From an uncultured Flavonifractor sp. (GTDB lineage Bacteria > Bacillota > Clostridia > Oscillospirales > Oscillospiraceae), in the NCBI RefSeq assembly GCF_944383115.1, contig NZ_CALWOJ010000003.1, positions 1 to 63,519 of the forward strand: 63,519 bases of DNA, given 5' to 3'. This document shows positions 1 through 63,519 of the stretch, piece by piece. Each line of letters starts with the position of its first letter. Positions within the stretch are counted from its first letter, which is position 1. The translations under genes and the position numbers were made by a program. The notes beneath the pieces were generated by a model. It had not been told where the DNA came from, searched no databases, and saw only the letters and a program-made list of their open reading frames with translations.

Positions 1-521
1 GTCACCACCACCGGCAGGTCGCAGTTCTCCTTGGCGGCCAGCACGGCGGCCTTGGCCTCGTAGGAGTCGCTCATGGTCTCGATGAGAACCAGGTTGGCCC
101 CGGCGGCGGCACCCGCTTTCACCACCTGGGCGTACAGGGCCACCGCGTCCTCAAAGTCCAGGTCTCCCATCGGCTTTAACAGTTTGCCGGTGGGGCCCAT
201 ATCCAAGGCCACAAACACGTCGGGCCGGGGGTCGGTGTCCCTGGCCTCACAGGCCAGACGCACCCCGGCGGTCACAATGGCCTCCAGATCAAAGTCCCCG
301 CCGGCGGGGAACTTCAGACCGTTGGCGCCGAAGGTGTTGGTACACAGGATGTTGCTCCCCGCCGCCAGGTAGGCCCGGTGGAGGGCGGAAATCCGCTCCG
401 GGTGGAGCAGGTTCCAGGTCTCGGGCAGCTCGCCGCCCCGCAGGCCCTGGGCCTGGAGCAGGGTGCCGGTGCCGCCGTCAAAAAACAGGCGCTGACTGTG
501 CAGCGCGTCTAAAAAGGTCAT
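1..521 (-). CDS. metH: Methionine synthase (MetH), homocysteine-binding domain, partial
   Basis: N-terminal barrel of cobalamin-dependent methionine synthase, which transfers the methyl group of methylcobalamin to homocysteine. Only the first 173 or so residues lie inside the window. The complement reads FDGGTGTLLQ at residues 14-23 and later NTFGANGLKF, both typical of the homocysteine methyltransferase N-terminus. Two in-frame ATGs exist: the one at 530 directly abuts AGGAG (no spacer), while the one at 521 has a 9-base spacer, so I chose 521. The coding region begins just past the stop of the separate activation-domain gene (TGA at 527-529), pointing to coupled translation. With metF and that activation gene upstream, the operon holds the methyl donor, methyltransferase and reactivation functions. 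Family assignment is firm; whether the missing part carries the usual folate and B12 domains cannot be seen. Confidence 0.9.
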   Translation of the reverse strand, partial: MTFLDALHSQRLFFDGGTGTLLQAQGLRGGELPETWNLLHPERISALHRAYLAAGSNILCTNTFGANGLKFPAGGDFDLEAIVTAGVRLACEARDTDPRPDVFVALDMGPTGKLLKPMGDLDFEDAVALYAQVVKAGAAAGANLVLIETMSDSYEAKAAVLAAKENCDLPVVV

Positions 522-526
522 GGTTT

Positions 527-1165
527 TCATCTCCTGAAGGCGCAGTCGGTCTTGGAGCAGATGGCGCAGCCCCCGGTGTGGCATTTGCCCGGGGTCCTGG
601 CCAGGCCGATCACCGCCGTAACCGACTTGACGGGGGCCAGCAGGTGGGCGTCGGTGGCGGTGAGCCCGATCTTCCGGGGGGCGTCCAGCAGCCCCAGCAG
701 CTGGGGCTGGGCGGACAGGGGAAAGTCCCCGTAGCCGGGGCTGAACCGGGGCCGCAGATACCAGCCGGGATGTTGGCCCGCCAGCTGGTGGCAGGCGTGG
801 TCGCATACCGCCTCAATGAGGGCGGCGGCCGCCGCCTGATCCACGGCGGCCCGGGCCACCTGGCCCGCCGCCGAGCGGGCAATGAGCCGGTCCACCTCCA
901 CCCCCAAAGTGGCCCCGAAGAGGAGGGCGGCGGTGCAGCCCTCCAGGTGGGCCCGCAGCTTCTCGCTGTGGATGGCCCAGTCCCCCAGCTCCACCCCGCC
1001 GGGGCGGAGGGTGAGGGGTAGCTCCAGAGAAGTCCACCGTGGGTCGGCGGCCTCCTCCACCGCCCGGATGCGCGCTTCCAGCAGGGCGGCGGTGGCCTGG
1101 TCGGGCTGTGCGCCGCCCCGGTAGCCCAGATAGCGCAGGGCCTCTTCCCGGGGGACATGGATCAT
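527..1165 (-). CDS. Stand-alone MetH activation (AdoMet-binding) domain protein
   Basis: A 212-residue protein matching the C-terminal reactivation domain of B12-dependent methionine synthase, which uses S-adenosylmethionine and reduction to rescue inactive cob(II)alamin. In enterobacterial MetH this domain is fused to the enzyme; here it is a separate gene, as in many clostridia. Visible support: FSPGYGDFPLSAQ in the middle (the domain's AdoMet-contact RxxPGYG-like stretch) and IGLTATDAHLLAPVKSVTAV after it. The C-terminus ends with C195-X4-C200-X2-C203-X4-C208, a four-cysteine cluster that may bind metal or Fe-S (inference). Its ATG overlaps the metF stop by 4 bases (ATGA at 1162-1165), and its own stop lies just inside the metH initiation region, so the three genes are translationally coupled. 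Confidence 0.88.
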   Translation of the reverse strand: MIHVPREEALRYLGYRGGAQPDQATAALLEARIRAVEEAADPRWTSLELPLTLRPGGVELGDWAIHSEKLRAHLEGCTAALLFGATLGVEVDRLIARSAAGQVARAAVDQAAAAALIEAVCDHACHQLAGQHPGWYLRPRFSPGYGDFPLSAQPQLLGLLDAPRKIGLTATDAHLLAPVKSVTAVIGLARTPGKCHTGGCAICSKTDCAFRR

Positions 1166-2022
1166 TTCAGTACCTCCGACAGGCTGGCCTGGATGGAGGC
1201 GGCGATCTCGGGCTTGTTCATGGAGTAGATGTGGATATGCTCCACCCCATTGGCGATGAGGTCGATGATCTGCTGGGCGGCGTAGGCCACACCGGCCTGG
1301 CGCATGGCGGCGGGGGTGTCCCCAAACTTGTCCACAATGGCCTTGAACCGCTCGGGCAGGTAGGTACCCGACAGCTTGCAGATGCGGGCGATCTGCTTGC
1401 CGTTGGTCACCGGCATGATGCCAGCCACCACCGGCACGGTGATCCCCTTCTCCCGGATGCGGTAGAGGAAGTTGTAGAGGATGTTGTTGTCAAAAAACAT
1501 CTGGGTGGTGAGGAACTGGCAGCCCGCCTCCACCTTGGCCTTCAGATGGTCGATGTCGGCGTTCTTGGTGGGGGACTCGGGGTGTCCCTCCGGGTAGCAG
1601 GCCCCGCCTACGCAGAAGTCGCCGTGGGCCTTGATGTCGCGCACCAGCTGAGCGGCGTACTGGTAGTCGTGGGCGGGGGCGCCCCCCTCGGGGATGTCCC
1701 CCCGGAGGGCCAGCACGTTCTGGATGCCGTGGGCCTTCAGCTGCTCCAGTACACGGGCCACATGGTCCCGGGTGGAGGAGACGCAGGTCAGGTGGGCCAG
1801 CACGTCCACGCCGTACTGCTGCCGGATGCCGGCGGCAATGCCCACGGTGTAATCGCTGGTGCCGCCGCCGGCGCCGTAGGTGACGCTCATAAAGTCGGGC
1901 CGCAGGGCGGCGATCTCCTGGGTGGCCCTGGCCACCGACTGGTAGCTGTCGCGGGTCTTGGGGGGAAAGACCTCAAAGGACAGGGTGGGACGATCTTGTT
2001 GCAGCAGATCAATGATCTTCAT
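1162..2022 (-). CDS. metF: 5,10-methylenetetrahydrofolate reductase
   Basis: FAD-dependent barrel enzyme that reduces methylene-THF to methyl-THF, the methyl donor for MetH. The 286-residue product is full length for bacterial MetF. The N-terminus has LSFEVFPPK with the catalytic glutamate at residue 17; SVTYGAGGGTSD, YPEGHPES and TTQMFFDN follow in the usual order. The start is the ATG at 2022 (AGGAGA, 7-base spacer); an upstream in-frame extension to 2181 overlaps the previous gene and is Pro/Arg-rich without a ribosome site, so I excluded it. It lies between the cysteine-rich small protein and the MetH activation gene, with a 4-base overlap to the latter. In anaerobes MetF may take electrons from ferredoxin with a partner protein; no MetV is present here. 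Confidence 0.96.
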   Translation of the reverse strand: MKIIDLLQQDRPTLSFEVFPPKTRDSYQSVARATQEIAALRPDFMSVTYGAGGGTSDYTVGIAAGIRQQYGVDVLAHLTCVSSTRDHVARVLEQLKAHGIQNVLALRGDIPEGGAPAHDYQYAAQLVRDIKAHGDFCVGGACYPEGHPESPTKNADIDHLKAKVEAGCQFLTTQMFFDNNILYNFLYRIREKGITVPVVAGIMPVTNGKQIARICKLSGTYLPERFKAIVDKFGDTPAAMRQAGVAYAAQQIIDLIANGVEHIHIYSMNKPEIAASIQASLSEVLK

Positions 2023-2066
2023 AAAAGGGTCTCCTTCCCTTGGAGAGTAAGGGTGGGGCCGGGGCC

Positions 2067-2372
2067 TCAGTCCTGACCAGATTCCTGCTCCCGGCGGGCC
2101 ATCGTCTGGGCGATCTCCTGGAATTTGCCGGCGATATAGCCGTAGCTCTCCCGCCGGTGAGGCAGGGTGCAGTCGCTGCAATCCTTAATCCCGTTTTCCA
2201 GATACTTAAAGTTTCCGCCGCATTCCCTGCCCAGCATATACAGCGGGCAGTAGCAGAACAGGCAGTTGAAGTCCTGTCCCTCGGGGACCTTGTGGCAGGG
2301 ATAATACTCGCACTGATGGTTGGTGTAGAAGGAGAAGTGTTTGTCCTCCCAGTAAGGCTTGTTCTGTTCCAT
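2067..2372 (-). CDS. Cysteine-rich small domain protein (PF04071-type)
   Basis: A 101-residue, probably metal-binding protein. The run ECEYYPCH, FNCLFCYCPLY, ECGGNFKYL and CSDCTLPH matches the cysteine-rich small domain known as a free protein or attached to cobamide-related enzymes in archaea and clostridia. About nine cysteines in spaced pairs suggest zinc or Fe-S binding; this is inferred. The start is the ATG at 2372 with AAAGGGG and an 8-base spacer; the in-frame ATG at 2414 overlaps the transcription start predicted from the promoter at 2413-2442. It is the first gene of the metF-activation-metH operon, 44 bases before metF, so a role tied to cobalamin-dependent methionine synthesis is likely. 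The exact function is unknown to me. Confidence 0.82.
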   Translation of the reverse strand: MEQNKPYWEDKHFSFYTNHQCEYYPCHKVPEGQDFNCLFCYCPLYMLGRECGGNFKYLENGIKDCSDCTLPHRRESYGYIAGKFQEIAQTMARREQESGQD

Positions 2373-2412
2373 AATGGCGCCCCTTTCTGCTGATATCAAT
2401 GGTCTATTTTTC

Positions 2413-2442
2413 ATGATACACGGAATGGGGCGACACTGTCAA
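2413..2442 (-). promoter_or_regulatory. Sigma-A promoter of the methionine operon
   Basis: On the complement, TTGACA (2437-2442) and TATCAT (2413-2418) are separated by 18 bases. Initiation near 2406 would leave a leader of only about 34 bases before the first gene, too short for a SAM riboswitch or T-box. Confidence 0.7.
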
Positions 2443-2512
2443 GGCCGGCCCCTTCTGAACGGCGGCTGCCCGTCATAGGCTGTACCAACCAAATGATAGG
2501 AGGTTGGGCGAT

Positions 2513-3088
2513 ATGAAGATCATTTTACTGCGGCGGAAGCTGCTGACGGTACTGGCCTGCATCCTGGCGGCGGCAGCCATGTTCTATGTGGTCAATTACC
2601 CGGCGGCGGTGAGCGCCGCCGCCGCCAAACGTCAGCTGCCCATCTACTGCGTCCAGCGGGATCAGAAAATGGTGTCCATCTCGTTTGACGCCGCCTGGGG
2701 CAATGAGGATACCCAGCAGCTCATCGACATTCTGGGCCAGTATCAGATCAAAGCCACCTTTTTTGTGGTGGGTGAGTGGGTGGACAAATATCCCGAGTCG
2801 GTGAAGGCCCTCCATGACGCGGGCCATGAGATCATGAACCACTCCAACACCCACGCCCACTACAACAGCCTGTCCACCGAGGAGATCATCGCCGACGTGC
2901 AGGCGTGCAACGACAAGATTGAAGCTATCACCGGCGTGCGGCCCACCCTGATCCGCTGTCCTTACGGGGAATATGACAACCATGTGATCGCCGCCATCCG
3001 CTCCATCGGTATGGAACCCATCCAGTGGGATGTGGATGGTTCCCATACAGCTTCAAGCGCCTGGGGGAGTAAAGCCGCATCTCCATAG
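2513..3088 (+). pseudogene. N-terminal half of a sporulation-type polysaccharide deacetylase (PdaB-like)
   Basis: NodB-fold carbohydrate esterase 4 fragment. The ATG at 2513 has AGGAGG with an 8-base spacer. Residues 5-32 form a membrane anchor; ISFDAAWGNED carries the first catalytic motif; NHSNTHAH carries the zinc histidines; RCPYGEYD is motif 3; IQWDVD is motif 4. After residue W172 the family sequence stops: an unrelated 20-residue tail runs to a TAG at 3086-3088, so motif 5 (the LFHN region) is lost. The missing C-terminal half, in the same strand and register, lies at 34136-34393 after glmM. Joining the two at the shared WDxD gives 256 residues, the normal PdaB size. As it stands the protein would lack part of the active site and is presumed inactive. 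Confidence 0.85.
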
Positions 3089-3089
3089 C

Positions 3090-3134
3090 AAGGCCCCCTG
3101 ATGCAGTCTGTTTTCCTGCATCAGGGGGCCTTTT
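3090..3134. terminator. Bidirectional intrinsic terminator
   Basis: Perfect 16-base arms (3090-3105 and 3117-3132, AAGGCCCCCTGATGCA) around an 11-base loop, followed by TTTT on the plus strand. It lies between the deacetylase fragment and the convergent racemase gene. Confidence 0.85.
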
Positions 3135-3160
3135 GTCACCGTCTAACCGGGCCGGTTTAT

Positions 3161-3883
3161 TCAGAACATCTTATATTCGTTTAAAGACAATGCGATATAA
3201 CTGATGAACGTATTGATATCAAATACGGGAATGTCCAGCTCCTCGCGAATACGGGCGGAATAAGGCGGCAGGTCGGTGCATTCCAGTACCACGGCGCCAA
3301 TGTCAGGATGTTCGCTCAGACCTTTGCGTACAACGCCGATCACCTCGTCAGTGACAGCGTCCAGGTCGAACTCCTCATTGGGGTGGGTATAGATCCTGCT
3401 CCACTCAGGCTGATCGTGCAGGCTGAGAATCACCAGATGCTCCCGGTCTACAATCTTGGCCCGCTGCAGATGTTCCTCCCGCAAATGGTGCTTGTTGGCA
3501 GTTAAAACCGCAACCTTACGGTTGGGGCCCACCATAGCCTGGACCAGGGGAACTTGCAGCAGGGAACTGGTAAACACCAGCTCAGGTACGGCGGCGGCCA
3601 GCCCCTCCTGGTAGTACGCAGTAAAGCCGCAGCTGGTGGTAATGGCTTTTACCCCCTGCGCCGCCAGGTCCTTGCATACTGCAATAAACTGATCAAGCAT
3701 CTCCTGGCAAGGGTTTTCTTCGATGGTGTCCATATTGGCGCCCTTTACGCGCACCATCATGATCTCAAAGGGATAGGAAGCGGGATTGGTGCTGTTGCCG
3801 GGCAGGGACTCCAGCTGGAGTTGAGCGGGCAAAACCTGCCCTTCCTCCCAACGCAGGATGCAAATCTTTGGTTTCTTTTCCAT
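3161..3883 (-). CDS. Aspartate/glutamate racemase-superfamily protein
   Basis: A 240-residue member of the Asp/Glu/hydantoin racemase superfamily, whose cofactor-free enzymes use two cysteines as acid and base. Both are present: C85 in ITTSCGFTAYYQ and C202 in VLECTDLPPYS. The start at 3883 has AAAGGAG and a 7-base spacer; the longer reading frame to 4006 has no ribosome site. Ahead of the gene, at 3921-3936, sits a TATATAC box matching those before the RpiB operon and the ABC importer, so it is probably controlled by the GntR regulator encoded divergently at 4293. Substrate is unknown: the superfamily also includes maleate isomerase, arylmalonate decarboxylase and hydantoin racemase. It lacks the second membrane or regulatory parts that would identify MurI, and the context argues for catabolism rather than cell-wall synthesis. 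Confidence 0.82.
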   Translation of the reverse strand: MEKKPKICILRWEEGQVLPAQLQLESLPGNSTNPASYPFEIMMVRVKGANMDTIEENPCQEMLDQFIAVCKDLAAQGVKAITTSCGFTAYYQEGLAAAVPELVFTSSLLQVPLVQAMVGPNRKVAVLTANKHHLREEHLQRAKIVDREHLVILSLHDQPEWSRIYTHPNEEFDLDAVTDEVIGVVRKGLSEHPDIGAVVLECTDLPPYSARIREELDIPVFDINTFISYIALSLNEYKMF

Positions 3884-3920
3884 AAAAGAACTCCTTTCTC
3901 TTTTTATTACGATTAAAGTT

Positions 3921-3936
3921 AACAGGTATATACAAG
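3921..3936. promoter_or_regulatory. Putative GntR operator (box 1)
   Basis: AACAGGTATATACAAG, 38 bases upstream of the racemase ATG. The core GGTATATACA matches 10871-10880 and 13661-13670. Palindromic TATATA-centred boxes are usual for HutC-type GntR regulators, and the regulator gene starts 350 bases away. No clear -35/-10 pair was recognised beside it. Confidence 0.6.
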
Positions 3937-4163
3937 AGATTCTCGGGGCATTTTCTGTATAAATATTTGGTTGCAATTTGGAACATTGACCCCTATAAGA
4001 CCTCAAAACATTTGGTATTCAGATGTTTGCTGGTTCTGCACAAAAAAGAAATGCATATGGCAAGAATGAATATATAACCATTATTTTTTGGTTTATGGAG
4101 GTGCTATAAAGAGATTTTCGATATGTGAGTTATTAATATACGACAAATTTCTTTCTAAAACAC
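3937..4163. other. AT-rich intergenic region, no gene seen
   Basis: Part of the 409-base gap between the divergent racemase and GntR genes. It is AT-rich with many stop codons in all frames. Apart from the operator at 3921-3936 and the promoter at 4164-4192 I see no conserved structure. Confidence 0.5.
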
Positions 4164-4192
4164 TTGAATCCGGTCGGAAAATCATGTAAAAT
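4164..4192 (+). promoter_or_regulatory. Promoter of the GntR regulator gene
   Basis: TTGAAT (4164-4169) and TAAAAT (4187-4192) with a 17-base spacer. The leader to the ATG at 4293 is about 95 bases. No TATATAC box overlaps it, so autoregulation is not evident. Confidence 0.6.
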
Positions 4193-4292
4193 TACTTCTA
4201 TAACACCGAATACTACATATGATTTGCTGTTTATATTTTTACGGTATCGCGCAGGGTGAATACTAATTTTTTCCTTGGGAGGTCGTAAGATT

Positions 4293-5033
4293 ATGGATTG
4301 TGGTACGCTGTCTGCACTTGATAAGACCAATGCCACGCCCCTGCATATCCAGATTGAGGAGTCAATCCTGCAAAAATTGGAATCTAAGGAATGGACACCC
4401 GGAAAATTGATCCCCTCGGAAAACGAACTAAGTCAGATTTACGGCGTGAGCCGCACCACGGTACGCAATGTGATTACCAAGTTGGTGCAGGAGGGGCTTC
4501 TGTTTCGGATTCCTGGCAAGGGGACCTACGTGGCTGAACCGAAAATTGTGGCCCATTCCTTGTCTTATGCCGGCATCCGGGAGCAGCTGGAGAAGCTGGG
4601 ATATGAAGTAACGACGCAGCTGCTCTCACTGAATTTAGAAACTGCAAATCAGAAGATCCTTCAGTATTTCTATGGCCTGGATGATCCGCATTTTTATGTG
4701 GTTCGCCGCCTGCGGCTTCTAAAAGGGGAGCCTTTGAGCATCCATATTTCCTACTTACCTCAGGCTTATTGCCCCGGCATTGATCAGCATGATTTGAGCA
4801 GGGAACAATTATGTACGGTATTGAGCAGGGAATACGGTTTAAACCGCGCCAAGACAATCGAGACATTGGAATCTGTGGCAGCTAAGCCTGCGGAAGCGTC
4901 GCTTCTGCATATTTTCCCCAGCCAGCCCCTGTTGCTTTTGCAGGATCAGATCCTGGATGCCGATGGTCGTACCTTTGAATACAGCAAGGTGGTTTTCCGG
5001 GGCGAAAAGATTAAAATTACGATGGAGATCTGA
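4293..5033 (+). CDS. GntR-family regulator, HutC subfamily (UTRA domain)
   Basis: A 246-residue transcription factor. Residues 13-80 form the winged helix, with the typical ENELSQIYGVSRTTVRN recognition helix and RIPGKGTYV wing. Residues 95-240 form a UTRA ligand domain, which in this subfamily binds small sugars, sugar phosphates or amino acids and releases DNA. Start at ATG 4293 with GGGAGGT and a 9-base spacer, rather than the upstream TTG at 4275 that overlaps the ribosome site. It lies between the racemase gene and the convergent kinase of the minus-strand operon. I infer that it controls the boxes at 3921, 10871 and 13659, so that one effector governs enzyme and importer units together; no other regulator gene lies in the island. 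Confidence 0.92.
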   Translation: MDCGTLSALDKTNATPLHIQIEESILQKLESKEWTPGKLIPSENELSQIYGVSRTTVRNVITKLVQEGLLFRIPGKGTYVAEPKIVAHSLSYAGIREQLEKLGYEVTTQLLSLNLETANQKILQYFYGLDDPHFYVVRRLRLLKGEPLSIHISYLPQAYCPGIDQHDLSREQLCTVLSREYGLNRAKTIETLESVAAKPAEASLLHIFPSQPLLLLQDQILDADGRTFEYSKVVFRGEKIKITMEI

Positions 5034-5096
5034 GTGTTGCCGGGAGATTCACCCGGGATGATTCTACCTCAGCCGGAACAGCATATCGGAATCATG

Positions 5097-5131
5097 AAAG
5101 AGGGCACCTCATTGGGGTGCCCTCTTTCCTC
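5097..5131. terminator. Bidirectional terminator between GntR gene and kinase operon
   Basis: Arms AAAGAGGGCACC (5097-5108) and GGTGCCCTCTTT (5116-5127), T-rich on the plus side and A-rich at the left edge, so it can serve both convergent units. Confidence 0.85.
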
Positions 5132-5140
5132 TTTGTCGAT

Positions 5141-6211
5141 TCAGCGTTTTACGCGAGCGGAACCGCCGTTCATCACGTCGTAAGCCTCTTCCGTGGTGAC
5201 CAGGTTCCAGTCATTGCGGATGGTGTGGCACAGGGCCGAATAAGCGGCGGCAAAGTCGATGCATTCCTGCTCGGGCTTCCCCTCCAACAGGCACCAGATC
5301 AGACCGGAAGCGAAGGAATCGCCGCCGCCCACACGATCATAGATCTCAATATTCATATACTTGCGGGAGACATAGTAGCCGTTGCGGGTCATCATGACGC
5401 ACTGCCAGTTGTTCAGGCAGGCAGAGGTGACCTCACGCAGAGAATTGCCCACCACTTGAACGTTGGGGTACTTTTCCATGACCTTCTCGGCAACCTTTTT
5501 ATAGCACATGGGGTCGATCTTGGAATAATTCTCATCGGTGTTTTCGGCTTTGATGCCCAGCATGGTCTCAAAGTCCTCCTCGTTGCCGATGATAACGTCG
5601 ATGTAGGGCATCAGTTCAACCATTGCGGCCTGGGCTGCTTCTTTGCTCCAAAGGGTATGGCGGTAATTGAGGTCAAAAGAAGTGGTGGCGCCGTTCTGCT
5701 TTGCAGCTTTCAGCGCGGCCAGAACCTCGGTAGCGGTGTGTTCACCCACGGCAGTTACAATACCGGTGGAGTGGAACCAACGGGTATCCAGCACCTTTGC
5801 CCAGTCGATGTCGCCGGGCTGGATGCGGGAGACGGCGGAGTGACCGCGGTCATAGGTCTGATAACTGGGGCGGGGGCCAATGCCAACTTCGATAAAGCAT
5901 TTGCCGTTGCGGCCATTGCGGCCGATTTTGTCGTAGGGCTCCACCACCACGTTGGACATATCCACAGCATGCATCTGGGCGTGTTTGATAATGTAGTCGC
6001 CGTCCCAGGCATCCACAAGCTTGGTCACATAAGCGGTTTTCAGCGTGGGTTTCAGAAGTTTGCGGCTCAGATTGGAGATGTTGACGCAGCAGTTCAGCTC
6101 CGCGGCTGCAATGCCGAGCTGCAGCTCCTCAGCCTGACCCAGGCGGTCATGTCCGGGGGGTGTAAAACGTACCATTGCCTCGCCGAAGCTCATAAAATCA
6201 TACTTGGCCAT
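5141..6211 (-). CDS. PfkB-family sugar kinase, 2-dehydro-3-deoxygluconokinase-like
   Basis: A 356-residue ribokinase-fold kinase. The start region (YDFMSFGEAMVRFTPP) resembles KDG kinases, and the second PfkB signature is clear: VGGGDSFASGL with the catalytic base at D298. Residues 92-106 contain an Arg/Asn/Gly-rich insert (IGRNGRNGKCF) in the substrate lid region. It is longer than usual KDG kinases (about 310-340). Start at 6211 with GGAGGA and a 7-base spacer; the ATG at 6226 lies ahead of that site. It is the last gene of the rpiB-like, transketolase, transaldolase-like, aldolase operon. The substrate may be a 2-keto-3-deoxy acid or another ketose; phosphorylation would feed the aldolase or the transketolase/transaldolase pair. 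Specificity is inferred, the kinase family is certain. Confidence 0.88.
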   Translation of the reverse strand: MAKYDFMSFGEAMVRFTPPGHDRLGQAEELQLGIAAAELNCCVNISNLSRKLLKPTLKTAYVTKLVDAWDGDYIIKHAQMHAVDMSNVVVEPYDKIGRNGRNGKCFIEVGIGPRPSYQTYDRGHSAVSRIQPGDIDWAKVLDTRWFHSTGIVTAVGEHTATEVLAALKAAKQNGATTSFDLNYRHTLWSKEAAQAAMVELMPYIDVIIGNEEDFETMLGIKAENTDENYSKIDPMCYKKVAEKVMEKYPNVQVVGNSLREVTSACLNNWQCVMMTRNGYYVSRKYMNIEIYDRVGGGDSFASGLIWCLLEGKPEQECIDFAAAYSALCHTIRNDWNLVTTEEAYDVMNGGSARVKR

Positions 6212-6266
6212 ATTTCTCTCCTCCATTTAAAATAATGATTATAATAATTGGATAGGACCTCGCAAC

Positions 6267-7163
6267 TTAGCTGAACAGGCCAAATCCTTTCAACTTGGCT
6301 TCCAGGGCTTCTTTCTCCTCTGCGGTCAGGGGCAGCAGAGGCAGTCTGGGGTCGCCGCCTACCAGGCCGTTCATATCCATAGCAGCCTTGACCGCCGCTA
6401 CACCGCCGGCGCCGCCGATGGCGCGGTTTATCTCCAGCAGGCGGGTATTGAGGGCAATGGCCTCCGGATACTTTTTCTCCTCCAGAAGGTGGAACAGCTC
6501 CACGGTTATTTCAGGGAAGCTGTTGGCAAGGGACAGAACACCGCCGGAACCGCCCATCGTTATAGCGGCAAAGAAGTTATTGACAGAGCCTGCCACCACA
6601 GTGAAGCCGGGCTTGTCCTTTACGGCAAACAGAATATTTTCCATATTGCCGGTGGAGCTGTCCTTTACACCAACAATATTGGGGTGATCGGCGCAGCGAC
6701 GGATCAGCTTCGGGCTCAGCCCTACGCCGCCGGCATACTGGGGCGCATTGTATACCAGGCAGGGAACAGAGACTGCGTCTGCTACGTCAGAGAAGTAGCG
6801 CAGGAGAACATCGTCTGTCATCTGCTTTTTAAAATAGCAGGGCGGCAGCAAAGTCAGGAAATCTGCGCCGCGCTTGCACATCTCCAGGCCCATCTCGATG
6901 CTCTCTGCGGTGGACTCAAAGATACAGCCCGACATGACGGTCTGATCTGCGCCCTTGTTCTGGATGATGGTTTCCAGCACAAGGAGCTTCTCCTTGTTGG
7001 ACAGGCTCTTGTTTTCGCCGTTGGAGCCCAGGGCCAGATAGCCCTTCAGACCGGCGGCCGCATAGCGTTTTACATTTTTGGCCAGCCCCTCATAATCCAC
7101 CTGGCCGTCATGGGTAAAAGGAGTGGAAATAGGAGCGAATACCCCCGTCAACTTTTTTTCCAC
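6267..7163 (-). CDS. Dihydrodipicolinate synthase/KDG aldolase-family lyase
   Basis: Class I (Schiff-base) aldolase of the DapA/NanA superfamily, 298 residues. The lysine K167 in GVKDSSTGN and the tyrosine Y138 in LVYNAPQYAGG are in place, as is the substrate loop ALGSNGENKSLS at 44-55. True lysine-biosynthetic DapA would have a GTTGE loop and neighbours of the lysine pathway; here the neighbours are a KDG-kinase-like gene and a pentose-phosphate set, so a sugar-acid aldolase that splits a 2-keto-3-deoxy acid to pyruvate and an aldehyde is more likely. Start is a GTG at 7163 with GGGAGA 8 bases ahead; the ATG at 7171 is out of frame. Only 20 bases separate it from the upstream transaldolase-like gene. 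Confidence 0.88.
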   Translation of the reverse strand: MEKKLTGVFAPISTPFTHDGQVDYEGLAKNVKRYAAAGLKGYLALGSNGENKSLSNKEKLLVLETIIQNKGADQTVMSGCIFESTAESIEMGLEMCKRGADFLTLLPPCYFKKQMTDDVLLRYFSDVADAVSVPCLVYNAPQYAGGVGLSPKLIRRCADHPNIVGVKDSSTGNMENILFAVKDKPGFTVVAGSVNNFFAAITMGGSGGVLSLANSFPEITVELFHLLEEKKYPEAIALNTRLLEINRAIGGAGGVAAVKAAMDMNGLVGGDPRLPLLPLTAEEKEALEAKLKGFGLFS

Positions 7164-7183
7164 AGTTCACATCTCCCGTCTTT

Positions 7184-8530
7184 TTATTTTTTACGATCGT
7201 TATTGACGGCATTCATAAAGCGTCTCTGATAGGACACCACCTGGTTGGTGCTTGTAAAGCGAGCCAGGTACTGGGGTTCAGCGGTGATGACAAGACGATC
7301 CACCATATCGGCGTATTCGGGATCAGCCATCAGATTATCAATATCGGGATAGTTGTAGTCGCCCTCCATAGAGCAAATGATCAGGCGGGTATCAGGCAGG
7401 TTATTCTGACGCAGCAGGCGCAGGTTGTGACGCACGCCGTCCAGACCATCGGAGCCTTCGGGATTATTGAAGTTGCGATAGGCAAGCGTGTCCTTGGCGA
7501 TACGCAGGACCTCCAGCAGATCGCAGTCAGCTTCGTTTTTGGCCAGCATGTCGGCAGCCAGCATTTCCTTGCGCAGTTCCTCAAGATATTTGCGGTCGCC
7601 GGTCATCTCATAGAAGCCCAGCAGGCGCTGGAAAACGGCGGAGAGTTTGGCGCGGTGACGCACAAAGCTGTTGATAAAATAAGGCTTGGCCTGCAGAGCC
7701 AGCGCGGTCTGATAGGGTTCAAACATCAAAGTATAATTGATGCGGTAACCATGCTCCCGCAGCTTCAGAGCCAGATTGTGGCCGCGCAGAGCGTCCTCGG
7801 TGGAACACTGGTTGTAACGGGTGGAGAAGCGCTTGTCGCCCTCCAGCAGCTCGTGGACGTTATCGGCATTCACAGGACCGGTATGAGGTACCTTGACGAC
7901 CAGACGATACTCGGAGAGCAGCTCTTTAAACGCCTCGCACTCCTCCAGGATCTTATTGAAATCTTTCTCAAAGGGGTTGTTCAGCTCAACGCTGATATCG
8001 CAGCCGGGACCAAGGATACGACCCAGCTCACCCATGACTTCTTCTCTGGTTTTAAACAGCCCGCCCACGTTGCATTCAGGATTGTTGATGAACAGGTCAT
8101 ATACGATGCCGGGGTTGCAGGTCAGGTTACCCAGCAAAGGAGCAATGGGCGCCACTTCGTAAGGATTGGCGGAGTCGGCGGAGAAAATCATCCTGGTGGG
8201 GCGCTTCATGCCGTTCTTATCGTAAGAGATATCCCGCACCAAGTCAATCTCCAACAGGCCGTCAGGCTGCAGAGTACTCTCAATGCGGAAGCCCGCGGGC
8301 GTTTCGCCGGCAGGCACATTGAACACCTTGATCACATCGCGGAAGCGAGGGGTCACACCGATATACTTGACGACGCCGTTGAGCAGCTCATACTGCTCGG
8401 CGGTCAGAGACAGGTCCTTTACGCGGGCGACGTAATCTTCATCATTGCGGGCGGCGGGCGCATTTAAGGTACACAGAGGGAAGTGTACATTCAGCGTTCC
8501 TTCACCCTTGGAGCGGTAGTTGACGGTCAT
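7184..8530 (-). CDS. Large transaldolase-like protein
   Basis: 448 residues. The C-terminal two thirds read like the transaldolase/fructose-6-phosphate aldolase barrel: DISVELNNPFEKD, then VVKVPHTGPVN with the likely Schiff-base lysine, then INYTLMFEPYQTALALQ and YFINSFVRHR, which parallel the VKIP, NVTLIFS and SPFVGR motifs of the family. About 200 N-terminal residues are additional and not recognised, so it is twice the size of TalC/FSA. It sits between the transketolase pair and the DapA-type aldolase, so a three-carbon transfer or cleavage of an unusual ketose is plausible. The start at 8530 has GGGAG with a normal spacer. Family assignment rests on motif reading by eye; a structure prediction would settle whether the lysine sits on strand 4 or 6. 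Confidence 0.7.
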   Translation of the reverse strand: MTVNYRSKGEGTLNVHFPLCTLNAPAARNDEDYVARVKDLSLTAEQYELLNGVVKYIGVTPRFRDVIKVFNVPAGETPAGFRIESTLQPDGLLEIDLVRDISYDKNGMKRPTRMIFSADSANPYEVAPIAPLLGNLTCNPGIVYDLFINNPECNVGGLFKTREEVMGELGRILGPGCDISVELNNPFEKDFNKILEECEAFKELLSEYRLVVKVPHTGPVNADNVHELLEGDKRFSTRYNQCSTEDALRGHNLALKLREHGYRINYTLMFEPYQTALALQAKPYFINSFVRHRAKLSAVFQRLLGFYEMTGDRKYLEELRKEMLAADMLAKNEADCDLLEVLRIAKDTLAYRNFNNPEGSDGLDGVRHNLRLLRQNNLPDTRLIICSMEGDYNYPDIDNLMADPEYADMVDRLVITAEPQYLARFTSTNQVVSYQRRFMNAVNNDRKK

Positions 8531-8592
8531 AATATATTCTCCCTTCTTTCTGCGCGCTTCGGCGGCAGGATCGATCTTTTGCTAGTCCGGTT

Positions 8593-9540
8593 TTATTTTG
8601 TTTCTGATGCGGATGTATTCAGCGCCGCGGCGATGCGTTTGGCTGCTTCCTCCCCGGATAAGCCATAGAAAGCCAGAAGTTCATCATAGGGGCCGGTATT
8701 TTTGGCGCCTTCAGGTACTGCCAGCATATGAAGGGGCACGCCCGCACCCGCCTGAGCCAGCACCTCGGCCACTGCGGAACCCAGCCCGCCTGTGGGTATA
8801 TGCTCTTCCAGCGTAAAGACTGCTCTTTTTCCCTTGGCGTGGGCCAGAACGGCTTCGGCATCCAGAGGCTTGATGGTGGTAAAATTCAAAACGGATAAAG
8901 AAGTCCCGGACTCGCTCAGGATCCGACAGGCTTTCATGGCCTCCTCGGCGCTGGGGCCATAGGTGTACAGGGCGCCGTCAGTGCCTTCGCTGAGAACTTC
9001 TGCTTTGCCCAGTTTCATAGAGCGCGGGCCGTCTACCGGGGCGCTGCGCGCCTGACGGGGCATCCGAATGTAGACGGGACCATCGGCTGCAATCGCCTGT
9101 TCCAGACAGAACTCCACTTCATCTGCGTCGCCAGGGGCCAGAACCGTCAGATGCGGAACAGAACGCATCAGCCCCACATCCTCAACCGCAATATGGGTGG
9201 AGCCCAGGGTGGAATAGGCCAGGCCGCCGCCGGAACCAACGATGATCACCTTGCTGTTCATATAGCCCAGATCATCACGCACCTGCTCATAAGCGCGCAT
9301 GGTAAGGAACGGGTTGATGATGACCAGAACGGGCAGCAGGCCCTGGCGTGACAGGGCGGCACACAGGCTCACCGCGTTCTGCTCACTGATGCCCACCTCG
9401 ATACTGCGCTCGGGGAATTCCTGAAAAAAGGCGCTCAGACCGCCGCCGGCACAGGAATCGCAGGACACTGCCACAATGCGCTTGTCCTCTCGCCCCAACT
9501 CCACCAACTTCATTTCAAATGCTTTTCTGGGATCGTTCAT
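8593..9540 (-). CDS. Transketolase, C-terminal subunit
   Basis: The pyrimidine-binding and C-terminal domains of transketolase as a separate 315-residue chain; it works with the N-terminal subunit from the next gene upstream. GISEQNAVSLCAALS contains the glutamate that activates thiamine diphosphate, followed by the family stretches THIAVEDVGLMRSVP and VYIRMPRQ and a C-terminal domain near TLEEHIPTGGLGSAV. Start at 9540 with AAAGGGG and a 9-base spacer; this ATG overlaps the stop of the N-subunit by 4 bases (ATGA), as expected for an equimolar pair. Two-gene transketolases are common in Firmicute catabolic clusters and often act on unusual ketoses rather than in the housekeeping pentose pathway. 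Confidence 0.95.
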   Translation of the reverse strand: MNDPRKAFEMKLVELGREDKRIVAVSCDSCAGGGLSAFFQEFPERSIEVGISEQNAVSLCAALSRQGLLPVLVIINPFLTMRAYEQVRDDLGYMNSKVIIVGSGGGLAYSTLGSTHIAVEDVGLMRSVPHLTVLAPGDADEVEFCLEQAIAADGPVYIRMPRQARSAPVDGPRSMKLGKAEVLSEGTDGALYTYGPSAEEAMKACRILSESGTSLSVLNFTTIKPLDAEAVLAHAKGKRAVFTLEEHIPTGGLGSAVAEVLAQAGAGVPLHMLAVPEGAKNTGPYDELLAFYGLSGEEAAKRIAAALNTSASETK

Positions 9541-10379
9541 TCCAGCCAACCCCTTTCTGCCGCCACAGAATCCAACTCTGCCAGGGCCTGATCCGCACTC
9601 TCCCTGGAGGGATTCCAATGATGATACTTTGCCTGATCCTCCAGGAAGGAGATACCCTTGCTTTTGATGGTCTTTGCTACGATGATGGAAGGCTTACCCG
9701 CCTCAAATGGAGCTGCAGCCAGAGCATCGTACAGGGCGCCCACATCGTTGCCCGCCACAGAGCGAACGGACCAGCCAAAGGAGGTATAGCGACCTTCAAA
9801 GTCGGTAGGCTTGCAGACCTCGCTGGTGCGGCCGTTGATTTGCAGCGTGTTTTCATCCAGAATGGCCACCAGATTGTCCAGCTTTTTGTGTGCGGCAAAT
9901 GCGGCGGCCTCCCACAGGCTGCCCTCGCCCTGCTCGCCGTCTCCCATCAGTACATAGGTGCGATAACTTTCGCCCTGGAGCTTGGCGGCCAGGGCGTAGC
10001 CGCAGCCCAGAGGCAGTCCGTGCCCCAGGCTTCCGGTAGAGAAATCCAGGCAGGGAAGCTTGGTGGCATCGGGATGACCAGGGAAGCGGGTGCCCAATTT
10101 GTTATACGTTTTCAGTTCTGCTTTATCTATGGCGCCTATTTCTGCCATGACACCGTACAACGCCAGGCATTTGTGTCCTGCACTGAGGATGAATTTGTCC
10201 CGGTGCTGGAGATCCTGGGGTGAGTAGTTCATGATCGCCCCATACAATACAGCAATGGCATCCGCAGCAGACAGGGCCCCGCCTACATGGCCTTCGCCAT
10301 TGGTGGCAATGGTAGAGACCACATTGCGGCGAATATTGAAAGCCAAACGCTCCAACTCTTCACGATTAAATGGTTTCAT
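9537..10379 (-). CDS. Transketolase, N-terminal (thiamine diphosphate) subunit
   Basis: 280-residue PP-binding domain. The ThDP/metal motif is MGDGEQGEGSLWEAA, ending in LDENTLQ. The early His motif is GHVGGALSAAD, where most transketolases have GHPGG, so one proline is replaced by valine near the active site. GSLGHGLPLGCGYA is the next conserved stretch. It follows the RpiB-like gene by 12 bases and overlaps the C-subunit by 4 bases. The pair transfers a two-carbon ketol unit between sugars. Together with the isomerase and the transaldolase-like gene this makes a compact carbon-rearranging module. Confidence 0.95.
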   Translation of the reverse strand: MKPFNREELERLAFNIRRNVVSTIATNGEGHVGGALSAADAIAVLYGAIMNYSPQDLQHRDKFILSAGHKCLALYGVMAEIGAIDKAELKTYNKLGTRFPGHPDATKLPCLDFSTGSLGHGLPLGCGYALAAKLQGESYRTYVLMGDGEQGEGSLWEAAAFAAHKKLDNLVAILDENTLQINGRTSEVCKPTDFEGRYTSFGWSVRSVAGNDVGALYDALAAAPFEAGKPSIIVAKTIKSKGISFLEDQAKYHHWNPSRESADQALAELDSVAAERGWLE

Positions 10380-10391
10380 AAGCGATCTCCT

Positions 10392-10832
10392 TTAGTTTTC
10401 AGCCTCAATCTGGCGGAGATGTGCTACCTTGGCGGCAGAGGCGCTGCTGGGGTCAAACTTTAGCGGCAACCATTGGCGCACAATCTCTTCGGCGGTTTTC
10501 ATGCCGATTACAAGCGCACCCAGGCACAAAATGTTTCCGTCATTGGAGAGGATCATGCGCTGGGCGGAGTAGATATCGTGGCAGACAGCAGCATAAGCGC
10601 CTTTGACCTTGTTGGCGCTCATCGCCATGCCGATACCGGTGCCGCAGATTAAAATACCCCGCTCACACGCGCCTTCCGCCACCAATTTTGCCACCTTTTC
10701 TGCAATGCCGGGATAGCTGACAGGCTCTGTATCAAAGGAGCCCACGTCCACATACTCGTTTTCGGGGAATGTCTTCATGATCATTTGCTTATAGGACAGT
10801 CCATGCTGATCGTTGCCGATCGCAATTTTCAT
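10392..10832 (-). CDS. RpiB/LacAB-family sugar-phosphate isomerase
   Basis: 146 residues, the standard size for RpiB. The active-site stretch is ILICGTGIGMAMSANKV with the catalytic cysteine, then AAVCHDIYSAQRM with the conserved His. The N-terminus is MKIAIGNDQHG, where RpiB usually has GxDHAG; the shift of the histidine from DHxG to DQHG is a small deviation that may mark altered specificity. First gene of the minus-strand operon; the start at 10832 has GGAGGA. The family covers ribose-5-P, allose-6-P and galactose-6-P isomerases as well as tetrose isomerases of erythritol and sulfosugar routes. The operator box at 10871-10880 lies 39 bases upstream. Confidence 0.9.
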   Translation of the reverse strand: MKIAIGNDQHGLSYKQMIMKTFPENEYVDVGSFDTEPVSYPGIAEKVAKLVAEGACERGILICGTGIGMAMSANKVKGAYAAVCHDIYSAQRMILSNDGNILCLGALVIGMKTAEEIVRQWLPLKFDPSSASAAKVAHLRQIEAEN

Positions 10833-10870
10833 CGTGCTTCCTCCTCCTATTGTTTATGACATGCTTAACC

Positions 10871-10880
10871 TGTATATACA
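10871..10880. promoter_or_regulatory. Putative GntR operator (box 2)
   Basis: TGTATATACA, a perfect 10-base palindrome placed at the downstream edge of the -10 region of the minus-strand operon. It shares the TATATACA core with boxes at 3921 and 13659. Confidence 0.7.
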
Positions 10881-10908
10881 AGGTAGCCTATTAGGAGGAA
10901 AAAGTCAA
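10880..10908 (-). promoter_or_regulatory. Promoter of the rpiB-like/transketolase operon
   Basis: On the complement, TTGACT (10903-10908) and TACCTT (10880-10885) with a 17-base spacer; the -10 is weak and abuts the operator, as for a repressed promoter. Confidence 0.5.
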
Positions 10909-11028
10909 GACACATTTTGATGAATCTGGCCTGTGTGTTTTGCACAGTTTCACTAAAAAATAAGCGAAATTTTTGGCGGATATCCAACTGATACAGCCGA
11001 TATGCGTTTAAATACTTGAAATAGTGTC
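10909..11028. other. Divergent promoter region, no gene seen
   Basis: Central part of the 317-base gap between the two divergent operons of the island. AT-rich, with no open frame of note. The promoters lie at its two edges (10880-10908 and 11029-11056). Confidence 0.5.
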
Positions 11029-11056
11029 TTGACTTTTGCGCAAATGTATCTATGAT
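11029..11056 (+). promoter_or_regulatory. Promoter of the aconitase X unit
   Basis: TTGACT (11029-11034) and TATGAT (11051-11056) with a 16-base spacer. The palindrome ATGTACAT at 11073-11080, just after the expected start, resembles the half-sites of TATGTAC-AGCA-GTACATA at 13697-13714 and may be a second kind of operator. Confidence 0.65.
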
Positions 11057-11149
11057 AGACTAATAAAGAGACATGTACATACTAGAATACAGCTGTTGTG
11101 CAGGACGATGTTACATGAGTGGACAGGTAATGAAAGGAGATTGCACCAT

Positions 11150-12469
11150 ATGGTTCGGTTGACTGCATACGAACAACGAATGCTTGACGGCGAGTTCGGC
11201 GCCGCCAAGAAGGTCGCGTTACAGAAAATTATCGACTATGCGCAGATATTGGGAGCCGAAGAATTGGTACCTATCACCAAAGCTCATTTGTGCTGCGGCT
11301 CCACCTGTGAACCGGCAGACTTTCCGGATGGCAATTTGGACCGGCCGGATATTTTGGCGATGGGCTATCATGACTGGCAGACCAAGCTGAAATGTCCCGG
11401 GCTGGACCCTGCGGTATTCAACAGCTTCAATGAAAGCACCTATGTCATGGATGATGTACACTGCTGCGATACGTTTCAGTGGCAGTGGACCCAGCAAACG
11501 AAGGAGTTCTACGAGAACAACCGGCAGATCCTTTCGGATGCAGCAGATCGCGGCGTCATGATCGGCTCTACCTGCGCGCCTTATTTAGCCGGTTGGCTGC
11601 CGGTCATGGGCGAGTATTTTGTGACGACTGAGTCCAGCAATGTACTTTACAGCAATTCGATTCTGGGCGCCCGGGGGTATGGCGGCGGCGGGAATACCAC
11701 CTTCTGTGCCGCCATCTGTGGCCGGGCCCCCAAATGGGGACTGCATCTGCCTGAGAACCGTCATGGTACGCATGTGTTCCATGTGGCTTGCGATACCAAG
11801 GATAAAACCGATTGGGATCTGCTGGGCGCTGCTGTAGGCCGCCGGTTGTCTCCCAATGCGATTCCCGTGATTTGCGGCGATTTTGAACGGCCCGACTTGA
11901 TTAAGCTGAAAACCTTTTTTACCGCTCTGGCTGTCACCAGCGGTTGTGAGTTGTGCCTGATCGTGGGGGTATCCCCTGAGGCCCAGACCTATGAGATGGC
12001 AATGGGAGGGCACAAGCCGGTGGCGGAATTCACCATTACCAATGAGATCCTGCAGACGTATTGGGATGAAGTATGCTGCAAGCAATCCGGCCCGGCGGAC
12101 TATCTGCAGATTGGCTGCCCCAACTGCTCGGCTGAGGAATTGATCCGTATCTGGCGGTACATGAATGGCAGAAAAGTCAAGGAAGGCGTTCGCTTCTGCG
12201 TATTTACCAATATTGCGCAATATGCGATGGCCGAGCAGTCCCACATCATTCAGGACCTGAAATCCTGGGGCGTGGAAATCCTGACCAGCGGCTGTATTCT
12301 GCGAACCATTAACGTGGCGAAGGGAGCCAAATCCATTGGCCTGTCCTCCTTTAAGCTGTGCAGCGGCAGCAAGGATGAGCGGGATTGCCCGATCTACTAT
12401 GGTTCTGACGAGCAGGTGATTGATGCGGCCATCAGCGGGTATTGGGAGGTTAAGAGAAGATATGAGTGA
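11150..12469 (+). CDS. Aconitase X, large (catalytic) subunit
   Basis: 439 residues of the AcnX/DUF521 family, mono- or [2Fe-2S] iron-dependent dehydratases. Known members are cis-3-hydroxy-L-proline dehydratase in bacteria and mevalonate-5-phosphate dehydratase in archaea. Family landmarks appear in order: IGSTCAPYLAGWLPVMGE, TESSNVLYSNSILGARG, AICGRAPKWGLHLPENR, GCPNCSAEEL, FTNIAQYAMAE, and near the C-terminus SSFKLCSGSKDERDCPIYYG. Several cysteines (HLCCGSTC, STCAP, GCPNC, TSGC) could hold the iron cofactor. Start at 11150 with AAAGGAGA and a 9-base spacer; the longer frame from 11036 would begin inside the promoter. The separate small subunit follows with an 8-base overlap. In this island it probably removes water from a hydroxyacid delivered by the ABC importer; the substrate is not known. 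Confidence 0.9.
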   Translation: MVRLTAYEQRMLDGEFGAAKKVALQKIIDYAQILGAEELVPITKAHLCCGSTCEPADFPDGNLDRPDILAMGYHDWQTKLKCPGLDPAVFNSFNESTYVMDDVHCCDTFQWQWTQQTKEFYENNRQILSDAADRGVMIGSTCAPYLAGWLPVMGEYFVTTESSNVLYSNSILGARGYGGGGNTTFCAAICGRAPKWGLHLPENRHGTHVFHVACDTKDKTDWDLLGAAVGRRLSPNAIPVICGDFERPDLIKLKTFFTALAVTSGCELCLIVGVSPEAQTYEMAMGGHKPVAEFTITNEILQTYWDEVCCKQSGPADYLQIGCPNCSAEELIRIWRYMNGRKVKEGVRFCVFTNIAQYAMAEQSHIIQDLKSWGVEILTSGCILRTINVAKGAKSIGLSSFKLCSGSKDERDCPIYYGSDEQVIDAAISGYWEVKRRYE

Positions 12470-12896
12470 GCATAAAATCATAAAGGGACGTCCTGCCTGG
12501 GGCCCTGTGGTCGAAGGCTATGCGTTTGTCTGCCCCGACAGCATTGTGGGGTGGAATGGTGTGGATGTAAAGACGGGTACGGTTACGGAAAAGAGTAATG
12601 TCCACTATGGCGATAGTTTTGCCGGCAAGATTATTGTGCTGCCCTGCAGCCGCGGCTCACTGGGTTGGTCCGATATGTTCCGCAACAGCGAGTACAACGG
12701 TGTTGGCCCCAGCGGTTACATCTTTACCACAATGGATTCCAAGTGCGGTACAGCGATCTTTAACACCAGGCGACCCTGTGTGGCTGATTTTCCTGCAGAT
12801 TGTGATCCCTGCGTGGAGATCCATGACGGAGATTATATTAGGCTGGACGGTATTAACGGCACGGTAGAAATTTTGGTGCCGGCCGAAAATAACTGA
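12462..12896 (+). CDS. Aconitase X, small (swivel) subunit
   Basis: 144 residues, DUF126/AcnX swivel domain, which closes over the active site of the large subunit. KIIVLPCSRGSLGWSDMF contains the expected PxxRGS active-site serine loop. Overlaps the large subunit stop by 8 bases; GGGAGG lies 12 bases ahead of ATG 12462. In archaea and many bacteria the two parts are separate as here, in others fused. The tight overlap and order support an obligate heterodimer. It is followed 21 bases later by the RidA gene. Confidence 0.9.
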   Translation: MSEHKIIKGRPAWGPVVEGYAFVCPDSIVGWNGVDVKTGTVTEKSNVHYGDSFAGKIIVLPCSRGSLGWSDMFRNSEYNGVGPSGYIFTTMDSKCGTAIFNTRRPCVADFPADCDPCVEIHDGDYIRLDGINGTVEILVPAENN

Positions 12897-12917
12897 TGTG
12901 ATCAGAAAGGAAGTACG

Positions 12918-13307
12918 ATGATGGAATTTGAAAAGGAAAAGGTTTATACCCCCCTGGCGGCTACTCCCACCCACAATGTCTCCCAGGCGGTCAAATACGG
13001 AAATCTGGTGTTTGTCTCCGGCATGGTTGGCGAAGATGAAAACGAGGTCCTGAAAGAGGGCCTGGAAGCTCAGTGTGAGCAGGCCTTTATTAACATGAAA
13101 AATGTGCTGGAAGCGGCAGGGTCTGGTTTGGAGAAGGTGCTGTTCTGCCAGATTTTTATTGCCAAACGGGAAGACCGGGCCATTGCGAACAAGGTATGGG
13201 ACCGCTTCTTCCTGAACATGGAGGTGGGCCCCGCCAGATACACGGTCGTGGCCCCCACGGTTGCCGAACCCTATCTGTTTGAAATTACCTGCATTGCCGG
13301 CGTGTAA
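12918..13307 (+). CDS. RidA (YjgF/UK114)-family imine deaminase
   Basis: 129 residues with the family landmarks NLVFVSGMVG, the conserved arginine in ARYTVVAP and the terminal glutamate in FEITCIAGV, which together bind the carboxylate of 2-imino acids. RidA proteins hydrolyse reactive enamines or imines to keto acids and ammonia. The gene follows the AcnX pair by 21 bases. This is suggestive, because a known AcnX reaction (dehydration of cis-3-hydroxy-L-proline) gives a cyclic imine or enamine; a nitrogen-containing substrate for this island would explain RidA, the racemase-type enzyme and a peptide-type importer together. That link is inference. Two tandem ATGs (12918, 12921) leave the exact start open by one codon. 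Confidence 0.9.
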   Translation: MMEFEKEKVYTPLAATPTHNVSQAVKYGNLVFVSGMVGEDENEVLKEGLEAQCEQAFINMKNVLEAAGSGLEKVLFCQIFIAKREDRAIANKVWDRFFLNMEVGPARYTVVAPTVAEPYLFEITCIAGV

Positions 13308-13649
13308 TCTCCGGCTGCGCCCTTTGCTTTGATCATGTCGTGGTCTGAGCGGTTTGGCGTGGAACATTAAACGGGTAGTGAAAAATAGAAAGTCTCTGCG
13401 GCCGGCAGCCTACAGGCTGCCGGCCGCATTTTATGCCGGGGATTTTCTTGAGATCTTCCGGCTGGAGCCTGATTGCCGGACAGCGATTTTGCTTGGTTCA
13501 AACAATACTGTCATGGGGATACGGTTACAGATAAGTGGATATTGCTATATATTTCACAATCTCCTTTTGTAAATTTAGCGGATGTGCCCATATTGCTTAT
13601 CACATTTTTGTGGTAACAGACAATTTTTGAAAACAGCAATTTACTTCAC
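13308..13649. other. Intergenic region with terminator, no gene seen
   Basis: 440 bases separate RidA from the importer genes. It holds the terminator at 13398-13434 and then AT-rich DNA leading to the next promoter. A 72-codon open frame (13354-13572) crosses the terminator, has no ribosome site and is not called. Confidence 0.6.
13398..13434 (+). terminator. Intrinsic terminator after RidA
   Basis: Perfect 13-base arms GCGGCCGGCAGCC / GGCTGCCGGCCGC (13398-13410 and 13415-13427), 4-base loop, then ATTTTAT. Confidence 0.9.
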
Positions 13650-13679
13650 TTGACAATGCTGTATATACAGGTATATAGT
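13650..13679 (+). promoter_or_regulatory. Promoter of the ABC importer with embedded operator (box 3)
   Basis: TTGACA (13650-13655) and TATAGT (13674-13679, 18-base spacer) or TATATA (13672-13677, 16 bases). The perfect palindrome CTGTATATACAG (13659-13670) fills the spacer, so a bound GntR protein would block polymerase. A second inverted repeat, TATGTAC-AGCA-GTACATA, lies at 13697-13714 near the transcription start. Confidence 0.78.
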
Positions 13680-13747
13680 TTACTCGTACCAATCAGTATG
13701 TACAGCAGTACATATATGTGTGGATTCAAAATTAAGGAGGAGGCAAA

Positions 13748-15316
13748 ATGAAGAAAAGGTTTATCTCTCTACTCATGTCCATGCTGATGCTGGCCGCTGC
13801 CCTGACGGGCTGTGCCGGCGGCGGCGAGTCCAGCGGTGGGAGCGAGAACACGGTAACCCTTCGCAACACCGCAGCCCTGACCACCAGCGACCCCAACCAA
13901 ACCACCAATACCCATGAGTACACTGTTTTTGAGAACATTTATGAAGGCCTGTACGATTTGAATGAGGCTACCGGCGGTTACGACCTGCGGCTGGCTGAGA
14001 AGGTGGAGGCCAACGAAGATGTAACGGAATATATCGTGACCTTGCGGAAGGACGTCAAGTTCCACAACGGCGAGACCATGACGGCTGATGATGTTGTGTT
14101 CAGCTATGAGATGGCTCAGAACAGCCCCAAGCAGGCCTCCTTTGTCCGCCCGCTGGATCATGTTGAGAAGGTTGACGATTACACCGTCAAAATTGTTTTG
14201 AATCAGCCCTTCTCTCCCATCGGCCACATGCTCTTCAAGGTAAAGATTCTGTCCCAGAAAGAGGTCACTGAGCAGGGCGATGATTTTGGCAAGATCGCCA
14301 ACAAGGCCGGTACCGGCCCTTACATGTGGGATGAGGAGAACTACAATCCTCTGACCTCCTGGAGCGCGGTTGCTTTTGAGGATTATTACCGCGGCAAGGC
14401 CAAGATCGACCGAATTGTCTGGAATGTCATTGAGGATGATACCTCTGCCATTACTGCTCTGCAGAATGGTGAAATTGACTACATGATCGTTCCCATTTCT
14501 TACTGGGAGGACATCAAGAGTTCCGACAAGTTCACCTGCGTTGAGAAGGAGTCCAACGAGGTCATGACCTTCTGCATCAACATCGAGTCCAAGAACTATG
14601 GCTCGGTTCTACAGAATGACCTGGTGCGTGAGGCCATTATGTACGCCATCGATCGCGATGCCGTCAACCAGCTGGTGTGCGATGGCTACGGCACCCCCAC
14701 CTATATGTACATCAACCCCAACTACGCTGCCGCGGCTCCCACTGCCGACTCTCTGGAGAACCCCATCCCCTTCGATCTGGAGAAGTCCAAGGCGCTGCTT
14801 GCCGAGGCCGGCTATCCTGACGGCGTTGACGTCGGTGAGTTCCTGGCCGCTGCGGGCCGCAATGAGAGCTACGCCATTGCCATTCAAGCTCAGCTGGAGG
14901 CTGCCGGTATCCGGTCCACGCTGGTGGTTCAGGACTACTCCGTTGCCGGTGACCGCCTGGTTGCACAGGAATACGATCTGGCCATGGCTTATGACTGCGG
15001 CAACTACGACTTCAATAACTTCGAGCAGCAGTGTGCTTCCGCGTCCGTTGGCATTAAGAACTGCGTATTTGACGGCCCTGCCGGCAAGTTCAACGAGCTG
15101 TCCGATCAGTTTGACGCTTGGCTGCAGGAAGGCGCCTCTACGGCTGATGAAGAGGAGCGTATTGCGATCTATACCGAGCTGTACAACGCGTTCTATGACA
15201 CCCACACCCTGACGCCGGTAATTGTCATTCCTTCCTGTATTGCTTATAATAAGGATTTGGATGCTGTTGCTGTTCCCACCGACTATCGTGTCTACGACTG
15301 GAGCTGGAAGGCCTAA
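13748..15316 (+). CDS. ABC importer substrate-binding lipoprotein, dipeptide/oligopeptide type
   Basis: 522-residue SBP family 5 protein (DppA/OppA/NikA fold). Signal peptide with lipobox LTGCAGGG; the lipid-anchored cysteine is C22. A Gly/Ser linker follows, then the mature domain with FENIYEGLYDL, VTLRKDVKFHNGETMTADDVVFSYE and GTGPYMWDEENYNPLTSW, all typical landmarks. AAGGAGGAGG precedes ATG 13748. It has its own promoter carrying operator box 3, and a hairpin terminator lies between it and the permeases, which would raise binding-protein output over the membrane parts. Family members carry di- to oligopeptides but also oligosaccharides, opines and glycosylated amino acids, so the substrate here is open. 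Confidence 0.94.
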   Translation: MKKRFISLLMSMLMLAAALTGCAGGGESSGGSENTVTLRNTAALTTSDPNQTTNTHEYTVFENIYEGLYDLNEATGGYDLRLAEKVEANEDVTEYIVTLRKDVKFHNGETMTADDVVFSYEMAQNSPKQASFVRPLDHVEKVDDYTVKIVLNQPFSPIGHMLFKVKILSQKEVTEQGDDFGKIANKAGTGPYMWDEENYNPLTSWSAVAFEDYYRGKAKIDRIVWNVIEDDTSAITALQNGEIDYMIVPISYWEDIKSSDKFTCVEKESNEVMTFCINIESKNYGSVLQNDLVREAIMYAIDRDAVNQLVCDGYGTPTYMYINPNYAAAAPTADSLENPIPFDLEKSKALLAEAGYPDGVDVGEFLAAAGRNESYAIAIQAQLEAAGIRSTLVVQDYSVAGDRLVAQEYDLAMAYDCGNYDFNNFEQQCASASVGIKNCVFDGPAGKFNELSDQFDAWLQEGASTADEEERIAIYTELYNAFYDTHTLTPVIVIPSCIAYNKDLDAVAVPTDYRVYDWSWKA

Positions 15317-15365
15317 CCGGCGAGCCTGATTGACGTTAACCTAGAGCCGTTATTTAAGAAAGATT

Positions 15366-15408
15366 GTGTGCAGGCGGCTAGAAATATTCGCCTGCACACA
15401 ACTTTTTT
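15366..15408 (+). terminator. Attenuating terminator between binding protein and permeases
   Basis: Arms GTGTGCAGGCG (15366-15376) and CGCCTGCACAC (15389-15399) with a 12-base loop, then AACTTTTTT. Probably partial, because no new promoter is obvious before 15487. Confidence 0.8.
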
Positions 15409-15486
15409 CCTAATAGCCCCAAGGTACTACATACCGGGCTTGCTGTATAGTTCGATAAAAATCTTCCGTTAGAAAGCAGGGAAAGC

Positions 15487-16425
15487 ATGCATCGATATAT
15501 TATCAAACGCCTGTTGTTCCTGATCCCCACCGTGCTTGGTGTTACCTTGATTATCTTCATTGTTATGAATGTTACGCCCGGCAACCCCGGTCGAATGATT
15601 CTGGGACCCAACGCTACTGCGGCGGAGGTCGAGGCAATGAACGAGGAGCTGGGCTATAATGATCCCATTTTGGTGCGTTGGTTTAACTATCTGAAAGATA
15701 TTGTTACCAAGGGCAGCTTTGGACAATCCTATTCCACCAAGCGGGATGTTCTGGAAGAACTCTGGCCTCGTTTTTTGGTTACCTTACGACTTGCTATTTT
15801 AGTTCTTACATTATCAGTTTGTATAGGCGTCCCATTGGGAATTCTATCTGCAGTAAAACAAAATTCGCTGATGGATACGATCCCTACAATGATTGCCTTC
15901 TTCTTAGCGGCGGTACCAAGCTTCGTTGTAGGTATAGTACTAATGTATATATTTGCCTTAAAGTTAGGCTGGTTCCACTCCTACGGCCTAAAATCTGTGT
16001 CAGACTATGTGCTGCCTGTGGTTTCGGCAACGATCTGTGAGCTGTCGGCCTATCTGAGGTTTACCAAGTCCTCCATGCTGGAGGCCATTCGCCAGGACTA
16101 TGTCCGCACTGCCCGTGCCAAAGGCGTTGCTGAGCGTACAGTCATCTGGAAGCATGCGCTGAAGAATGCGCTGCTGCCTGTGGTCACCTCCATTGGCATG
16201 CGTTTTGGCTGCCTGCTGGCCGGTATGGTTACCACGGAACAGCTGTTTTCCATCCCGGGCGTCGGTTCTCTGATCGTTGAGTCCATCAGCATGAAGGATG
16301 AACCCATGATCATCGGCTGTGCCGTTATGGTGTCCATCTGCTTCACTCTGCTGATGATCGGTGTTGACTTGATTTATGCCTTCATTGACCCGCGCATTCG
16401 GGCCAAGTACAGTAAGGGGGGTTGA
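15487..16425 (+). CDS. ABC importer permease 1 (DppB-type)
   Basis: 312-residue inner-membrane permease. It starts with the first transmembrane helix (YIIKRLLFLIPTVLGVTLI) and the family stretch NVTPGNPGRMILGPNAT. The cytoplasmic EAA loop that docks to the ATPase reads YVRTARAKGVAERTVIWKHA. About six helices. From roughly 15775 to 15980 the codon choice changes sharply to AT-ending codons (TTA, CTA, ATA, GTA), unlike the CTG/ATC-rich flanks, although the reading frame and protein family stay intact. Six bases separate its stop from the start of the next permease. Works with 16431, 17364 and 18357. Confidence 0.94.
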   Translation: MHRYIIKRLLFLIPTVLGVTLIIFIVMNVTPGNPGRMILGPNATAAEVEAMNEELGYNDPILVRWFNYLKDIVTKGSFGQSYSTKRDVLEELWPRFLVTLRLAILVLTLSVCIGVPLGILSAVKQNSLMDTIPTMIAFFLAAVPSFVVGIVLMYIFALKLGWFHSYGLKSVSDYVLPVVSATICELSAYLRFTKSSMLEAIRQDYVRTARAKGVAERTVIWKHALKNALLPVVTSIGMRFGCLLAGMVTTEQLFSIPGVGSLIVESISMKDEPMIIGCAVMVSICFTLLMIGVDLIYAFIDPRIRAKYSKGG

Positions 16426-16430
16426 CCTCA

Positions 16431-17339
16431 ATGGCAAAAAATTCTACCCGCCCCGTTGTGGCCACGCTCGATGGTGAGGACATCAACTTCAAGCGCCCCA
16501 GTCAGACCAAAGAGATCCTCCGCCGGTTGAGAAAGAACAAGGGCGCCATGATCGGCCTGTTTCTGCTCATCTGCATTGTTCTGGTGGTCATTTTCGCGGA
16601 TTTTATCGCCCCTTATGAAGCTGGCGTGGTTCAGGTCGCCGAAAACAAGCTGGCGCCCATGTCCCCGGAGCATCCGCTGGGCTGCGACAGCTATGGCCGT
16701 GATGTTCTCTCCCGTCTGGTACATGGCGCCCGCAACTCCCTGCTGGTGGCCGTGGCGGCTTCCATCAGTTCCTGCCTGTTTGGATGTACGCTGGGCGCCA
16801 TCGCCGGCTATTTTGGCGGAAAGATCGATATGCTGATCATGCGGGCGCTGGATATCTTCATGTCCATCCCCGACCTGCTGTTCACCATGGTGGTTGTGGC
16901 TGCCCTGAGTTCCAGCATTCCTGTACTGATCATCGCAATGACGCTGGCGTATTTTACAAACTACGTCCGACTAGTACGCTCCGGTGTTTTGAATCTGGTG
17001 GATCAAGAGTATGTTGAGGCTGCGCGTGCCGGTGGATCCAGTTCCGCCCGTATCATCATCAGCCACATCATACCCAACACGCTGGGCATCATCCTGGTCA
17101 ATGTAACCCTGAACGTTTCCAGCCTGGTGATCTATCAGTCTACCCTGAGCTTTATCGGACTGTCCCTGCCCGCTCCTGCGCCTGAGTGGGGTTCTATGTT
17201 GTCCAGTGCCCGTGTTGATATGATGCGCGCCCCCCTGCTGGTGGTATTCCCCGCACTGGCCATTGTTCTGACTGCTTTCTCCGTGAACCTGCTGGGTGAC
17301 GGCCTGCGCGATGCTATGGACCCCCGCCTGAAGAACTGA
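16431..17339 (+). CDS. ABC importer permease 2 (DppC-type)
   Basis: 302-residue partner permease. A cytoplasmic N-terminal tail ends in EILRRLRKNKGAMIGLFLL, the usual DppC entry into helix 1. HPLGCDSYGRDVLSRLVHGARNSL and YVEAARAGGSSSARIIISHI (EAA loop) are family landmarks. Start chosen at ATG 16431, with the GGGGGG run 9 bases ahead; the TTG at 16422 overlaps the previous stop. The C-terminus GDGLRDAMDPRLKN is the expected end. Forms the transmembrane heterodimer with the preceding product. Confidence 0.95.
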   Translation: MAKNSTRPVVATLDGEDINFKRPSQTKEILRRLRKNKGAMIGLFLLICIVLVVIFADFIAPYEAGVVQVAENKLAPMSPEHPLGCDSYGRDVLSRLVHGARNSLLVAVAASISSCLFGCTLGAIAGYFGGKIDMLIMRALDIFMSIPDLLFTMVVVAALSSSIPVLIIAMTLAYFTNYVRLVRSGVLNLVDQEYVEAARAGGSSSARIIISHIIPNTLGIILVNVTLNVSSLVIYQSTLSFIGLSLPAPAPEWGSMLSSARVDMMRAPLLVVFPALAIVLTAFSVNLLGDGLRDAMDPRLKN

Positions 17340-17363
17340 CACCGGCAGAAAGGAATTATCATC

Positions 17364-18353
17364 ATGAGTAACGCAGAAAAGATGCTGGACATTAAGGACT
17401 TGAGCGTTGTCTACAAAACGGATCTGGAGACGGTATATGCCGTCAATGGCGTCACACTTTCCTTGGAAAAGGGAGCTACGCTGGGCTTGGTGGGCGAGAC
17501 CGGCGCCGGAAAAACCACGCTGGCCCTGACGCTGATGCGCCTTCTGCCCGAGCGTACCGGTAAAGTGACCTCCGGTTCCATTACCTTCGAAGGTGAGAAC
17601 ATTATTGACCTGCCCGAGGCGCAGATGCGCAAGATCCGCGGCGACAAGATCGCCATGATCTTCCAGGACCCCATGACCTCCCTGAATCCGGTGCTGACGG
17701 TAGGCGAGCAGATCGCCGAGGCGCTGCTGGTTCATAATGAGGTAGGCCGCTCAAAAGAGGAGATAGAGGCCCGTGTTGATGAGACCCTGACCTTGGTGGG
17801 CATTCCCCCGGCCAGAAAGCGTGAGTACCCTCACCAGTTTTCCGGCGGGATGCGCCAGCGCGTGGTAATCGCCATCGCGCTGTCCTGCGAGCCCGATTTG
17901 CTGATTGCGGACGAGCCGACCACCGCTCTGGACGTTACCATTCAGGCACAGGTGCTGATGATGATCCGCGATCTGCGTGACCGGCTTGGTACCTCTATGA
18001 TTATGATTACCCATGATCTTGGTATTGTGGCGCAGACCTGTGATAATGTGGCTGTGATGTACGCCGGTGAGATCATCGAGCTGGGCACCGCCGAGGATAT
18101 CTTTGCTCACACCATGCACCACCCGTATACAGATGGTTTGTTTGCTTCTTTGCCGAATCTGAAGTCGAAAACAGCCCGCCTGCAGCCCATTACCGGCCTG
18201 ATGCCGGATCCCACCAATCTGCCCAAGGGCTGTAAATTTGCACCGCGCTGCAGCCGGTGCATGGAGATTTGCAAGGAAGTACCCCCGGAGGTCTATACCG
18301 AAGGTACGCACTCCATCCGATGCCATCTCTTTCACCAATCAAAGGAGAACTAA
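17364..18353 (+). CDS. ABC importer ATPase 1 (DppD-type)
   Basis: 329-residue ATP-binding subunit. Walker A is GETGAGKTT, the signature is [15 protein letters not shown], Walker B is [14 protein letters not shown], and the switch histidine lies in MIMITHDLG. The C-terminal oligopeptide-transporter extension contains the cysteine cluster [14 protein letters not shown], which in Dpp/Opp ATPases often holds an iron-sulfur cluster. AAAGGAA precedes ATG 17364. Partner of the ATPase 3 bases downstream. Confidence 0.96.
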
Positions 18354-18356
18354 GCT

Positions 18357-19331
18357 ATGGCAGAAGAAAGAATCCCTCTGATTGAGACCGTAGATCTGAA
18401 GAAGTATTTTAAAGTAGGTGATAATGCCCTCCTCCATGCGGTCGATGGTATCAATATGAAAGTGTATCCAGGTGAGACCATCGGTGTGGTTGGTGAGTCC
18501 GGATGTGGAAAGAGTACGCTGGGTCGTACCATTCTGCGTCTGATTGAGCCTACTTCCGGGCAGATCCTTTATAATGGTGACGATATTACCCAGTATAATG
18601 CCCGGCGGATGAAGAAAATGCGGCAGGAACTGCAGATTATTTTCCAGGATCCGTACGCAAGTCTTGATCCCCGTAAGTCTGTCATTGAGATCATAGCGGA
18701 ATATATGATCATCAATAAGACGCTGCCCACAAAGCGCGATATTTTTAACCGTGCGGCACATCTGATGGATGTAGTAGGCCTGGCCAGACGCTATGCCACA
18801 GCCTATCCCCATGAGTTGGATGGCGGGCGCCGGCAGCGCATCGGCATTGCCCGTGCGCTGTCCGTCAACCCCAAGTTTATCGTGTGCGACGAGCCTGTTT
18901 CGGCGCTGGACGTGTCCATCCAGGCGCAGATCCTCAACCTGCTGATGGACCTGCAGGATGAAATGTGTCTGACATACATGTTCGTGACCCATGACCTGAG
19001 CGTTGTAAAACATATTTCGGACAATATCATGGTCATGTACCTTGGTCAATGTCTGGAACTGACCAGTTCTGACGAGCTGTTCGAAAAGCCTCTGCATCCC
19101 TATACGCAGGCTTTGCTGTCTGCCATTCCGGAACCGGACATCTCCATGCGCAACAAGAAGATCAAGGTCATCAAAGGCGAGGTCGTCAGTCCGGTGAACC
19201 CGAAGCCCGGCTGTCGGTTTGCCGCCCGGTGTGAACACTGCCAGGAGCGGTGCCACCAGGAGGCTCCTGAGCTGAAGGAAGTTGCCCCCGGCCACTTTGT
19301 TGCCTGCCATCTTTGCGACGGTCCCATTTAA
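18357..19331 (+). CDS. ABC importer ATPase 2 (DppF-type)
   Basis: 324 residues. Walker [10 protein letters not shown]; Walker [15 protein letters not shown]. The signature reads [16 protein letters not shown], with LDGGR in place of the canonical LSGGQ; such a degenerate or altered signature in one of two ATPases makes the pair asymmetric. The C-terminal cysteine motif is [21 protein letters not shown] precedes the ATG at 18357, and the gene ends the operon ahead of the terminator at 19411. The preceding genes supply the binding protein and both permeases, so the importer is complete. Confidence 0.95.
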
Positions 19332-19410
19332 CAAAAGCAATACAGAGAAAAAGTTCGCTTCTGGAAAGAGAAGGGGAAGTTGGACCAGTTTGATCCTACC
19401 GGACAAACGG

Positions 19411-19450
19411 AAACCCGCCGCAGAATTGAGATTCTGCGGCGGGTTTCTTT
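19411..19450. terminator. Bidirectional terminator between importer operon and PTS operon
   Basis: Perfect 16-base arms (19411-19426, 19431-19446) around TGAG, with AAA at the left and TTTCTTT at the right, serving both convergent units. Confidence 0.9.
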
Positions 19451-19474
19451 ATGTGGGGGTTGAGGAGAATGGCT

Positions 19475-20653
19475 TCAGGAATGAAGGGCGGGGTCGCAGT
19501 AGAAGATCTCGCCACGAATCACCACCAGGCGGATGGTCAGCTGGGGATCAAAGGCCAGCAGATCCCCGTCAAACCCGGGAGCCAGCACGCCCTTGCGCCC
19601 ACCCAGGCCCAGGGAGCGGGCGGGGGTGGTGGCGCACATACGCACCGCGTCGGCCAGGGGGATCCCCACCCGCTGCACCAGATTTTGAAACATGGCTTCG
19701 GTGGTGACGGCGCTGCCCAGGAAACCGGTCCGGTCCGCCCGGAGGATGGCGCCGTCCTCGATCCAGCCCTCCTGACCGCGATAGAGGATAAAGCCGTCGG
19801 GGTTGCCGGTGGCAGCCGTTCCGTCGGAGACCACGCAGATATGCTGGGGGCCTTTGGTCTGCCAGACCAGGCGGATCAGCTCGGGTGGCAGGTGGGCGCC
19901 GTTGGCGATGAGTTCCACCGTCATCTCGTCCAGCAGGAGGGCCCCCTCCAGCAGTCCGGGCAGACGGCGGCCGTTGACCCGGCGGACGCTGCTCATGCCG
20001 GAGTAGATGTGGGTGACCTGCCTGACCCCGGCCTCGTAGGCGGGATAGATGTCCTCCATCCCGCAGTCGCTGTGGCCCAGGGAGACGTGGATGCCCCGCT
20101 CCAGCAGGACCCGGATCAGCTCCGGTACGCCCTCCACCTCCGGCGCCACAGTCCATTTCAAGACCGGCGGCGCCTGATCCAGGAACGCAAGGTACCGTTC
20201 CGGCAGGGCGGGATTGAGGGGCTGGTCGGGGATCATGGGATAACTGGGGGCGATGTGGGGCCCCTCCAGGTGGAGACCCAGCAGCTCCGGGCCTTGCCGG
20301 GCCTCCATTGCCTGGTGCATGGCGGACAGCTTGGCCCGGGTGGGCTGATCCAGATCCATCTGCCGGGCATAATTGACGCTGGGCAGCAGCGCGGTGGTTC
20401 CGTGACGGGCCAGGAAGGCCGCCCCCCGCAGGATCTCCTGGGGGTCGTCGGTCCAGAACTCACAGCCCCCGCCGCCGTGGACGTGGGCGTCCACAAAGCC
20501 GGGGGTCACCAACAGCCCGCTTAGATCCAGCGTGGGACATTCTGTGCCGTCGTCGGGGCCCACCCGGAGGATCTGCTCCCCCTCACACAGGATGCAGGCA
20601 TCTTCCAGGATGCGGAAGGGCGTAACGGCCCGGCAATGGCTGAGCTTCAGCAT
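19475..20653 (-). CDS. NagA-type amidohydrolase (N-acetyl-aminosugar-phosphate deacetylase)
   Basis: 392-residue member of the N-acetylglucosamine-6-phosphate deacetylase family. Metal motif DAHVHGGGG (H57, H59), LGLHLEGPH with the bridging glutamate, SLGHS with another metal histidine, and VVSDGTAATG with the catalytic aspartate. It departs from ordinary NagA: THIYSGMSS replaces the usual THLFNAM and SDGTAATG replaces SDAMAAAG, and it is the last gene of an Ula-type PTS operon. A canonical nagA exists at 56959, so this copy probably acts on a different N-acyl sugar phosphate (inference). Start at 20653 with GGGAG; its ATG lies just ahead of the stop of the dehydrogenase gene (TGA at 20647-20649), giving a 7-base overlap. 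Confidence 0.88.
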   Translation of the reverse strand: MLKLSHCRAVTPFRILEDACILCEGEQILRVGPDDGTECPTLDLSGLLVTPGFVDAHVHGGGGCEFWTDDPQEILRGAAFLARHGTTALLPSVNYARQMDLDQPTRAKLSAMHQAMEARQGPELLGLHLEGPHIAPSYPMIPDQPLNPALPERYLAFLDQAPPVLKWTVAPEVEGVPELIRVLLERGIHVSLGHSDCGMEDIYPAYEAGVRQVTHIYSGMSSVRRVNGRRLPGLLEGALLLDEMTVELIANGAHLPPELIRLVWQTKGPQHICVVSDGTAATGNPDGFILYRGQEGWIEDGAILRADRTGFLGSAVTTEAMFQNLVQRVGIPLADAVRMCATTPARSLGLGGRKGVLAPGFDGDLLAFDPQLTIRLVVIRGEIFYCDPALHS

Positions 20654-21711
20654 GGCTGGCTCCCGAACAGGGCGCCCCCTCTGGCGGGATAGGCGGGGCT
20701 GTCCTCCACCCCCCGGGTGCAGTTGCACTGGAGACACTCGCCCCGGAGGAATTTCATCAGGTTGTCCATGCCCTTGTCATACTGGTGCCAGGCACGTTCC
20801 TGGCAGAAGCCCGCCATGTGATTGGTCAGGATGATCTTTTCCCGGGGCAGGCGATAGAAGGGACTGTCTGCCGGCAGAGGTTCCGGCACGAATACGTCGA
20901 TGGCGGCCATGCGGATGGCCCCCGACTCCAGGGCGGCGATGAGGGCGTCGTAGTCCACCAGCTGGGGCCGGCCGGTGTTGACCAGCGCGGCGTTGGGCTT
21001 CATCAGGGCGATCTGCGTCGCCCCGACCAGACCGTGATTTTCCGGCGTGGCCCGGGCCAGGATGCTGATAAAATCGCTCTGGGCCATCAGCTCGTCCAGG
21101 GAACACAGCCTGACGCCCAGCGCCTCCATCTCGGCGCTGTCCACAAAGGGATCGTAGCCCAAAACCTCCATGCCGAACCCGCGGGCCAGTCCGGCCAGAT
21201 AGCGGCCGTTGCGCCCCATGCCCACGATGCCCAGGGTCTTGCGGTAGACCTCGAAGGAGTTGGCCTCCACCAGGTCGCGCAGCCGCTGGTAATTGTCCCG
21301 GGACCATTTCTCGTCGTGGATGGCGCGGTTGATCTCAATGACCGGCCGGGACATGTTCAGGATCAGGTTCATGGTCAGCTCCGCCACCGATACGGTGCAG
21401 CGGCCCGCGCTGTTGAGTACGGGTACGCCGTGGCGGCGGCAGGCGTCCAGGTCGATGTTTTCCTCCGGCCCGTCCCGCTCGGACAGGATGAGCTTCAGGT
21501 CGGGGGCGTTTTCCAGCACCCGCTCGGTGATGGGATCGTAGCCCACGAAGAAGATGTCGATGCCTTTGAGGGCCTCGATCACCTCGTCCTCGCTCATCCA
21601 GTGGCGGAACTGGTTGTGGATGTTGAAGCCTGCCCGCTTCACCTGTACCACTTGGCTGAACTTTTCTTCCCATTCGGCGTTATATTCGCCGGTCCAAAGC
21701 ATATGGAGCAT
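20647..21711 (-). CDS. D-isomer-specific 2-hydroxyacid dehydrogenase family protein
   Basis: 354-residue NAD(P)-dependent dehydrogenase. The Rossmann motif is GIVGMGRNGR in the middle, followed by the catalytic triad in order: arginine in NTGRPQLVD, glutamate in VFVPEPLP, histidine in LTNHMAGFC. It reversibly oxidises D-2-hydroxyacids or phosphorylated ones. In the PTS operon it could process a hydroxyacid released from the imported sugar-acid phosphate. GGAGGA precedes ATG 21711 with a 7-base spacer. The long C-terminal tail (about 30 residues, Cys-containing) is beyond the usual family end. No cofactor preference was assigned. Confidence 0.9.
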   Translation of the reverse strand: MLHMLWTGEYNAEWEEKFSQVVQVKRAGFNIHNQFRHWMSEDEVIEALKGIDIFFVGYDPITERVLENAPDLKLILSERDGPEENIDLDACRRHGVPVLNSAGRCTVSVAELTMNLILNMSRPVIEINRAIHDEKWSRDNYQRLRDLVEANSFEVYRKTLGIVGMGRNGRYLAGLARGFGMEVLGYDPFVDSAEMEALGVRLCSLDELMAQSDFISILARATPENHGLVGATQIALMKPNAALVNTGRPQLVDYDALIAALESGAIRMAAIDVFVPEPLPADSPFYRLPREKIILTNHMAGFCQERAWHQYDKGMDNLMKFLRGECLQCNCTRGVEDSPAYPARGGALFGSQPC

Positions 21712-21726
21712 GTTTCATTCCTCCCA

Positions 21727-22581
21727 TCAGGCCCGGCCGTCGGAGCCAAAGTCCCGGATGCGCTCGATCCCCACCTGCCGGATGGCGTCGATGGCGCCCA
21801 CCAGAAGGTCGTCGGAATACAGGTTCTCGCCGGGGTGCAGCTGGAGGACCTGGCTGATGGCGGTACGGTAAGCGATCTGGAAATCTGCGTTGATATTGAT
21901 CTTGCGGATGCCGTTCTGGATCAGCTCGGGGATACGGGGGGTACCCGATCCGCCGTGAAGGACCAGGGCGGTGCCGGAATCGGTGGCGGCCCGGATGGCG
22001 ATGAGCCGGTCCACGTCGATCTCGGGCTTTTTGGCGTATACGCCGTGGGCGTTGCCCACGGACACGGCCAGGGCGTCCACGCCGGTCTGGCGGGCAAATT
22101 CTCCCGCCATTTTGGGGTCGGTCATGTTGTCGGCGGAGTTTTCGCCCATGCTGCCGTCGGCCAGGATGAGGCGGCCCAGCTCGCCCTCCACGCTGACGCC
22201 CAGCGGCTTGGACAGCTCCACCACCAGTTTGGTCAACGCCACGTTTTCCTCAAAGGAGTGGGCGGAGCCGTCGATCATCACGGAGGTAAATCCGCCCCGG
22301 ATGGCGGTCATCACGTCGGCCAGGGTGCGGCCGTGGTCCAGGTGCAGGGCCACGGGGACGGAGGCCTGGCGGAGTACGTTTACCGCCATAGGGCAAAAGT
22401 ATTCCGGCCCGAAATAATCCAGGAACTTGGGCGTGATGGCCACAATCAGGGGAGAGCGGGCCTCTTCCGCCGCCTGGACGATCCCCTTCAGGGTCTCCAA
22501 CGTACTTACGTTAAAACTGGGGACCGCGTATCCCCCTTCTTCTGCTGCTTGCAGCATACCGCACAGATTGACCAGTGACAT
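21727..22581 (-). CDS. Class II ketose-bisphosphate aldolase, GatY/KbaY-like
   Basis: 284-residue zinc-dependent aldolase. HLDHG (H80, D82, H83) carries the catalytic aspartate and a zinc ligand; SVGNAHGVY and LHGGSG provide the other zinc histidines. The length fits tagatose-1,6-bisphosphate aldolase (GatY/KbaY) and fructose-bisphosphate aldolase alike. It lies 29 bases after the PTS IIB gene, so it probably cleaves the phosphorylated product of the PTS pathway into a triose phosphate and an aldehyde. Start at 22581 with GGAGGG. Its presence beside NagA-like and dehydrogenase genes means the pathway ends in glycolytic trioses. Confidence 0.93.
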   Translation of the reverse strand: MSLVNLCGMLQAAEEGGYAVPSFNVSTLETLKGIVQAAEEARSPLIVAITPKFLDYFGPEYFCPMAVNVLRQASVPVALHLDHGRTLADVMTAIRGGFTSVMIDGSAHSFEENVALTKLVVELSKPLGVSVEGELGRLILADGSMGENSADNMTDPKMAGEFARQTGVDALAVSVGNAHGVYAKKPEIDVDRLIAIRAATDSGTALVLHGGSGTPRIPELIQNGIRKININADFQIAYRTAISQVLQLHPGENLYSDDLLVGAIDAIRQVGIERIRDFGSDGRA

Positions 22582-22610
22582 GGATATTCCCTCCTGTTTT
22601 GATATCAGCG

Positions 22611-22907
22611 TTAGCCCAGGTCCTTCTCCAGAACCGGCTTAAGGGCCGCTGTGATGCCTGCTTCATCTACGATGCTGGATACCGTGATGACCGGAACGGG
22701 CCGGATAAAGGACGGCGGGATCTTGTCCCCCAGCTCCTTGCTGGTGACGATGAGGTCGCAGTCCAGACTGCCGGCGGAGCCCAGCTCGCAGGCCTCCACC
22801 GAGACCTGCCCGCCGTACCCCAGCTTTTCCACCGCTTTGCTGACGATGTCTCTTGCAATCATGCTGGTGCCGATGCCGGCCACACAAACGGTAGTGATCT
22901 TGTACAT
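22611..22907 (-). CDS. PTS IIB component, ascorbate (UlaB/SgaB) family
   Basis: 98-residue cytoplasmic domain that passes phosphate from IIA to the sugar. The phospho-cysteine is C8 in TTVCVAGIGTSM, arranged as in UlaB rather than in galactitol IIB. Length and the C-terminal hydrophobic strands also fit. AAAAAGGAGG lies 7 bases before ATG 22907. It lies directly after the IIC gene, with IIA encoded first in the operon, so all three sugar-specific parts are separate proteins. Confidence 0.85.
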   Translation of the reverse strand: MYKITTVCVAGIGTSMIARDIVSKAVEKLGYGGQVSVEACELGSAGSLDCDLIVTSKELGDKIPPSFIRPVPVITVSSIVDEAGITAALKPVLEKDLG

Positions 22908-22927
22908 AAGTAAACCTCCTTTTTCAC

Positions 22928-24253
22928 TTAACCCAGGCCAAAGAGGCCGCCCACTTTGTGGATGAGGAAGAAGAGAATTGCGTTAAAGGAAGAGGTGTCG
23001 AAGTTGCCGTACTGCACGCCCTGCTCGGCCAGAGGACCGGTGAGGGGATTGAGGAGCAGTACGCCCAGATGGAGGACCAGGCCGCCTACGAAGCCGGCCA
23101 GCAGCGCGCCCTTCCAGCCGCCGGTGTGGTTGCCGAACACGCCCTCGGTAGCGCCGTCAAAGAAGCAGATGGCCAGGGAGGGGTAGACGAACACCGGACA
23201 GCCGAAGGCCGCCAGACAGACACAACAGATGATGGCGGCGGCAGCGTTGCCCAGGAAGCCCAGGGTGGCGCCCATCTGGCTGTAGGGGCAGAAGACCATG
23301 CAGTCCAGAGCGGGTACGCAGCCGGGCAGCAGCTTCTCGGTAAAGCCGCGGAAGGCGGGGATCAGGGAGGCGATGAACATGCGCAGGCCGTAGATCAGCA
23401 CCACCACGCCGGCGGCGAAGTTGATGCCCTGCATGATGAGCCACAGATAGGCGTTCTGGCCGGCGCGGTTGGTGTCCAGCACCGCCATAGCCTCCGGGTT
23501 GCCCACCACGATGGCAATGATGCCGATGATGAGGAAGCTGATGGGCATGGTAATGGCCAGATTAAGGGTCATATCGCCGAACATGCTCAGCCAGCCGGGC
23601 AGTTTCAGCCGGTCGGCGTTGTCCTTCACCGGGTCGCCTACCAGGCGGCCCAGCTTGGCCCCCGCCCAGGCGCCGAACTGGTTCAAGTGGCCCAGGGCAA
23701 AGGCGCCGTTGGACATTTCGGTGGCCTCTTTGTAGGTGAGCATGGGGGAGACAGTGAAGTAGATCACGTCCACCGTGATGCAGGCCACATACATGGGGAT
23801 ACCTTCCAGACCCATGGCAAAGTGCCAGAAGAGGATGTTGATGGCCGACTGGTTGATCATCATATGGACGGTGAGGTACACGCATTTGAACCACTTGTGG
23901 AAGATCCGCACCAGCAGAATGTGGATGAACCAGGCAATAATCATGATCTGGATCACATTCTGGGCCACGATGTCGAAGGTATAGGCCACACCGGTGGCGA
24001 TGTCGGGGAAGGGATAGACGCCGCTGGTGGATAGGGTGGGCTTGAGGATGTCGTTGATGGCCAGAATGGCGGTACACAGCAGGTTGACGCCCAGATTGAA
24101 CGCCGCCATACCGACGATGGTTTTGAGCGTACCCTCGATCACATCCTTGGCGGCCTTGCGCTGGACCAACAGGCCCACGCAGGCGATGAGACCCATGAAG
24201 ATAGGCGTTTGTTTCAATACGTCGTTGATAATAAAGTCAAATACCGCTTGCAA
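22928..24253 (-). CDS. PTS IIC permease, ascorbate (UlaA/SgaT) family
   Basis: 441-residue membrane permease. I recognised UlaA-family landmarks along its length: IEGTLKTIVGM near residue 45, ALGHLNQFGAW in the middle, LKLPGWLSMFGDM, GLRMFIASLIPAFRG, LLPGCVPALDC and FFDGATEGVFGNHTGGWKGAL. The order and spacing match L-ascorbate PTS permeases, not the galactitol class. About 10-11 helices. The start is TTG at 24253, with GGAGG 8 bases ahead. No UlaG lactonase or UlaDEF enzymes accompany it, so the substrate is probably not ascorbate; the neighbouring deacetylase and dehydrogenase suggest a different sugar acid or N-acyl sugar. Confidence 0.9.
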   Translation of the reverse strand: MQAVFDFIINDVLKQTPIFMGLIACVGLLVQRKAAKDVIEGTLKTIVGMAAFNLGVNLLCTAILAINDILKPTLSTSGVYPFPDIATGVAYTFDIVAQNVIQIMIIAWFIHILLVRIFHKWFKCVYLTVHMMINQSAINILFWHFAMGLEGIPMYVACITVDVIYFTVSPMLTYKEATEMSNGAFALGHLNQFGAWAGAKLGRLVGDPVKDNADRLKLPGWLSMFGDMTLNLAITMPISFLIIGIIAIVVGNPEAMAVLDTNRAGQNAYLWLIMQGINFAAGVVVLIYGLRMFIASLIPAFRGFTEKLLPGCVPALDCMVFCPYSQMGATLGFLGNAAAAIICCVCLAAFGCPVFVYPSLAICFFDGATEGVFGNHTGGWKGALLAGFVGGLVLHLGVLLLNPLTGPLAEQGVQYGNFDTSSFNAILFFLIHKVGGLFGLG

Positions 24254-24329
24254 TTTCCTTACCTCCTTTTTTTGCTCTTACATCCCACACGCTGCCTTGC
24301 ACTCACTCCTTCGTCCTCTCTGTATTGCT

Positions 24330-24794
24330 TCAGCTGGCCGGCTGTGACGCACGAAATGTTTGGAAAAGCTCCAGTATGGCCTCGTCGGAGGTACACTGGC
24401 ACAGCCCGTCGATATTGTCCGGGCTGCCGATAAACTGCACCAGTTCCCGCAGGGCGCTCAGATGGAGATTGTTGTCCAGCGCCGCCAGGGCGATGACCAC
24501 CCGAACCGGATCGTTGTCGGCGCTGCCGAACTCCAGAGGATGGGCCAGGGTGACCAGGGACATGCACAGCCGGTTCACACCGTCGGAGGGCCGGGCATGG
24601 GCCAGAGCCACTCCGGGTACGATGACGATGTAGGGGCCGGACTCCTTGCTGATGGCCACCATCTGTTCCACATATCTGGGTTCCACGCTTCCCGTATTGA
24701 CCAGCAGTCTGCCGGCGTACCGGATTGCCGACTCCCAGTCACTGACCGAAACTTGTCTTGCTATATGCTCCTTGCGAAGTAGCTCCGTTAGCAT
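24330..24794 (-). CDS. PTS IIA component, ascorbate (UlaC) type
   Basis: 154-residue PTS EIIA type-2 domain. The phosphorylatable histidine is H66 in PGVALAHARP. VSDWESAIRYAG and FGSADNDPVRVVIAL are UlaC-like. It closely resembles the EIIA domain at the C-terminus of the divergent regulator (same GPYIVIVPGVALAHA core), so one arose from the other by duplication. Start at ATG 24794; the AGGAC ribosome site is 14 bases away, rather far. First gene of the minus-strand PTS operon, transcribed from the promoter at 24858-24886. Confidence 0.9.
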   Translation of the reverse strand: MLTELLRKEHIARQVSVSDWESAIRYAGRLLVNTGSVEPRYVEQMVAISKESGPYIVIVPGVALAHARPSDGVNRLCMSLVTLAHPLEFGSADNDPVRVVIALAALDNNLHLSALRELVQFIGSPDNIDGLCQCTSDEAILELFQTFRASQPAS

Positions 24795-24857
24795 GGCCTC
24801 ATTCGCCGTCCTTTCAAAAATGAAACTTTTTTGCGAAGTTTCCCGGTTGATGGCCTC

Positions 24858-24886
24858 ATTGTAGGGGCAAATGAGACAAAAGTAAA
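24858..24886 (-). promoter_or_regulatory. Promoter of the PTS operon
   Basis: On the complement TTTACT (24881-24886) and TACAAT (24858-24863) with a 17-base spacer. The divergent regulator gene has TATAAT at 24958-24963 without a good -35; the stretch between them is the probable activator-binding region. Confidence 0.55.
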
Positions 24887-25023
24887 TAGGGTGAGCGGTG
24901 TAGAATCTTTCCGCGGCAAGGAAGAAAATGTTGCTTCCTTTGCACAAAGGCGGAGACTATAATGAAATCAGATTCAGACAGAATGACGACCTGCGCTTTG
25001 GGAGCAGAAGAGGTGAGCGACAC

Positions 25024-27051
25024 ATGAACAGGCAGCACTACGACCTGCTGACAAAACTGATGTATGCGGGAGGGGAATCGTTCAGCCAGGACGAACTGGC
25101 CAAACTGCTGGACGTCAGTCCCCGGTCCGTCCGCAGCTATATTTCGGTGGTCAATGACTTTTTAACGGAAAACGGCCTGAACCCGCTCAGGATCTACCCC
25201 AACGGCGACGCGGCCTTTGAAGGCGGACAGCAGGAGGCGCTGAAGATCCAGCAGCTGCTGTTCCACAGCGATTTTTACCAGTACCGGCTGTCCGCGGAGG
25301 AGCGCAAACAGGTGCTGATCCTTTTGATGCTGATGGCCGACGGGTCCTCCACCAGCGGCGAACTGACCGAGCGGCTGTACATCAGCAAAGCCACCCTCAT
25401 CAAGGACATGGAGGCTGTGGAGGCCTATTTTGCCCAAAAGGGGATCTATCTGGACGGGGTGCGTACCGCCGGTTACCGGCTGGATGTGGACGAACTCACC
25501 CGGCGGGAGCTGCTGCTGGAGAATATGGCGGATATCGTCATGCGCTATCGGTTCCTGTCCGACTCTATGGGCGGCATGTCCGGCGGGGCGCTGTACGGAT
25601 TTGTAATGCAGGCCTTCGGCGGGCTGGAACAGATGGATTTCCTGCGGGATGTGGTGCATCAGGCCGAGCGGGAGACCCAGATCCGGCTGAACGACGGGGA
25701 ATACCAGAGCATCACCCACGGGCTGACCATCCTGATCTCCCGCATCCGCCGGGGAGCTATGCTGCCCCCGGAGTGGGAGGGAGATCTTCCCGGCGGCGGC
25801 ATGTCCGTCCGGCTGGCGGACAGCCTGTGCCGCCGGCTGGAGAGCTGGCTGGGAACGGAGATCCCTCCGCTGGAGCGGGCCTATCTGGCCTACACCCTGG
25901 AGTACCGCTGGTTGGATCGAAAAGGGGAGGAGACCCTGGACGGGGTGAACGTCCAGCTGGCCACCAAGAGTTTTATTTACGCCGTATCCAGGGATCTGGG
26001 TATGGAGCTGTTCCAGGACGATGAATTGCAGCAGTTTCTGGCCAGCCACCTGAAAAGCCTTCTGGAGCGGACCGACGGCAGGCCCAGGCCCCGCACCGAC
26101 TCCACCCAGGTGGCCGTCCAGTATCAGGACTGCTTTGCGGCGGTGGAGCGGAATATGCCCGCCCTGGAGAGCGCGCTGGGACACCGGTACACCCAGGAGG
26201 AGCGGGGGACGGTACTGCTGCACATCACCGCGGCGGTGGAGCGGTTTCGGAGAAAGCGGGGGGCGCCCAGAGCCATCGTGGTGTGCAACAGCGGCGTGGC
26301 CACCGCCAAATTTCTGGCCGAGAAGCTGCTGCGCAGCTTTTACATCGACGTGATCAGTACCACCTCCCCCCACCGTCTGGACGAGGTGCGAGCGGTATGC
26401 CGCCATGATCTGATCATTACCACCGTTCCGCTGAATGTGGACGATGTGCCCTGCATCTGGGTGTCTCCCATGCTCAACCGCAAGGATATGTTCCAGATCT
26501 ACGACGTTCTCAGTGGCCTGGGCGGACCGGGCGGGCTGCGGAACGGCGCCGGGGAGGAGAGCCAGCCCTGCCCCTCCCGCCGCGGGCTGTCCGCCGTCTT
26601 TCCTCCGGAGCATGTGGCGATGGGCTGCCGGGCCGACAGCTGGCAGGAAGCCATCCGGACCGCCGGCGCGCTGCTGACCGAAACCGGCGAGATCGAGCCC
26701 CAGTATGTGGAGGACATGATCCGCTGCGTGGAGGAAAACGGCCCCTATATCGTCATCGTACCGGGTGTGGCGTTGGCCCACGCCGCGCCGCCCAGCCCGG
26801 ACGTGGCCTTCTGTGCAGGCATGGCCTGCTTTGACCAGCCGGTGGCGTTTCACTCGGCGGACAACGACCCGGTATGGTGCGTCATCGCTTTGCAGGCCAC
26901 CAATCAGGAGGCGCACACCAGATTGCTGTTCCAGGTAATGAATCTGGTCTGCGACCCCGCCTTTTGCAGGATGGCGCAGACCGCCACAAAGGAAGAGATG
27001 CTGGCCTTTATTGCAGAAAATGAGGTGGAAGAAAGGAACGTGGAGCCATGA
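25024..27051 (+). CDS. PRD-containing PTS-controlled transcription activator (BglG/MtlR-like)
   Basis: 675 residues. Two N-terminal helix-turn-helix domains (about 1-65 with DELAKLLDVSPRSVRSYI, and about 95-160 with ERLYISKATLIKDM), then two PTS-regulation domains (the second includes RYTQEERGTVLLHI near 395), an EIIB-like domain (about 415-495; IVVCNSGVATAKFLAEKLL with its cysteine) and a C-terminal EIIA domain (about 530-665; GVALAHAAP). Such MtlR/LicR-type activators are switched by phosphorylation from HPr and the sugar-specific IIB, so they report uptake. It is divergent from the PTS operon it presumably activates and overlaps the EI gene by 4 bases (ATGA at 27048-27051). ATG 25024 was preferred to 24928, which lies upstream of the TATAAT box. 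Confidence 0.92.
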   Translation: MNRQHYDLLTKLMYAGGESFSQDELAKLLDVSPRSVRSYISVVNDFLTENGLNPLRIYPNGDAAFEGGQQEALKIQQLLFHSDFYQYRLSAEERKQVLILLMLMADGSSTSGELTERLYISKATLIKDMEAVEAYFAQKGIYLDGVRTAGYRLDVDELTRRELLLENMADIVMRYRFLSDSMGGMSGGALYGFVMQAFGGLEQMDFLRDVVHQAERETQIRLNDGEYQSITHGLTILISRIRRGAMLPPEWEGDLPGGGMSVRLADSLCRRLESWLGTEIPPLERAYLAYTLEYRWLDRKGEETLDGVNVQLATKSFIYAVSRDLGMELFQDDELQQFLASHLKSLLERTDGRPRPRTDSTQVAVQYQDCFAAVERNMPALESALGHRYTQEERGTVLLHITAAVERFRRKRGAPRAIVVCNSGVATAKFLAEKLLRSFYIDVISTTSPHRLDEVRAVCRHDLIITTVPLNVDDVPCIWVSPMLNRKDMFQIYDVLSGLGGPGGLRNGAGEESQPCPSRRGLSAVFPPEHVAMGCRADSWQEAIRTAGALLTETGEIEPQYVEDMIRCVEENGPYIVIVPGVALAHAAPPSPDVAFCAGMACFDQPVAFHSADNDPVWCVIALQATNQEAHTRLLFQVMNLVCDPAFCRMAQTATKEEMLAFIAENEVEERNVEP

Positions 27052-28769
27052 AGCGATATCGCGGTATCGGGGCCTCTCAGGGGATCGCCGTAGGGCCTGT
27101 CCATCTGTACTGTCCGGGTAAGGTGGAGACCGGGCGGATCTTTGTAGGGCAGACCGCAAAGGGACAGCTTGCCCGTTATGAAGAGATCAAAGCTGCGGCC
27201 AGGGAAGAACTGACCCGGCTGCAGGCCCAGTGCGCCCAGTCGGCGCCGGAGCAAGCCAACATTTTTGCCGCCCACTGCGATCTGCTGGCCGACGTGGTCA
27301 TGGGGCAGGAGATCACCCAGCTGGTCCATTCCGGCCAGGCCATGCTGGATCAGGCCATCGAGCAGATTTACAACAAATACGCCGCTATGATGGACAGTGT
27401 GGGCGACCCTATGTTCCAGGAGCGGGCCCGGGACATCGAGGATGTGCGGGATCGGCTGCTGCGCCTGTGCGCCGGGCAGACGGACGGCGGGATGGGCCTG
27501 GAGGGGCCCTGTATCCTGGCGGCCCGGGATCTGCTCCCCTCGGATACGGCGGCATTGGACCGGGATAAGATCCTGGCCATCGTCACCGAGGTGGGAGGAC
27601 AGACCTCCCACTCCGCCATCATTGCCCGCAGCTACGGCATTCCCGCCCTGCTGGGGGTGGGCCCCTTCCTGTCGGAACTGCATGAGGGGCAGACCGTGGC
27701 GGTGGACGCCTGCGAGGGAGAACTGCTGGCGGATGGGCAGGAGGAGCAATGGGCGCAGTACCGGCAGCGAGCCCAGGCATTTGCCCTGCGGGCGGAGCAG
27801 ACGGCGGCCTATTTGGAGCGGCCCGCTATTACCCAGGACGGGGTCAGGGTATCCGTCACCCTGAATATTGCCGATCCCAGGGATGAGGAGCTGGCGCTGG
27901 CCCCCTATGTGGACGGCGTGGGCCTGTTCCGCACGGAATTTCTCTTCCTGGGTCGGGCGGAATTGCCGGATGAGGAGGAACAGACCGGGGTCTATCGCAA
28001 AGTGCTTTCCGCCTTTGGAGACAAACCGGTGATTTTGCGCACCCTGGACATCGGCGGAGACAAGCAGGCGGACTGCCTCAAGCTGCCCAAGGAGGACAAC
28101 CCGTTTTTGGGCAAGCGGGCCCTGCGGCTGTGCTTTGACCGCCCCGACGTGTTCCGTACCCAGCTTAGGGCGGCCCTGCGGGCCTCCACGGCGGGCAATC
28201 TGTGGCTGATGCTGCCCATGGTGGGCAGCATGGACGACATCCGGCGGGCAAAGACATTCCTGCGCCAGGTGCAGGAAGAATTGGACGGGGAAGGGACGCC
28301 CTATTCCCACGACGTGAAATTGGGCATCATGGTGGAGATCCCATCCATTGCTTTGCTGGCGGAGCAGGCCGCGGAAGAGGTGGATTTTGCCAGCATCGGC
28401 TCCAACGATCTGTGTCAGTACCTGATGGCGGCCGACCGGCTCAACGGCGAGGTATCCGCCTACTATCAATCCATGAATCCCGCCCTGTTCCGGCTGATCG
28501 GGATGGTGGTGGATGCCTTCTCCCGCAGGGGAAAGCCGGTCAGCCTGTGCGGGGAGCTGGGCGGAGATCCTCAGGCTGCCGTCGTACTTGCAGGGCTGGG
28601 GCTGCGCAAGCTGAGCATGGGGGGCGACGCGGTCCCCCGCATCAAGGAACGCCTGTGCGGTATCCGGATGGATCAGGCCCAGGCGGCGGCCAGACAGGTC
28701 TGCCGGTTGGATACCGCTTCCGCCGTAGAAGCATATCTGCGCCATACCTTTTCACCCAACGGACAGTAA
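27048..28769 (+). CDS. ptsI: PTS enzyme I
   Basis: 573-residue phosphoenolpyruvate-protein phosphotransferase, the first step of every PTS. The phospho-histidine is H188 in GGQTSHSAIIARSYG. PEP-binding motifs follow: DGVGLFRTEFLF, ILRTLDIGGDKQ, SNDLCQYLMAADR and the catalytic cysteine in SLCGELGGDP. Full length. Translation is coupled to the PRD regulator and 13 bases separate it from HPr. Encoding EI and HPr straight after a sugar-specific regulator means this locus holds a complete phosphorelay. It may be the only EI of the cell; this window cannot say. Confidence 0.97.
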   Translation: MKRYRGIGASQGIAVGPVHLYCPGKVETGRIFVGQTAKGQLARYEEIKAAAREELTRLQAQCAQSAPEQANIFAAHCDLLADVVMGQEITQLVHSGQAMLDQAIEQIYNKYAAMMDSVGDPMFQERARDIEDVRDRLLRLCAGQTDGGMGLEGPCILAARDLLPSDTAALDRDKILAIVTEVGGQTSHSAIIARSYGIPALLGVGPFLSELHEGQTVAVDACEGELLADGQEEQWAQYRQRAQAFALRAEQTAAYLERPAITQDGVRVSVTLNIADPRDEELALAPYVDGVGLFRTEFLFLGRAELPDEEEQTGVYRKVLSAFGDKPVILRTLDIGGDKQADCLKLPKEDNPFLGKRALRLCFDRPDVFRTQLRAALRASTAGNLWLMLPMVGSMDDIRRAKTFLRQVQEELDGEGTPYSHDVKLGIMVEIPSIALLAEQAAEEVDFASIGSNDLCQYLMAADRLNGEVSAYYQSMNPALFRLIGMVVDAFSRRGKPVSLCGELGGDPQAAVVLAGLGLRKLSMGGDAVPRIKERLCGIRMDQAQAAARQVCRLDTASAVEAYLRHTFSPNGQ

Positions 28770-28782
28770 AGGAGAAATCAGC

Positions 28783-29052
28783 ATGTATCAAAGAGAGACC
28801 ACCATCCGTAACGAGTCCGGCCTCCATGCCAGACCGGCGTCTGAATTCGTACAGTGCGCGGGGCAATTTCAGTCGGAAATTTACATCAGTCAGGTGGGCA
28901 GTCAGACTCAGGCCAACGCTAAATCCATCATTATGCTGCTGACCCTGGCCCTGAGCAAGGGGACGGCGGTGCGCATCGCGGCCAGCGGCCCCGACGAGCG
29001 GGAGGCCGTGGATCAGCTGGTGGCGCTGATCGACAGCGGCTTTTCTGAGTAA
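28783..29052 (+). CDS. ptsH: Phosphocarrier protein HPr
   Basis: 89 residues. H15 in SGLHARPAS is the phosphate-carrying histidine; S48 in ANAKSIIMLL is the regulatory serine site targeted by HPr kinase in Firmicutes. It relays phosphate from EI to the IIA proteins, including, presumably, the IIA at 24330 and the EIIA domain of the regulator. GGAGAAA precedes ATG 28783. Last gene of the regulator-EI-HPr operon. Confidence 0.97.
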   Translation: MYQRETTIRNESGLHARPASEFVQCAGQFQSEIYISQVGSQTQANAKSIIMLLTLALSKGTAVRIAASGPDEREAVDQLVALIDSGFSE

Positions 29053-29069
29053 CAGGAGATAAAATATTT

Positions 29070-29120
29070 GCAGAGAACAGCGGCAGGCACGCCATTGGCG
29101 TGCCTGCCGCTGTTCTCTGC
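29070..29120. terminator. Long perfect inverted repeat after HPr, terminator-like
   Basis: 24-base perfectly complementary arms (29070-29093 and 29097-29120) around ATT. No T-run follows on the plus strand, whereas the minus strand is followed by AAATATTTT, so classic termination would act on leftward transcripts. It may also protect the 3' end of the ptsIH transcript. Confidence 0.65.
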
Positions 29121-29332
29121 CGGCAGTCTCCCTTTGTATCACAAAAAATACAAAAATTTTGTATAAATATGTTTCGTAGAACTTGAATCTTGATTTTGGG
29201 TGTGCTAGAATACAACAAAGCATTTCCTAAAATGTGGTGCAATAGGATAAAAAGTTACAGTTTTATTGGCAAATCCACATTTATAAAGGTTGCGGACACA
29301 GGGCCTTGAGGAAGGGAGGGACAATTTGCCTT
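29121..29332. promoter_or_regulatory. Promoter and palindrome before the PHP phosphatase gene
   Basis: TTGAAT (29183-29188) and TAGAAT (29206-29211) with a 17-base spacer drive the gene at 29333. A perfect 17-base palindrome centred on A, ATACAAAA-A-TTTTGTAT (29148-29164), lies just upstream of the -35 and could bind a regulator. AT-rich; no gene in this stretch. Confidence 0.65.
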
Positions 29333-30061
29333 ATGACTGACCTGCATACCCACATTCTCCCGGGCATGGACGACGGAGTCCAGGATGTGGAGACCAGCCT
29401 GGAAATGCTCCGGCTGGAGTGGACCCAGGGGGTGGATCGGGTGGTGTTTACCCCCCACTTCCACTGGCAGCGGGAGAATATCAAGACCTTCCTGGCCCGC
29501 CGCGAGGAATCGCTTTCCCGACTTGTGGAGGCCATCCACCGCTTGCCCCGGGAAGAGCGGGCCACGCTGCCCCGTTGGGAAGTGGGAGCGGAGGTGGATT
29601 GGATACCCGATCTGGCCCAGCGGGAGGAACTGTGCCAGCTGTGCCTGGGGAGAGGCAACTACTTTCTGCTGGAGCTGCCCTTCGGACTCTGGAGCGGACA
29701 GATCGTCCGCCAGCTTTGCGAGTTTATGGGCCGTACTCCCTATATTCCGGTGATCTCCCATTTGGACCGCTATTGGGACTGGCAGTGGTCCAGCCACATT
29801 ACCGACCTGCTGCAGCTAGGGATCCCCATTCAACTTCGTGCCACTGCGCTTCTCAAACTGTTCTCCCGGGGTCGGGCGTTAAGGGCCATCGATCGGGGTC
29901 AGGTCCATCTGCTGGCTTCGGATTGCCAGGGTATCCGCGGCCAACTGCCCGACCTGGGCCGGGCGATGGATATTGTGAAGCGGCGGCTGGGCCCGGAACA
30001 AGCCCATCGCCTCTGCCGGTGGGCGGAAGCGGTTTGTCCGTCCCGGGGCATGACCACCTAG
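29333..30061 (+). CDS. CpsB/CapC-type tyrosine-protein phosphatase (PHP domain)
   Basis: 242-residue PHP-fold metallophosphatase. MTDLHTHILPGMDDGVQD at the N-terminus is the hallmark, VFTPHFHW and EVGAEVDW supply further metal ligands, and ISHLDRY and LLASDCQG complete the set. These enzymes dephosphorylate the bacterial tyrosine kinase (CpsD/Wze) that controls capsule or exopolysaccharide export. No kinase, polymerase or glycosyltransferase genes are nearby, so the target is unlinked. ATG 29333 was chosen; GGGAGGG is 12 bases ahead, and a TTG at 29306 precedes that site. Stop is TAG, a codon almost unused elsewhere in the window. Confidence 0.88.
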   Translation: MTDLHTHILPGMDDGVQDVETSLEMLRLEWTQGVDRVVFTPHFHWQRENIKTFLARREESLSRLVEAIHRLPREERATLPRWEVGAEVDWIPDLAQREELCQLCLGRGNYFLLELPFGLWSGQIVRQLCEFMGRTPYIPVISHLDRYWDWQWSSHITDLLQLGIPIQLRATALLKLFSRGRALRAIDRGQVHLLASDCQGIRGQLPDLGRAMDIVKRRLGPEQAHRLCRWAEAVCPSRGMTT

Positions 30062-30108
30062 TGCTTGTGAACTTCACGCTTTGTAAAACAGAGATCGGAT
30101 ATGATAGA

Positions 30109-30147
30109 AACATGGCCTGCCGTATGCGACGGCGGGCCATGTTTTCT
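30109..30147 (+). terminator. Intrinsic terminator after the PHP phosphatase gene
   Basis: 15-base arms (30109-30123, 30129-30143) with one G-U pair and a 5-base loop, then TTCTCT. Confidence 0.75.
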
Positions 30148-30195
30148 CTGTTAGTAGTAAATCTTTTTCTGCCTATGTTGGCTAATAGCGAATGT

Positions 30196-31653
30196 TTATA
30201 CATTCCAATATACTTCCGCCTGATTATTATTTAGCCGGATTTCCCGAATGAACTGAGCGGCCACCCGTTTTTTCCCCTCCAGATCCAGAGAGGAAAAGGT
30301 CAGCCGGTTCAACTGGGGCCCCGGCTTGCCCGGAAGGCCGGCTTGTTGGGCCAGCAGTTTTTGCCGCTGCACCTCCAGCTTCTGAACAGTGCGGTTGATG
30401 TAGCACATGGCGGGCGCGTTGCCTTGGGACAGGGCCTCCATCAGCCGGTCGATCTTGCGGTCGATCTCTTCCAGTGCCCGCCCTGTTTCCTGATCCTCCT
30501 GCCTTTGGGGCGGGATGGCCGGACATTCTGCCAGCAGGGCCTCCAGCTCCGCCGCCACACCGGCTTCCAGCGCCGGAAGGTCCGCCTGGATGGAGGCGGA
30601 GCAAATGCCCAGATTGGAGCGCCCGCTGCAAACCAGGTAGAAGCGGTCGCTGCTCCTGTTGACCTTGACGCTGTAGCCGCAGACGCCGCACTTCAGCAGG
30701 CCGGACAGCCAGGTATGTTTGCCGCTGCCCGCCCGCCCCAGCTGCCGGTTGGCATCCAACTTGTATTGGCAGGCCAGCCACAGCCGAGAAGGGATCACCC
30801 CCAGATGGTTGGCCGGTGCAAAATGCTGCTCTCCCAGGCCCTGATATGTTCCGGCGGAGCGGTTCCGTTTGCCAATGACCATGCCGGCATGGACACCGTC
30901 AAATGCCTCCATCGGCGCTGTAAATTGCAGGCCCTTACCCTTATAATACAGGCAGAGGTCCTCGTCTGCCATCGCGTACAAGGGGCTGTGCAAAATGCGG
31001 GAGAGGGCAACGTTATCCCAGACCGGCCGTTTGGGGCCGGGGATATTTTCCCCGTTCAGGCTGCGGGCCACGCTGCCCAGGGTTGCCCCCTCCCGGCTGT
31101 AGCTTTCAAAGATCCGCGCCACTGTGGCCATCTGTTCGTTGGGGATCAGGCCGGGCACGAGGGATCCGTCCGGCCCGGGCACCCGTCCCAGGGAAAAGCC
31201 GTAGGGCGGGGGGCCGCCGGGCCAGGCGCCCAGCTTGACCCGCTGGTAATAATTGTCCCGCACCCGCTGAGCGGTGGTTTCCCGCTCCAGCTGGGCAAAG
31301 ACCATGATGATGTTGAGCATGGCCCGCCCCATAGGGGTGGAGGTGTCAAAGGTCTCGTTGATGGAGACAAATTCCACATGGTGCTTCTGGAGGATCTCCC
31401 ACAGCCGCCCAAAGTCGGCGATGGAGCGGGAGAACCGGTCCAGCCGATAGACCACGATCTTTTGGATCAGGCCCTTCTCCACGTCCTCCATCAGCCGCTG
31501 GAAGGCGGGGCGGTTGGTGTTTTTGCCGGAAAAACCCCTGTCCTGATAGATCCTGACCGGTTCGGCGGCCTCCCGGCGGCACAGGTCGATCTGCCCTTGG
31601 ATGGAGAGGCTGTCCGCCTTTTCCACCGACTGCCGGGCGTAAATGGCGTCCAA
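30196..31653 (-). CDS. Large serine recombinase (site-specific integrase/resolvase family)
   Basis: 485 residues. Resolvase catalytic domain at 1-140 with the nucleophile S9 in IYARQSVEKADSLS, followed by YRLDRFSRS and FAQLERETTAQR; recombinase domain about 150-260; zinc ribbon KCGVCGYSV...CSGRSNLGIC about 315-350; a coiled-coil stretch near 395-440. Enzymes of this type integrate and excise mobile elements or invert DNA. Start is TTG 31653 with GGAGGGG. Directly upstream is a 49-codon ORF with an excellent ribosome site. The gene lies 2.5 kb from the displaced deacetylase half at 34.1 kb, which makes it a suspect for that rearrangement. No phage structural genes or relaxase are seen. Confidence 0.93.
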   Translation of the reverse strand: MDAIYARQSVEKADSLSIQGQIDLCRREAAEPVRIYQDRGFSGKNTNRPAFQRLMEDVEKGLIQKIVVYRLDRFSRSIADFGRLWEILQKHHVEFVSINETFDTSTPMGRAMLNIIMVFAQLERETTAQRVRDNYYQRVKLGAWPGGPPPYGFSLGRVPGPDGSLVPGLIPNEQMATVARIFESYSREGATLGSVARSLNGENIPGPKRPVWDNVALSRILHSPLYAMADEDLCLYYKGKGLQFTAPMEAFDGVHAGMVIGKRNRSAGTYQGLGEQHFAPANHLGVIPSRLWLACQYKLDANRQLGRAGSGKHTWLSGLLKCGVCGYSVKVNRSSDRFYLVCSGRSNLGICSASIQADLPALEAGVAAELEALLAECPAIPPQRQEDQETGRALEEIDRKIDRLMEALSQGNAPAMCYINRTVQKLEVQRQKLLAQQAGLPGKPGPQLNRLTFSSLDLEGKKRVAAQFIREIRLNNNQAEVYWNV

Positions 31654-31680
31654 AACGGACCCCTCCTTTCCGGGATCTGT

Positions 31681-31830
31681 TCAGTCTCCCTGGGCGGCGC
31701 CGGAGGTTTTTCCCTGGGATTGGCCCCAGCGGCGCAGGCCGTGCAGGCAGGCGCTGTGCAGCTGGAGCAAAACGGCTTTACGCTCCTCCTGAGGCGCATG
31801 GAGCAGCGGGTGGATATGGACGATGCGCAT
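31681..31830 (-). CDS. Small basic protein upstream of the recombinase
   Basis: 49 residues, start ATG 31830 with AAGGAGGA and a 6-base spacer, one of the best ribosome sites in the window. The sequence (MRIVHIHPLLHAPQEERK...) is His/Leu/Arg-rich and I do not recognise a family. It ends 27 bases before the TTG start of the recombinase, so it probably works with it, for example as a directionality or accessory factor, or simply as a leader ORF. Function unknown. Confidence 0.55.
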   Translation of the reverse strand: MRIVHIHPLLHAPQEERKAVLLQLHSACLHGLRRWGQSQGKTSGAAQGD

Positions 31831-31933
31831 AGGCCGTCCTCCTTTTACATGGCTGGGCGCTGTCAATGGCTAACCTATGCGTGAAAAAAGAAAGTATGCC
31901 GGGGCCCCTGAAAGAAGTAAGTTTGTCCGCAAC

Positions 31934-31962
31934 TTGAAAGCGGCGCAAATTGCAGATATAAT
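31934..31962 (+). promoter_or_regulatory. Promoter of the acyltransferase-glmM unit
   Basis: TTGAAA (31934-31939) and TATAAT (31957-31962) with a 17-base spacer; a strong sigma-A promoter. Confidence 0.8.
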
Positions 31963-32025
31963 AAGAAAAACAATGCTTACAATTCAAGTGGGATTTGTTG
32001 CTATATTATGATTGGAGGCAGACAC

Positions 32026-32688
32026 ATGAACATTACCATCACCGACCTTTTGGACCTGTCCCACACGATGGCGGGGGAGTACCTCAGGCAGTTCCAGTAT
32101 CCCTGGCAGGCCCTGGACGGGATCAAGGATCTGATCCTTTCCCTGGGCGCGTCCCTGCCTTCTGAGGAGTACGAACAGGTGGAGGAGCATGTCTGGGTCC
32201 ATAAGACCGCCACGGTGGCGCCTACCGCTTACCTGGGCGCGCCCTGCATCATCGGGCCGGAGACCGAGGTGCGCCACTGCGCCTTTATCCGCGGGTCCGC
32301 GCTGGTAGGGGCTCACTGTGTGGTGGGCAATTCTGTGGAGCTGAAAAACGTGATTCTCTTTGACAATGTGCAGACGCCGCACTACAATTATGTAGGCGAC
32401 TCCATCCTGGGCTATAAGAGCCACATGGGGGCCGGTTCCATCACCTCCAACGTGAAGTCCGACAAGACGCTGGTGGTGGTCAAAGGGGAGACGGCCATTG
32501 AGACCGGCCGGAAAAAGATGGGGGCCATCCTGGGCGACTATGTGGAGATCGGCTGCAACTCCGTTCTCAACCCGGGCACCGTCATTGGCCGCCGCAGCAG
32601 CGTCTATCCCACCTCCTGTGTCCGGGGCGTGGTGCCGGCGGACAGCATCTACAAGGATAAGGACCACATTGTGGCCCGAAATGGCTGA
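32026..32688 (+). CDS. Left-handed beta-helix nucleotidyl/acyltransferase-like protein
   Basis: 220 residues. From about residue 60 on it shows hexapeptide repeats of a left-handed beta-helix (VAPTAYLGAPCIIGPE, VVGNSVELKNVILFDN, MGAGSITSNVK, YVEIGCNSVLNPGTVIGRRSSVYP). It resembles the C-terminal half of GlmU-type UDP-GlcNAc pyrophosphorylases, but the N-terminal nucleotidyltransferase domain is missing. GGAGG with a 7-base spacer supports ATG 32026. It sits 34 bases upstream of glmM, so a role in UDP-GlcNAc supply or modification of its product is plausible; acetyl-CoA-dependent glucosamine-1-phosphate acetylation would be the simplest guess. Activity is not proved by the sequence. Confidence 0.82.
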   Translation: MNITITDLLDLSHTMAGEYLRQFQYPWQALDGIKDLILSLGASLPSEEYEQVEEHVWVHKTATVAPTAYLGAPCIIGPETEVRHCAFIRGSALVGAHCVVGNSVELKNVILFDNVQTPHYNYVGDSILGYKSHMGAGSITSNVKSDKTLVVVKGETAIETGRKKMGAILGDYVEIGCNSVLNPGTVIGRRSSVYPTSCVRGVVPADSIYKDKDHIVARNG

Positions 32689-32722
32689 ATACAATCCAAA
32701 CTGCTTAGAAAGAAGGACTAAT

Positions 32723-34087
32723 ATGGGAAAATATTTTGGAACGGACGGCTTCCGCGGAAAAGCCGGCGAAGGCCTGACCGCCGACCACGCATACCGGATC
32801 GGCCGCTTCCTGGGCTGGTATTACAGCAGGGAGCATAAGGCCCGGATCGTTGTGGGCAAGGATACCCGCCGCTCCAGCTATATGCTGGAGTATGCCATCA
32901 GCGCGGGTATGGCGGCGTCCGGCGCCGACGTGAACCTGCTCCATGTGACCACCACCCCTTCGGTGTCCTATGTGGCCCGGACGGATGATTTCGACTGCGG
33001 CGTGATGATCAGCGCGTCCCATAATCCCTTCTATGACAACGGCATCAAGCTCCTCAACGGCGAGGGCGAGAAGATGGAGGAGAGCGTCATCGCCCTGGTG
33101 GAGGACTATCTGGACGGCAAGCTGGTGGTAGACGGCCGGGAAGTGGGCGAGCTGCCTATGGCCACCGAGGCCCAGATCGGCAGCATTACCGACGACGTGG
33201 CCGGCCGCAACCGCTACATGGGCTACCTGATCTCCCTGGCCGTCTATTCCTTCAAAGGCAAGAAGGTGGCCCTGGACTGCGCCAACGGCAGCGCCTGGCA
33301 CATTGCCCCCCGGATCTTTGAGGCGCTGGGCGCCCAGGTTTTCCCCATCAACACCAATCCGGACGGCACCAATATCAATCTCAACGCCGGTTCCACCCAC
33401 ATTGAGGGCCTGCGGCGCTATGTGGTGGAGAACAAGATGGACGTGGGCTTTGCCTACGACGGCGACGCCGACCGCTGCCTGGCGGTGGATGAGAACGGCA
33501 ACCTGGTGGACGGCGATCAGATCATGTACCTCTACGCCTGCTATATGAAGAAGCGGGATAAGCTGACCACCAACACGGTGGTAACCACCGTGATGTCCAA
33601 CTTCGGCCTGTACAAGGCTTTGGATGAGGCGGGCATTGCCTATGAAAAGACCGCCGTAGGCGACAAGTACGTCTATGAGAACATGGTGAAGTACGGCCAC
33701 CGCATCGGCGGTGAGCAGTCGGGCCACATTATCTTTACCAAATATGCCCGCACCGGCGACGGTATCCTCACCTCCCTGAAGGTGATGGAGGCCATGCTGG
33801 CCCAGAAGCTGCCCCTGAGCAAGCTGGCGGCGCCGGTGACCATCTACCCCCAGGTGCTGATCAACGTGCGGGTCAAGGATAAGCAGGCCGCCCAGGCCGA
33901 TCCCGACGTTCAGGCCGCCGTGGCCGCCGTAGCCGACGAGCTTGGGGACACCGGGCGCATTTTGGTGCGGGAATCGGGGACCGAACCCCTCATCCGGGTC
34001 ATGGTGGAGGCCCCTGCCCAGGAGCAGTGCCAGACTCTGGCCCAGCGGGTGGTGGACGTGGTGATCCGGAAAGGGCATCAGGCCTGA
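32723..34087 (+). CDS. glmM: Phosphoglucosamine mutase
   Basis: 454-residue alpha-D-phosphohexomutase that interconverts glucosamine-6-phosphate and glucosamine-1-phosphate for peptidoglycan. Motifs in order: GTDGFRGKAG at the start, ISASHNPFYDNG with the phosphoserine S99, YDGDADRCLAVD for magnesium, GGEQSGHIIF for sugar contact, RESGTEPLIRVMVEA for phosphate binding. ATG 32723 with GAAGGA. Normally essential, so finding it between the two halves of the split deacetylase argues against a simple mobile insertion, unless it is an extra copy. Its stop at 34085-34087 is followed at once by the deacetylase remnant. Confidence 0.96.
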   Translation: MGKYFGTDGFRGKAGEGLTADHAYRIGRFLGWYYSREHKARIVVGKDTRRSSYMLEYAISAGMAASGADVNLLHVTTTPSVSYVARTDDFDCGVMISASHNPFYDNGIKLLNGEGEKMEESVIALVEDYLDGKLVVDGREVGELPMATEAQIGSITDDVAGRNRYMGYLISLAVYSFKGKKVALDCANGSAWHIAPRIFEALGAQVFPINTNPDGTNINLNAGSTHIEGLRRYVVENKMDVGFAYDGDADRCLAVDENGNLVDGDQIMYLYACYMKKRDKLTTNTVVTTVMSNFGLYKALDEAGIAYEKTAVGDKYVYENMVKYGHRIGGEQSGHIIFTKYARTGDGILTSLKVMEAMLAQKLPLSKLAAPVTIYPQVLINVRVKDKQAAQADPDVQAAVAAVADELGDTGRILVRESGTEPLIRVMVEAPAQEQCQTLAQRVVDVVIRKGHQA

Positions 34088-34135
34088 CACCCAAACAGGC
34101 CGGCAGCCCATCCGCCCCAACCGCTTGAATCTGTT

Positions 34136-34393
34136 TGGGACGGGGATAGCCTGGACTGGAAGGAGATCCCGGCCAATGAGATCACCCAGCGGGTGGTGAG
34201 CAGGGTGGGACCGGGCTCTATCGTCCTCTTCCACAATGCGGCCATCCATACGCCGGAGGCGCTGCCGGGGGTGATCCAGTGCCTGCTCCAGGAGGGGTAC
34301 ACCTTTGTGCCCATCTCCCAGATCATCCTGCCGGGCGTCTGCGGCACCGACTATACCATCGACCACACTGGCCGCCAGCAGCTGTGCCAGTGA
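34136..34393 (+). pseudogene. C-terminal half of a sporulation-type polysaccharide deacetylase
   Basis: Orphan frame of 85 codons with no start or ribosome site, beginning just after glmM. It reads WDGDSLDWKEIPANEITQ, then GPGSIVLFHNAAIHTPEALP and FVPISQIILPG, the final motif 5 (LFHN) part of PdaB-like deacetylases. The N-terminal half ends at 3025 in the same register and strand. Both breakpoints carry a related 12-base word (TGGGATGTGGAT at 3026-3037, TGGGACGGGGAT at 34136-34147, 10 of 12 identical). Joined they give 256 residues with motifs 1-5 complete. Confidence 0.85.
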
Positions 34394-34405
34394 ACAGAAC
34401 AAAAG

Positions 34406-34458
34406 ACAGGCCGGGCGGGGATGTGACCTTACGATCACATCCCCGCCCGGCCTGTTTG
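34406..34458. terminator. Strong bidirectional terminator
   Basis: Perfect 21-base arms (34406-34426, 34435-34455) with an 8-base loop, A-rich to the left and TTT to the right, between the deacetylase remnant and the convergent AtuA-like operon. Confidence 0.88.
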
Positions 34459-34479
34459 GGAAGATGAGAGAGAATGAAC

Positions 34480-34779
34480 TCAGATTTCCATATCCAGCAG
34501 GTAAGAGGACAGCCCCTTGCCGTGCATATCCAGGGACAGGGAACGGGTGACGCCGCCGCCCAGCGCGGCGTACAGCACGAAATTCAGCGCATGGATGTTG
34601 GGCAGTTCATAGCGGACCACCTGGCCCTGAACCATGCCCTTGAAGTGGGCTTTGACCCGCTCCACGGTTACTTTTTCCCGGAGCAGTTCATAGTCCTTGG
34701 GGTCGTAGGCGATGAGGGAGATGTTGGAGATATTGCCCTTGTCGCCGGTACGGGAGTGTGCAAGATCCCAGAGTTTCAT
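34480..34779 (-). CDS. AtuA-like ferredoxin-fold small protein
   Basis: 99 residues. It begins KLWDLAHSRTGDKGNISNIS, matching the C-terminal ferredoxin-fold domain that follows the main domain in AtuA proteins; in this organism it is a separate gene 26 bases after the large AtuA-type gene. The conserved arginine and aspartate in HSRTGDKGN are present. AtuA was named for acyclic terpene degradation in Pseudomonas, but its reaction is not established, and in clostridia such pairs accompany amino-acid or peptide genes. Last gene of the sigma-54-type operon. Confidence 0.85.
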   Translation of the reverse strand: MKLWDLAHSRTGDKGNISNISLIAYDPKDYELLREKVTVERVKAHFKGMVQGQVVRYELPNIHALNFVLYAALGGGVTRSLSLDMHGKGLSSYLLDMEI

Positions 34780-34805
34780 GACGCAGTGCTTCCTTTCTGC
34801 AAAAA

Positions 34806-36152
34806 TCAGACCTCCAGCAGCTGAGCCTGAGGTGTGACGTCGTGGCGATTCACCAGAATGGAGGCCACGGATACGATGTCCCGGGTGTGCTTCACAGCGC
34901 CGCAGCCGCCGGCGGGGCCGTTGGTGTACAGGGCCTCCACCTCGTTGCCGATGAGGTCGGCCTCCGCCCGGGTCTTGGCCCGGCCGGCCACCCGTACCCG
35001 CACCTCGCTGGGTTCCTGATTGTACTGGTAGTCGGGGTTCCAGTACAGGCTGTTGCAGCCGATCAGGTCGAATTTCAGCTCCTCAAACACGTTGGGCGCC
35101 ACCAGCTCCAGCCGCTCTTTCAGGATCTCCAGAGCCAGCTTGCCGCGGTTGACGCAGCCGGGGCCGCCGTAGCTGATCTCGCCGTCACCGATGAAGCAGT
35201 CCTTGTAGCCGATGGAGCATTTGAAGGTGTCGGTGCGGGGCTTTCCGGTGACCCCCTCCACCTTTACCTTGTCTTTGTCCAGCTCGGTAAAGCGGATCTG
35301 TTTGCAGTCTGCCACCACGTCTGGGGTCAGATAGTTCTCCGGGTCATGGATCTCGTAGCAGATCTGCTCGGAGCAGGTCTCCACGGTGACCATGCCGCCG
35401 GCCTCGGGCACCTTGGTGACGAAGAAGGAGCCGTCCTCACAGGCCTCAATGATGGGGAAACCCAGGTGACCCAGGCCGGGTACGTCCTTCTTGCCGGGTT
35501 CGGCGAAATAGCCGCCGGTGACCTGCCCGCCGCACTCCAGCAGATGACCCATGATGGTGCCCTTGCCCAGCTTGTCCCAGTCGTCCAGCGCCCAGCCGAA
35601 CTCGTGGATGAGGGGGGCCATGAAGATGGCGGGGTCGGCCACCCGGCCGGTGATCACCACGTCGGTCCCCATGTCCAGGGCCTTCAGGATGCCCTCCACT
35701 CCCATATAGGCGTTGGCGGAGACGATCTCGCCGGGCAGTTCCCGCAGCGGCCTGTGATTCTCCCACACCTCGGCGTCCATGTACTTGTCAATGACAGGCA
35801 GCAGGTCGTCGCCGGTGACGCAGGCGATCTTCATGCCGGTGAGGCCGTGCTTGCGGGCGATCTCCACGCACTTCCGGGCGGCGGCCTGGGGGTTGGCGGC
35901 CCCCATATTGGTAATGAGTTTGACCTTGTGCTTCCAGCACAGGGGAAGGGCCTTCTCCATGCGGTACTCCAGCAGGCTGTTGTACCCCTTGGAGGGGTCC
36001 TTCAGCTTGGCCTGCTGACCAATGGCAATGGTGCGCTCGGCCAGACATTCATAGCTGATGTAGTCCAGATTGCCCTTCTCGATCAGCTCCAGAGAGGGCT
36101 CCAGACGGTCGCCGGCGTAGCCGGCGCCGCTGCCAATGCGGATGGTTTTCAT
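34806..36152 (-). CDS. AtuA/DUF1446-family protein
   Basis: 448 residues of the acyclic terpene utilisation AtuA family. The N-terminus RIGSGAGYAGDRLEPSLELI is the family hallmark, followed by DYISYECLAERTI, ITNMGAANPQAA, DVVITGRVADPAIFMAPLIHEFGW and GGYFAEPGKKDVPG. The catalytic mechanism is unknown to me. With the small ferredoxin-fold protein it forms the two-part version of full-length AtuA. The preceding genes encode a dipeptidase and a sodium:solute symporter, and there is no geranyl-CoA carboxylase, so terpene breakdown is unlikely; a hydroxyacid or amino-acid-derived substrate fits better (inference). Confidence 0.87.
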   Translation of the reverse strand: MKTIRIGSGAGYAGDRLEPSLELIEKGNLDYISYECLAERTIAIGQQAKLKDPSKGYNSLLEYRMEKALPLCWKHKVKLITNMGAANPQAAARKCVEIARKHGLTGMKIACVTGDDLLPVIDKYMDAEVWENHRPLRELPGEIVSANAYMGVEGILKALDMGTDVVITGRVADPAIFMAPLIHEFGWALDDWDKLGKGTIMGHLLECGGQVTGGYFAEPGKKDVPGLGHLGFPIIEACEDGSFFVTKVPEAGGMVTVETCSEQICYEIHDPENYLTPDVVADCKQIRFTELDKDKVKVEGVTGKPRTDTFKCSIGYKDCFIGDGEISYGGPGCVNRGKLALEILKERLELVAPNVFEELKFDLIGCNSLYWNPDYQYNQEPSEVRVRVAGRAKTRAEADLIGNEVEALYTNGPAGGCGAVKHTRDIVSVASILVNRHDVTPQAQLLEV

Positions 36153-36210
36153 AGCAATTGCTCCTTACCTGCAGCAAAATCACGTCAAAATAGGGGACGG
36201 GCGGTGGGGC

Positions 36211-37653
36211 TCAGACCCGCCGCAGGATTTCCACCAGGCAGCGATAGCAGCGGTCAAAGGAGGCCAGATCCAGCTTCTCGTCGGGGGTATGGGCCTGATA
36301 ATGGGTGGCCACCAGCAGGATCATATCCAGCCAGGGCATATTGCGCAGGAAGAAGCCGATCTCGTTGCCGTAGTGGGCGCCGATGGGACGGATGTGTTCG
36401 CCGTTCTGCTCGAACCATACCTGGTCGAACACGTTGTAGAAGGGGGTGCCGGCCTCCACGTTGTGGCCGTAGAAGTAGTTTTCCACCTCATATTCCACAT
36501 CGAAGAGCTGGGCCAGCAGACGGCTCTGCTCGTCCATATCCAGCATCTTGGAGGTGATGGCGCTGGTGGGGCGGTAGAACCAGGTGATGGAGTCGTCGGC
36601 AGTTTCGATGGTCTCCAGGCTGAAGGAGGAGATGGGCAGGCCGGGGAACACCAGGCTGGTGTCCACCAGACCGGCGGGGAGCAGATGGAGCAGGGTGACC
36701 ACCTTGTCCGTGACCTCCTCCGGCATGGCGGGGGCGCTGTGGGTCTGCTGGCTCAGAGTGAGGGTCATGTTGGGGTCGCTTTCCTTATGCTCGAACTTGA
36801 CCTCGTCCAGCACCCGGCGGGCGATCTCCTCCGCCTTGGCCATGTGTTCGGGCGCCAGGGCGATGCGGGCGGTGCAGTCCACCGGGATGGTGGTCACGCT
36901 GCCGCCGTCCAGGCTCACCAGGCGGCAGGGTACTTCCTTGCGGATGTAGTAGACGATGCGCACCGCCGTCTTAATGGCGTTGGCCAGCTGCCGCTCCTGG
37001 AACTGGACGTGAGCGCCGGTCAGGCCGTGGACCCGGATGGACAGCTCCGCAGCCCCCTCCAGTGTCTCCCGCTGGAAACGCTTGGTGAAGCGGGCGTTGG
37101 CGGCGCCGGCGGCGATGAGCAGGCTGGTGCCCTCCAGGTTGCCGTCCATGCTGACGTACTTGCGGGCCTTCAGCTGGGAACAGTCGAATTTCTGCACACC
37201 GTACAGGCCGGGCTCCTCGGCGGTGGTAAAGACGCACTCCAGCTCCGGATGCTCCAGCGTCTTGTCCTGGAGAATGGCCAGCATATAGGCCACGGCCACG
37301 CCGTCGTCGGAGCCGCAGGTGGTCTCCTCCGCCATCAAAAAGCCGTCGTCGGTGACCTTTAGCTTGAGGCCTTCGTTTTCAAAATCAAAGGTGCTGCCCG
37401 GGCGCTTGTTCCAGATCATGTCCATGTGGCCCTGGAGCATGACCACCTCGTGGTCCTCGTAGCCGGGGGTGGCGGGCTTGCGCACCACCACATTGTTGGC
37501 GCTGTCCCGGGTGTACTCCAGCCCCAGATCCTTGGCAAAGTTGCACACAAAGTCGGCAATCTTCTCTTCCTTGAAGCTGCCCCGGGGAATGGCGGAAATA
37601 TCTTCAAACAGCTTGGCGTAGGGCTTGCCGGTATGATCGAGTACATATTTCAT
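36211..37653 (-). CDS. pepD: Aminoacyl-histidine (Xaa-His) dipeptidase PepD, M20 family
   Basis: 480-residue zinc exopeptidase. The metal and catalytic motifs are QGHMDMIW (His and Asp), CGSDDGVAVAYMLA (bridging Asp), FTTAEEPGLYG (catalytic Glu then metal Glu) and a C-terminal IGAHYGNEIG. It cleaves dipeptides such as beta-alanyl-histidine (carnosine) and other Xaa-His or broad dipeptides in the cytoplasm. It lies 52 bases downstream of the symporter gene, suggesting import then cleavage. GGATTATCACC precedes ATG 37653, a modest ribosome site. Confidence 0.93.
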   Translation of the reverse strand: MKYVLDHTGKPYAKLFEDISAIPRGSFKEEKIADFVCNFAKDLGLEYTRDSANNVVVRKPATPGYEDHEVVMLQGHMDMIWNKRPGSTFDFENEGLKLKVTDDGFLMAEETTCGSDDGVAVAYMLAILQDKTLEHPELECVFTTAEEPGLYGVQKFDCSQLKARKYVSMDGNLEGTSLLIAAGAANARFTKRFQRETLEGAAELSIRVHGLTGAHVQFQERQLANAIKTAVRIVYYIRKEVPCRLVSLDGGSVTTIPVDCTARIALAPEHMAKAEEIARRVLDEVKFEHKESDPNMTLTLSQQTHSAPAMPEEVTDKVVTLLHLLPAGLVDTSLVFPGLPISSFSLETIETADDSITWFYRPTSAITSKMLDMDEQSRLLAQLFDVEYEVENYFYGHNVEAGTPFYNVFDQVWFEQNGEHIRPIGAHYGNEIGFFLRNMPWLDMILLVATHYQAHTPDEKLDLASFDRCYRCLVEILRRV

Positions 37654-37705
37654 AGGTGATAATCCTTTCTTTACAACTCAGCGGTTCTGTGATGAGCGGG
37701 ACAGG

Positions 37706-39091
37706 TCAGGCCTTCTCAATGGCCGGACCGGCGGTCAGCTTGCATACCACAAAGCCCACTACAGAGGAGACGGGCAGAATGATATACACCGGGTGCCAGG
37801 AGGCGCTCATACCGGTGATAACCCAGATGATGCCCACCAGGATGCCGGAGACGATGCTCCAGCCGGCAGCCTTGGCGTTCATACGCTTCCAGAACATACC
37901 GGCCACCAGGGGGAAGAACATGGGGCCGGTGACGCAGGCGATGAGTACGGTGACCAGTTCGTTGAGGAAGGACTGCTGAATCATAAAGGTGGGAATGATG
38001 GTGATGAAGCCGTAGACAAAGGCGATGAGGCGGGTGTAGGTCAGCTGGGTGCGCTCGGAGACCTGCTTCTTCTCATACACAGGCAGCAGCAGCTGACGGA
38101 TGATGGTGCAGATGGCCAGCAGCTGACCGGCCAGGGTGCAGATGACGATGAGGGCGATGGACGCGAAGATGAGGGCGGTGAGCCAGCTGGGGCAGTAGGT
38201 GTTGATGACGGTGGCGAAGGCCAGGGAGCTGCTGCCGCCCACGTCCAGATTCATGGCGATGCACACCATGCCCAGCAGAGCGCAGATGAAGCCGCAGGGC
38301 AGGTTGAGGATGGCGCCGAAGAAGATGCCCTTCTTGGCAGCGGCATCGTCCTTGGCGATGAGGGAGGGCTGGATGGCGGCCTGCATGGTGAGGAAGGCCA
38401 CGAAGCAGGTCAAGAACCAGCTGAACCAGGTCTTGGCGGGCATGGTGAACAGGTTGAAGTAGCTGGCATCCAGGGTGTTGGTCAGGGTGGCGAAGCCGCC
38501 GGTCTGATTCATCACCAACACCAGGCCGATGGCCATAGCAGCGTACATCAGGATGCAGCACACCTTGCTGACGTAGTTGGCGCCGCTGACGCCGGATACC
38601 ACGGTGTAGGAGATAGCCAGCAGCAGGCCGATGATGCAGGCCCAGGTCAGGTCCAGAGAGGGGATGATGGTGCGGAACACGGTGGTCACGGTAAAGAGCT
38701 GAATGGGAATGTAAATAAAGCCCATGATCAGGTAGGCGTAGGAGTACAGGTTGCTGATGCCGGAGGAATAGCGGTTTTTCATGAAGTTGGAGATGGTGTC
38801 CTCGGTGATGTACTTACGCAGGTGGGTGATAAAAAACATGGACAGGATCATGGCCACGGTGCCGGCGATGCCGTACCAGGCGCCGCCGATGCCCAGAGTA
38901 TAGCCGTTCTGGGCCGCGCCGATGGTGGAAGTACCGCCAATCTGGAATGTGACCAGCAGGATACCGACGGTGACCCAGTTCAGGTTCTTGCCGCCGTTTG
39001 CCCACTGGGCGGCGCTCTTTACCTTTCTGCCTGCCAGAATGCCGATAAGACAGATGACGCCGATCAGGATAAACATTAACGCTGCTCTCAT
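37706..39091 (-). CDS. Sodium:solute symporter (SSS family)
   Basis: 461-residue membrane transporter with about 12-13 helices. The N-terminal FQIGGTSTIGAAQNGYTLG is the sodium-site helix of the family, and SGVSGANYVSKVCC and LLAICTIIRQLLLP are other landmarks. SSS proteins carry sugars, amino acids, pantothenate, proline or organic acids with sodium. First gene of the operon that also holds pepD and the AtuA pair, so its likely cargo is a dipeptide or amino-acid derivative. GGGAGG precedes ATG 39091. The sigma-54-type promoter lies 135 bases upstream. Confidence 0.92.
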   Translation of the reverse strand: MRAALMFILIGVICLIGILAGRKVKSAAQWANGGKNLNWVTVGILLVTFQIGGTSTIGAAQNGYTLGIGGAWYGIAGTVAMILSMFFITHLRKYITEDTISNFMKNRYSSGISNLYSYAYLIMGFIYIPIQLFTVTTVFRTIIPSLDLTWACIIGLLLAISYTVVSGVSGANYVSKVCCILMYAAMAIGLVLVMNQTGGFATLTNTLDASYFNLFTMPAKTWFSWFLTCFVAFLTMQAAIQPSLIAKDDAAAKKGIFFGAILNLPCGFICALLGMVCIAMNLDVGGSSSLAFATVINTYCPSWLTALIFASIALIVICTLAGQLLAICTIIRQLLLPVYEKKQVSERTQLTYTRLIAFVYGFITIIPTFMIQQSFLNELVTVLIACVTGPMFFPLVAGMFWKRMNAKAAGWSIVSGILVGIIWVITGMSASWHPVYIILPVSSVVGFVVCKLTAGPAIEKA

Positions 39092-39225
39092 GGTTTACCT
39101 CCCGAAAAAACGTATGTTGTGGGTTTGGTCCGCTGCCTGACCACGGGCGTGTACCCCTCATTGCACACAACCAACTTGAAAACGCCGGTGGGGCAGCAGA
39201 TGTCTGTGTACACACCCAGAATAAA

Positions 39226-39242
39226 AGCAAGCGATATGCCAA
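39226..39242 (-). promoter_or_regulatory. Sigma-54 (-24/-12) promoter of the symporter-pepD-AtuA operon
   Basis: The complement reads TTGGCATATCGCTTGCT, an exact GG-N10-GC match to the -24/-12 consensus (TTGGCAC-N5-TTGCT/A). It points at the symporter gene 135 bases away, and a sigma-54 activator gene lies adjacent. Confidence 0.85.
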
Positions 39243-39328
39243 CATGACGTCTCAGGGATGTAAAGCCGGAAAAGCCGCTGGCTGTAGGGCTTATATGCGC
39301 CGGGAACCGGGATGCGCTCAGATCAAGA

Positions 39329-39433
39329 TTCTAAAAAAGTAGAATTTTGGCGAAGGGTGGGGGTAAAAGAGGGGTAAAAACCGCATGGCACAAGGCTTCT
39401 AAAATTTTAGAATAGTATTCTTAAATTTTAGAA
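39329..39433. promoter_or_regulatory. Three enhancer-like palindromes (upstream activator sites)
   Basis: 39329-39344 TTCTAAAAAAGTAGAA, 39397-39412 TTCTAAAATTTTAGAA (perfect) and 39418-39433 TTCTTAAATTTTAGAA. They lie about 90-210 bases upstream of the -24/-12 elements, the normal distance for bacterial enhancers. The last two are centred 21 bases apart, two DNA turns. Confidence 0.82.
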
Positions 39434-39447
39434 GCAGGGGGGCAGAG

Positions 39448-40803
39448 TTAATTGTCCTGGGAAGAGAGTTTGTTGTACAGGGTGGCCAGGGAGATGCCCA
39501 GCTCCCGGGCAGTCTTTTTCTTGCCCTCCAAAGAAGGACCGTTGCACTCCAGCAGATCCAGGATCACCTGCTTTTCAAAGGCTTTGGTGCGCTGAGCCAG
39601 GGTAAGGGTGGATTGGGCGGCGGCGCCCCGGCGCAGGTCCATGGGGAAGGATTCGCTGGTGATGACCCCCGAGGGGGTGAGGTAGGCGGAGAACTCCAGC
39701 ACGTTGCGCAGCTCCCGCACATTGCCGGGCCAGTCGTGGGCCTGGAGGCAGACCACCGCGTCGTCGGTGAGGCGGAAGGGGCGGCGGAGTTTGTGGGAGA
39801 AATCCTCCAAAATGGCCTGGGCCAGGGCGGGGATATCCCCCGGCCGCTCCCGCAGGGGCGGGATATGGATGGGGAAGGTGTTCAGGCGGTAGTACAGATC
39901 TTTGCGGAACTTGCCGGCGGCCACATAGGTGGGCAGGTCGGCGTTGCAGGCGGCAATGACCCGCACGTCCACCTCCACCTCCTTCAGGCCGCCCACCGGC
40001 CGGATAGTATGCTCCTGGAGGGCGCGGAGCAGTTTGGCCTGGAGCCCGATGTCCATTTCGGAGATCTCGTCCAGAAAGAGGGTACCGCCGGCGGCGGCCT
40101 CAAACAGGCCCATCTTGCCCCCTCGCTTGGCGCCGGTAAAGGCGCCTTCCACATAGCCGAACAGCTCCGATTCCAGCATATTGGCATTGAAATTGGAGCA
40201 GTTGATGGCCACAAAGACGCCGTCCCGGCGGGGACTGGCGTTGTGGATGGCCTGGGCATACAGCTCCTTGCCGGTGCCGCTCTCGCTTTCCAACAGGACG
40301 GTGGCGTCGGTGACGGCGATACGCCGGGCCAGGTCCTTCACCCGCGCCACGGCGGGAGTGACCGCCACAATATCGTCGAAGGTATACCGGGCGCCGTTGG
40401 CTTTGTTAATGCTGTGCAGCACCTGGCGGCTGCGGGCCTCCACCGCCTCCAGTTCCTCCCTGGTGTGGTAGGCCTCCTCCAGAAAGGTGACCACCGACAG
40501 GCCGCCAACCAGTACGCCGTCTTGGTAGATGGGGTAGAGATTGACAAAATAGAAATCCTCGATTTCCTGGCGGGTGATGTGGAGAATAGGCTTGCCGGCC
40601 TTGATGACGTCGGGAAGCCGGGCGCCGGGGCGCAGGTCCCGCAGGCGCTTTCCCTCCACCGGGCCCAGGGAATCCCCCAACTCCTTGCGGAGAAAGTCCA
40701 GATAGGCCTGGTTGCAGAAGACCAGGCGGCCCTCGGTGTCAATGATGGTGATGCCCTCCCGCATGGCGTCGAAGGTGGCTCTGGCAGCGGCGTTAAGTTC
40801 CAT
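39448..40803 (-). CDS. Sigma-54-dependent transcription activator (PAS-AAA-Fis)
   Basis: 451 residues. PAS sensor at about 8-110; a linker helix; AAA ATPase at about 145-370 with Walker A ESESGTGKE (172-180), the sigma-54-contact loop GAFTGA (220-225) and GGTLFLDEIS (Walker B), and DWPGNVRELRN; Fis-type HTH at about 415-450 (KTARELGISLATLYNKL). No phosphorylation receiver domain, so the PAS domain probably senses a ligand directly. Its gene ends 15 bases before the palindromes at 39329-39433 and is oriented the same way as the symporter operon, which carries a -24/-12 promoter: the classical arrangement for local activation. It lacks its own -24/-12 site. Confidence 0.95.
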   Translation of the reverse strand: MELNAAARATFDAMREGITIIDTEGRLVFCNQAYLDFLRKELGDSLGPVEGKRLRDLRPGARLPDVIKAGKPILHITRQEIEDFYFVNLYPIYQDGVLVGGLSVVTFLEEAYHTREELEAVEARSRQVLHSINKANGARYTFDDIVAVTPAVARVKDLARRIAVTDATVLLESESGTGKELYAQAIHNASPRRDGVFVAINCSNFNANMLESELFGYVEGAFTGAKRGGKMGLFEAAAGGTLFLDEISEMDIGLQAKLLRALQEHTIRPVGGLKEVEVDVRVIAACNADLPTYVAAGKFRKDLYYRLNTFPIHIPPLRERPGDIPALAQAILEDFSHKLRRPFRLTDDAVVCLQAHDWPGNVRELRNVLEFSAYLTPSGVITSESFPMDLRRGAAAQSTLTLAQRTKAFEKQVILDLLECNGPSLEGKKKTARELGISLATLYNKLSSQDN

Positions 40804-40863
40804 GGCGGTCCCTCCCTCTTTGTTATGTAGATTATACCCTGCCTGTCAACGCCGGAAAAGGGT

Positions 40864-40899
40864 CTGCGGGAGGCGTTCCGTTAGGAACGCCTCCCGCAG
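40864..40899 (-). terminator. Terminator after the sialidase gene
   Basis: Perfect 16-base arms (40864-40879, 40884-40899) around GTTA; on the complement it is followed by ACCCTTTTCC. Confidence 0.8.
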
Positions 40900-40915
40900 A
40901 TGGGGAAGGATAGGG

Positions 40916-43900
40916 TTAGGAAGGATCGATGGAAGAAAAGTTCATCAGGATCTGAGCCACTTCGGCCCGGGTGGCGGAACCCTGGGGATTGAGGCGGTTG
41001 CCCCCCACGCCGCTGATGATGCCCTTCATGGTACACCAGCACATGGCCTCATAGGCCCAGTCGGATACCTGGGCGGCGTCGGCGTAGTCCAGGGGGAAGG
41101 CCCAGGCGCCCTGGAATCCGCCGCCGGTGTGCTGGACATATCGGTACAGAATGGTAGCCAGCTGCTCCCGGGTCACAATGTCGTCGGGGCCGAAGCTGCC
41201 GCTGGAGTAGCCGGTGACGATGCCGTTTTCACTGGCCCAGGCCACGGCGTCGGTGTACCAGCTGCCGGAAGCCACGTCGGGGAAAGCCGGGGCGGCGTCG
41301 CACTGGGGAGACCCGGCCAGCCGCCACAGGACGGTGACGACCATGCTGCGGCTGGTGGTGGTCAGAGGCGCGAACGTGGTGGCGGAGGTGCCGTTCATCA
41401 GCTTGTTGTCATAGGCGTACTTGACCGCCTCATAGAACCAGTCGCCGTCCTTCACGTCGGTGAAGGGCAGGCCGGTCTCCACGGGGGCATCGTCCTCAGC
41501 AAAGACGGCTGTCACGGTAACGGCGGAGGAGGGCATGGTGAAGGTGTACTTGCCATCGCCCTTGTCGGTGAGTTTGATTTCGGTTCCGTTCTTGTCGGTA
41601 ACGGTAAGGGTGTCCAGCTGATAGCCCTCGTCGGCCTTGGCGGTGAGGGTGACGGTGGCGCCTCTGGAGGCGCTCTTGCGGCTGGAGGTCACGGTGCCGT
41701 TGTCGCTGTCTTCCACGGTGATGGCGTAGCTGGAGGTAACGGCGGAGGAGGTGCTGCCGCCGGCCTCCACCAGCGCCAGCTTGGCGGCGTACAGGTCTTC
41801 GGCGGCCTGATCGATGACCGCCTGAGCGGCCTGGGCGTCGACCTTGGTATCAAAGGCCTCGCTCTCGGCTGCTTCCTGGGCGGCGGCCAGGGCGTCCTGA
41901 AGGACGGCCCAGCTGGAGGAGGTGTATTCGTCGGAATCCAGGGCGGACAGGTCGTCGATGAGGGCCTCCAGGCCGGTAACGGAGGTGGCGTAGGTGTTAT
42001 AGGCAGGGGTCACCACCTGGCGGTAGAACTGGAAGGGAACGGCCTCGGTGCCCACATAGTGCTGGGTGGTGTTGTTCTCATGGGCCAGATAGAGGGCCTT
42101 GCCATCGACCACGCGGCTGACGGTGTAGGAACCGGCGGGGCCGTCCACGGAGGCGATGGTCAGGGACTGTTTTTCATCGGTGACAGGTACCGTGCTGCCC
42201 GCACTGGTGGCTTCGTTCAGGTTGAGATAGCGTCCATCAGACTCGCAGCTCTGGATGGCATAGCCGGTTTCAGCGTTGCCGGTAACGGTCCAGGTCTGAC
42301 GGGTGGCGGCATAGCCGCTGTCCAGCTTTAGCAGGCCGTCGGAGGCGGAACCGGTCACATGATCGCTGTTGGCGTTGCCGCTGGCGTGGTACAGGATTCG
42401 GCTGCTGCCGGTGTGGAAGATGGCGTACACCGCGCCGGAGTCAATGCCGTCGGTGTCCAGCTCATAGGTGGTGGCAGTCTCGTGATAGATCTCCTCCACC
42501 TCGTCGGTGTACCGGTCGGGCAGGACCACCTCGTCCTCCCCCTGAACCGCCACGTCGGCGGAGGCGGTGCTGGTGTAGCCGGCGGAGGTGACCGAGACAG
42601 TGATGGTGGCGGTACCGGAAGCCACGGCGGTGACTACGCCGCCGTCCACAGTAACCACGTCGGGGTTGCTGGAGGTCCAGCTCACCTTCCCGTCAGCGGG
42701 GGTATAGGTGGCGGTAAGGGTGGCGGTTTCCCCCACCTTCAGATCCACAAGGGACTGATCCAGAGAGATGGAGGTCAGATCGTCAGCCGGGCGCCAGTCG
42801 TCGCCCAGCAGATCAGTTGAGGCGGGAATATTCACATAGACGCTCCGGCTGCCGGCGCCCTCATACAGCAGAGAGATGGAGCCATCCTCCAGCTCGGTCA
42901 GACTGGAGTAGCCGTAAGATTCACCGCTTGCGGTTACCTCATAGGCGTTGGCCAGCTCCATGGTCTTGTCCTCGTTGAGCAGGAAGGTATAGATCATGCC
43001 GTTGGTGCGGCTGTTGGCGTTACCAGCGGCTGTGGACACCAGAATAACGGGTTTCCCGTTAATCTCCCCGGAGTACCGGATGGCGGAGAGCTGGTTGTTG
43101 TAGGTCTTGTGGACGCCGGTGTCCACGGGGTCGCCGGCCACCCATTTCTCACCGTTCCAGGTGTGGTCGGTGTAGTACAGAGTGGAGTAGCCGTCCCGGT
43201 AGAAGTGCCGCACGGTGGTCTCGTCGATCTGGACCAGGCAGCTCTCGCTGGACCAGTGGTTGGACGGAGTGGCGTTATCGGAGCGGTGCCAGGTCTCGCC
43301 GCCGTCGGAGGAGTAGATGAAGCTGGCGATCTGGTTGCTGTTGGCAATACCGGAGGTAAAGGTATAGGCGGGAAGCATGATGGTGCCATCTTCCAGACAC
43401 AACCCGGCACCGGGGCCCACGCCGTAGAACTGATCCTCACCGGTGCGGATCTGGGGATTCAAAATGGTGGGAGCGGACCAGGTTTCGCCGCCGTCCTTGG
43501 AGGTCACCAGCCACAGGTAGGTGGCGCAGCGCACATGGAGGTCGGCGTTGTAGAAGAACACGTTCTGCTGGATGTATTCGCTGCTGCCCAGACGCTGGCA
43601 GTAGATCTTCTGGGCGGCGGGGTCGCTGCCGTCGCCCTGGTAGAGGTAGTAGTGGTCGTCCACATAGTAGTCGGTGACGGAGCCGTCTGCGTTATAGATC
43701 TTGGCGTAGCCGTCGGCGAAGTCGCCCACATAGGAGACATAGTTGCTGTCGTTCTGTTCGCTGACCTTGGGAGAGATATACAACACCAGGCGCTGCACGC
43801 TGTCGATCTCCACATAGCCGCTGGACTTGGCCGGAGCCATGGGGGCGGTGTTGAGGGCCACGCCGCCGGGGAAGAGGTCCACCATCAGATAGATGGTGCC

Positions 43901-44773
43901 GTCATTGCCCTGGATCATCACCGGGTCGATAAAGGCGGTGGCGTTGGGCTGATAAGAATCCACGCTGTCCCCAAAATAGTTGGGGAAGGAGTAGTTCCAG
44001 GTCTCGCCGCCGTCGTCGGAATAGCTGACGATAGTGTCCAGGGCGCAGGCGTCGCCCAGATGGTTCCAGCGGGCGTCAATGGCGGCCACGATGCGCCCGC
44101 TGTCCAGAGTGATGATGGAGGGAATGCGGAAGTTATTGCTGCCGCCGGTGCCGGGGGCAAAGGGCTCGTCCTGGGTGGTGCCCGGCTGGGGAATTAGCTC
44201 CTCCCGTTCCACCGTATCCGCTGCCACCTCGGTCTGCTTGAAGAAGCGCAGACCGTAGCCGGCGCTGCTGGTCAGGAAGGCGCCGTTATTGGAGGCGTCA
44301 AAGAAGAGGTGGTTTTCGCCAGAGGACATGGTGTACAGCCCGGTCTTCTTGTCAAAGCCGATGGTCAGGACTACCGCCGCGTCGGAGGTATTCAGGTTGG
44401 CGCCGCTGCTCTGGGACAGGTCCAGATAGCGCTTGCTGTCCACGCTCTGAACGGTGTAGCCGCCCTCCACGGCGGTGATGGTCCACAGCTGGCGGGAAGC
44501 GTCAAAGCCGCTGTTGAGGGCCAGCTCATCGCCAGAGACCGAAGCGGTGACCTTGTCGGTCTTACCGGTGCCGGTGTGGTAGAGGATGCGGTTGCTGCCG
44601 CCGGCATCGTCCTCGTTGGTATAAATGGCGTACACCTCGCCGGAGTCCACCCCGTCGGTGTCCCGGATATAGGCGGTGGCGGTGGGTACGGCGGCCAGAG
44701 CCGCCGGCATGAGTCCAACCAGCATGCACAGACTCAGCAGCAGTGACAAGAGACGTTTCCGGGTGTGTGTCAT
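40916..44773 (-). CDS. Surface-anchored exo-alpha-sialidase (GH33) with SLH domains
   Basis: 1285-residue secreted enzyme that removes terminal sialic acid from host glycans. Signal peptide 1-27. Residues about 34-180 and 768-915 are two copies of one accessory domain (DGVDSGEVYAIYTN / DGIDSGAVYAIFHT, each ending in RYLDLSQ / RYLNLNE) that flank the catalytic part. GH33 propeller: FRIP at 215-218 and Asp boxes SDDGGETW (252-259), SKDGGETW (425-432) and SSDGGETW (488-495), with a LLYEG Tyr-Glu pair near 639. Then a bacterial Ig-like domain (665-745), a FIVAR-like helical domain (930-1003), an InlB-type repeat (1016-1092) and three SLH domains (about 1103-1280) for cell-wall attachment. AAAGGAAGG precedes the start. 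Confidence 0.95.
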   Translation of the reverse strand: MTHTRKRLLSLLLSLCMLVGLMPAALAAVPTATAYIRDTDGVDSGEVYAIYTNEDDAGGSNRILYHTGTGKTDKVTASVSGDELALNSGFDASRQLWTITAVEGGYTVQSVDSKRYLDLSQSSGANLNTSDAAVVLTIGFDKKTGLYTMSSGENHLFFDASNNGAFLTSSAGYGLRFFKQTEVAADTVEREELIPQPGTTQDEPFAPGTGGSNNFRIPSIITLDSGRIVAAIDARWNHLGDACALDTIVSYSDDGGETWNYSFPNYFGDSVDSYQPNATAFIDPVMIQGNDGTIYLMVDLFPGGVALNTAPMAPAKSSGYVEIDSVQRLVLYISPKVSEQNDSNYVSYVGDFADGYAKIYNADGSVTDYYVDDHYYLYQGDGSDPAAQKIYCQRLGSSEYIQQNVFFYNADLHVRCATYLWLVTSKDGGETWSAPTILNPQIRTGEDQFYGVGPGAGLCLEDGTIMLPAYTFTSGIANSNQIASFIYSSDGGETWHRSDNATPSNHWSSESCLVQIDETTVRHFYRDGYSTLYYTDHTWNGEKWVAGDPVDTGVHKTYNNQLSAIRYSGEINGKPVILVSTAAGNANSRTNGMIYTFLLNEDKTMELANAYEVTASGESYGYSSLTELEDGSISLLYEGAGSRSVYVNIPASTDLLGDDWRPADDLTSISLDQSLVDLKVGETATLTATYTPADGKVSWTSSNPDVVTVDGGVVTAVASGTATITVSVTSAGYTSTASADVAVQGEDEVVLPDRYTDEVEEIYHETATTYELDTDGIDSGAVYAIFHTGSSRILYHASGNANSDHVTGSASDGLLKLDSGYAATRQTWTVTGNAETGYAIQSCESDGRYLNLNEATSAGSTVPVTDEKQSLTIASVDGPAGSYTVSRVVDGKALYLAHENNTTQHYVGTEAVPFQFYRQVVTPAYNTYATSVTGLEALIDDLSALDSDEYTSSSWAVLQDALAAAQEAAESEAFDTKVDAQAAQAVIDQAAEDLYAAKLALVEAGGSTSSAVTSSYAITVEDSDNGTVTSSRKSASRGATVTLTAKADEGYQLDTLTVTDKNGTEIKLTDKGDGKYTFTMPSSAVTVTAVFAEDDAPVETGLPFTDVKDGDWFYEAVKYAYDNKLMNGTSATTFAPLTTTSRSMVVTVLWRLAGSPQCDAAPAFPDVASGSWYTDAVAWASENGIVTGYSSGSFGPDDIVTREQLATILYRYVQHTGGGFQGAWAFPLDYADAAQVSDWAYEAMCWCTMKGIISGVGGNRLNPQGSATRAEVAQILMNFSSIDPS

Positions 44774-45010
44774 TCAAATCCTTCCTTTCTGCTTGGTATT
44801 GCGGAGCGACGGCCTGCTGTAAGGGACAGGCCTGGGTGGGAATATTATACCATTGAAGAAAATATTTTTCATTACACGGAAATATAAAATTTTATTTCGT
44901 ATTATTGGATAAAATGTATATAGACAAAGGGGGCGGCAAAGAAAAATGTGGTTACTTTTGACGAAAGGAGACCATTTGAGTCGGATTTTGTGTAACCAAA
45001 GAAATAATAA
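44774..45010. other. Intergenic region upstream of the sialidase gene
   Basis: Leader of about 240 bases. On the complement TATAAT occurs near 44843-44848 with only a weak ATGAAA-like -35; AT-rich throughout. No gene seen. Confidence 0.5.
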
Positions 45011-45060
45011 AAAACCACGCCCCACGGTGCTGCAAAAGCAGCGCCATGGGGCGTGGTTTT
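45011..45060. terminator. Terminator after the SLH protein gene
   Basis: AAAACCACGCCCCA (45011-45024) pairs with TGGGGCGTGGTTTT (45047-45060) around an inner hairpin (GGTGCTGC/GCAGCGCC). U-runs on both sides make it bidirectional. Confidence 0.85.
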
Positions 45061-45075
45061 GGTAAACCGGGAAGA

Positions 45076-45918
45076 TCAAGCCACAATATTCTGGCAGAAG
45101 CGGGCCAGGATCACGGCGGCCTGGGCCCGGGTGGCGGAACCGGCGGGAGAGAGGGTGGTCCCGCTGGTGCCGGTGATGAGGCCGGAACCCACCGCCCATG
45201 TCATGGGATCGGTGGCGTAAGCGGACACCTGGCCGGCGTCTGTGTAGCCGCTCAGGTCGGTCCGGGCGGACAGGTCATAGCCCTTGTAGCGGGCGTACCG
45301 GTACAGGATGGCGGCCATCTGCTCCCGGGTGATGGTATCATCGGGGCCAAAGCTGCCGTTGGAGTAGCCGGTGACGATGCCGTTGGCACTGGCCCAGGCC
45401 ACGCCGCCGGAGTTACCGCCGCTGGAGTTGCTGCCCCCGGAACCGCCGCTGCTCCCGCTGCCATTGCTGCCCGTATCCACGGAGGGGTAGGTGGTCTCTT
45501 CACCGTCGGAAGTGAGCAGTTTCAGGTTGGAAGCCTGCTCCACGGTAAAGAGGGTGTCGGGACTGGAGAGTACCCCCAGGGTAAGGGCCCCGTCCGTGGG
45601 CAGCACGCCGGACTTGGCGGTGACATAGACGGTCACCGCCCGACCGGTTTGTTTAAAGGCGGTATAGACGCCGGGCTGGCCGGCAAGGACGCTGTCCGGA
45701 GCAAAGTCACAGGACGCGTCTGCGGAGAGGGTAAAGGTGGCCTGGATGCTGTGACAGTCGGCAGGCAGGCCGGTAAAGCCTATGCTCTGGCTGGAAGCGG
45801 GCTCTTGGGAGGAGACCGTCAGCCGGGGCCCGCCCGCGGCAGCCGCCCCTGGGATCAGGGCGGCTGCCGTCAGGCAAAGGGTCAGGAAAAACAGGGAGAG
45901 TTTACGCAACGGTTTCAT
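45076..45918 (-). CDS. Small secreted SLH-domain protein
   Basis: 280 residues. Signal peptide 1-27, an N-terminal beta-rich domain of unknown family (about 30-145), a Ser/Gly/Asn linker (about 150-170) and two SLH domains in the C-terminal third (VAWASANGIVTGYSNGSFGP and MTWAVGSGLITGT). SLH domains bind pyruvylated wall polymers, so it is an attached surface protein. Its ATG overlaps the terminal TGA of the M60 reading frame by 4 bases (45915-45918) and there is no free ribosome site at the proper distance, so it can only be translated efficiently by ribosomes that finish the upstream frame. The sialidase carries a similar SLH module. Confidence 0.87.
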   Translation of the reverse strand: MKPLRKLSLFFLTLCLTAAALIPGAAAAGGPRLTVSSQEPASSQSIGFTGLPADCHSIQATFTLSADASCDFAPDSVLAGQPGVYTAFKQTGRAVTVYVTAKSGVLPTDGALTLGVLSSPDTLFTVEQASNLKLLTSDGEETTYPSVDTGSNGSGSSGGSGGSNSSGGNSGGVAWASANGIVTGYSNGSFGPDDTITREQMAAILYRYARYKGYDLSARTDLSGYTDAGQVSAYATDPMTWAVGSGLITGTSGTTLSPAGSATRAQAAVILARFCQNIVA

Positions 45919-48900
45919 CCTTTCGTTTGACTCAAATCGCTTTTCAGCTCAATGACAGGCAGGGCGACCTGGTCCTCCTCGTCGCCGCCCTCGGGGAAGC
46001 TGAGCCACAGGGTCTGACTGGTCAGGCGCTTCTTGTCGGCGCTATTGGGCTCGTCGGTGCGGTAGAAGTTGGCCCGGATCTCCAGGGGGTAGGGATCGGT
46101 GACGCCGCTCTGGGCGTTGAGGGCGGCCTCCGCCTCCAGGTCGGGGACGAAGAGGAAGAAGCCGTCGCTGGTGTCGCTCACCGCGCCATCGGCGGGGATC
46201 TCGGCCAGCAGGTAGAACTCGCCGTTCATGGCCCGCTCAATGGTGGTCACCTCACCGGCCTCGGGGGTGGTGCTGTACCGGGCCTCGATCTCCACATAGT
46301 TGTACACGGGGTCGCCCCGGTAGGTGCCAAGGATCACCAGGGTACCGGCGGGAATGTCGTCGTAGGCATCCTTGAGAATGCCCACAGTGGCGCCCTCGTA
46401 GAAGTCCACCCGGTCGCCGGGGTAGTCCAGCAGGGCAACCGAGGCGTCGGCGGGGATGCCGGTGATCTACACCACGGCGGCGTCGTAGGTCCAGATGCGG
46501 GTGTCCTCGGGGCCCACGCCGGGCTTGTTGAAGTAGGCCACCACAGTGTCCTCAGACAGAGTGCCGGTCTTGGCGGTGGTCCAATCCTCCGCCTCGGCGT
46601 CAGCCTTCACCTTCACGGTGTAGCTGCCGGACAGGTCGCTGCCGGTCACCTTGATACCGGTGACGGGAATGGCCGCGCCGTCCTTCATGGTAATGGTAAT
46701 GGTGCCGTCCTCGGCACGGGTCAGGGTGTACAGGTCGGCGCTGATGGCCTTGTCGTAGGCTACCCGGACCTCGTTGCTCTTGGCCTCGGTACCCCCATGG
46801 CCCAGCTTGTCCACGGGTACCACGGTGTAGGTGTAGGTCAGGTTGTTGGCGGCCCCCAGGTCGTCCACATAAGTGGTCTCGGTGGTAAAGGCGATGGGGG
46901 TGCCGTTGCGGCGGATCTCATAGCCCAGAATCTTGCCGCTGTCGGTGTGGCTGATGGTCAGGGTCACCTTGGATTCGGTGACAGAGGCGGTGACAGAGGC
47001 GGTGCCAACCGCGGCGGTGCCGCTCTGGAGCCGGTAGGTGCGGGAGGCGTCGTTCAGGTACCAGATGGCACGCTCCTCGGCGGGATAGTCGTTCAGGATG
47101 TCCTTGACGCCGTCGCTGAGGGTCATGCCCCAGCGGGTAAAGAACTCGGTCAGGTTGCGGTGGGCCACCTGGGAGGCGATGAGGGCCACCCGCTCGTCGT
47201 AGGAGTAGCCGCTGTAGGCGCCCGACTTCCAGGCCTTGAAGAAGGCGTTGTAGAAGGCCAGGGGCTGGTCGGCCTCATCGTAGGCCAGGTGGAGCTGCCA
47301 GTACATCCCCAGCTGCACGAACACGTTGTTGGCGGCGCCGGGGCGGCCCTGGGCCACCTTGTCAAAGATCTGCTCCCAACGCCCGTCCTCGGTGAGGCGG
47401 GTGTTCACGGTCATGGCGGAGCCGTCCCAGGCCTGGAGGGCCAGGGAGTAGAGGTTGTTGGTAATCTCGGCCCGACCCAGCTTGTCCATGTTGTGGCCGA
47501 TTTCGTGGGCGATACCCCAGCCAAACAGGCCGTTGGCCCGGCCTGCACCGGTGACGGAGGTGGGCTTGCCCTGGACCAGGGCGGAGGTGGAGCCGTACTC
47601 CACGCCGATGTGGTTGCCGGCGGCGTACATGAATGCCCCGGGGAACATGCGCATATAGCGGATGTTCTGACGGGTGGTCATGGGATAGGTATAGCCGGTC
47701 AGGGCGGCGTCAGAGTCAACGATGCCCTGAACCTTGTTGGCGATGAACAGCTCCTCCTCCCAGGCCAGAACATTCTGGTACATGGCTTCCACCATGGCAT
47801 CCTCATCATTGCCCACCCCCTTCAGACCGGCCAGGGCCTGGTCGGCGGGGAGGGAGAGCAGTACGCTGGGGGTGGAGATCTCGGTGGCGTTGCGGATGTT
47901 GGTGGTCAGACCGGCGGCAGACAGGCTGTTTACCAGGGCGGACAGCTCCTGAACATAGATCCGGATGGCGTCCTTGCGGGCCGATTCGCCCATGGTATAC
48001 CAGCCGGACAGTTCCAGCACAGGCATGGCGTACACATTGCTGTCCCCACGGATCTGGAGCTTGATCTGCTGGGGATGGCTGCCGCTGTAGGTCAGGTAGA
48101 GCATACCGCCCCGAGTGTCGGTAAGGGAGCCGATCTTCTCCACGGTGATGTAGTTGCGGCCGTTCTTCAGGGCCACGGGAGTACCCTTCCATATGCCGGA
48201 CTCACCGTAGAACTGGGTTGGTACCACATAGACGGTGGCGTCATCGGGCAGCTGGGCGTAGATGGCTACGGTGGCGCCGGCCCGGGCGGTGACGCCCAGA
48301 GGCTGCAGGTCGCTGGCGCTCTGGCCGGCGGCCTGGTCGGCGGCAGCGGAGGCGCTGCGGCTCTGGAAGTCGCTTTTCACCAGGCCCAGCGCATCGGCGT
48401 TATGCTCCAGCAGGGCCTGGGCAAGGTCCAGCTCATCCTGAAGCCGGGCGCGGTCCAGATAATAGCTGCTCATGGCGGACAGCCGGACCCGGAGGGCGTC
48501 GATATCATCCATCTCCACGCCGCCCTTCAGGGTTGTAAAGGTGCCGTCAGTAAAGAGGGCGGCAATGTCTGTGGAAAGGGTGTCGCTGTCATAGAAGGCA
48601 ATCTCGGAAATGCTGACACGGGGACCGCCGGTCTTTTCACCCAGAGCCAGGGTAAGACTCTTGACGCCCTCGGTCTCGGGGAAGGAGACGATATAGTAAT
48701 TGCCGGCGGTAATATTGACCCCTTCCTGGAAATAAGTGGCCAGCACTTGGCCGTCCTCTCCCTTCAGAGTGACGGTATAGTTGGTAATGCGGTTTTTGTA
48801 GGCGCTGTCCAGATAGGGTACCAACAGCAGATAGTTCATGCTGTGGGTATCGTCAAAGGTATAGGTAATGCTGCTGTTGTACCAGTAGTTGTTGGCGATC

Positions 48901-50735
48901 CAGTAGGTATTGGGGTCGCCGTCGGTCAGGTCGGTCTTGACGTTGAAGTTGGGGCACATACTCCAGTTCACATTGCTGGGGTCAGCCATGACAATGGAGG
49001 TAATCTCGCCGTTATCGATGCGGTTGGCCCCGGGCAGCGCGGGCATCTCAAACCCCTCCTTCTCCGGAACGCCTGCGGCGGTAGCGGAGAGGGGACCGGT
49101 GCCATGGAGGTTGCCGGCCTTTACCGCCACCTCGTACTCCACCCCGTTGGTCAGGCCGGTAATGACCGCGCCGGTGGAAGCGGTATTGCCGCCCCAGGCC
49201 TGGAACTGGCCGCCGGCCTGCCGGTAAAAGACCTGATAGTAGGTAGCGTCCTTGGCCTTGCTCCAGCTCAGACGCAGAGCGCCGTCGGCGGCCTCCACCT
49301 TCAGGTTGGAGGGGGCGCCGGGGACGCTGGCGGGCAGAGGGGTGGCGGCCAGGATGGAGGAGGGCGTGCCGCTCCAGTCGCCGCTGACGGCGGTGACCTG
49401 GAAGTAGTGGGTGGTGTTGTTTTCCAGGTCGGAGAGGGTAATGCGGTTGACGCCGGTACCGGCGCTCTTGTTCAGGGCGTTTTTGCCGGTGCCGTAGTTT
49501 ACCGTGTAGCCGGTGACGTTGGGCAGACTGTCCCAGACCAGAGTGACCGTGCCGTCTCCCGCAGTGGCGGCCAGGCCCTTCACCTGGGTGTCCGCCTTGG
49601 CCTCGTCGGATACGATGTCCTTAATAAATTCAATCTGGGTAACGGTGGCAAACTCCGGCTTGCCGCCGGTCTGGCCCTCCACCTTGGTGACGGTGATGGT
49701 GACCTTCTTGACCGGAACCTTCTTACCCAGGTTGATGGTCACCACATTCTGACCGGCCACCCGGCTGATGGCGTGTACCCCCTCGGGGGCAGAGACATCA
49801 AAGGGAACGGTCAAGGTTTCGCCGTCCTCCGTGGTCACAAGGGCGGTACCGGCCTGGATGGCGCCCTCCACGCTGGGCGAGGTGATGGAGATCTCACTCA
49901 TTTCGGTAGGCTTGTCCAGGGTAATGGGAATAGACAGCTCGGAGGCGTCCTCCACCGGCTTGAGGGTGACGGCAGTCTCCCCGGTGAACAGGTCGGAGAC
50001 GCTGCCCTCCACGATCAGATGGTTGGCTTCCACCGTGGGGGACACGATGGCGGCGGTGGAGAAGACCCGGGGTGAGCCGGATATGTCCGCCGTCTTATTG
50101 ATATAAGACAGGTCGGTCACATCCACCACGCCATCGCCATTGAGGTCGTAGGTGTCTAGATCGTCGGTCAGGCCCAGCTGCTGGTCCAGAGCGGCCAGAT
50201 CAGCCCGGGTGACGTCGCCGTCCCCGTCCACATCGCCCAGGGCGAAGGAACCGTCGGCGGTACTCATCAACACATGCTGAGAATAGTCCTGCAAGGTCAC
50301 GGAGGTGGTGCAAGCGGTGTAGCCTGCGCCGGTGACGGTCATGGTGTAGTCGCCCAGAGGCAGACCGGAAACGACGGCATAATAGGCGCCGATCCGAGCC
50401 TCGGTGGTCAAGGGCGCGCCTAATGTGTTCCGGGCCTCTGCCGAAACGGACAGTCCGGCCGCGCCGGTGGCCGAGCCGTCTTTCAGGGAGACGGTAATGT
50501 TCTTGCCGCCGCCTGTCAAATTGAGCCGGATGTCCCGGCTTTGTACCTCGTCCGCCCGTTGGGGCAGGTCAAAAGCCAGGGTAAGGGCAATGGAACCCGT
50601 GGGGGTCTGCACTGCCCGCTGTGCGGAATTCTCCTCCTGCCGGTTGGCCGCAGCGGCAGCTGGAAGCCAGGCAGTACAGGGACCTACCATCATAGCCAGA
50701 CTGAGCAGGCCGGAGATGACGCGACGTGAGTGCAT
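45915..50735 (-). CDS. M60-family (enhancin-like) mucin peptidase with dockerin; in-frame amber codon at 46467-46469
   Basis: Zinc metallopeptidase of the M60/PF13402 type, which cleaves O-glycosylated proteins. From ATG 50735: signal peptide 1-29; a beta domain; a dockerin with two calcium loops (about 167-214, GDVDGDGDVTRADL and YDLNGDGVVDVTDL); two fibronectin-III domains (about 385-555); an F5/8-type carbohydrate-binding domain (about 565-718); the M60 domain with HEIGHNMDKLGRAE at 1077 and further beta domains. Residue 1423 is TAG, but the frame stays open for 183 more codons of the same composition up to a TGA that overlaps the next gene. Either the gene is broken by a nonsense mutation (or sequence error), or the amber is read through. 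The N-terminal product of 1422 residues retains the active site. Note that this entry spans the amber. Confidence 0.85.
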
Positions 50736-50843
50736 CAAAATGGTCAACCTTCCTTTCTTGTAATACAAATTGTAATAGACGTTACGCACAATGAAGTGCC
50801 GCGCGGTTACACAAAGCGGGAAATCCGTTGGTGCAAAGCGGCA

Positions 50844-50872
50844 ATTATAACCGAAGGAATTACCTGGTTCAA
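50844..50872 (-). promoter_or_regulatory. Promoter of the M60-SLH operon
   Basis: On the complement TTGAAC (50867-50872) and TATAAT (50844-50849) with exactly 17 bases between. Transcript start near 50837, about 100 bases before the ATG. Confidence 0.78.
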
Positions 50873-51117
50873 GGGAAAACTGGAAAATTCTGCATCTTTG
50901 TAGGAGTAAGCGAAAAAACATATAACTCCTATAGATTTTCTATAATGATTCACAGGAGGTCAAAGGCTTGCAGTAGAGAAATAGAGGATGGAAAGGGATG
51001 ATGAAATTTCATACTTTTCTTTTTATCAAAAGGTTTTATACTAATGTTATCCTAAGTGCGGGGCTGCTTATCCCAACCTTGCGTACGTCGGATCAATCGT
51101 AAGAAGGAGCGAAGAGA
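50873..51117. other. Divergent leader region before the Tau/Ssu-type importer
   Basis: AT-rich, no gene. A TATAAT lies at 50941-50946 on the plus strand but without a convincing -35; a second candidate TATACT is near 51037. The promoter of the importer genes is therefore uncertain. Confidence 0.45.
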
Positions 51118-51903
51118 ATGGAAAACAAGAAACAGTCCCTTGCCAGCCGGATCCCGCCAAAAGTCTGGCTGCTCATCTCCTTTGCCGTGGCCATGCTGGT
51201 TTGGTACATCATGTCCATCATTCCCCAGACGTCCCGCGCTTTCCCCAACGTGGTGGTGACCATTCAGGGTCTCATGACCATGGTGGAGCGCGGCGTGTTC
51301 TGGCAGGACCTGAGCAGCAGCTTGATCTCCGTGGCAATGGGTTACGCCATCGGCTTTGTCATCGCCCTGCCCGTGGCCATCCTGATGGCCTGGTATGTGC
51401 CGGTGCGCAACATCCTGGAGCCCTGGATTCAGTTCATCCGTAACATCCCCCCTCTGGCCTATGTGCCTCTGATCGTGATCTGCGCCGGCGTGGGCCGGCT
51501 GCCCCAGGTGATCGTGATTACCATCGCCTGCTTCCTCATCATGTGCGTGACCATCTATCAGGGCGTGATCAACGTGGATGAGACCCTCATCAAGGCCGCC
51601 CGGGTGCTGGGCGCCACCGACAAGGACATCTTCGTTCGGGTCATTACCCCCGCCACCCTGCCCTTCATCCTCACCGCTGTCCGGCTGGGTGCTTCCGTCG
51701 CTCTGACCACCCTGATCGCAGCCGAATCCACCGGCGCTATGGCCGGCCTGGGTATGCGCATCCGTTCCCTCAACAACACCTTTGACTCGGCCCCCATGCT
51801 GGCCTACGTCATCATCATCGGCATCATCGGTATTACTCTTGAAAAAATCATCAAATTCTTGGAAAGGAAGCTGACGGGATGGCAGGAGAAGAGAGAAATC
51901 TGA
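51118..51903 (+). CDS. ABC importer permease, SsuC/TauC/NrtB family
   Basis: 261-residue inner-membrane permease, about six helices. The EAA loop reads IKAARVLGATDKDIFVRVITPATLP, typical of nitrate/sulfonate/taurine importers. Upstream AAGGAGCGAAGAG supplies the ribosome site for ATG 51118. It overlaps the ATPase gene by 25 bases. Family members import organosulfonates, nitrate, bicarbonate, thiamine precursors or riboflavin, so the cargo is not fixed by the sequence. A TauE/SafE permease at the other end of this gene block makes an organosulfur link worth testing. Confidence 0.92.
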   Translation: MENKKQSLASRIPPKVWLLISFAVAMLVWYIMSIIPQTSRAFPNVVVTIQGLMTMVERGVFWQDLSSSLISVAMGYAIGFVIALPVAILMAWYVPVRNILEPWIQFIRNIPPLAYVPLIVICAGVGRLPQVIVITIACFLIMCVTIYQGVINVDETLIKAARVLGATDKDIFVRVITPATLPFILTAVRLGASVALTTLIAAESTGAMAGLGMRIRSLNNTFDSAPMLAYVIIIGIIGITLEKIIKFLERKLTGWQEKREI

Positions 51904-52670
51904 TCGTCAAGATCGATAACGTCCGCAAGGTATACAATACCCGCAACGGCGAGATGGTGGCCCTGAACGGGGTGGACCTGGACATCTATGAGAACGAATT
52001 CATCTGCGTGGTAGGCCCCTCCGGCTGTGGTAAGTCTACCCTGCTCAACATCATCGCCGGCCTCCACGAGGCCACTTCCGGCGCTGTCTACTGCAAAGGC
52101 AAGAAGGTCACCGGTACCGGCACCGAGCGCGGCGTGGTCTTCCAGCAGTACGCCCTGTTCCCCTGGCTCACCGTGAAGAAGAACGTCATGTTCGCTCTGG
52201 AGATGAAGGGCATCAAGGGCAAAGAGGCCGAGGATCTGGCCATGAAGTACCTGGAGAAGGTGGATCTGACCAAGTTTGCCGACCACTATCCCAAGGAGCT
52301 GTCCGGCGGCATGAAGCAGCGCGTGGCCATCGCCCGCGCCTACGCCGCTGACCCCGAGGTGCTGCTGATGGACGAGCCCTTCGGCGCCCTGGACGCCCAG
52401 ACCCGTACCCAGCTGCAGACCGAGCTGCTGGAGACCTGGGAGAAGGACCGCAAGACCTGCTTCTTCATCACCCACGATGTAGAGGAGGCCATCATCCTGG
52501 CCCAGAAGGTCATCATCATGTCCGCCCGTCCCGGCCGCATCAAGTCCATCATCGACATCGACATCCCCTATCCCCGTACTCAGGAGACCAAGATGACTCC
52601 TCGCTTCCTGGAGCTGAAGAACGAGATCTGGAGCCAGGTGTACCAGGAGTATCTGGAGGTCCGTAAGTAA
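51879..52670 (+). CDS. ABC importer ATPase, SsuB/TauB family
   Basis: 263 residues. Walker A GPSGCGKST, the Q-loop in FQQYALFPW, signature LSGGMKQRVAIARAY, Walker B EVLLMDEPFGALD, switch H in FITHDVEEAI. All catalytic residues are intact. AAGGAAG lies ahead of ATG 51879 inside the end of the permease gene. A single ATPase gene with one permease gene means each works as a homodimer. Confidence 0.95.
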   Translation: MAGEERNLIVKIDNVRKVYNTRNGEMVALNGVDLDIYENEFICVVGPSGCGKSTLLNIIAGLHEATSGAVYCKGKKVTGTGTERGVVFQQYALFPWLTVKKNVMFALEMKGIKGKEAEDLAMKYLEKVDLTKFADHYPKELSGGMKQRVAIARAYAADPEVLLMDEPFGALDAQTRTQLQTELLETWEKDRKTCFFITHDVEEAIILAQKVIIMSARPGRIKSIIDIDIPYPRTQETKMTPRFLELKNEIWSQVYQEYLEVRK

Positions 52671-52742
52671 TCAGGTTGGAACGGCACTGGCCGTTGCAAT
52701 AGAGGAAAAGAACCCCAAACTATTAAATAGGAGGAAATGAAC

Positions 52743-53792
52743 GTGAAGAAGTTTCTTGCCATGCTCCTGGCCGTGGCCATGCTGGGCGGCGCTCTGGCTG
52801 CCTGCGGCGGCGGCGAAACCACCAGCACCCCCTCCGGCAACACCGGCACTCCCGCCGGAAACTCCGAGACCCCCACTGTTGAGACTGTTGATATCAATGT
52901 GGGCTATATGCCCAACTACGGCGGCCTGTGGAGCCTGATGACCGCCAAGGAGAAGGGCTTCTTTGAGGAAGAGGGCCTGAACGTCACCCTGACCCAGTTC
53001 GAGGACGGCCCCACCATCATCGCCGCCATGGAGAACGGCTCCGTGAACTTCGGCTACATCGGCCAGGGCGCTCATAAGCTGTGCGTCCAGGGCAACGCCA
53101 CCATCATCGCTCTGTCCCACATCTCCAACGGCGACGCCCTCATCGGCGGCCCTGGCATCAGCACCGTGGAGGACCTGAAGGGTAAGGTCGTGGCCTACTC
53201 CTCCGGCACCTCCAGCGAGGATATCCTGCGCAACGCTCTGACTGCTCACAACATGACCATGGATGACATCCAGGCTATGGACATGGACGCTCCCTCCATC
53301 GTGACTGCTATGATGTCCGGCGGCGTGGACGCCTGCGCCACCTGGTCCCCCAACAGCCTGACCATCCTGGAGGGCATGGAGGGCACCACCAAGCTGGCCG
53401 ACAACATGACCTTCTCCGACACCACCGTGTCCCTGGCCAGCTGGATCGCCACCCCCAAGTATCTGGAAGAGAACCGCGACGTGGCCGTTCGCTTTGTCCG
53501 CGCTCTGATGAAGGCTATGGATTACGCTGCTGACGAGCATCATGACGAGGTTGCTCAGTGGTGCGCCACTAAGGCCGCTCTGGACTATGACACCATGTAC
53601 AATCAGCGCGGCGACGCCGACTGGCTCACCGGCAAGGAAGTGGTGGACGGCGTGGCCGACGGCACCGTCAAGGGCTACTACGAGCTGCAGCAGAAGAACC
53701 TGCTGGACGGCGGCTCCATCACCGAAGAGGATGTCTGCCCCGTCGAGGATTACGTGGACTTCGATCTGATGACCGAGGCCGGCAACTACTAA
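52743..53792 (+). CDS. ABC importer substrate-binding lipoprotein, SsuA/TauA/NMT1 type
   Basis: 349 residues. Lipobox LAACGGG with the lipidated cysteine at C21, a Thr/Gly/Pro linker, then the two-lobed domain starting NVGYMPNYGGLWSLMTAKEKGFF, with NFGYIGQGAHKL and YSSGTSSEDILRNAL typical of the NMT1/SsuA fold. Two starts are possible: ATG 52737 only 2 bases from AGGAGG, or GTG 52743 with an 8-base spacer; I chose GTG. Followed by a terminator. The high use of C-ending codons suggests strong expression. Confidence 0.93.
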   Translation: MKKFLAMLLAVAMLGGALAACGGGETTSTPSGNTGTPAGNSETPTVETVDINVGYMPNYGGLWSLMTAKEKGFFEEEGLNVTLTQFEDGPTIIAAMENGSVNFGYIGQGAHKLCVQGNATIIALSHISNGDALIGGPGISTVEDLKGKVVAYSSGTSSEDILRNALTAHNMTMDDIQAMDMDAPSIVTAMMSGGVDACATWSPNSLTILEGMEGTTKLADNMTFSDTTVSLASWIATPKYLEENRDVAVRFVRALMKAMDYAADEHHDEVAQWCATKAALDYDTMYNQRGDADWLTGKEVVDGVADGTVKGYYELQQKNLLDGGSITEEDVCPVEDYVDFDLMTEAGNY

Positions 53793-53805
53793 TGTGACCC
53801 CAGGA

Positions 53806-53838
53806 GGGGCGGCGGCGGAATACCGCCGCCGCCCCTTT
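53806..53838 (+). terminator. Terminator after the importer
   Basis: Perfect 13-base G/C arms (53806-53818, 53823-53835) around AATA, then TTT. Confidence 0.85.
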
Positions 53839-53855
53839 CCCATGTAAACAGATTC

Positions 53856-53884
53856 TTTACAAAGCCGGAATGAGCGGATACAAT
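53856..53884 (+). promoter_or_regulatory. Promoter of the two-component and nag gene block
   Basis: TTTACA (53856-53861) and TACAAT (53879-53884) with a 17-base spacer, 35 bases before the kinase ATG. Confidence 0.7.
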
Positions 53885-53918
53885 AGCACCGGAAACCACA
53901 ACTGGAGGAGGACAGGCT

Positions 53919-55466
53919 ATGCTTCTGTTGCTGGCCGTGGGGCTACTCATTGGCTCCATTCTGGTGCTGTGTGTCAAAAAGAATCTGGAGTCCCTGTTAT
54001 TGGTGGGGCTGTGCCTGAGCCTTACGGTCTATTTCGTGGGGCTGATGGTCTTTATTGCCAAGAAGGGCGGTCTGTCCCAGGAGGTCATGAACTTTCTGTT
54101 TTTCAACCAGAAGATTCGGATCTGGGTGCAGTACCGCTTTGTTACCCTGGGACAGCTGGGCTACATTGTGGCCCTGGGCCGCTATCTGTTCCCGCTGTTC
54201 CTGCTGGAGATGGCCTTTCAGTACTCCATGCTCTCCGCCCTGCGGAAAGCGCCGCTGGTCCGGAAGCTGGTGCTGGTGCTGCCTATTGTTTCCCTGGTGC
54301 TCTATTACCCCAGTGTGTATCGGAGCCTGGTGATGAAGGTGCCGGCAGCCAAGGACGTGCTGGTCCAGTTCTCTTATATCTGGGTCATGTGCTATGTGGC
54401 GCTGGCGGTAGGCCTGCTGGTTGTGGAATATTGCTCCACCACCATGCATTTTTCCCGGCGGAAGTTTCTGCCCATCGTCATCTCTCTGGTGGCGCTGGCC
54501 ACTCTGTATGTGATATACTGCGGCCAGGACCCGGGGCAGATCTACCGGTTCTACAGCTATGACTACACCTGGATCAAAGGTGTGGGCTACCTCCAGTTTG
54601 CCCTCAGTGTAGGGGGCTATGTGGTGCTGGTGGTAGTCAACCTGGTGTGCGGTATCCTGGGCCTGGGCAGCCTGCTGCGTTACACCCAGACCAGCTTTGT
54701 ATCCGACCGGGATGAGGTGGTGCTGGAGCGCAAGTTCGATGTGGCCCGCACCGGCGCCTCGGTCTTTGTCCACAGCATCAAGAACCAGCTGTTGGCCAAC
54801 CGGGTGCTCTACAAGCGCATCCGGGCGGAGCTGCAGAAGGAGGGGCCAGACCTGGACAAGGTGCGGGGCTACGCCGACAGCCTGTGCGACAACAACGAGC
54901 TGCTGATCGGCCGCTCGGAGGAACTCTACCGCACGGTCAAGGCCAAATCGGTGCGGCTGGTGCCGGTGAAGCTGGGCCGGCTGGAGGAGATCACGGTGGA
55001 CCGGTTCCACAAGAAGTACCCGGACGGACGGGTACGGCTGCTGATGGACCGGGAGATCCAGGTACTGGCCGATGAGAATTACCTCAGCGAGGCCCTGTAT
55101 AATCTGCTCACCAACGCCTGGGAGGCCACCATCGGTTACGAGGAGGCCAGACCGGTGGAGCTGCTCAGTCACCAGGAGCGGCTGTATACCGTCCTGGAGG
55201 TCAAGGACCATGGGCCCGGCATCAAGGCGGAGGAGTTCAAACACATCTTTGAGCCCTTCTATTCCAGCAAGAACAGCAATTTCAACTGGGGCATGGGATT
55301 GTACCATGTTCGTACCATCGTGCGCAGCCACCTGGGTTCCCTGCGGGTGGAGAACCGGCCGGAGGGAGGAGCCTCCTTCTTCGTCCTGCTGCCCCGCTAT
55401 GGTACCGCCCAGCCGAGGCAGGGAGGAAAAAAGCATGATACGCATTTTGGTCGCAGAGGACTTTGA
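53919..55466 (+). CDS. Membrane sensor histidine kinase (7-TM input)
   Basis: 515 residues. Seven predicted helices fill residues 1-250; no recognisable extracellular domain, so the sensor may be within the membrane. The dimerisation helix has the likely phospho-His in ASVFVHSIKNQLLAN (about 290). The ATPase domain shows all boxes: N (YNLLTNAWEA), G1 (DHGPGIKAEEF), F (FEPFYSSK), G2 (WGMGLYHVRT). The order HSIKNQ resembles Firmicute kinases of the HisKA_3-like or NatK-like type. Its end overlaps the response regulator gene by 32 bases, a clear pair. It lies between the importer and nagB. Confidence 0.92.
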   Translation: MLLLLAVGLLIGSILVLCVKKNLESLLLVGLCLSLTVYFVGLMVFIAKKGGLSQEVMNFLFFNQKIRIWVQYRFVTLGQLGYIVALGRYLFPLFLLEMAFQYSMLSALRKAPLVRKLVLVLPIVSLVLYYPSVYRSLVMKVPAAKDVLVQFSYIWVMCYVALAVGLLVVEYCSTTMHFSRRKFLPIVISLVALATLYVIYCGQDPGQIYRFYSYDYTWIKGVGYLQFALSVGGYVVLVVVNLVCGILGLGSLLRYTQTSFVSDRDEVVLERKFDVARTGASVFVHSIKNQLLANRVLYKRIRAELQKEGPDLDKVRGYADSLCDNNELLIGRSEELYRTVKAKSVRLVPVKLGRLEEITVDRFHKKYPDGRVRLLMDREIQVLADENYLSEALYNLLTNAWEATIGYEEARPVELLSHQERLYTVLEVKDHGPGIKAEEFKHIFEPFYSSKNSNFNWGMGLYHVRTIVRSHLGSLRVENRPEGGASFFVLLPRYGTAQPRQGGKKHDTHFGRRGL

Positions 55467-56100
55467 GCTGATCCGGGAGGATCTGTGCGACGTCCTCAAC
55501 CAACAGGAAGATATGACCGTGGTGGGCAGCGCCGCCAGCGGAAAGGAGATCGAGGCTCTGGCCCTGGAGACCGACTTCGATCTCGTTCTTATGGATATTG
55601 AGATGGAGACCACTACCGCCGGCATCCAGGCCACCGAGCACATCCTGGAGAAAAAGCCGGAGGCCAAGGTCCTCTTCCTCACCGCCCACGAGACCGACAA
55701 CATGATCCTCACCTCCATGGGCGCGGGGGCGGTGGATTACATCGTCAAGGGCTGCGAGGACGCCGAGCTGCTCCAGCACATCCGCAGCGCCTATGCCGGC
55801 CAGGCCATGCTGGACGGCAAGATCCAGAACCTGCTGCTCAAGGAGTATTCCCGCCTGCGTACCTCAGAGCGGTCCCTGCTCTTCTTCATCAGCACAGTTT
55901 CCCAGCTCACCGCCGCCGAGCGGGACCTGGTGCGGCTGCTGCTGGAGGACAAGAAGATCAAGGAGATTGCCGCCCAGCGGTGTGTGGAGGTCGTCACCGT
56001 CAAGACTCAGATCAAGAGCCTGCTGCGGAAGTTCGGCTGCACCCGCACCAGGGAGATCGTGGATACCATCCGGGACCTGAACGTGACCCATCTGTTTTAA
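55435..56100 (+). CDS. LuxR/NarL-type response regulator
   Basis: 221 residues. Receiver domain 1-125: acidic pair VAEDFE near residue 8, phospho-aspartate in DLVLMDIEM, conserved T in FLTAHE, K in DYIVKGCED. C-terminal LuxR helix-turn-helix around 155-215 (TAAERDLVRLLLEDKKIKEIA, VKTQIKSLLRKF). GGGAGG lies 9 bases before ATG 55435. Partner of the overlapping kinase and only 34 bases before nagB, so it may control the whole downstream block or the importer. Confidence 0.95.
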   Translation: MIRILVAEDFELIREDLCDVLNQQEDMTVVGSAASGKEIEALALETDFDLVLMDIEMETTTAGIQATEHILEKKPEAKVLFLTAHETDNMILTSMGAGAVDYIVKGCEDAELLQHIRSAYAGQAMLDGKIQNLLLKEYSRLRTSERSLLFFISTVSQLTAAERDLVRLLLEDKKIKEIAAQRCVEVVTVKTQIKSLLRKFGCTRTREIVDTIRDLNVTHLF

Positions 56101-56134
56101 GCATTGACATACCGTCATAGAAAGGAAGATCCAC

Positions 56135-56950
56135 ATGGACTATTATCACATTTCCGCCCAGGACCTGGGCAAAGACGCCAAGATTCCCGTGGTTAAGCTG
56201 GGGGACTCCGGCGAGGTGTTCTATGAGATCGCCATGGAGATGGTCAACACCATCAAGGCTCACAATGAGAAGGGCGAAAAGACCGTCTTTATCTGCCCCG
56301 TGGGCCCGGTGGGCCAGTATCCCATCTTTGTCCGCCTGGTGAACCGGGACCGGATCAGCCTGAAGAACTGCTGGTTCATCAACATGGACGAGTATCTCAA
56401 TGACGACGACACCTACATCGACAAGGAGAGTCCCCTGTCCTTCCGTGGCTTCATGGAGCGCACTGTGTACACCCAGATCGATGAGGAGCTGCTCATGCCC
56501 CCCGAGCAGCGGGTGTTCCCCAACCCCGCCGACCCCGGCTATGTGGATCGCCTCATCGAGGAGCTGGGCGGTGTGGACATCGCCTTCGGCGGCATCGGCA
56601 TCAACGGCCATCTGGCCTTCAATGAGTCCCGTGAGGACATGACCGCCGAGGAGTTTGCCGCTCAGGGCACCCGGGCCCTGTCCCTGAATCCCGAGACCCG
56701 TACCGCCAACGCCATCGGCGACCGCTGCGGCGCCATCGACGCCATGCCCCACCGTGCCGTCACCATCGGTATCAAGCAGATCCTGGGGGCCCGCAAGGTC
56801 CGCCTGGGCGTGTTCCGTGAGTGGCACCGCTCCGTGGTCCGTCAGGCCGCCTACGGCGAGGTGACCGCTCATTTCCCCGCAAGCCTGCTGCAGAACCACC
56901 CCGACGCCATCATCTTCACCAACGCCCTGGCCGCCGGCCAGCCCTTCTGA
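56135..56950 (+). CDS. nagB: Glucosamine-6-phosphate deaminase
   Basis: 271-residue isomerase/deaminase that turns GlcN-6-P into Fru-6-P and ammonia. Landmarks: INMDEYL with the catalytic aspartate, FGGIGINGHLAFNE with the ring-opening histidine and its neighbours, and MPHRAVTIGI. The length is normal. The early part is less typical than Escherichia coli NagB (FICPVGPVGQYPIF instead of GTGSTP) and the C-terminal half is diverged, so a related aminosugar isomerase is possible, though the direct nagA neighbour supports the name. AAAGGAAG precedes ATG 56135. Confidence 0.88.
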   Translation: MDYYHISAQDLGKDAKIPVVKLGDSGEVFYEIAMEMVNTIKAHNEKGEKTVFICPVGPVGQYPIFVRLVNRDRISLKNCWFINMDEYLNDDDTYIDKESPLSFRGFMERTVYTQIDEELLMPPEQRVFPNPADPGYVDRLIEELGGVDIAFGGIGINGHLAFNESREDMTAEEFAAQGTRALSLNPETRTANAIGDRCGAIDAMPHRAVTIGIKQILGARKVRLGVFREWHRSVVRQAAYGEVTAHFPASLLQNHPDAIIFTNALAAGQPF

Positions 56951-56958
56951 GGTAACCT

Positions 56959-58101
56959 ATGAAACGAACCCTCTTTACCAATGGCCGCGTCTATGTGGAC
57001 GGCCAGTTCCAGGATGTGGACCTGCTGGTGCAGGACGGCCGGGTCGCCGGATTCGGCGGCAAGGCCGATGACGTGGTGGACCTGGGCGGCAAGCTTCTGG
57101 TCTCCGGTTTCCTGGACCTGCACACCCACGGCGGCGACGGCGTGGACGTAAATGCTGCCACCGCTGAGGACCTGGCCAAGATCGGCCGGTTCTTCGCCAA
57201 AAACGGCACCACCGGCTGGCTGTGCTCCATTCTCACCGATACGCCGGAGCAAACCCTGTGGTGCATCGACCAGGCCAAGGCCGCTATGAAGGCTCCCATT
57301 ACCGGAGCCCAGCTTATGGGCATCCATCTGGAAGGACCCTTCCTGTCGGTGGAGTATAAGGGCGCCATGCCTGAATACCTGCTGCAAAAGGGGAGCGCCG
57401 AACTCTTCCGCAAGTACCAGCAGGCCGCCGAGGGCGCGGTGCGCTACATTACCGTCTCTCCCGAGGTGGAGGGCGTGGTGGACATGATCGCGGAGATCGC
57501 CGGTTACACCACCGTGGCCATCGGCCACTCCGGCGCCGACTATGAGACCTCCTGCGCCGCCATCGACGCGGGAGCCGCCTGCTGCACCCACACCTTCAAC
57601 GCCATGGGTCTGTTCCACCAGCACCGTCCCGGCATCATGGGCGCGGTCCTAGAGCGCCCTGTGTGCTGCGAGGCCATCTGCGACGGCCGCCACCTGCATC
57701 CCGGTTCCGTCCGGATGCTCCTGGCCTGCAAGGGCTGGGACAAGGTGGTGGCGGTGACCGACTCCATCCAGGCCGCCGGCCTGCCCGACGGACACTATAA
57801 GCTGGGGGTCAACGATGTGGTGGTGGAGGACGGCGACGCCAAGCTGGCCGGGAGTGGCGTCCGGGCCGGTTCCACCCTGACCACCGGTCAGGCCCTGAAA
57901 AACCTGGTGAAGTTCACCGGGGAGAGCGTGGAAAAGGTGCTTCCCCTGCTGACCGCAAATCCCGCCCGCCTCATCGGTATGGACCACCGGAAGGGCTCCA
58001 TCGCCCCCGGCAAGGACGCCGATCTGGTGGTTCTGGATCAAGATCTGAATGTAACTGCAACCTATGTGGCCGGCGTCAACGTATACGCTGGAGAGAATTA
58101 A
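56959..58101 (+). CDS. nagA: N-acetylglucosamine-6-phosphate deacetylase
   Basis: 380 residues, canonical NagA. DLHTHGGDG (H55, H57) metal site, GIHLEGPF, AIGHSGADY, CTHTFNAMG and VVAVTDSIQAAG with the catalytic aspartate are all present. It removes acetate from GlcNAc-6-P ahead of NagB. Begins 8 bases after nagB. It is distinct from the NagA-like gene at 19475, which has changed substrate-side residues. Confidence 0.95.
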   Translation: MKRTLFTNGRVYVDGQFQDVDLLVQDGRVAGFGGKADDVVDLGGKLLVSGFLDLHTHGGDGVDVNAATAEDLAKIGRFFAKNGTTGWLCSILTDTPEQTLWCIDQAKAAMKAPITGAQLMGIHLEGPFLSVEYKGAMPEYLLQKGSAELFRKYQQAAEGAVRYITVSPEVEGVVDMIAEIAGYTTVAIGHSGADYETSCAAIDAGAACCTHTFNAMGLFHQHRPGIMGAVLERPVCCEAICDGRHLHPGSVRMLLACKGWDKVVAVTDSIQAAGLPDGHYKLGVNDVVVEDGDAKLAGSGVRAGSTLTTGQALKNLVKFTGESVEKVLPLLTANPARLIGMDHRKGSIAPGKDADLVVLDQDLNVTATYVAGVNVYAGEN

Positions 58102-58114
58102 GGAGGAAATTACT

Positions 58115-59263
58115 ATGCCGCTGGTACCCCTGAGACCTTTGATGGAAGCCGCTGAGCAGCACAACTACGCCCAGGGCGCTTTTAACGTGAACGCCGTGGC
58201 CCAGGCCAAGGCCGTTATCGAGATGCACGAGACCTTCCGTTCCCCCGCCATTCTGCAGGGCGCCGACCTGGCCAACGCCTTTATGGGCGGCCGTGTGGAC
58301 TTTGCCAACGGCACCCTGGAGGACAAGAAGAAGGGCGCCCGCAACATCGCCAACGCCGTGAAGAGGTACGGCGAGAACTCCCCCATCCCCGTGGTACTCC
58401 ACCTGGACCACGGCAAGGACTTCGACTCCTGCGTGGCCGCCATCGAGGGCGGTTACACCTCCGTCATGATCGACGGCTCCTCTCTGCCCCTGGAGCAGAA
58501 CATCGAGCTGACCCGCGAGGTGGTCAAGTATGCCCACGCCCGGGGCGTGTCCGTTGAGGGCGAGCTGGGCGTGCTGGGCGGCCAGGAGGACCATGTGTTC
58601 GCCGCCACCTCCACCTACACCAACCCCCTGGACGCCGTGGAGTTTATCCAGAAGACCGGCGTGGACGCCCTGGCCATCTCCTACGGCACCCAGCACGGCG
58701 CCAATAAGGGCAAGGATGCCAAGCTCCGCCGTGAGATCCCCATCGCCATCAAGGAGTGCATCAACCGCCTGGGCATCTTCTGCGCCCTGGTGTCCCACGG
58801 CTCCTCCACCGTGCCCCAGTACATCGTCAAGGAGATCAACGACCTGGGCGGCGACATCCAGAACGCCTACGGCATCAACGTGGACGAGCTAATGGCCGCC
58901 ATTCCCTGCGGCATCCGCAAGATCAACGTGGACACCGACATCCGTCTGGCCGTCACCCGCAACATGAAGGAACTCTTTGCCAACCAGCCCGAACTGCGCA
59001 CCAGCCCCTCCATCGGCGGCGTGTACGCCCTGCTGGAGGAGAAGAAGTCTGCCTTCGATCCCCGCGTGTTCTTCCCGCCCATCATGGACACCGTCCTCAC
59101 CGGCAACGTGCCTGACGACGACGTGGCCCTGCTGATGAGCCGGGTGGAGGCCGGCGTGAAGGAGGCCGTGGGCTCCCTGATCGTCAACTTCGGCTCCTAC
59201 GGTAAGGCTCCTCTGGTGGAGCAGAAGTCCCTGGAGGACATGATCGCCTTCTACAAGAAGTAA
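58115..59263 (+). CDS. Class II fructose-bisphosphate-type aldolase (long form)
   Basis: 382 residues. HLDHG (H96, D98, H99) with the catalytic aspartate and zinc ligand; ISYGTQHGANKGK and LVSHGSSTVPQ supply the other zinc histidines. The sequence is about 90 residues longer than GatY and resembles long clostridial class II aldolases. AGGAGG with an 8-base spacer supports ATG 58115. It follows nagA and precedes a TIM-like gene, so FBP or a related ketose bisphosphate made by the PPi-PFK at 61598 is the expected substrate. Confidence 0.92.
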   Translation: MPLVPLRPLMEAAEQHNYAQGAFNVNAVAQAKAVIEMHETFRSPAILQGADLANAFMGGRVDFANGTLEDKKKGARNIANAVKRYGENSPIPVVLHLDHGKDFDSCVAAIEGGYTSVMIDGSSLPLEQNIELTREVVKYAHARGVSVEGELGVLGGQEDHVFAATSTYTNPLDAVEFIQKTGVDALAISYGTQHGANKGKDAKLRREIPIAIKECINRLGIFCALVSHGSSTVPQYIVKEINDLGGDIQNAYGINVDELMAAIPCGIRKINVDTDIRLAVTRNMKELFANQPELRTSPSIGGVYALLEEKKSAFDPRVFFPPIMDTVLTGNVPDDDVALLMSRVEAGVKEAVGSLIVNFGSYGKAPLVEQKSLEDMIAFYKK

Positions 59264-59275
59264 GGAGTGGCCGGA

Positions 59276-60112
59276 ATGAAGCATCTGTATCTGAATCTGA
59301 AGCGGTTCGATGTGCCCGTGGAGTTCGGCGGCGTCAACCGCATCGCCCCTGTGGCTGATTGGGGCAAGTATATCGTGGAGCACACCCAGGAGGGCCTGAA
59401 GCACTACGATCCCGCCGAGGTGGAGTTCGTCCAGTACTTCCCCGAGGCCCACATCCTGGGGGCTGTGGCCGCCCAGTGCGAGAACAGCCCGGTGCAGGTG
59501 GGCTCCCAGAGCGTCTACCGCATGAACACCGCTGTGGGCGGCAACTTCGGCGCCTTCACCACCAACCGTCCCGCCTCCATCGTCAAGGCCATGGGTTGTA
59601 CCTCCACCATCATCGGCCACTGCGAGGAGCGCAACGATAAGATGGGCGTGCTGGCTGAGGCCGGCGTCACCGACACCGCCGCCGTCAACCGCCTGCTCAA
59701 CCAGGAGATTAAGCTGGCCATCGAGCAGGGGCTGACCGTGCTCTACTGCATCGGCGAGAAGAGCGAGGAGCAGGAGCAGTGGCAGCAGGTGCTGGGCGAT
59801 CAGCTGAAGATCGGCCTGGACGGTGTGGACACCTCCAAGGTGGTCATTGCCTACGAGCCCATCTGGTCCATCGGCCCCGGCAAGACCCCCGCCGACAAGC
59901 CCTATATCACCAAGATCGCCAAGTTTGTCAAGGAGCAGACCGGCGGCCTGGACGTGGTGTACGGCGGCGGCCTGAAGGTGGACAACGCCGAGATGCTGGC
60001 CTCCATCGACGAGATCGACGGCGGCCTCATCGCCCTGACCCGGTTCCAGGGGGAGATCGGCTTCTACCCCGACGAGTATCTGGAGATCATCAAGACCTAT
60101 CTTGGGAAATAA
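59276..60112 (+). CDS. Atypical triosephosphate isomerase family protein
   Basis: 278 residues. The three catalytic residues are retained: K9 in LYLNLKRFD, H115 in IIGHCEERND, E194 in IAYEPIWSIGPGKTP. Three conserved stretches differ from housekeeping TPI: NLKRF for NWKMN, GHCEERND for GHSERR, and VVYGGGLKVDNAEM for the usual YGGSVxxxN phosphate-binding loop. It is 25-30 residues longer than normal. I infer a TPI-like isomerase with changed phosphate or substrate contacts, similar in kind to tetrulose-phosphate isomerases of polyol pathways. Placed 12 bases after the aldolase gene; GGAG and an 8-base spacer mark ATG 59276. Confidence 0.85.
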   Translation: MKHLYLNLKRFDVPVEFGGVNRIAPVADWGKYIVEHTQEGLKHYDPAEVEFVQYFPEAHILGAVAAQCENSPVQVGSQSVYRMNTAVGGNFGAFTTNRPASIVKAMGCTSTIIGHCEERNDKMGVLAEAGVTDTAAVNRLLNQEIKLAIEQGLTVLYCIGEKSEEQEQWQQVLGDQLKIGLDGVDTSKVVIAYEPIWSIGPGKTPADKPYITKIAKFVKEQTGGLDVVYGGGLKVDNAEMLASIDEIDGGLIALTRFQGEIGFYPDEYLEIIKTYLGK

Positions 60113-60123
60113 GGAGAACACAC

Positions 60124-61584
60124 ATGAAGCTTGATTTTGAATACGGCCACGGCCTGATGAGCGCCAACCTGCCCGACAACACCGACGTGTTCATTCCCGG
60201 CACCACCGTGCCCGATCCTGAGTGCCTGCCCCAGGACTGGGACAGCCTGTACAACGCCACCCTGGAGTCCATCCGCAACCCCATGGGTATGCCCCCTCTG
60301 AAGGAACTGGCCGGCCCCGGCAAGACGGTGGTTTTCGTCATCCCCGACATCGTGAAGGGCGGCTGTCAGCCCACCTCCCACCGGAAGGTGTCCATCCGGG
60401 CCTGCCTGGATGAGCTATATGCCGCCGGGGTGGAGAAGAAGGACATCCTCTTCATGTTCTCCAACGGCCTGCATCCCCGGGCCACCGTGTCCGAGATGAA
60501 GCAGATCCTGGGGAAGGAGCTGTTCAACGAGTTTTACTGGACCAACCAGATCACCAGCCATGACTCCGAGGACTACGAGCACATGGTGGACCTGGGCACC
60601 ACCAAGCGTGGCGACCCGGTGCTGATGAACAAGTATGTCTTTGACTGCGACATTCCCATCCTCATCGGCCACACCCAGGGCAACCCCTACGGCGGCTACT
60701 CCGGCGGCTACAAGCACTGTGCCACCGGCATCACCCACTGGCGGAGCATTGCCAGCCACCACGTGCCCAAGGTCATGCACCGGGACGACTTCACCCCCGT
60801 GTCCGGCCACTCCCTGATGCGCACCAAGTTCGACGAGATCGGTATGCATATGGAGGAGAAGATGGGCCACCCCTTCTTCTGCTGCGACGCCGTGCTGGAC
60901 ACCTACTCCCGCCAGATCGCCATCTACTCCGGCTACGCCAAGGTGATGCAGCCCGAGTCCTGGAAGGTCGCCAACAAGCGCACCTACGTGCCCTTCGCTG
61001 AGAAGAAGTACGACGTGATGGTGTTTGGTATGCCCCAGAACTTCCACTACGGCAACGGCATGGGCACCAACCCCATCCAGATGATGCAGGCCCTGTCCGC
61101 CCAGGTCATCCGCCACAAGCGGGTCATGAAGGACAACTGCGTTATCATCTGCTCCTCCATCTGCAACGGCTACTTCCACGACGAGCGCTGGCCCTACCTG
61201 CGGGAGCTGTATGAGATGTTCCAGCACGACTACATGAACATCCTGCCCGATATGGACCGCTACGGCGAGTACTTTGCCACCAACCAGGAGTATATCCGCA
61301 AGTACCGCTTCTGCAACGCCTTCCACCCCTTCCACGGCTTCTCCATGATGAGCTGCGGCCACATTGCCGAGATGAACACCAGCGCCATCTACATTGTGGG
61401 CGCTCAGGAGCCCGGCATTGCCCGCGGCATGGGTCTGAAGACCCGGGCCACCTTTGAGGAGGCTCTGGAGGATGCCAAGAAGAAGTTTGTGGGTCCCAAC
61501 CCCAACATCCTGGCTCTGCCCCAGACCTTCAAGCTGGGCGCCGTCCATCTGTGCATGAAGGACGACGATCTGAGCAACGTGTAA
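60124..61584 (+). CDS. LarA-family (nickel-pincer) racemase/epimerase homologue
   Basis: 486 residues of the lactate racemase family (DUF2088), whose enzymes use a nickel-pincer nucleotide bound to lysine. The equivalent key residues are visible: H117 in SNGLHPRAT, H183 in LIGHTQGNP, K197 in GGYSGGYKHCATGI. These suggest the cofactor is bound. The larB, larC and larE genes needed to build the cofactor are not in the window. Family members act on D/L-lactate, malate, gluconate and other 2-hydroxyacids. In this operon, between TIM-like and PFK genes, it may isomerise a hydroxyacid from sugar breakdown. AGGAGA precedes ATG 60124. Confidence 0.88.
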   Translation: MKLDFEYGHGLMSANLPDNTDVFIPGTTVPDPECLPQDWDSLYNATLESIRNPMGMPPLKELAGPGKTVVFVIPDIVKGGCQPTSHRKVSIRACLDELYAAGVEKKDILFMFSNGLHPRATVSEMKQILGKELFNEFYWTNQITSHDSEDYEHMVDLGTTKRGDPVLMNKYVFDCDIPILIGHTQGNPYGGYSGGYKHCATGITHWRSIASHHVPKVMHRDDFTPVSGHSLMRTKFDEIGMHMEEKMGHPFFCCDAVLDTYSRQIAIYSGYAKVMQPESWKVANKRTYVPFAEKKYDVMVFGMPQNFHYGNGMGTNPIQMMQALSAQVIRHKRVMKDNCVIICSSICNGYFHDERWPYLRELYEMFQHDYMNILPDMDRYGEYFATNQEYIRKYRFCNAFHPFHGFSMMSCGHIAEMNTSAIYIVGAQEPGIARGMGLKTRATFEEALEDAKKKFVGPNPNILALPQTFKLGAVHLCMKDDDLSNV

Positions 61585-61597
61585 GGAGGGCACTGTC

Positions 61598-62761
61598 ATG
61601 CTGAAAGGAAATATGCTGATCGCCCACGGCGGCGGCCCCACCCCCGTCATCAACAGCTCCCTGCTGGGCGCTGTGCGGGAGGCCAAGGCCCACGGCGAGA
61701 TCGAGATCATCTACGGCGCCCGCTTCGGCGCTGAGGGCATCCTGGCCGGAGACCTGATCGACCTGGGCAAGTTCAGCGACGAGGACCTGGCCCTGCTGGC
61801 CAAGACCCCCGCTTCCGCCCTGGGCTCCTGCCGCCGCAAGCTCACCGATGCCGACTATCCTGCGGTGCTGGAGTGCTTCAAGAAGTTCAACATCCGCTAC
61901 TTCTTCTACAACGGCGGCAACGACTCCATGGATACCTGCAACAAGATCTACAACCTGTCTGTGGAGACCGGCTATGAGCTGCGGGTCATCGGTATCCCCA
62001 AGACCATCGACAACGATCTGGACGTCACCGATCACTGCCCCGGCTTCGGCTCCGCCGCCAAGTACGCCGCTGTCTCCGCTTTGGAGCTGGCTCAGGACGC
62101 GGCTGCTCTGCCCATCCACGTGGTGGTGATGGAGATGATGGGCCGCAACGCCGGCTGGATCACCGCCGCCTCCGCCCTGTATGCCGACCTGATGCCCTGT
62201 GAGCATCTGGTGTATCTGCCCGAGGTGGCCTTCGACAAAGAGAAATTCCTCTCCGCCGTCAAGGAGAAGTGGGCCAAGGGCCGCGGCCTGTTGGTGACCA
62301 TCTCCGAGGGCATCCACTATGCCGACGGCTCCCCCGTGGCCGACTCCGGCGTGGTGGACGGCTTCGGCCACAAGGTGCCCGGCGGCGCCGCTCAGGCCCT
62401 CAGCGACATGATCATGCAGGAGACCGGCCTGAAGTCCCGGTCCGAGAAGCCCGGCCTGCTGGGCCGGGTCAGCGTGGCCCTCATGTCCGAGATCGACCAG
62501 AAGGAGGCCGAGGAGGCCGGCGCCTGCGCCGTCCGCTCCGCCGTGGAGGGCAAGACCGGCTTCATGGTGGGCTTTGAGACCACCCGGAACCCCTACTCCT
62601 CCAAGACCATCCTCATCCCCCTGGAGAAGGTGGCCAACGCCGAGAAGAAGTTCCCCCTGGAATGGATCGGCCAGGACGGCGCCAGCATCAAGCCCGAGTT
62701 CAAGGCCTATTGCGAGCCCCTGCTGGGCGCTTACGACAGCCGGTTTATCTCCCTGCGGTAA
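61598..62761 (+). CDS. pfp: PPi-dependent 6-phosphofructokinase
   Basis: 387 residues, phosphofructokinase fold. The motif GGNDS at 106-110 has Asp where ATP enzymes have glycine (GGDGS), and PKTIDND at 134-140 has the lysine typical of PPi enzymes (ATP form: PGTIDND). MGRNAGWI matches the family. It phosphorylates Fru-6-P with pyrophosphate, reversibly, so the nagB product enters glycolysis at low energy cost, as common in anaerobes. GGAGG precedes ATG 61598. Fourteen bases separate it from the LarA-like gene. Confidence 0.93.
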   Translation: MLKGNMLIAHGGGPTPVINSSLLGAVREAKAHGEIEIIYGARFGAEGILAGDLIDLGKFSDEDLALLAKTPASALGSCRRKLTDADYPAVLECFKKFNIRYFFYNGGNDSMDTCNKIYNLSVETGYELRVIGIPKTIDNDLDVTDHCPGFGSAAKYAAVSALELAQDAAALPIHVVVMEMMGRNAGWITAASALYADLMPCEHLVYLPEVAFDKEKFLSAVKEKWAKGRGLLVTISEGIHYADGSPVADSGVVDGFGHKVPGGAAQALSDMIMQETGLKSRSEKPGLLGRVSVALMSEIDQKEAEEAGACAVRSAVEGKTGFMVGFETTRNPYSSKTILIPLEKVANAEKKFPLEWIGQDGASIKPEFKAYCEPLLGAYDSRFISLR

Positions 62762-62767
62762 GCCGCC

Positions 62768-63519
62768 ATGCAGATCCTCTTTAACTTCCTGGTCTGTATC
62801 CTGGCAACTACCATTGGAGGCATCAGCGGGGTAGGAGGCGGCGTCATCATCAAGCCGGTGCTGGACGCTGTGTCCGGCCTGCCGGTGGCTACCATCAGCT
62901 TTCTGTCCGGCTGCACCGTGCTGGCCATGACCATCACCTCCATGCTGCGCAGCATCGGCGGCGAGGTGAAGGTGGAGCCCCGGCGGGGCACCCTGCTGGC
63001 CATTGGCGCCGCCGTGGGCGGCATTGTGGGCAAGCAGCTCTTTGACATCGTGAAGGACGCCGGCGGCTCCGCCGTCTCGGTGGCCCAGCAGGTGCTGATG
63101 ATCCTCCTCACCCTGGGCGTGCTGGTCTACACTCTGAACCGCCCCCGCATCCGCACTCTGGATGTGAAGAACGGGGCGGCCTGTGTGATCATTGGCCTGG
63201 CCCTGGGTGTGTTGTCCTCCTTCCTGGGCATCGGCGGCGGTCCCATTAACCTGGCGGTACTCTACTACTTCTTTTCCATGGATTCCAAGACGGCGGCACT
63301 CAACTCCCTGTATGTCATCCTGTTTTCTCAGGGAGCCAGCTTCCTCAACACCGTGATCGGTCAGAGCGTGCCCGTCTTTGAGTGGCCCGTCCTCATCGCC
63401 ATGGTGGTGGGCGGCGTGGTGGGCGGCACCATGGGCCGCAGCTTCAGCCGCCGTATGGACAACAAGGCCGTGGACAAGTTGTTCTTCTGGCTGCTGCTGG
63501 TCATCACCGGCATCAGCGT
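62768..63519 (+). CDS. TauE/SafE-family permease, partial
   Basis: First 250 residues of a TauE/SafE (TSUP) permease; the rest is beyond the window. It starts IGGISGVGGGVIIKP, with the second-half repeat SSFLGIGGGPINL, the duplicated GxGGG motifs typical of the family. Members export sulfite or sulfoacetate, or import formate/other small anions. ATG 62768 begins 6 bases after the pfp stop, inside the same operon, so its anion is likely a by-product or substrate of this pathway. Confidence 0.88.
   Translation, partial: MQILFNFLVCILATTIGGISGVGGGVIIKPVLDAVSGLPVATISFLSGCTVLAMTITSMLRSIGGEVKVEPRRGTLLAIGAAVGGIVGKQLFDIVKDAGGSAVSVAQQVLMILLTLGVLVYTLNRPRIRTLDVKNGAACVIIGLALGVLSSFLGIGGGPINLAVLYYFFSMDSKTAALNSLYVILFSQGASFLNTVIGQSVPVFEWPVLIAMVVGGVVGGTMGRSFSRRMDNKAVDKLFFWLLLVITGIS

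Follow-up and report, generated by a model that had tools for sequence, protein, structure and literature searches.

A candidate GntR-controlled regulon with aconitase X, RidA and sulfoglycolysis-like enzymes on an apparently mobile DNA island of an uncultured Flavonifractor

Described relatives of the gene set and layout of the locus

Type II aconitase X (AcnX) is represented among the characterised enzymes by TkAcnX, in which Cys110, Cys283 and Cys342 are the cluster cysteines (PMC8184944). In Faecalicatena, a split transketolase, an RpiB-type isomerase of the sulfoerythrulose isomerase kind and a transaldolase are encoded in one cluster, which is induced and underlies a bifurcated pathway (PMC11659671). 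The RpiB-type isomerase of the fungus Coccidioides immitis, for its part, binds phosphate via a Ser/Ser/Lys site (PMC3212906).

Relatives of all these proteins occur together in the 63,519-nucleotide stretch of DNA that was analysed here (the window; 63.5 kb). We tentatively regard them as parts of one catabolic regulon, controlled by GntR and apparently mobile, whose substrate would be a small compound resembling an amino-sugar acid, of the D-glucosaminate kind; to this reading we give somewhat less than even chances. The initial annotation had described an importer, AcnX, RidA, a racemase and a carbon-rearranging operon tied together by one regulator and shared operators, and as an observation this was confirmed: every gene named is found between positions 3161 and 19331, open, of plausible full length and in the order given, and a common operator stands at four places. 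The reading frame of the racemase was listed as beginning at 4006; its likely start on the minus strand is 3883. A description of this gene set was not found among the titles and abstract beginnings of the open-access papers that matched searches for it.

The cluster apparently sits on a mobile DNA island, as judged from the split gene, the terminal repeats and the recombinase gene given in Table 1. The G+C content of the cluster stretch is about 50-55% per 3 kb, versus about 60-64% in the flanks.

Table 1. Features of the island and its gene cluster (positions in the window)
Feature	Position	Strand	Remarks
Inserted stretch, ~31 kb	3034-34135		polysaccharide deacetylase gene split by insertion
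Terminal inverted repeats	3041-3066 and 34115-34140		22/26 alike
Asp/Glu/hydantoin-type racemase	3161-3883	-	NF005679 230.4 bits (cut-off 231); PF01177
Operator, racemase promoter	3923-3936		also kept in L036
GntR/UTRA (HutC-type) regulator	4293-5033	+	PF00392, PF07702; under all NCBIfam cut-offs
Terminator-like hairpin	5096-5128		between convergent GntR and kinase genes
PfkB kinase, KDG-kinase-like	5141-6226	-	PF00294
DHDPS-family aldolase (KDG/4-hydroxy-2-oxoglutarate type)	6267-7163	-	PF00701
Large transaldolase-like protein (TAL)	7184-8530	-	PF00923 29.3 bits (cut-off 27)
Transketolase C part	8593-9537	-	head-group set R-G-I-G-R
Transketolase N part (ThDP-binding)	9537-10379	-	PF00456
RpiB-like isomerase, short-chain type (suspected)	10392-10832	-	PF02502
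Operator, RpiB operon	10869-10882		also kept in L036
Promoter-like site, AcnX operon	11029-11056	+	10/12 matches
Operator, AcnX operon	11072-11085		3 mismatches to symmetric form; also kept in L036
AcnX large subunit	11150-12469	+	PF04412
AcnX small (swivel) subunit	12462-12896	+	PF01989
RidA-type protein	12918-13307	+	TIGR00004 63.6 bits (cut-off 106.25)
Terminator-like hairpin 3' of RidA	13397-13428	+	14 pairs
Promoter-like site, importer	13650-13679	+	11/12 matches; operator 13658-13671 inside
Family 5 substrate-binding lipoprotein	13748-15316	+
Opp/dpp-type permeases	15487-16425, 16434-17339	+
Opp/dpp-type ATPases	17364-18353, 18357-19331	+
Large serine recombinase	30196-31653	-	PF00239, PF07508, PF13408

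The common operator

A palindromic operator of the CTTGTATATACAAG type precedes the racemase gene, the RpiB operon, the AcnX operon and the importer. When the window was searched with the pattern CTTGTATATACAGGT, allowing up to 3 mismatches, six matches at four places were obtained versus 0.46 expected, and none of 100 shuffles reached this number; the AcnX and importer sites, two of the four places, need 3 mismatches to symmetric CTTGTATATACAAG. The identical search returned seven matches at the four corresponding places of the related locus L036 (0.10 expected) and one place only in L037. In genome G206, where the AcnX operon and the sugar operon lie 46 kb apart, six of the seven operator-like sites of the genome fall within the regulon; the reversed control pattern gives nine matches there versus seven for the operator pattern, and the sugar-operon copy carries its own GntR gene (68% identity). 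Only two of the five sites with at most 2 mismatches in genome G000 are inside the cluster; this and the control count weigh against the reading. Because the operators stand at four places, recur in L036 and are joined by the sites of G206, the importer, the AcnX operon, the racemase and the RpiB operon most likely constitute one regulon. This agrees with the initial annotation, and independent regulation of the two operons, the finding that would have spoken against it, is not what the sequences suggest, since the operator accompanies the sugar operon even at its distant position in G206.

Transketolase, RpiB and the transaldolase-like protein

In the split transketolase, the Ser and His that orient the phosphate are missing: the head-group set R-S-F-H-R of ordinary enzymes reads R-G-I-G-R in the window, in L036, in L037 and in the G206 copy. 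The other transketolase of the same genome, also split, keeps R-S-F-H-R, and a related transketolase at locus L048 has R-A-F-D-R, the sulfofructose set (with the place of F assumed); the window enzyme has neither. The head-group residues of the Faecalicatena transketolase are changed at identical positions, but to R-A-F-D-R (PMC11659671), and the likeness to sulfosugar transketolase routes that had been pointed out earlier is backed by these changes.

In the RpiB-like protein, Ser stands for the ring-opening His and SASAAK for the C-terminal GGRH, which places it outside strict ribose 5-phosphate isomerase B, whereas the other RpiB of the genome has both features. It is suspected to be of the short-chain type. 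The C. immitis enzyme shares the His-to-Ser exchange and a SASA.K C-terminal pattern; it is fungal, unlike the window protein, and its substrate is likewise putative (PMC3212906). Loss of phosphate binding was considered for RpiB, transketolase and TAL alike. For RpiB it was dropped, since phosphate is held in the C. immitis enzyme by a comparable Ser/Ser/Lys site; for TAL no such claim is made, as the alignment was weak.

TAL, with 448 amino acids, is only remotely related to transaldolases (29.3 bits), but has their Schiff-base lysine (Lys213), Asp119 and Glu182, and also Asn139. Profile searches of solved structures gave weak transaldolase matches (best E 0.0072; sulfofructose transaldolase 0.27), and an AlphaFold model built from 3 rows reached a pLDDT of 35 and was not used. 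Only three of 398 genomes of the phylum encode TAL (its own, one at 70% identity and one weak match, E 3.2e-4), and the plasmid records contain no match. No further transaldolase was found in the 89%-complete genome; hence, TAL could also serve ordinary metabolism.

Compared with the Faecalicatena cluster (PMC11659671), the window shares the split transketolase, the RpiB-type isomerase kind and a transaldolase, but its TAL is large and remote, and it adds AcnX, RidA, the racemase and KDG-type enzymes. By analogy, the sugar branch looks like a counterpart of the transketolase/transaldolase branch in sulfoglycolysis, but for a different head group. A glycerate kinase gene at L048 and 2-hydroxyacid dehydrogenase genes at L055 make a uronate head group a lead for this branch, one that would leave AcnX, RidA and the racemase unexplained.

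RpiB, transketolase and TAL might also be extra pentose-phosphate enzymes that handle the pentose or tetrose phosphate released when a C7 or C8 keto-deoxy acid phosphate is cleaved. Together they make up the non-oxidative pentose phosphate set, the genome yielded no second transaldolase, and the C. immitis RpiB, which is of this type, binds phosphate (PMC3212906); yet the genome has a second split transketolase and a second RpiB with standard residues, and the island transketolase is without the phosphate-orienting Ser and His. We consider this reading rather unlikely.

AcnX, RidA and the proposed substrate

AcnX scores well above the curated cut-offs (PF04412, 298.6 bits versus 31.5; PF01989, 50.3 bits versus 27) and is of type II, with two separate chains and, by alignment, the cluster cysteines Cys142, Cys323 and Cys382. 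It shares the two subunits, the three type II cluster cysteines, the conserved active-site Glu and probably the active-site Ser with the characterised enzymes, but lacks their nitrogen-binding Asp and other landmark residues and stands in another gene context (PMC8184944). Where the Asp ligand of the substrate nitrogen is expected, the large subunit has Cys48 by alignment (the aligned chain carries numbers 10 above those of the paper). In the small subunit, invariance among the sequences suggests that Ser68-Leu69-Gly70 contains the counterpart of the paper's active-site Ser.

Close AcnX relatives (E 1e-60 or better) occur in three of 391 genomes of the class, namely its own and two at 38-40% identity; matches are present in 159 plasmid records, all below 60% identity (27-31% among the 15 listed). 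In six of the eight genomes compared within the close AcnX clade, RidA adjoins AcnX or lies one gene away, which upholds its earlier use as a pointer to nitrogen. At distant AcnX loci, betaine-type genes are accompanied by a RidA family protein (L062) or by an Asp/Glu racemase (L063). Against the amino-sugar-acid reading, L040 (a short contig) and L041 have AcnX with other transporters and without RidA or a KDG gene in the sequence examined. RidA Arg107 aligns with an Arg of 2csl and is presumably the catalytic Arg of RidA imine deaminase. The racemase has two cysteines, Cys85 and Cys202, kept in L036, and its model (pLDDT 73.7) finds its best fold match in hydantoin racemase.

RidA, the kinase and the aldolase are all under every curated NCBIfam cut-off. 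The closest solved relative of the kinase by sequence is KDG kinase 2afb (1.2e-66), although it remains below the KDG kinase equivalog cut-offs (best 331 of 700, and 181 of 440); those of the aldolase are 4-hydroxy-2-oxoglutarate aldolase and YagE. Among 300 genomes of the family, three encode a member of the DHDPS clade (E 1e-60 or better), and all three also encode TAL. In genome G505, TAL, DHDPS and kinase genes are present without transketolase or RpiB; the sugar branch is thus not always complete. G206 has a small AcnX subunit of 94% identity and a kinase remnant of 146 residues.

At L038, the genes for RidA, a KDPG aldolase and a kinase of the KDG type stand in one operon with an AcnX of 72% identity, and at L055 a galactonate dehydratase gene (above its own cut-off) precedes the relative of the TAL-DHDPS-kinase genes. 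On these grounds, the product of AcnX and RidA is probably a 2-keto-3-deoxy acid, which would make the substrate a 2-amino-3-hydroxy (amino-sugar) acid. Kinase and aldolase families are held in common with the lower Entner-Doudoroff and De Ley-Doudoroff pathways, and the L055 dehydratase fits the same likeness; the window differs in that the keto-deoxy acid would come from AcnX and RidA, and that its aldolase is of the DHDPS type.

In the amino-sugar-acid pathway that we favour, a 2-amino-3-hydroxy acid bearing a polyhydroxy chain would enter through the opp/dpp-type importer, and the Asp/Glu-type racemase would set its C2 configuration. The two-subunit AcnX with its Fe-S cluster would remove the 3-hydroxyl group, a reaction type predicted from the family, and RidA may then act on the resulting enamine/imine, releasing ammonia by hydrolysis and leaving a 2-keto-3-deoxy acid, as gene neighbourhoods suggest. 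From their families, the kinase is predicted to phosphorylate this acid and the DHDPS-type aldolase to split it into pyruvate and an aldehyde phosphate. In a parallel, sulfoglycolysis-like branch, to judge from residues and analogy, RpiB, the split transketolase and the large TAL would take a ketose with an unusual head group and transfer its C2 and C3 units to glyceraldehyde 3-phosphate. Doubtful, in our estimate, is the more specific proposal that AcnX and RidA form a PLP-free Fe-S deaminating dehydratase for 2-amino-3-hydroxy sugar acids, combined with a sulfoglycolysis-like transketolase/TAL/short-chain-isomerase branch acting on a ketose headed by the molecule's own amino-acid/carboxylate end; this would amount to a new route for dismantling sugars with an odd terminal group, borne by a mobile island of gut bacteria.

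The initial annotation had envisioned a glycated or sugar-linked amino acid, a conjugate whose amino-acid half would go to AcnX and RidA and whose sugar half to RpiB, transketolase and TAL. Branches for nitrogen and for sugar do occur within one regulon, and the best solved relative of the binding lipoprotein is AgaA (2.4e-31), which we take to be an opine-binding protein. However, YliB scores nearly as well (5.4e-31), positions 3161-19331 yielded no recognisable deglycase, hydrolase or opine-splitting enzyme, and at L038 the KDG-type genes directly follow AcnX and RidA, so that we hold a conjugate to be unlikely. While the single regulon, the nitrogen and the sulfosugar-transketolase likeness stood, the choice of a glycated or sugar-linked amino acid was not supported, as the neighbourhoods point rather to the 2-keto-3-deoxy acid.

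A sulfosugar (sulfoquinovose-type) pathway shares its enzyme kinds with the Faecalicatena route (PMC11659671) and its R-A-F-D-R set with L048, but is highly improbable given the R-G-I-G-R set of the window, the lack of a recognisable sulfoquinovosidase, SQ isomerase or sulfonate-aldehyde reductase in 3161-19331, and the idle AcnX, RidA and racemase that it would leave. Ordinary cis-3-hydroxyproline utilisation beside an unrelated sugar operon has equally poor prospects, since the AcnX large subunit reaches 171.5 bits versus an equivalog cut-off of 700, has Cys48 for the nitrogen-ligand Asp, and shares its operators with the sugar operon.

If the amino-sugar-acid reading is true, it would provide a function for AcnX of a sort listed without one in PMC8184944, and the transketolase/transaldolase logic of sulfoglycolysis would be seen fitted to another head group. 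Thanks to the small extent of the regulon and its visible operator, the binding protein and the repressor offer a direct way to search for the substrate. This compound, probably an amino-sugar acid, would then be a nutrient of gut Oscillospiraceae that has been overlooked and is used via a mobile element.

Gene order and a shared operator

All of the genes named in the initial annotation are present, as judged from ORF and profile searches of the window. In the promoter scan of the region, promoter-like sites occur 28 times versus 13.3 expected, and any single one of them is therefore weak evidence.

Features of the cluster and its surroundings, with one comparison locus
Feature	Position	Strand	Remarks
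Polysaccharide deacetylase, split parts	2472-3036 and 34136-34390		about 31.1 kb apart
Inserted stretch splitting the deacetylase	3034-34135		from comparison with L085, L086 and L087
Racemase		minus	first in gene order
GntR		plus	after the racemase
RpiB > TK-N > TK-C > TAL > DHDPS > KDG-type kinase	10832 down to 5141	minus	sugar operon
AcnX large > AcnX small > RidA		plus	next after the sugar operon
Promoter-like site of the AcnX operon	11029-11056
Terminator-like hairpin	13397-13428		between RidA and the importer
Promoter-like site of the importer	13650-13679		separate from that of the AcnX operon
Large serine recombinase	30196-31653		inside the inserted stretch
Galactonate dehydratase, 2-hydroxyacid dehydrogenase, TAL (70%), DHDPS, 2-hydroxyacid dehydrogenase, KDG-type kinase	L055 (G505) 2701-9172		consecutive

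The shared operator is a palindrome of the CTTGTATATACAAG type. It precedes the racemase gene by about 40 bp, RpiB by 37 bp, AcnX by 65 bp and the lipoprotein gene of the importer by 77 bp. Its 15-bp form is matched six times at four places (up to three mismatches; 0.46 matches expected in the whole window), and the related locus L036 holds seven matches at the four corresponding places. L037 keeps the RpiB site and has a weak one (three mismatches) before AcnX. We infer that GntR is the binder of these palindromic sites.

The most telling comparison is with the relative G206. Its genome retains AcnX, RidA, the importer, GntR and the racemase (85-97% identity), and carries a complete RpiB-TK-TK-TAL-DHDPS-kinase operon (63-87%), with its own GntR (68% identity), 46 kb from the AcnX operon. 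A kinase remnant (L043 370-786; last 146 residues, 82% identity) adjoins AcnX; the sugar operon once adjacent to AcnX seems to have been lost and the other, distant copy retained. Counted genome-wide with up to two mismatches, six of the seven operator-like sites of G206 fall within the regulon. The displaced RpiB operon is preceded by two of them, and the importer, AcnX and the racemase by one each; the sixth lies some 194 bp away from that of AcnX, at the expected operator place of the lost operon. The reversed pattern, used as a control, matches nine times in G206. The same count in the window's own genome places two of five sites in the cluster (control matches: one). Because operator sites stay with both separated operons of G206, co-regulation most likely persists without linkage. 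One of the two sites before the displaced RpiB operon also stands upstream of a divergently transcribed HAD-type hydrolase gene (L045 5936-6841), which is possibly a further member of the regulon.

Enzymes of the sugar operon and the AcnX type

The genome holds a second split transketolase and a second RpiB outside the sugar operon, and the operon itself does not resemble a surplus pentose-phosphate set. Read at human positions 318, 345, 389, 416 and 474, the transketolase head-group residues are R-S-F-H-R in the human enzyme, in that of C. hydrogenoformans and in the genome's other transketolase, and R-G-I-G-R in the window, L036, L037 and the G206 copy. The transketolase of L048, a locus of G196, has R-A-F-D-R; the place of F within the sulfofructose transketolase set is our assumption. 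R-A-F-D-R is the residue set reported for that enzyme in PMC11659671, and the bifurcated sulfosugar TK/TAL pathway set out there is the nearest published logic to the window's sugar operon, with a head group in the latter that cannot be the sulfonate set of that pathway. L048 (6762-17641) encodes a TAL relative (53%), a split transketolase, RpiB, a TIM-like protein, TctA/TctB transporter parts, a LarA-like hydroxyacid isomerase and a glycerate kinase; it is another TK/TAL cluster, outside the assigned ones.

The RpiB of the island has Ser at the position of the ring-opening His and SASAAK instead of GGRH, and shares both changes with its best solved relative, the Coccidioides immitis enzyme. 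According to PMC3212906, the authors suspect a shorter-chain substrate for the latter, which does bind phosphate; because of this binding, lost phosphate binding in the island RpiB was dropped as a proposal. TAL (448 aa) retains the transaldolase Lys, Asp and Glu and has relatives in five of 300 family genomes. Since no second transaldolase was found in the window's own genome (89% complete), TAL could also have an ordinary metabolic role.

In the large AcnX subunit the three cluster positions of type II are occupied by Cys142, Cys323 and Cys382, and Glu161 and Ser162 are retained. Lys402, invariant across nine aligned sequences, should by its spacing be the active-site Lys, and Gly406 probably replaces the Tyr that follows this residue in solved enzymes. 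The Asp serving as ligand to the cis-3-hydroxyproline nitrogen is replaced by Cys48, and the equivalog model scores 171.5 versus a cut-off of 700. As described in PMC8184944, type II subclasses c to f are without the landmark residues and are given no function, a description that the window's AcnX fits. More distant AcnX proteins (38-41% identity) occur in G1065 beside BCCT transporters and MttB methyltransferases, as two pairs (39-41%; loci L062 and L063). One locus also encodes a RidA family protein, and in the other AcnX is immediately followed by an Asp/Glu racemase; AcnX may thus have a role in betaine breakdown too. The locus with the racemase also has a corrinoid protein.

Signs of mobility and the neighboring system

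The AcnX clade, TAL and the DHDPS clade were not found in five congeners (G022, G118, G182, G232, G271), four of which give a weak match of about 60 residues to the AcnX query. The deacetylase gene is uninterrupted in congeners L085 and L087, and the inserted stretch is bounded by imperfect inverted repeats (22 of 26 positions alike), a likeness reached by none of 2000 shuffles. The gene is interrupted at the same place in the congener G1073, with the same left-end sequence as in the window and different genes behind it (read from the left end, a GH42 beta-galactosidase first); the site is possibly a hotspot for catabolic cargo. Two points speak against a simple insert in this fragmented draft assembly (162 contigs): low G+C is confined to 3.5-19.5 kb, and in L087 a stretch resembling window 32026-32666 adjoins the deacetylase in reversed orientation (83.5%), because of which the right part of the 31-kb stretch may be rearranged native DNA.

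The adjoining high-G+C segment (19475-28769) encodes a NagA-type deacetylase, a 2-hydroxyacid dehydrogenase, a class II aldolase, an ascorbate-type PTS (IIB, IIC, IIA), a PRD-type regulator and an EI-like protein. It is perhaps a second amino-sugar system; the window-wide search did not find the operator of the AcnX/RpiB regulon there.

AcnX neighborhoods and the predicted substrate

The close AcnX clade is rare, with three of 300 family genomes at 72% identity or more and the next best at about 34%; a pattern scan covering 84,980 species, with one genome per species, found six AcnX loci at 64-93%. Among the eight genomes compared, including G206 and that of the window (L038 and G236, both of 163,695 bases, being counted as one contig), RidA adjoins AcnX or sits one gene off in six, a KDG-type kinase is present in the AcnX locus in five (counting the G206 remnant), and the complete sugar operon is adjacent to AcnX in three and elsewhere in the genome in G206. 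L038 has the gene run AcnX large, AcnX small, RidA, KDPG aldolase (above the TIGR01182 cut-off) and KDG-type kinase (583 of 700 bits). The galactonate dehydratase of G505 (338 bits; cut-off 311) lies upstream of TAL-DHDPS-kinase; AcnX, transketolase and RpiB were not found within this 11.6-kb contig.

Since AcnX and galactonate dehydratase seem to be two different dehydratases feeding the same lower part, a 2-keto-3-deoxy acid would be their common product. The presence of RidA suggests an enamine or imine intermediate, and hence a 2-amino-3-hydroxy acid as the type of substrate. Against this reading counts the finding of neither RidA nor KDG genes in the locus sequence of L040 and L041, whose transporters also differ (an amino-acid permease and a citrate-type transporter, respectively). 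The close AcnX of L040 (1663-3801; 70%) lies behind a nitrilase-type amidase and the permease, with no adjoining RidA.

The observation made in the initial annotation holds up, and the genes form a coherent and unusual module; the functions of all cluster proteins are predictions from sequence. A glycated amino acid, offered there as an example of the substrate, agrees less well with the evidence than an amino-sugar acid, which would fit most of it.
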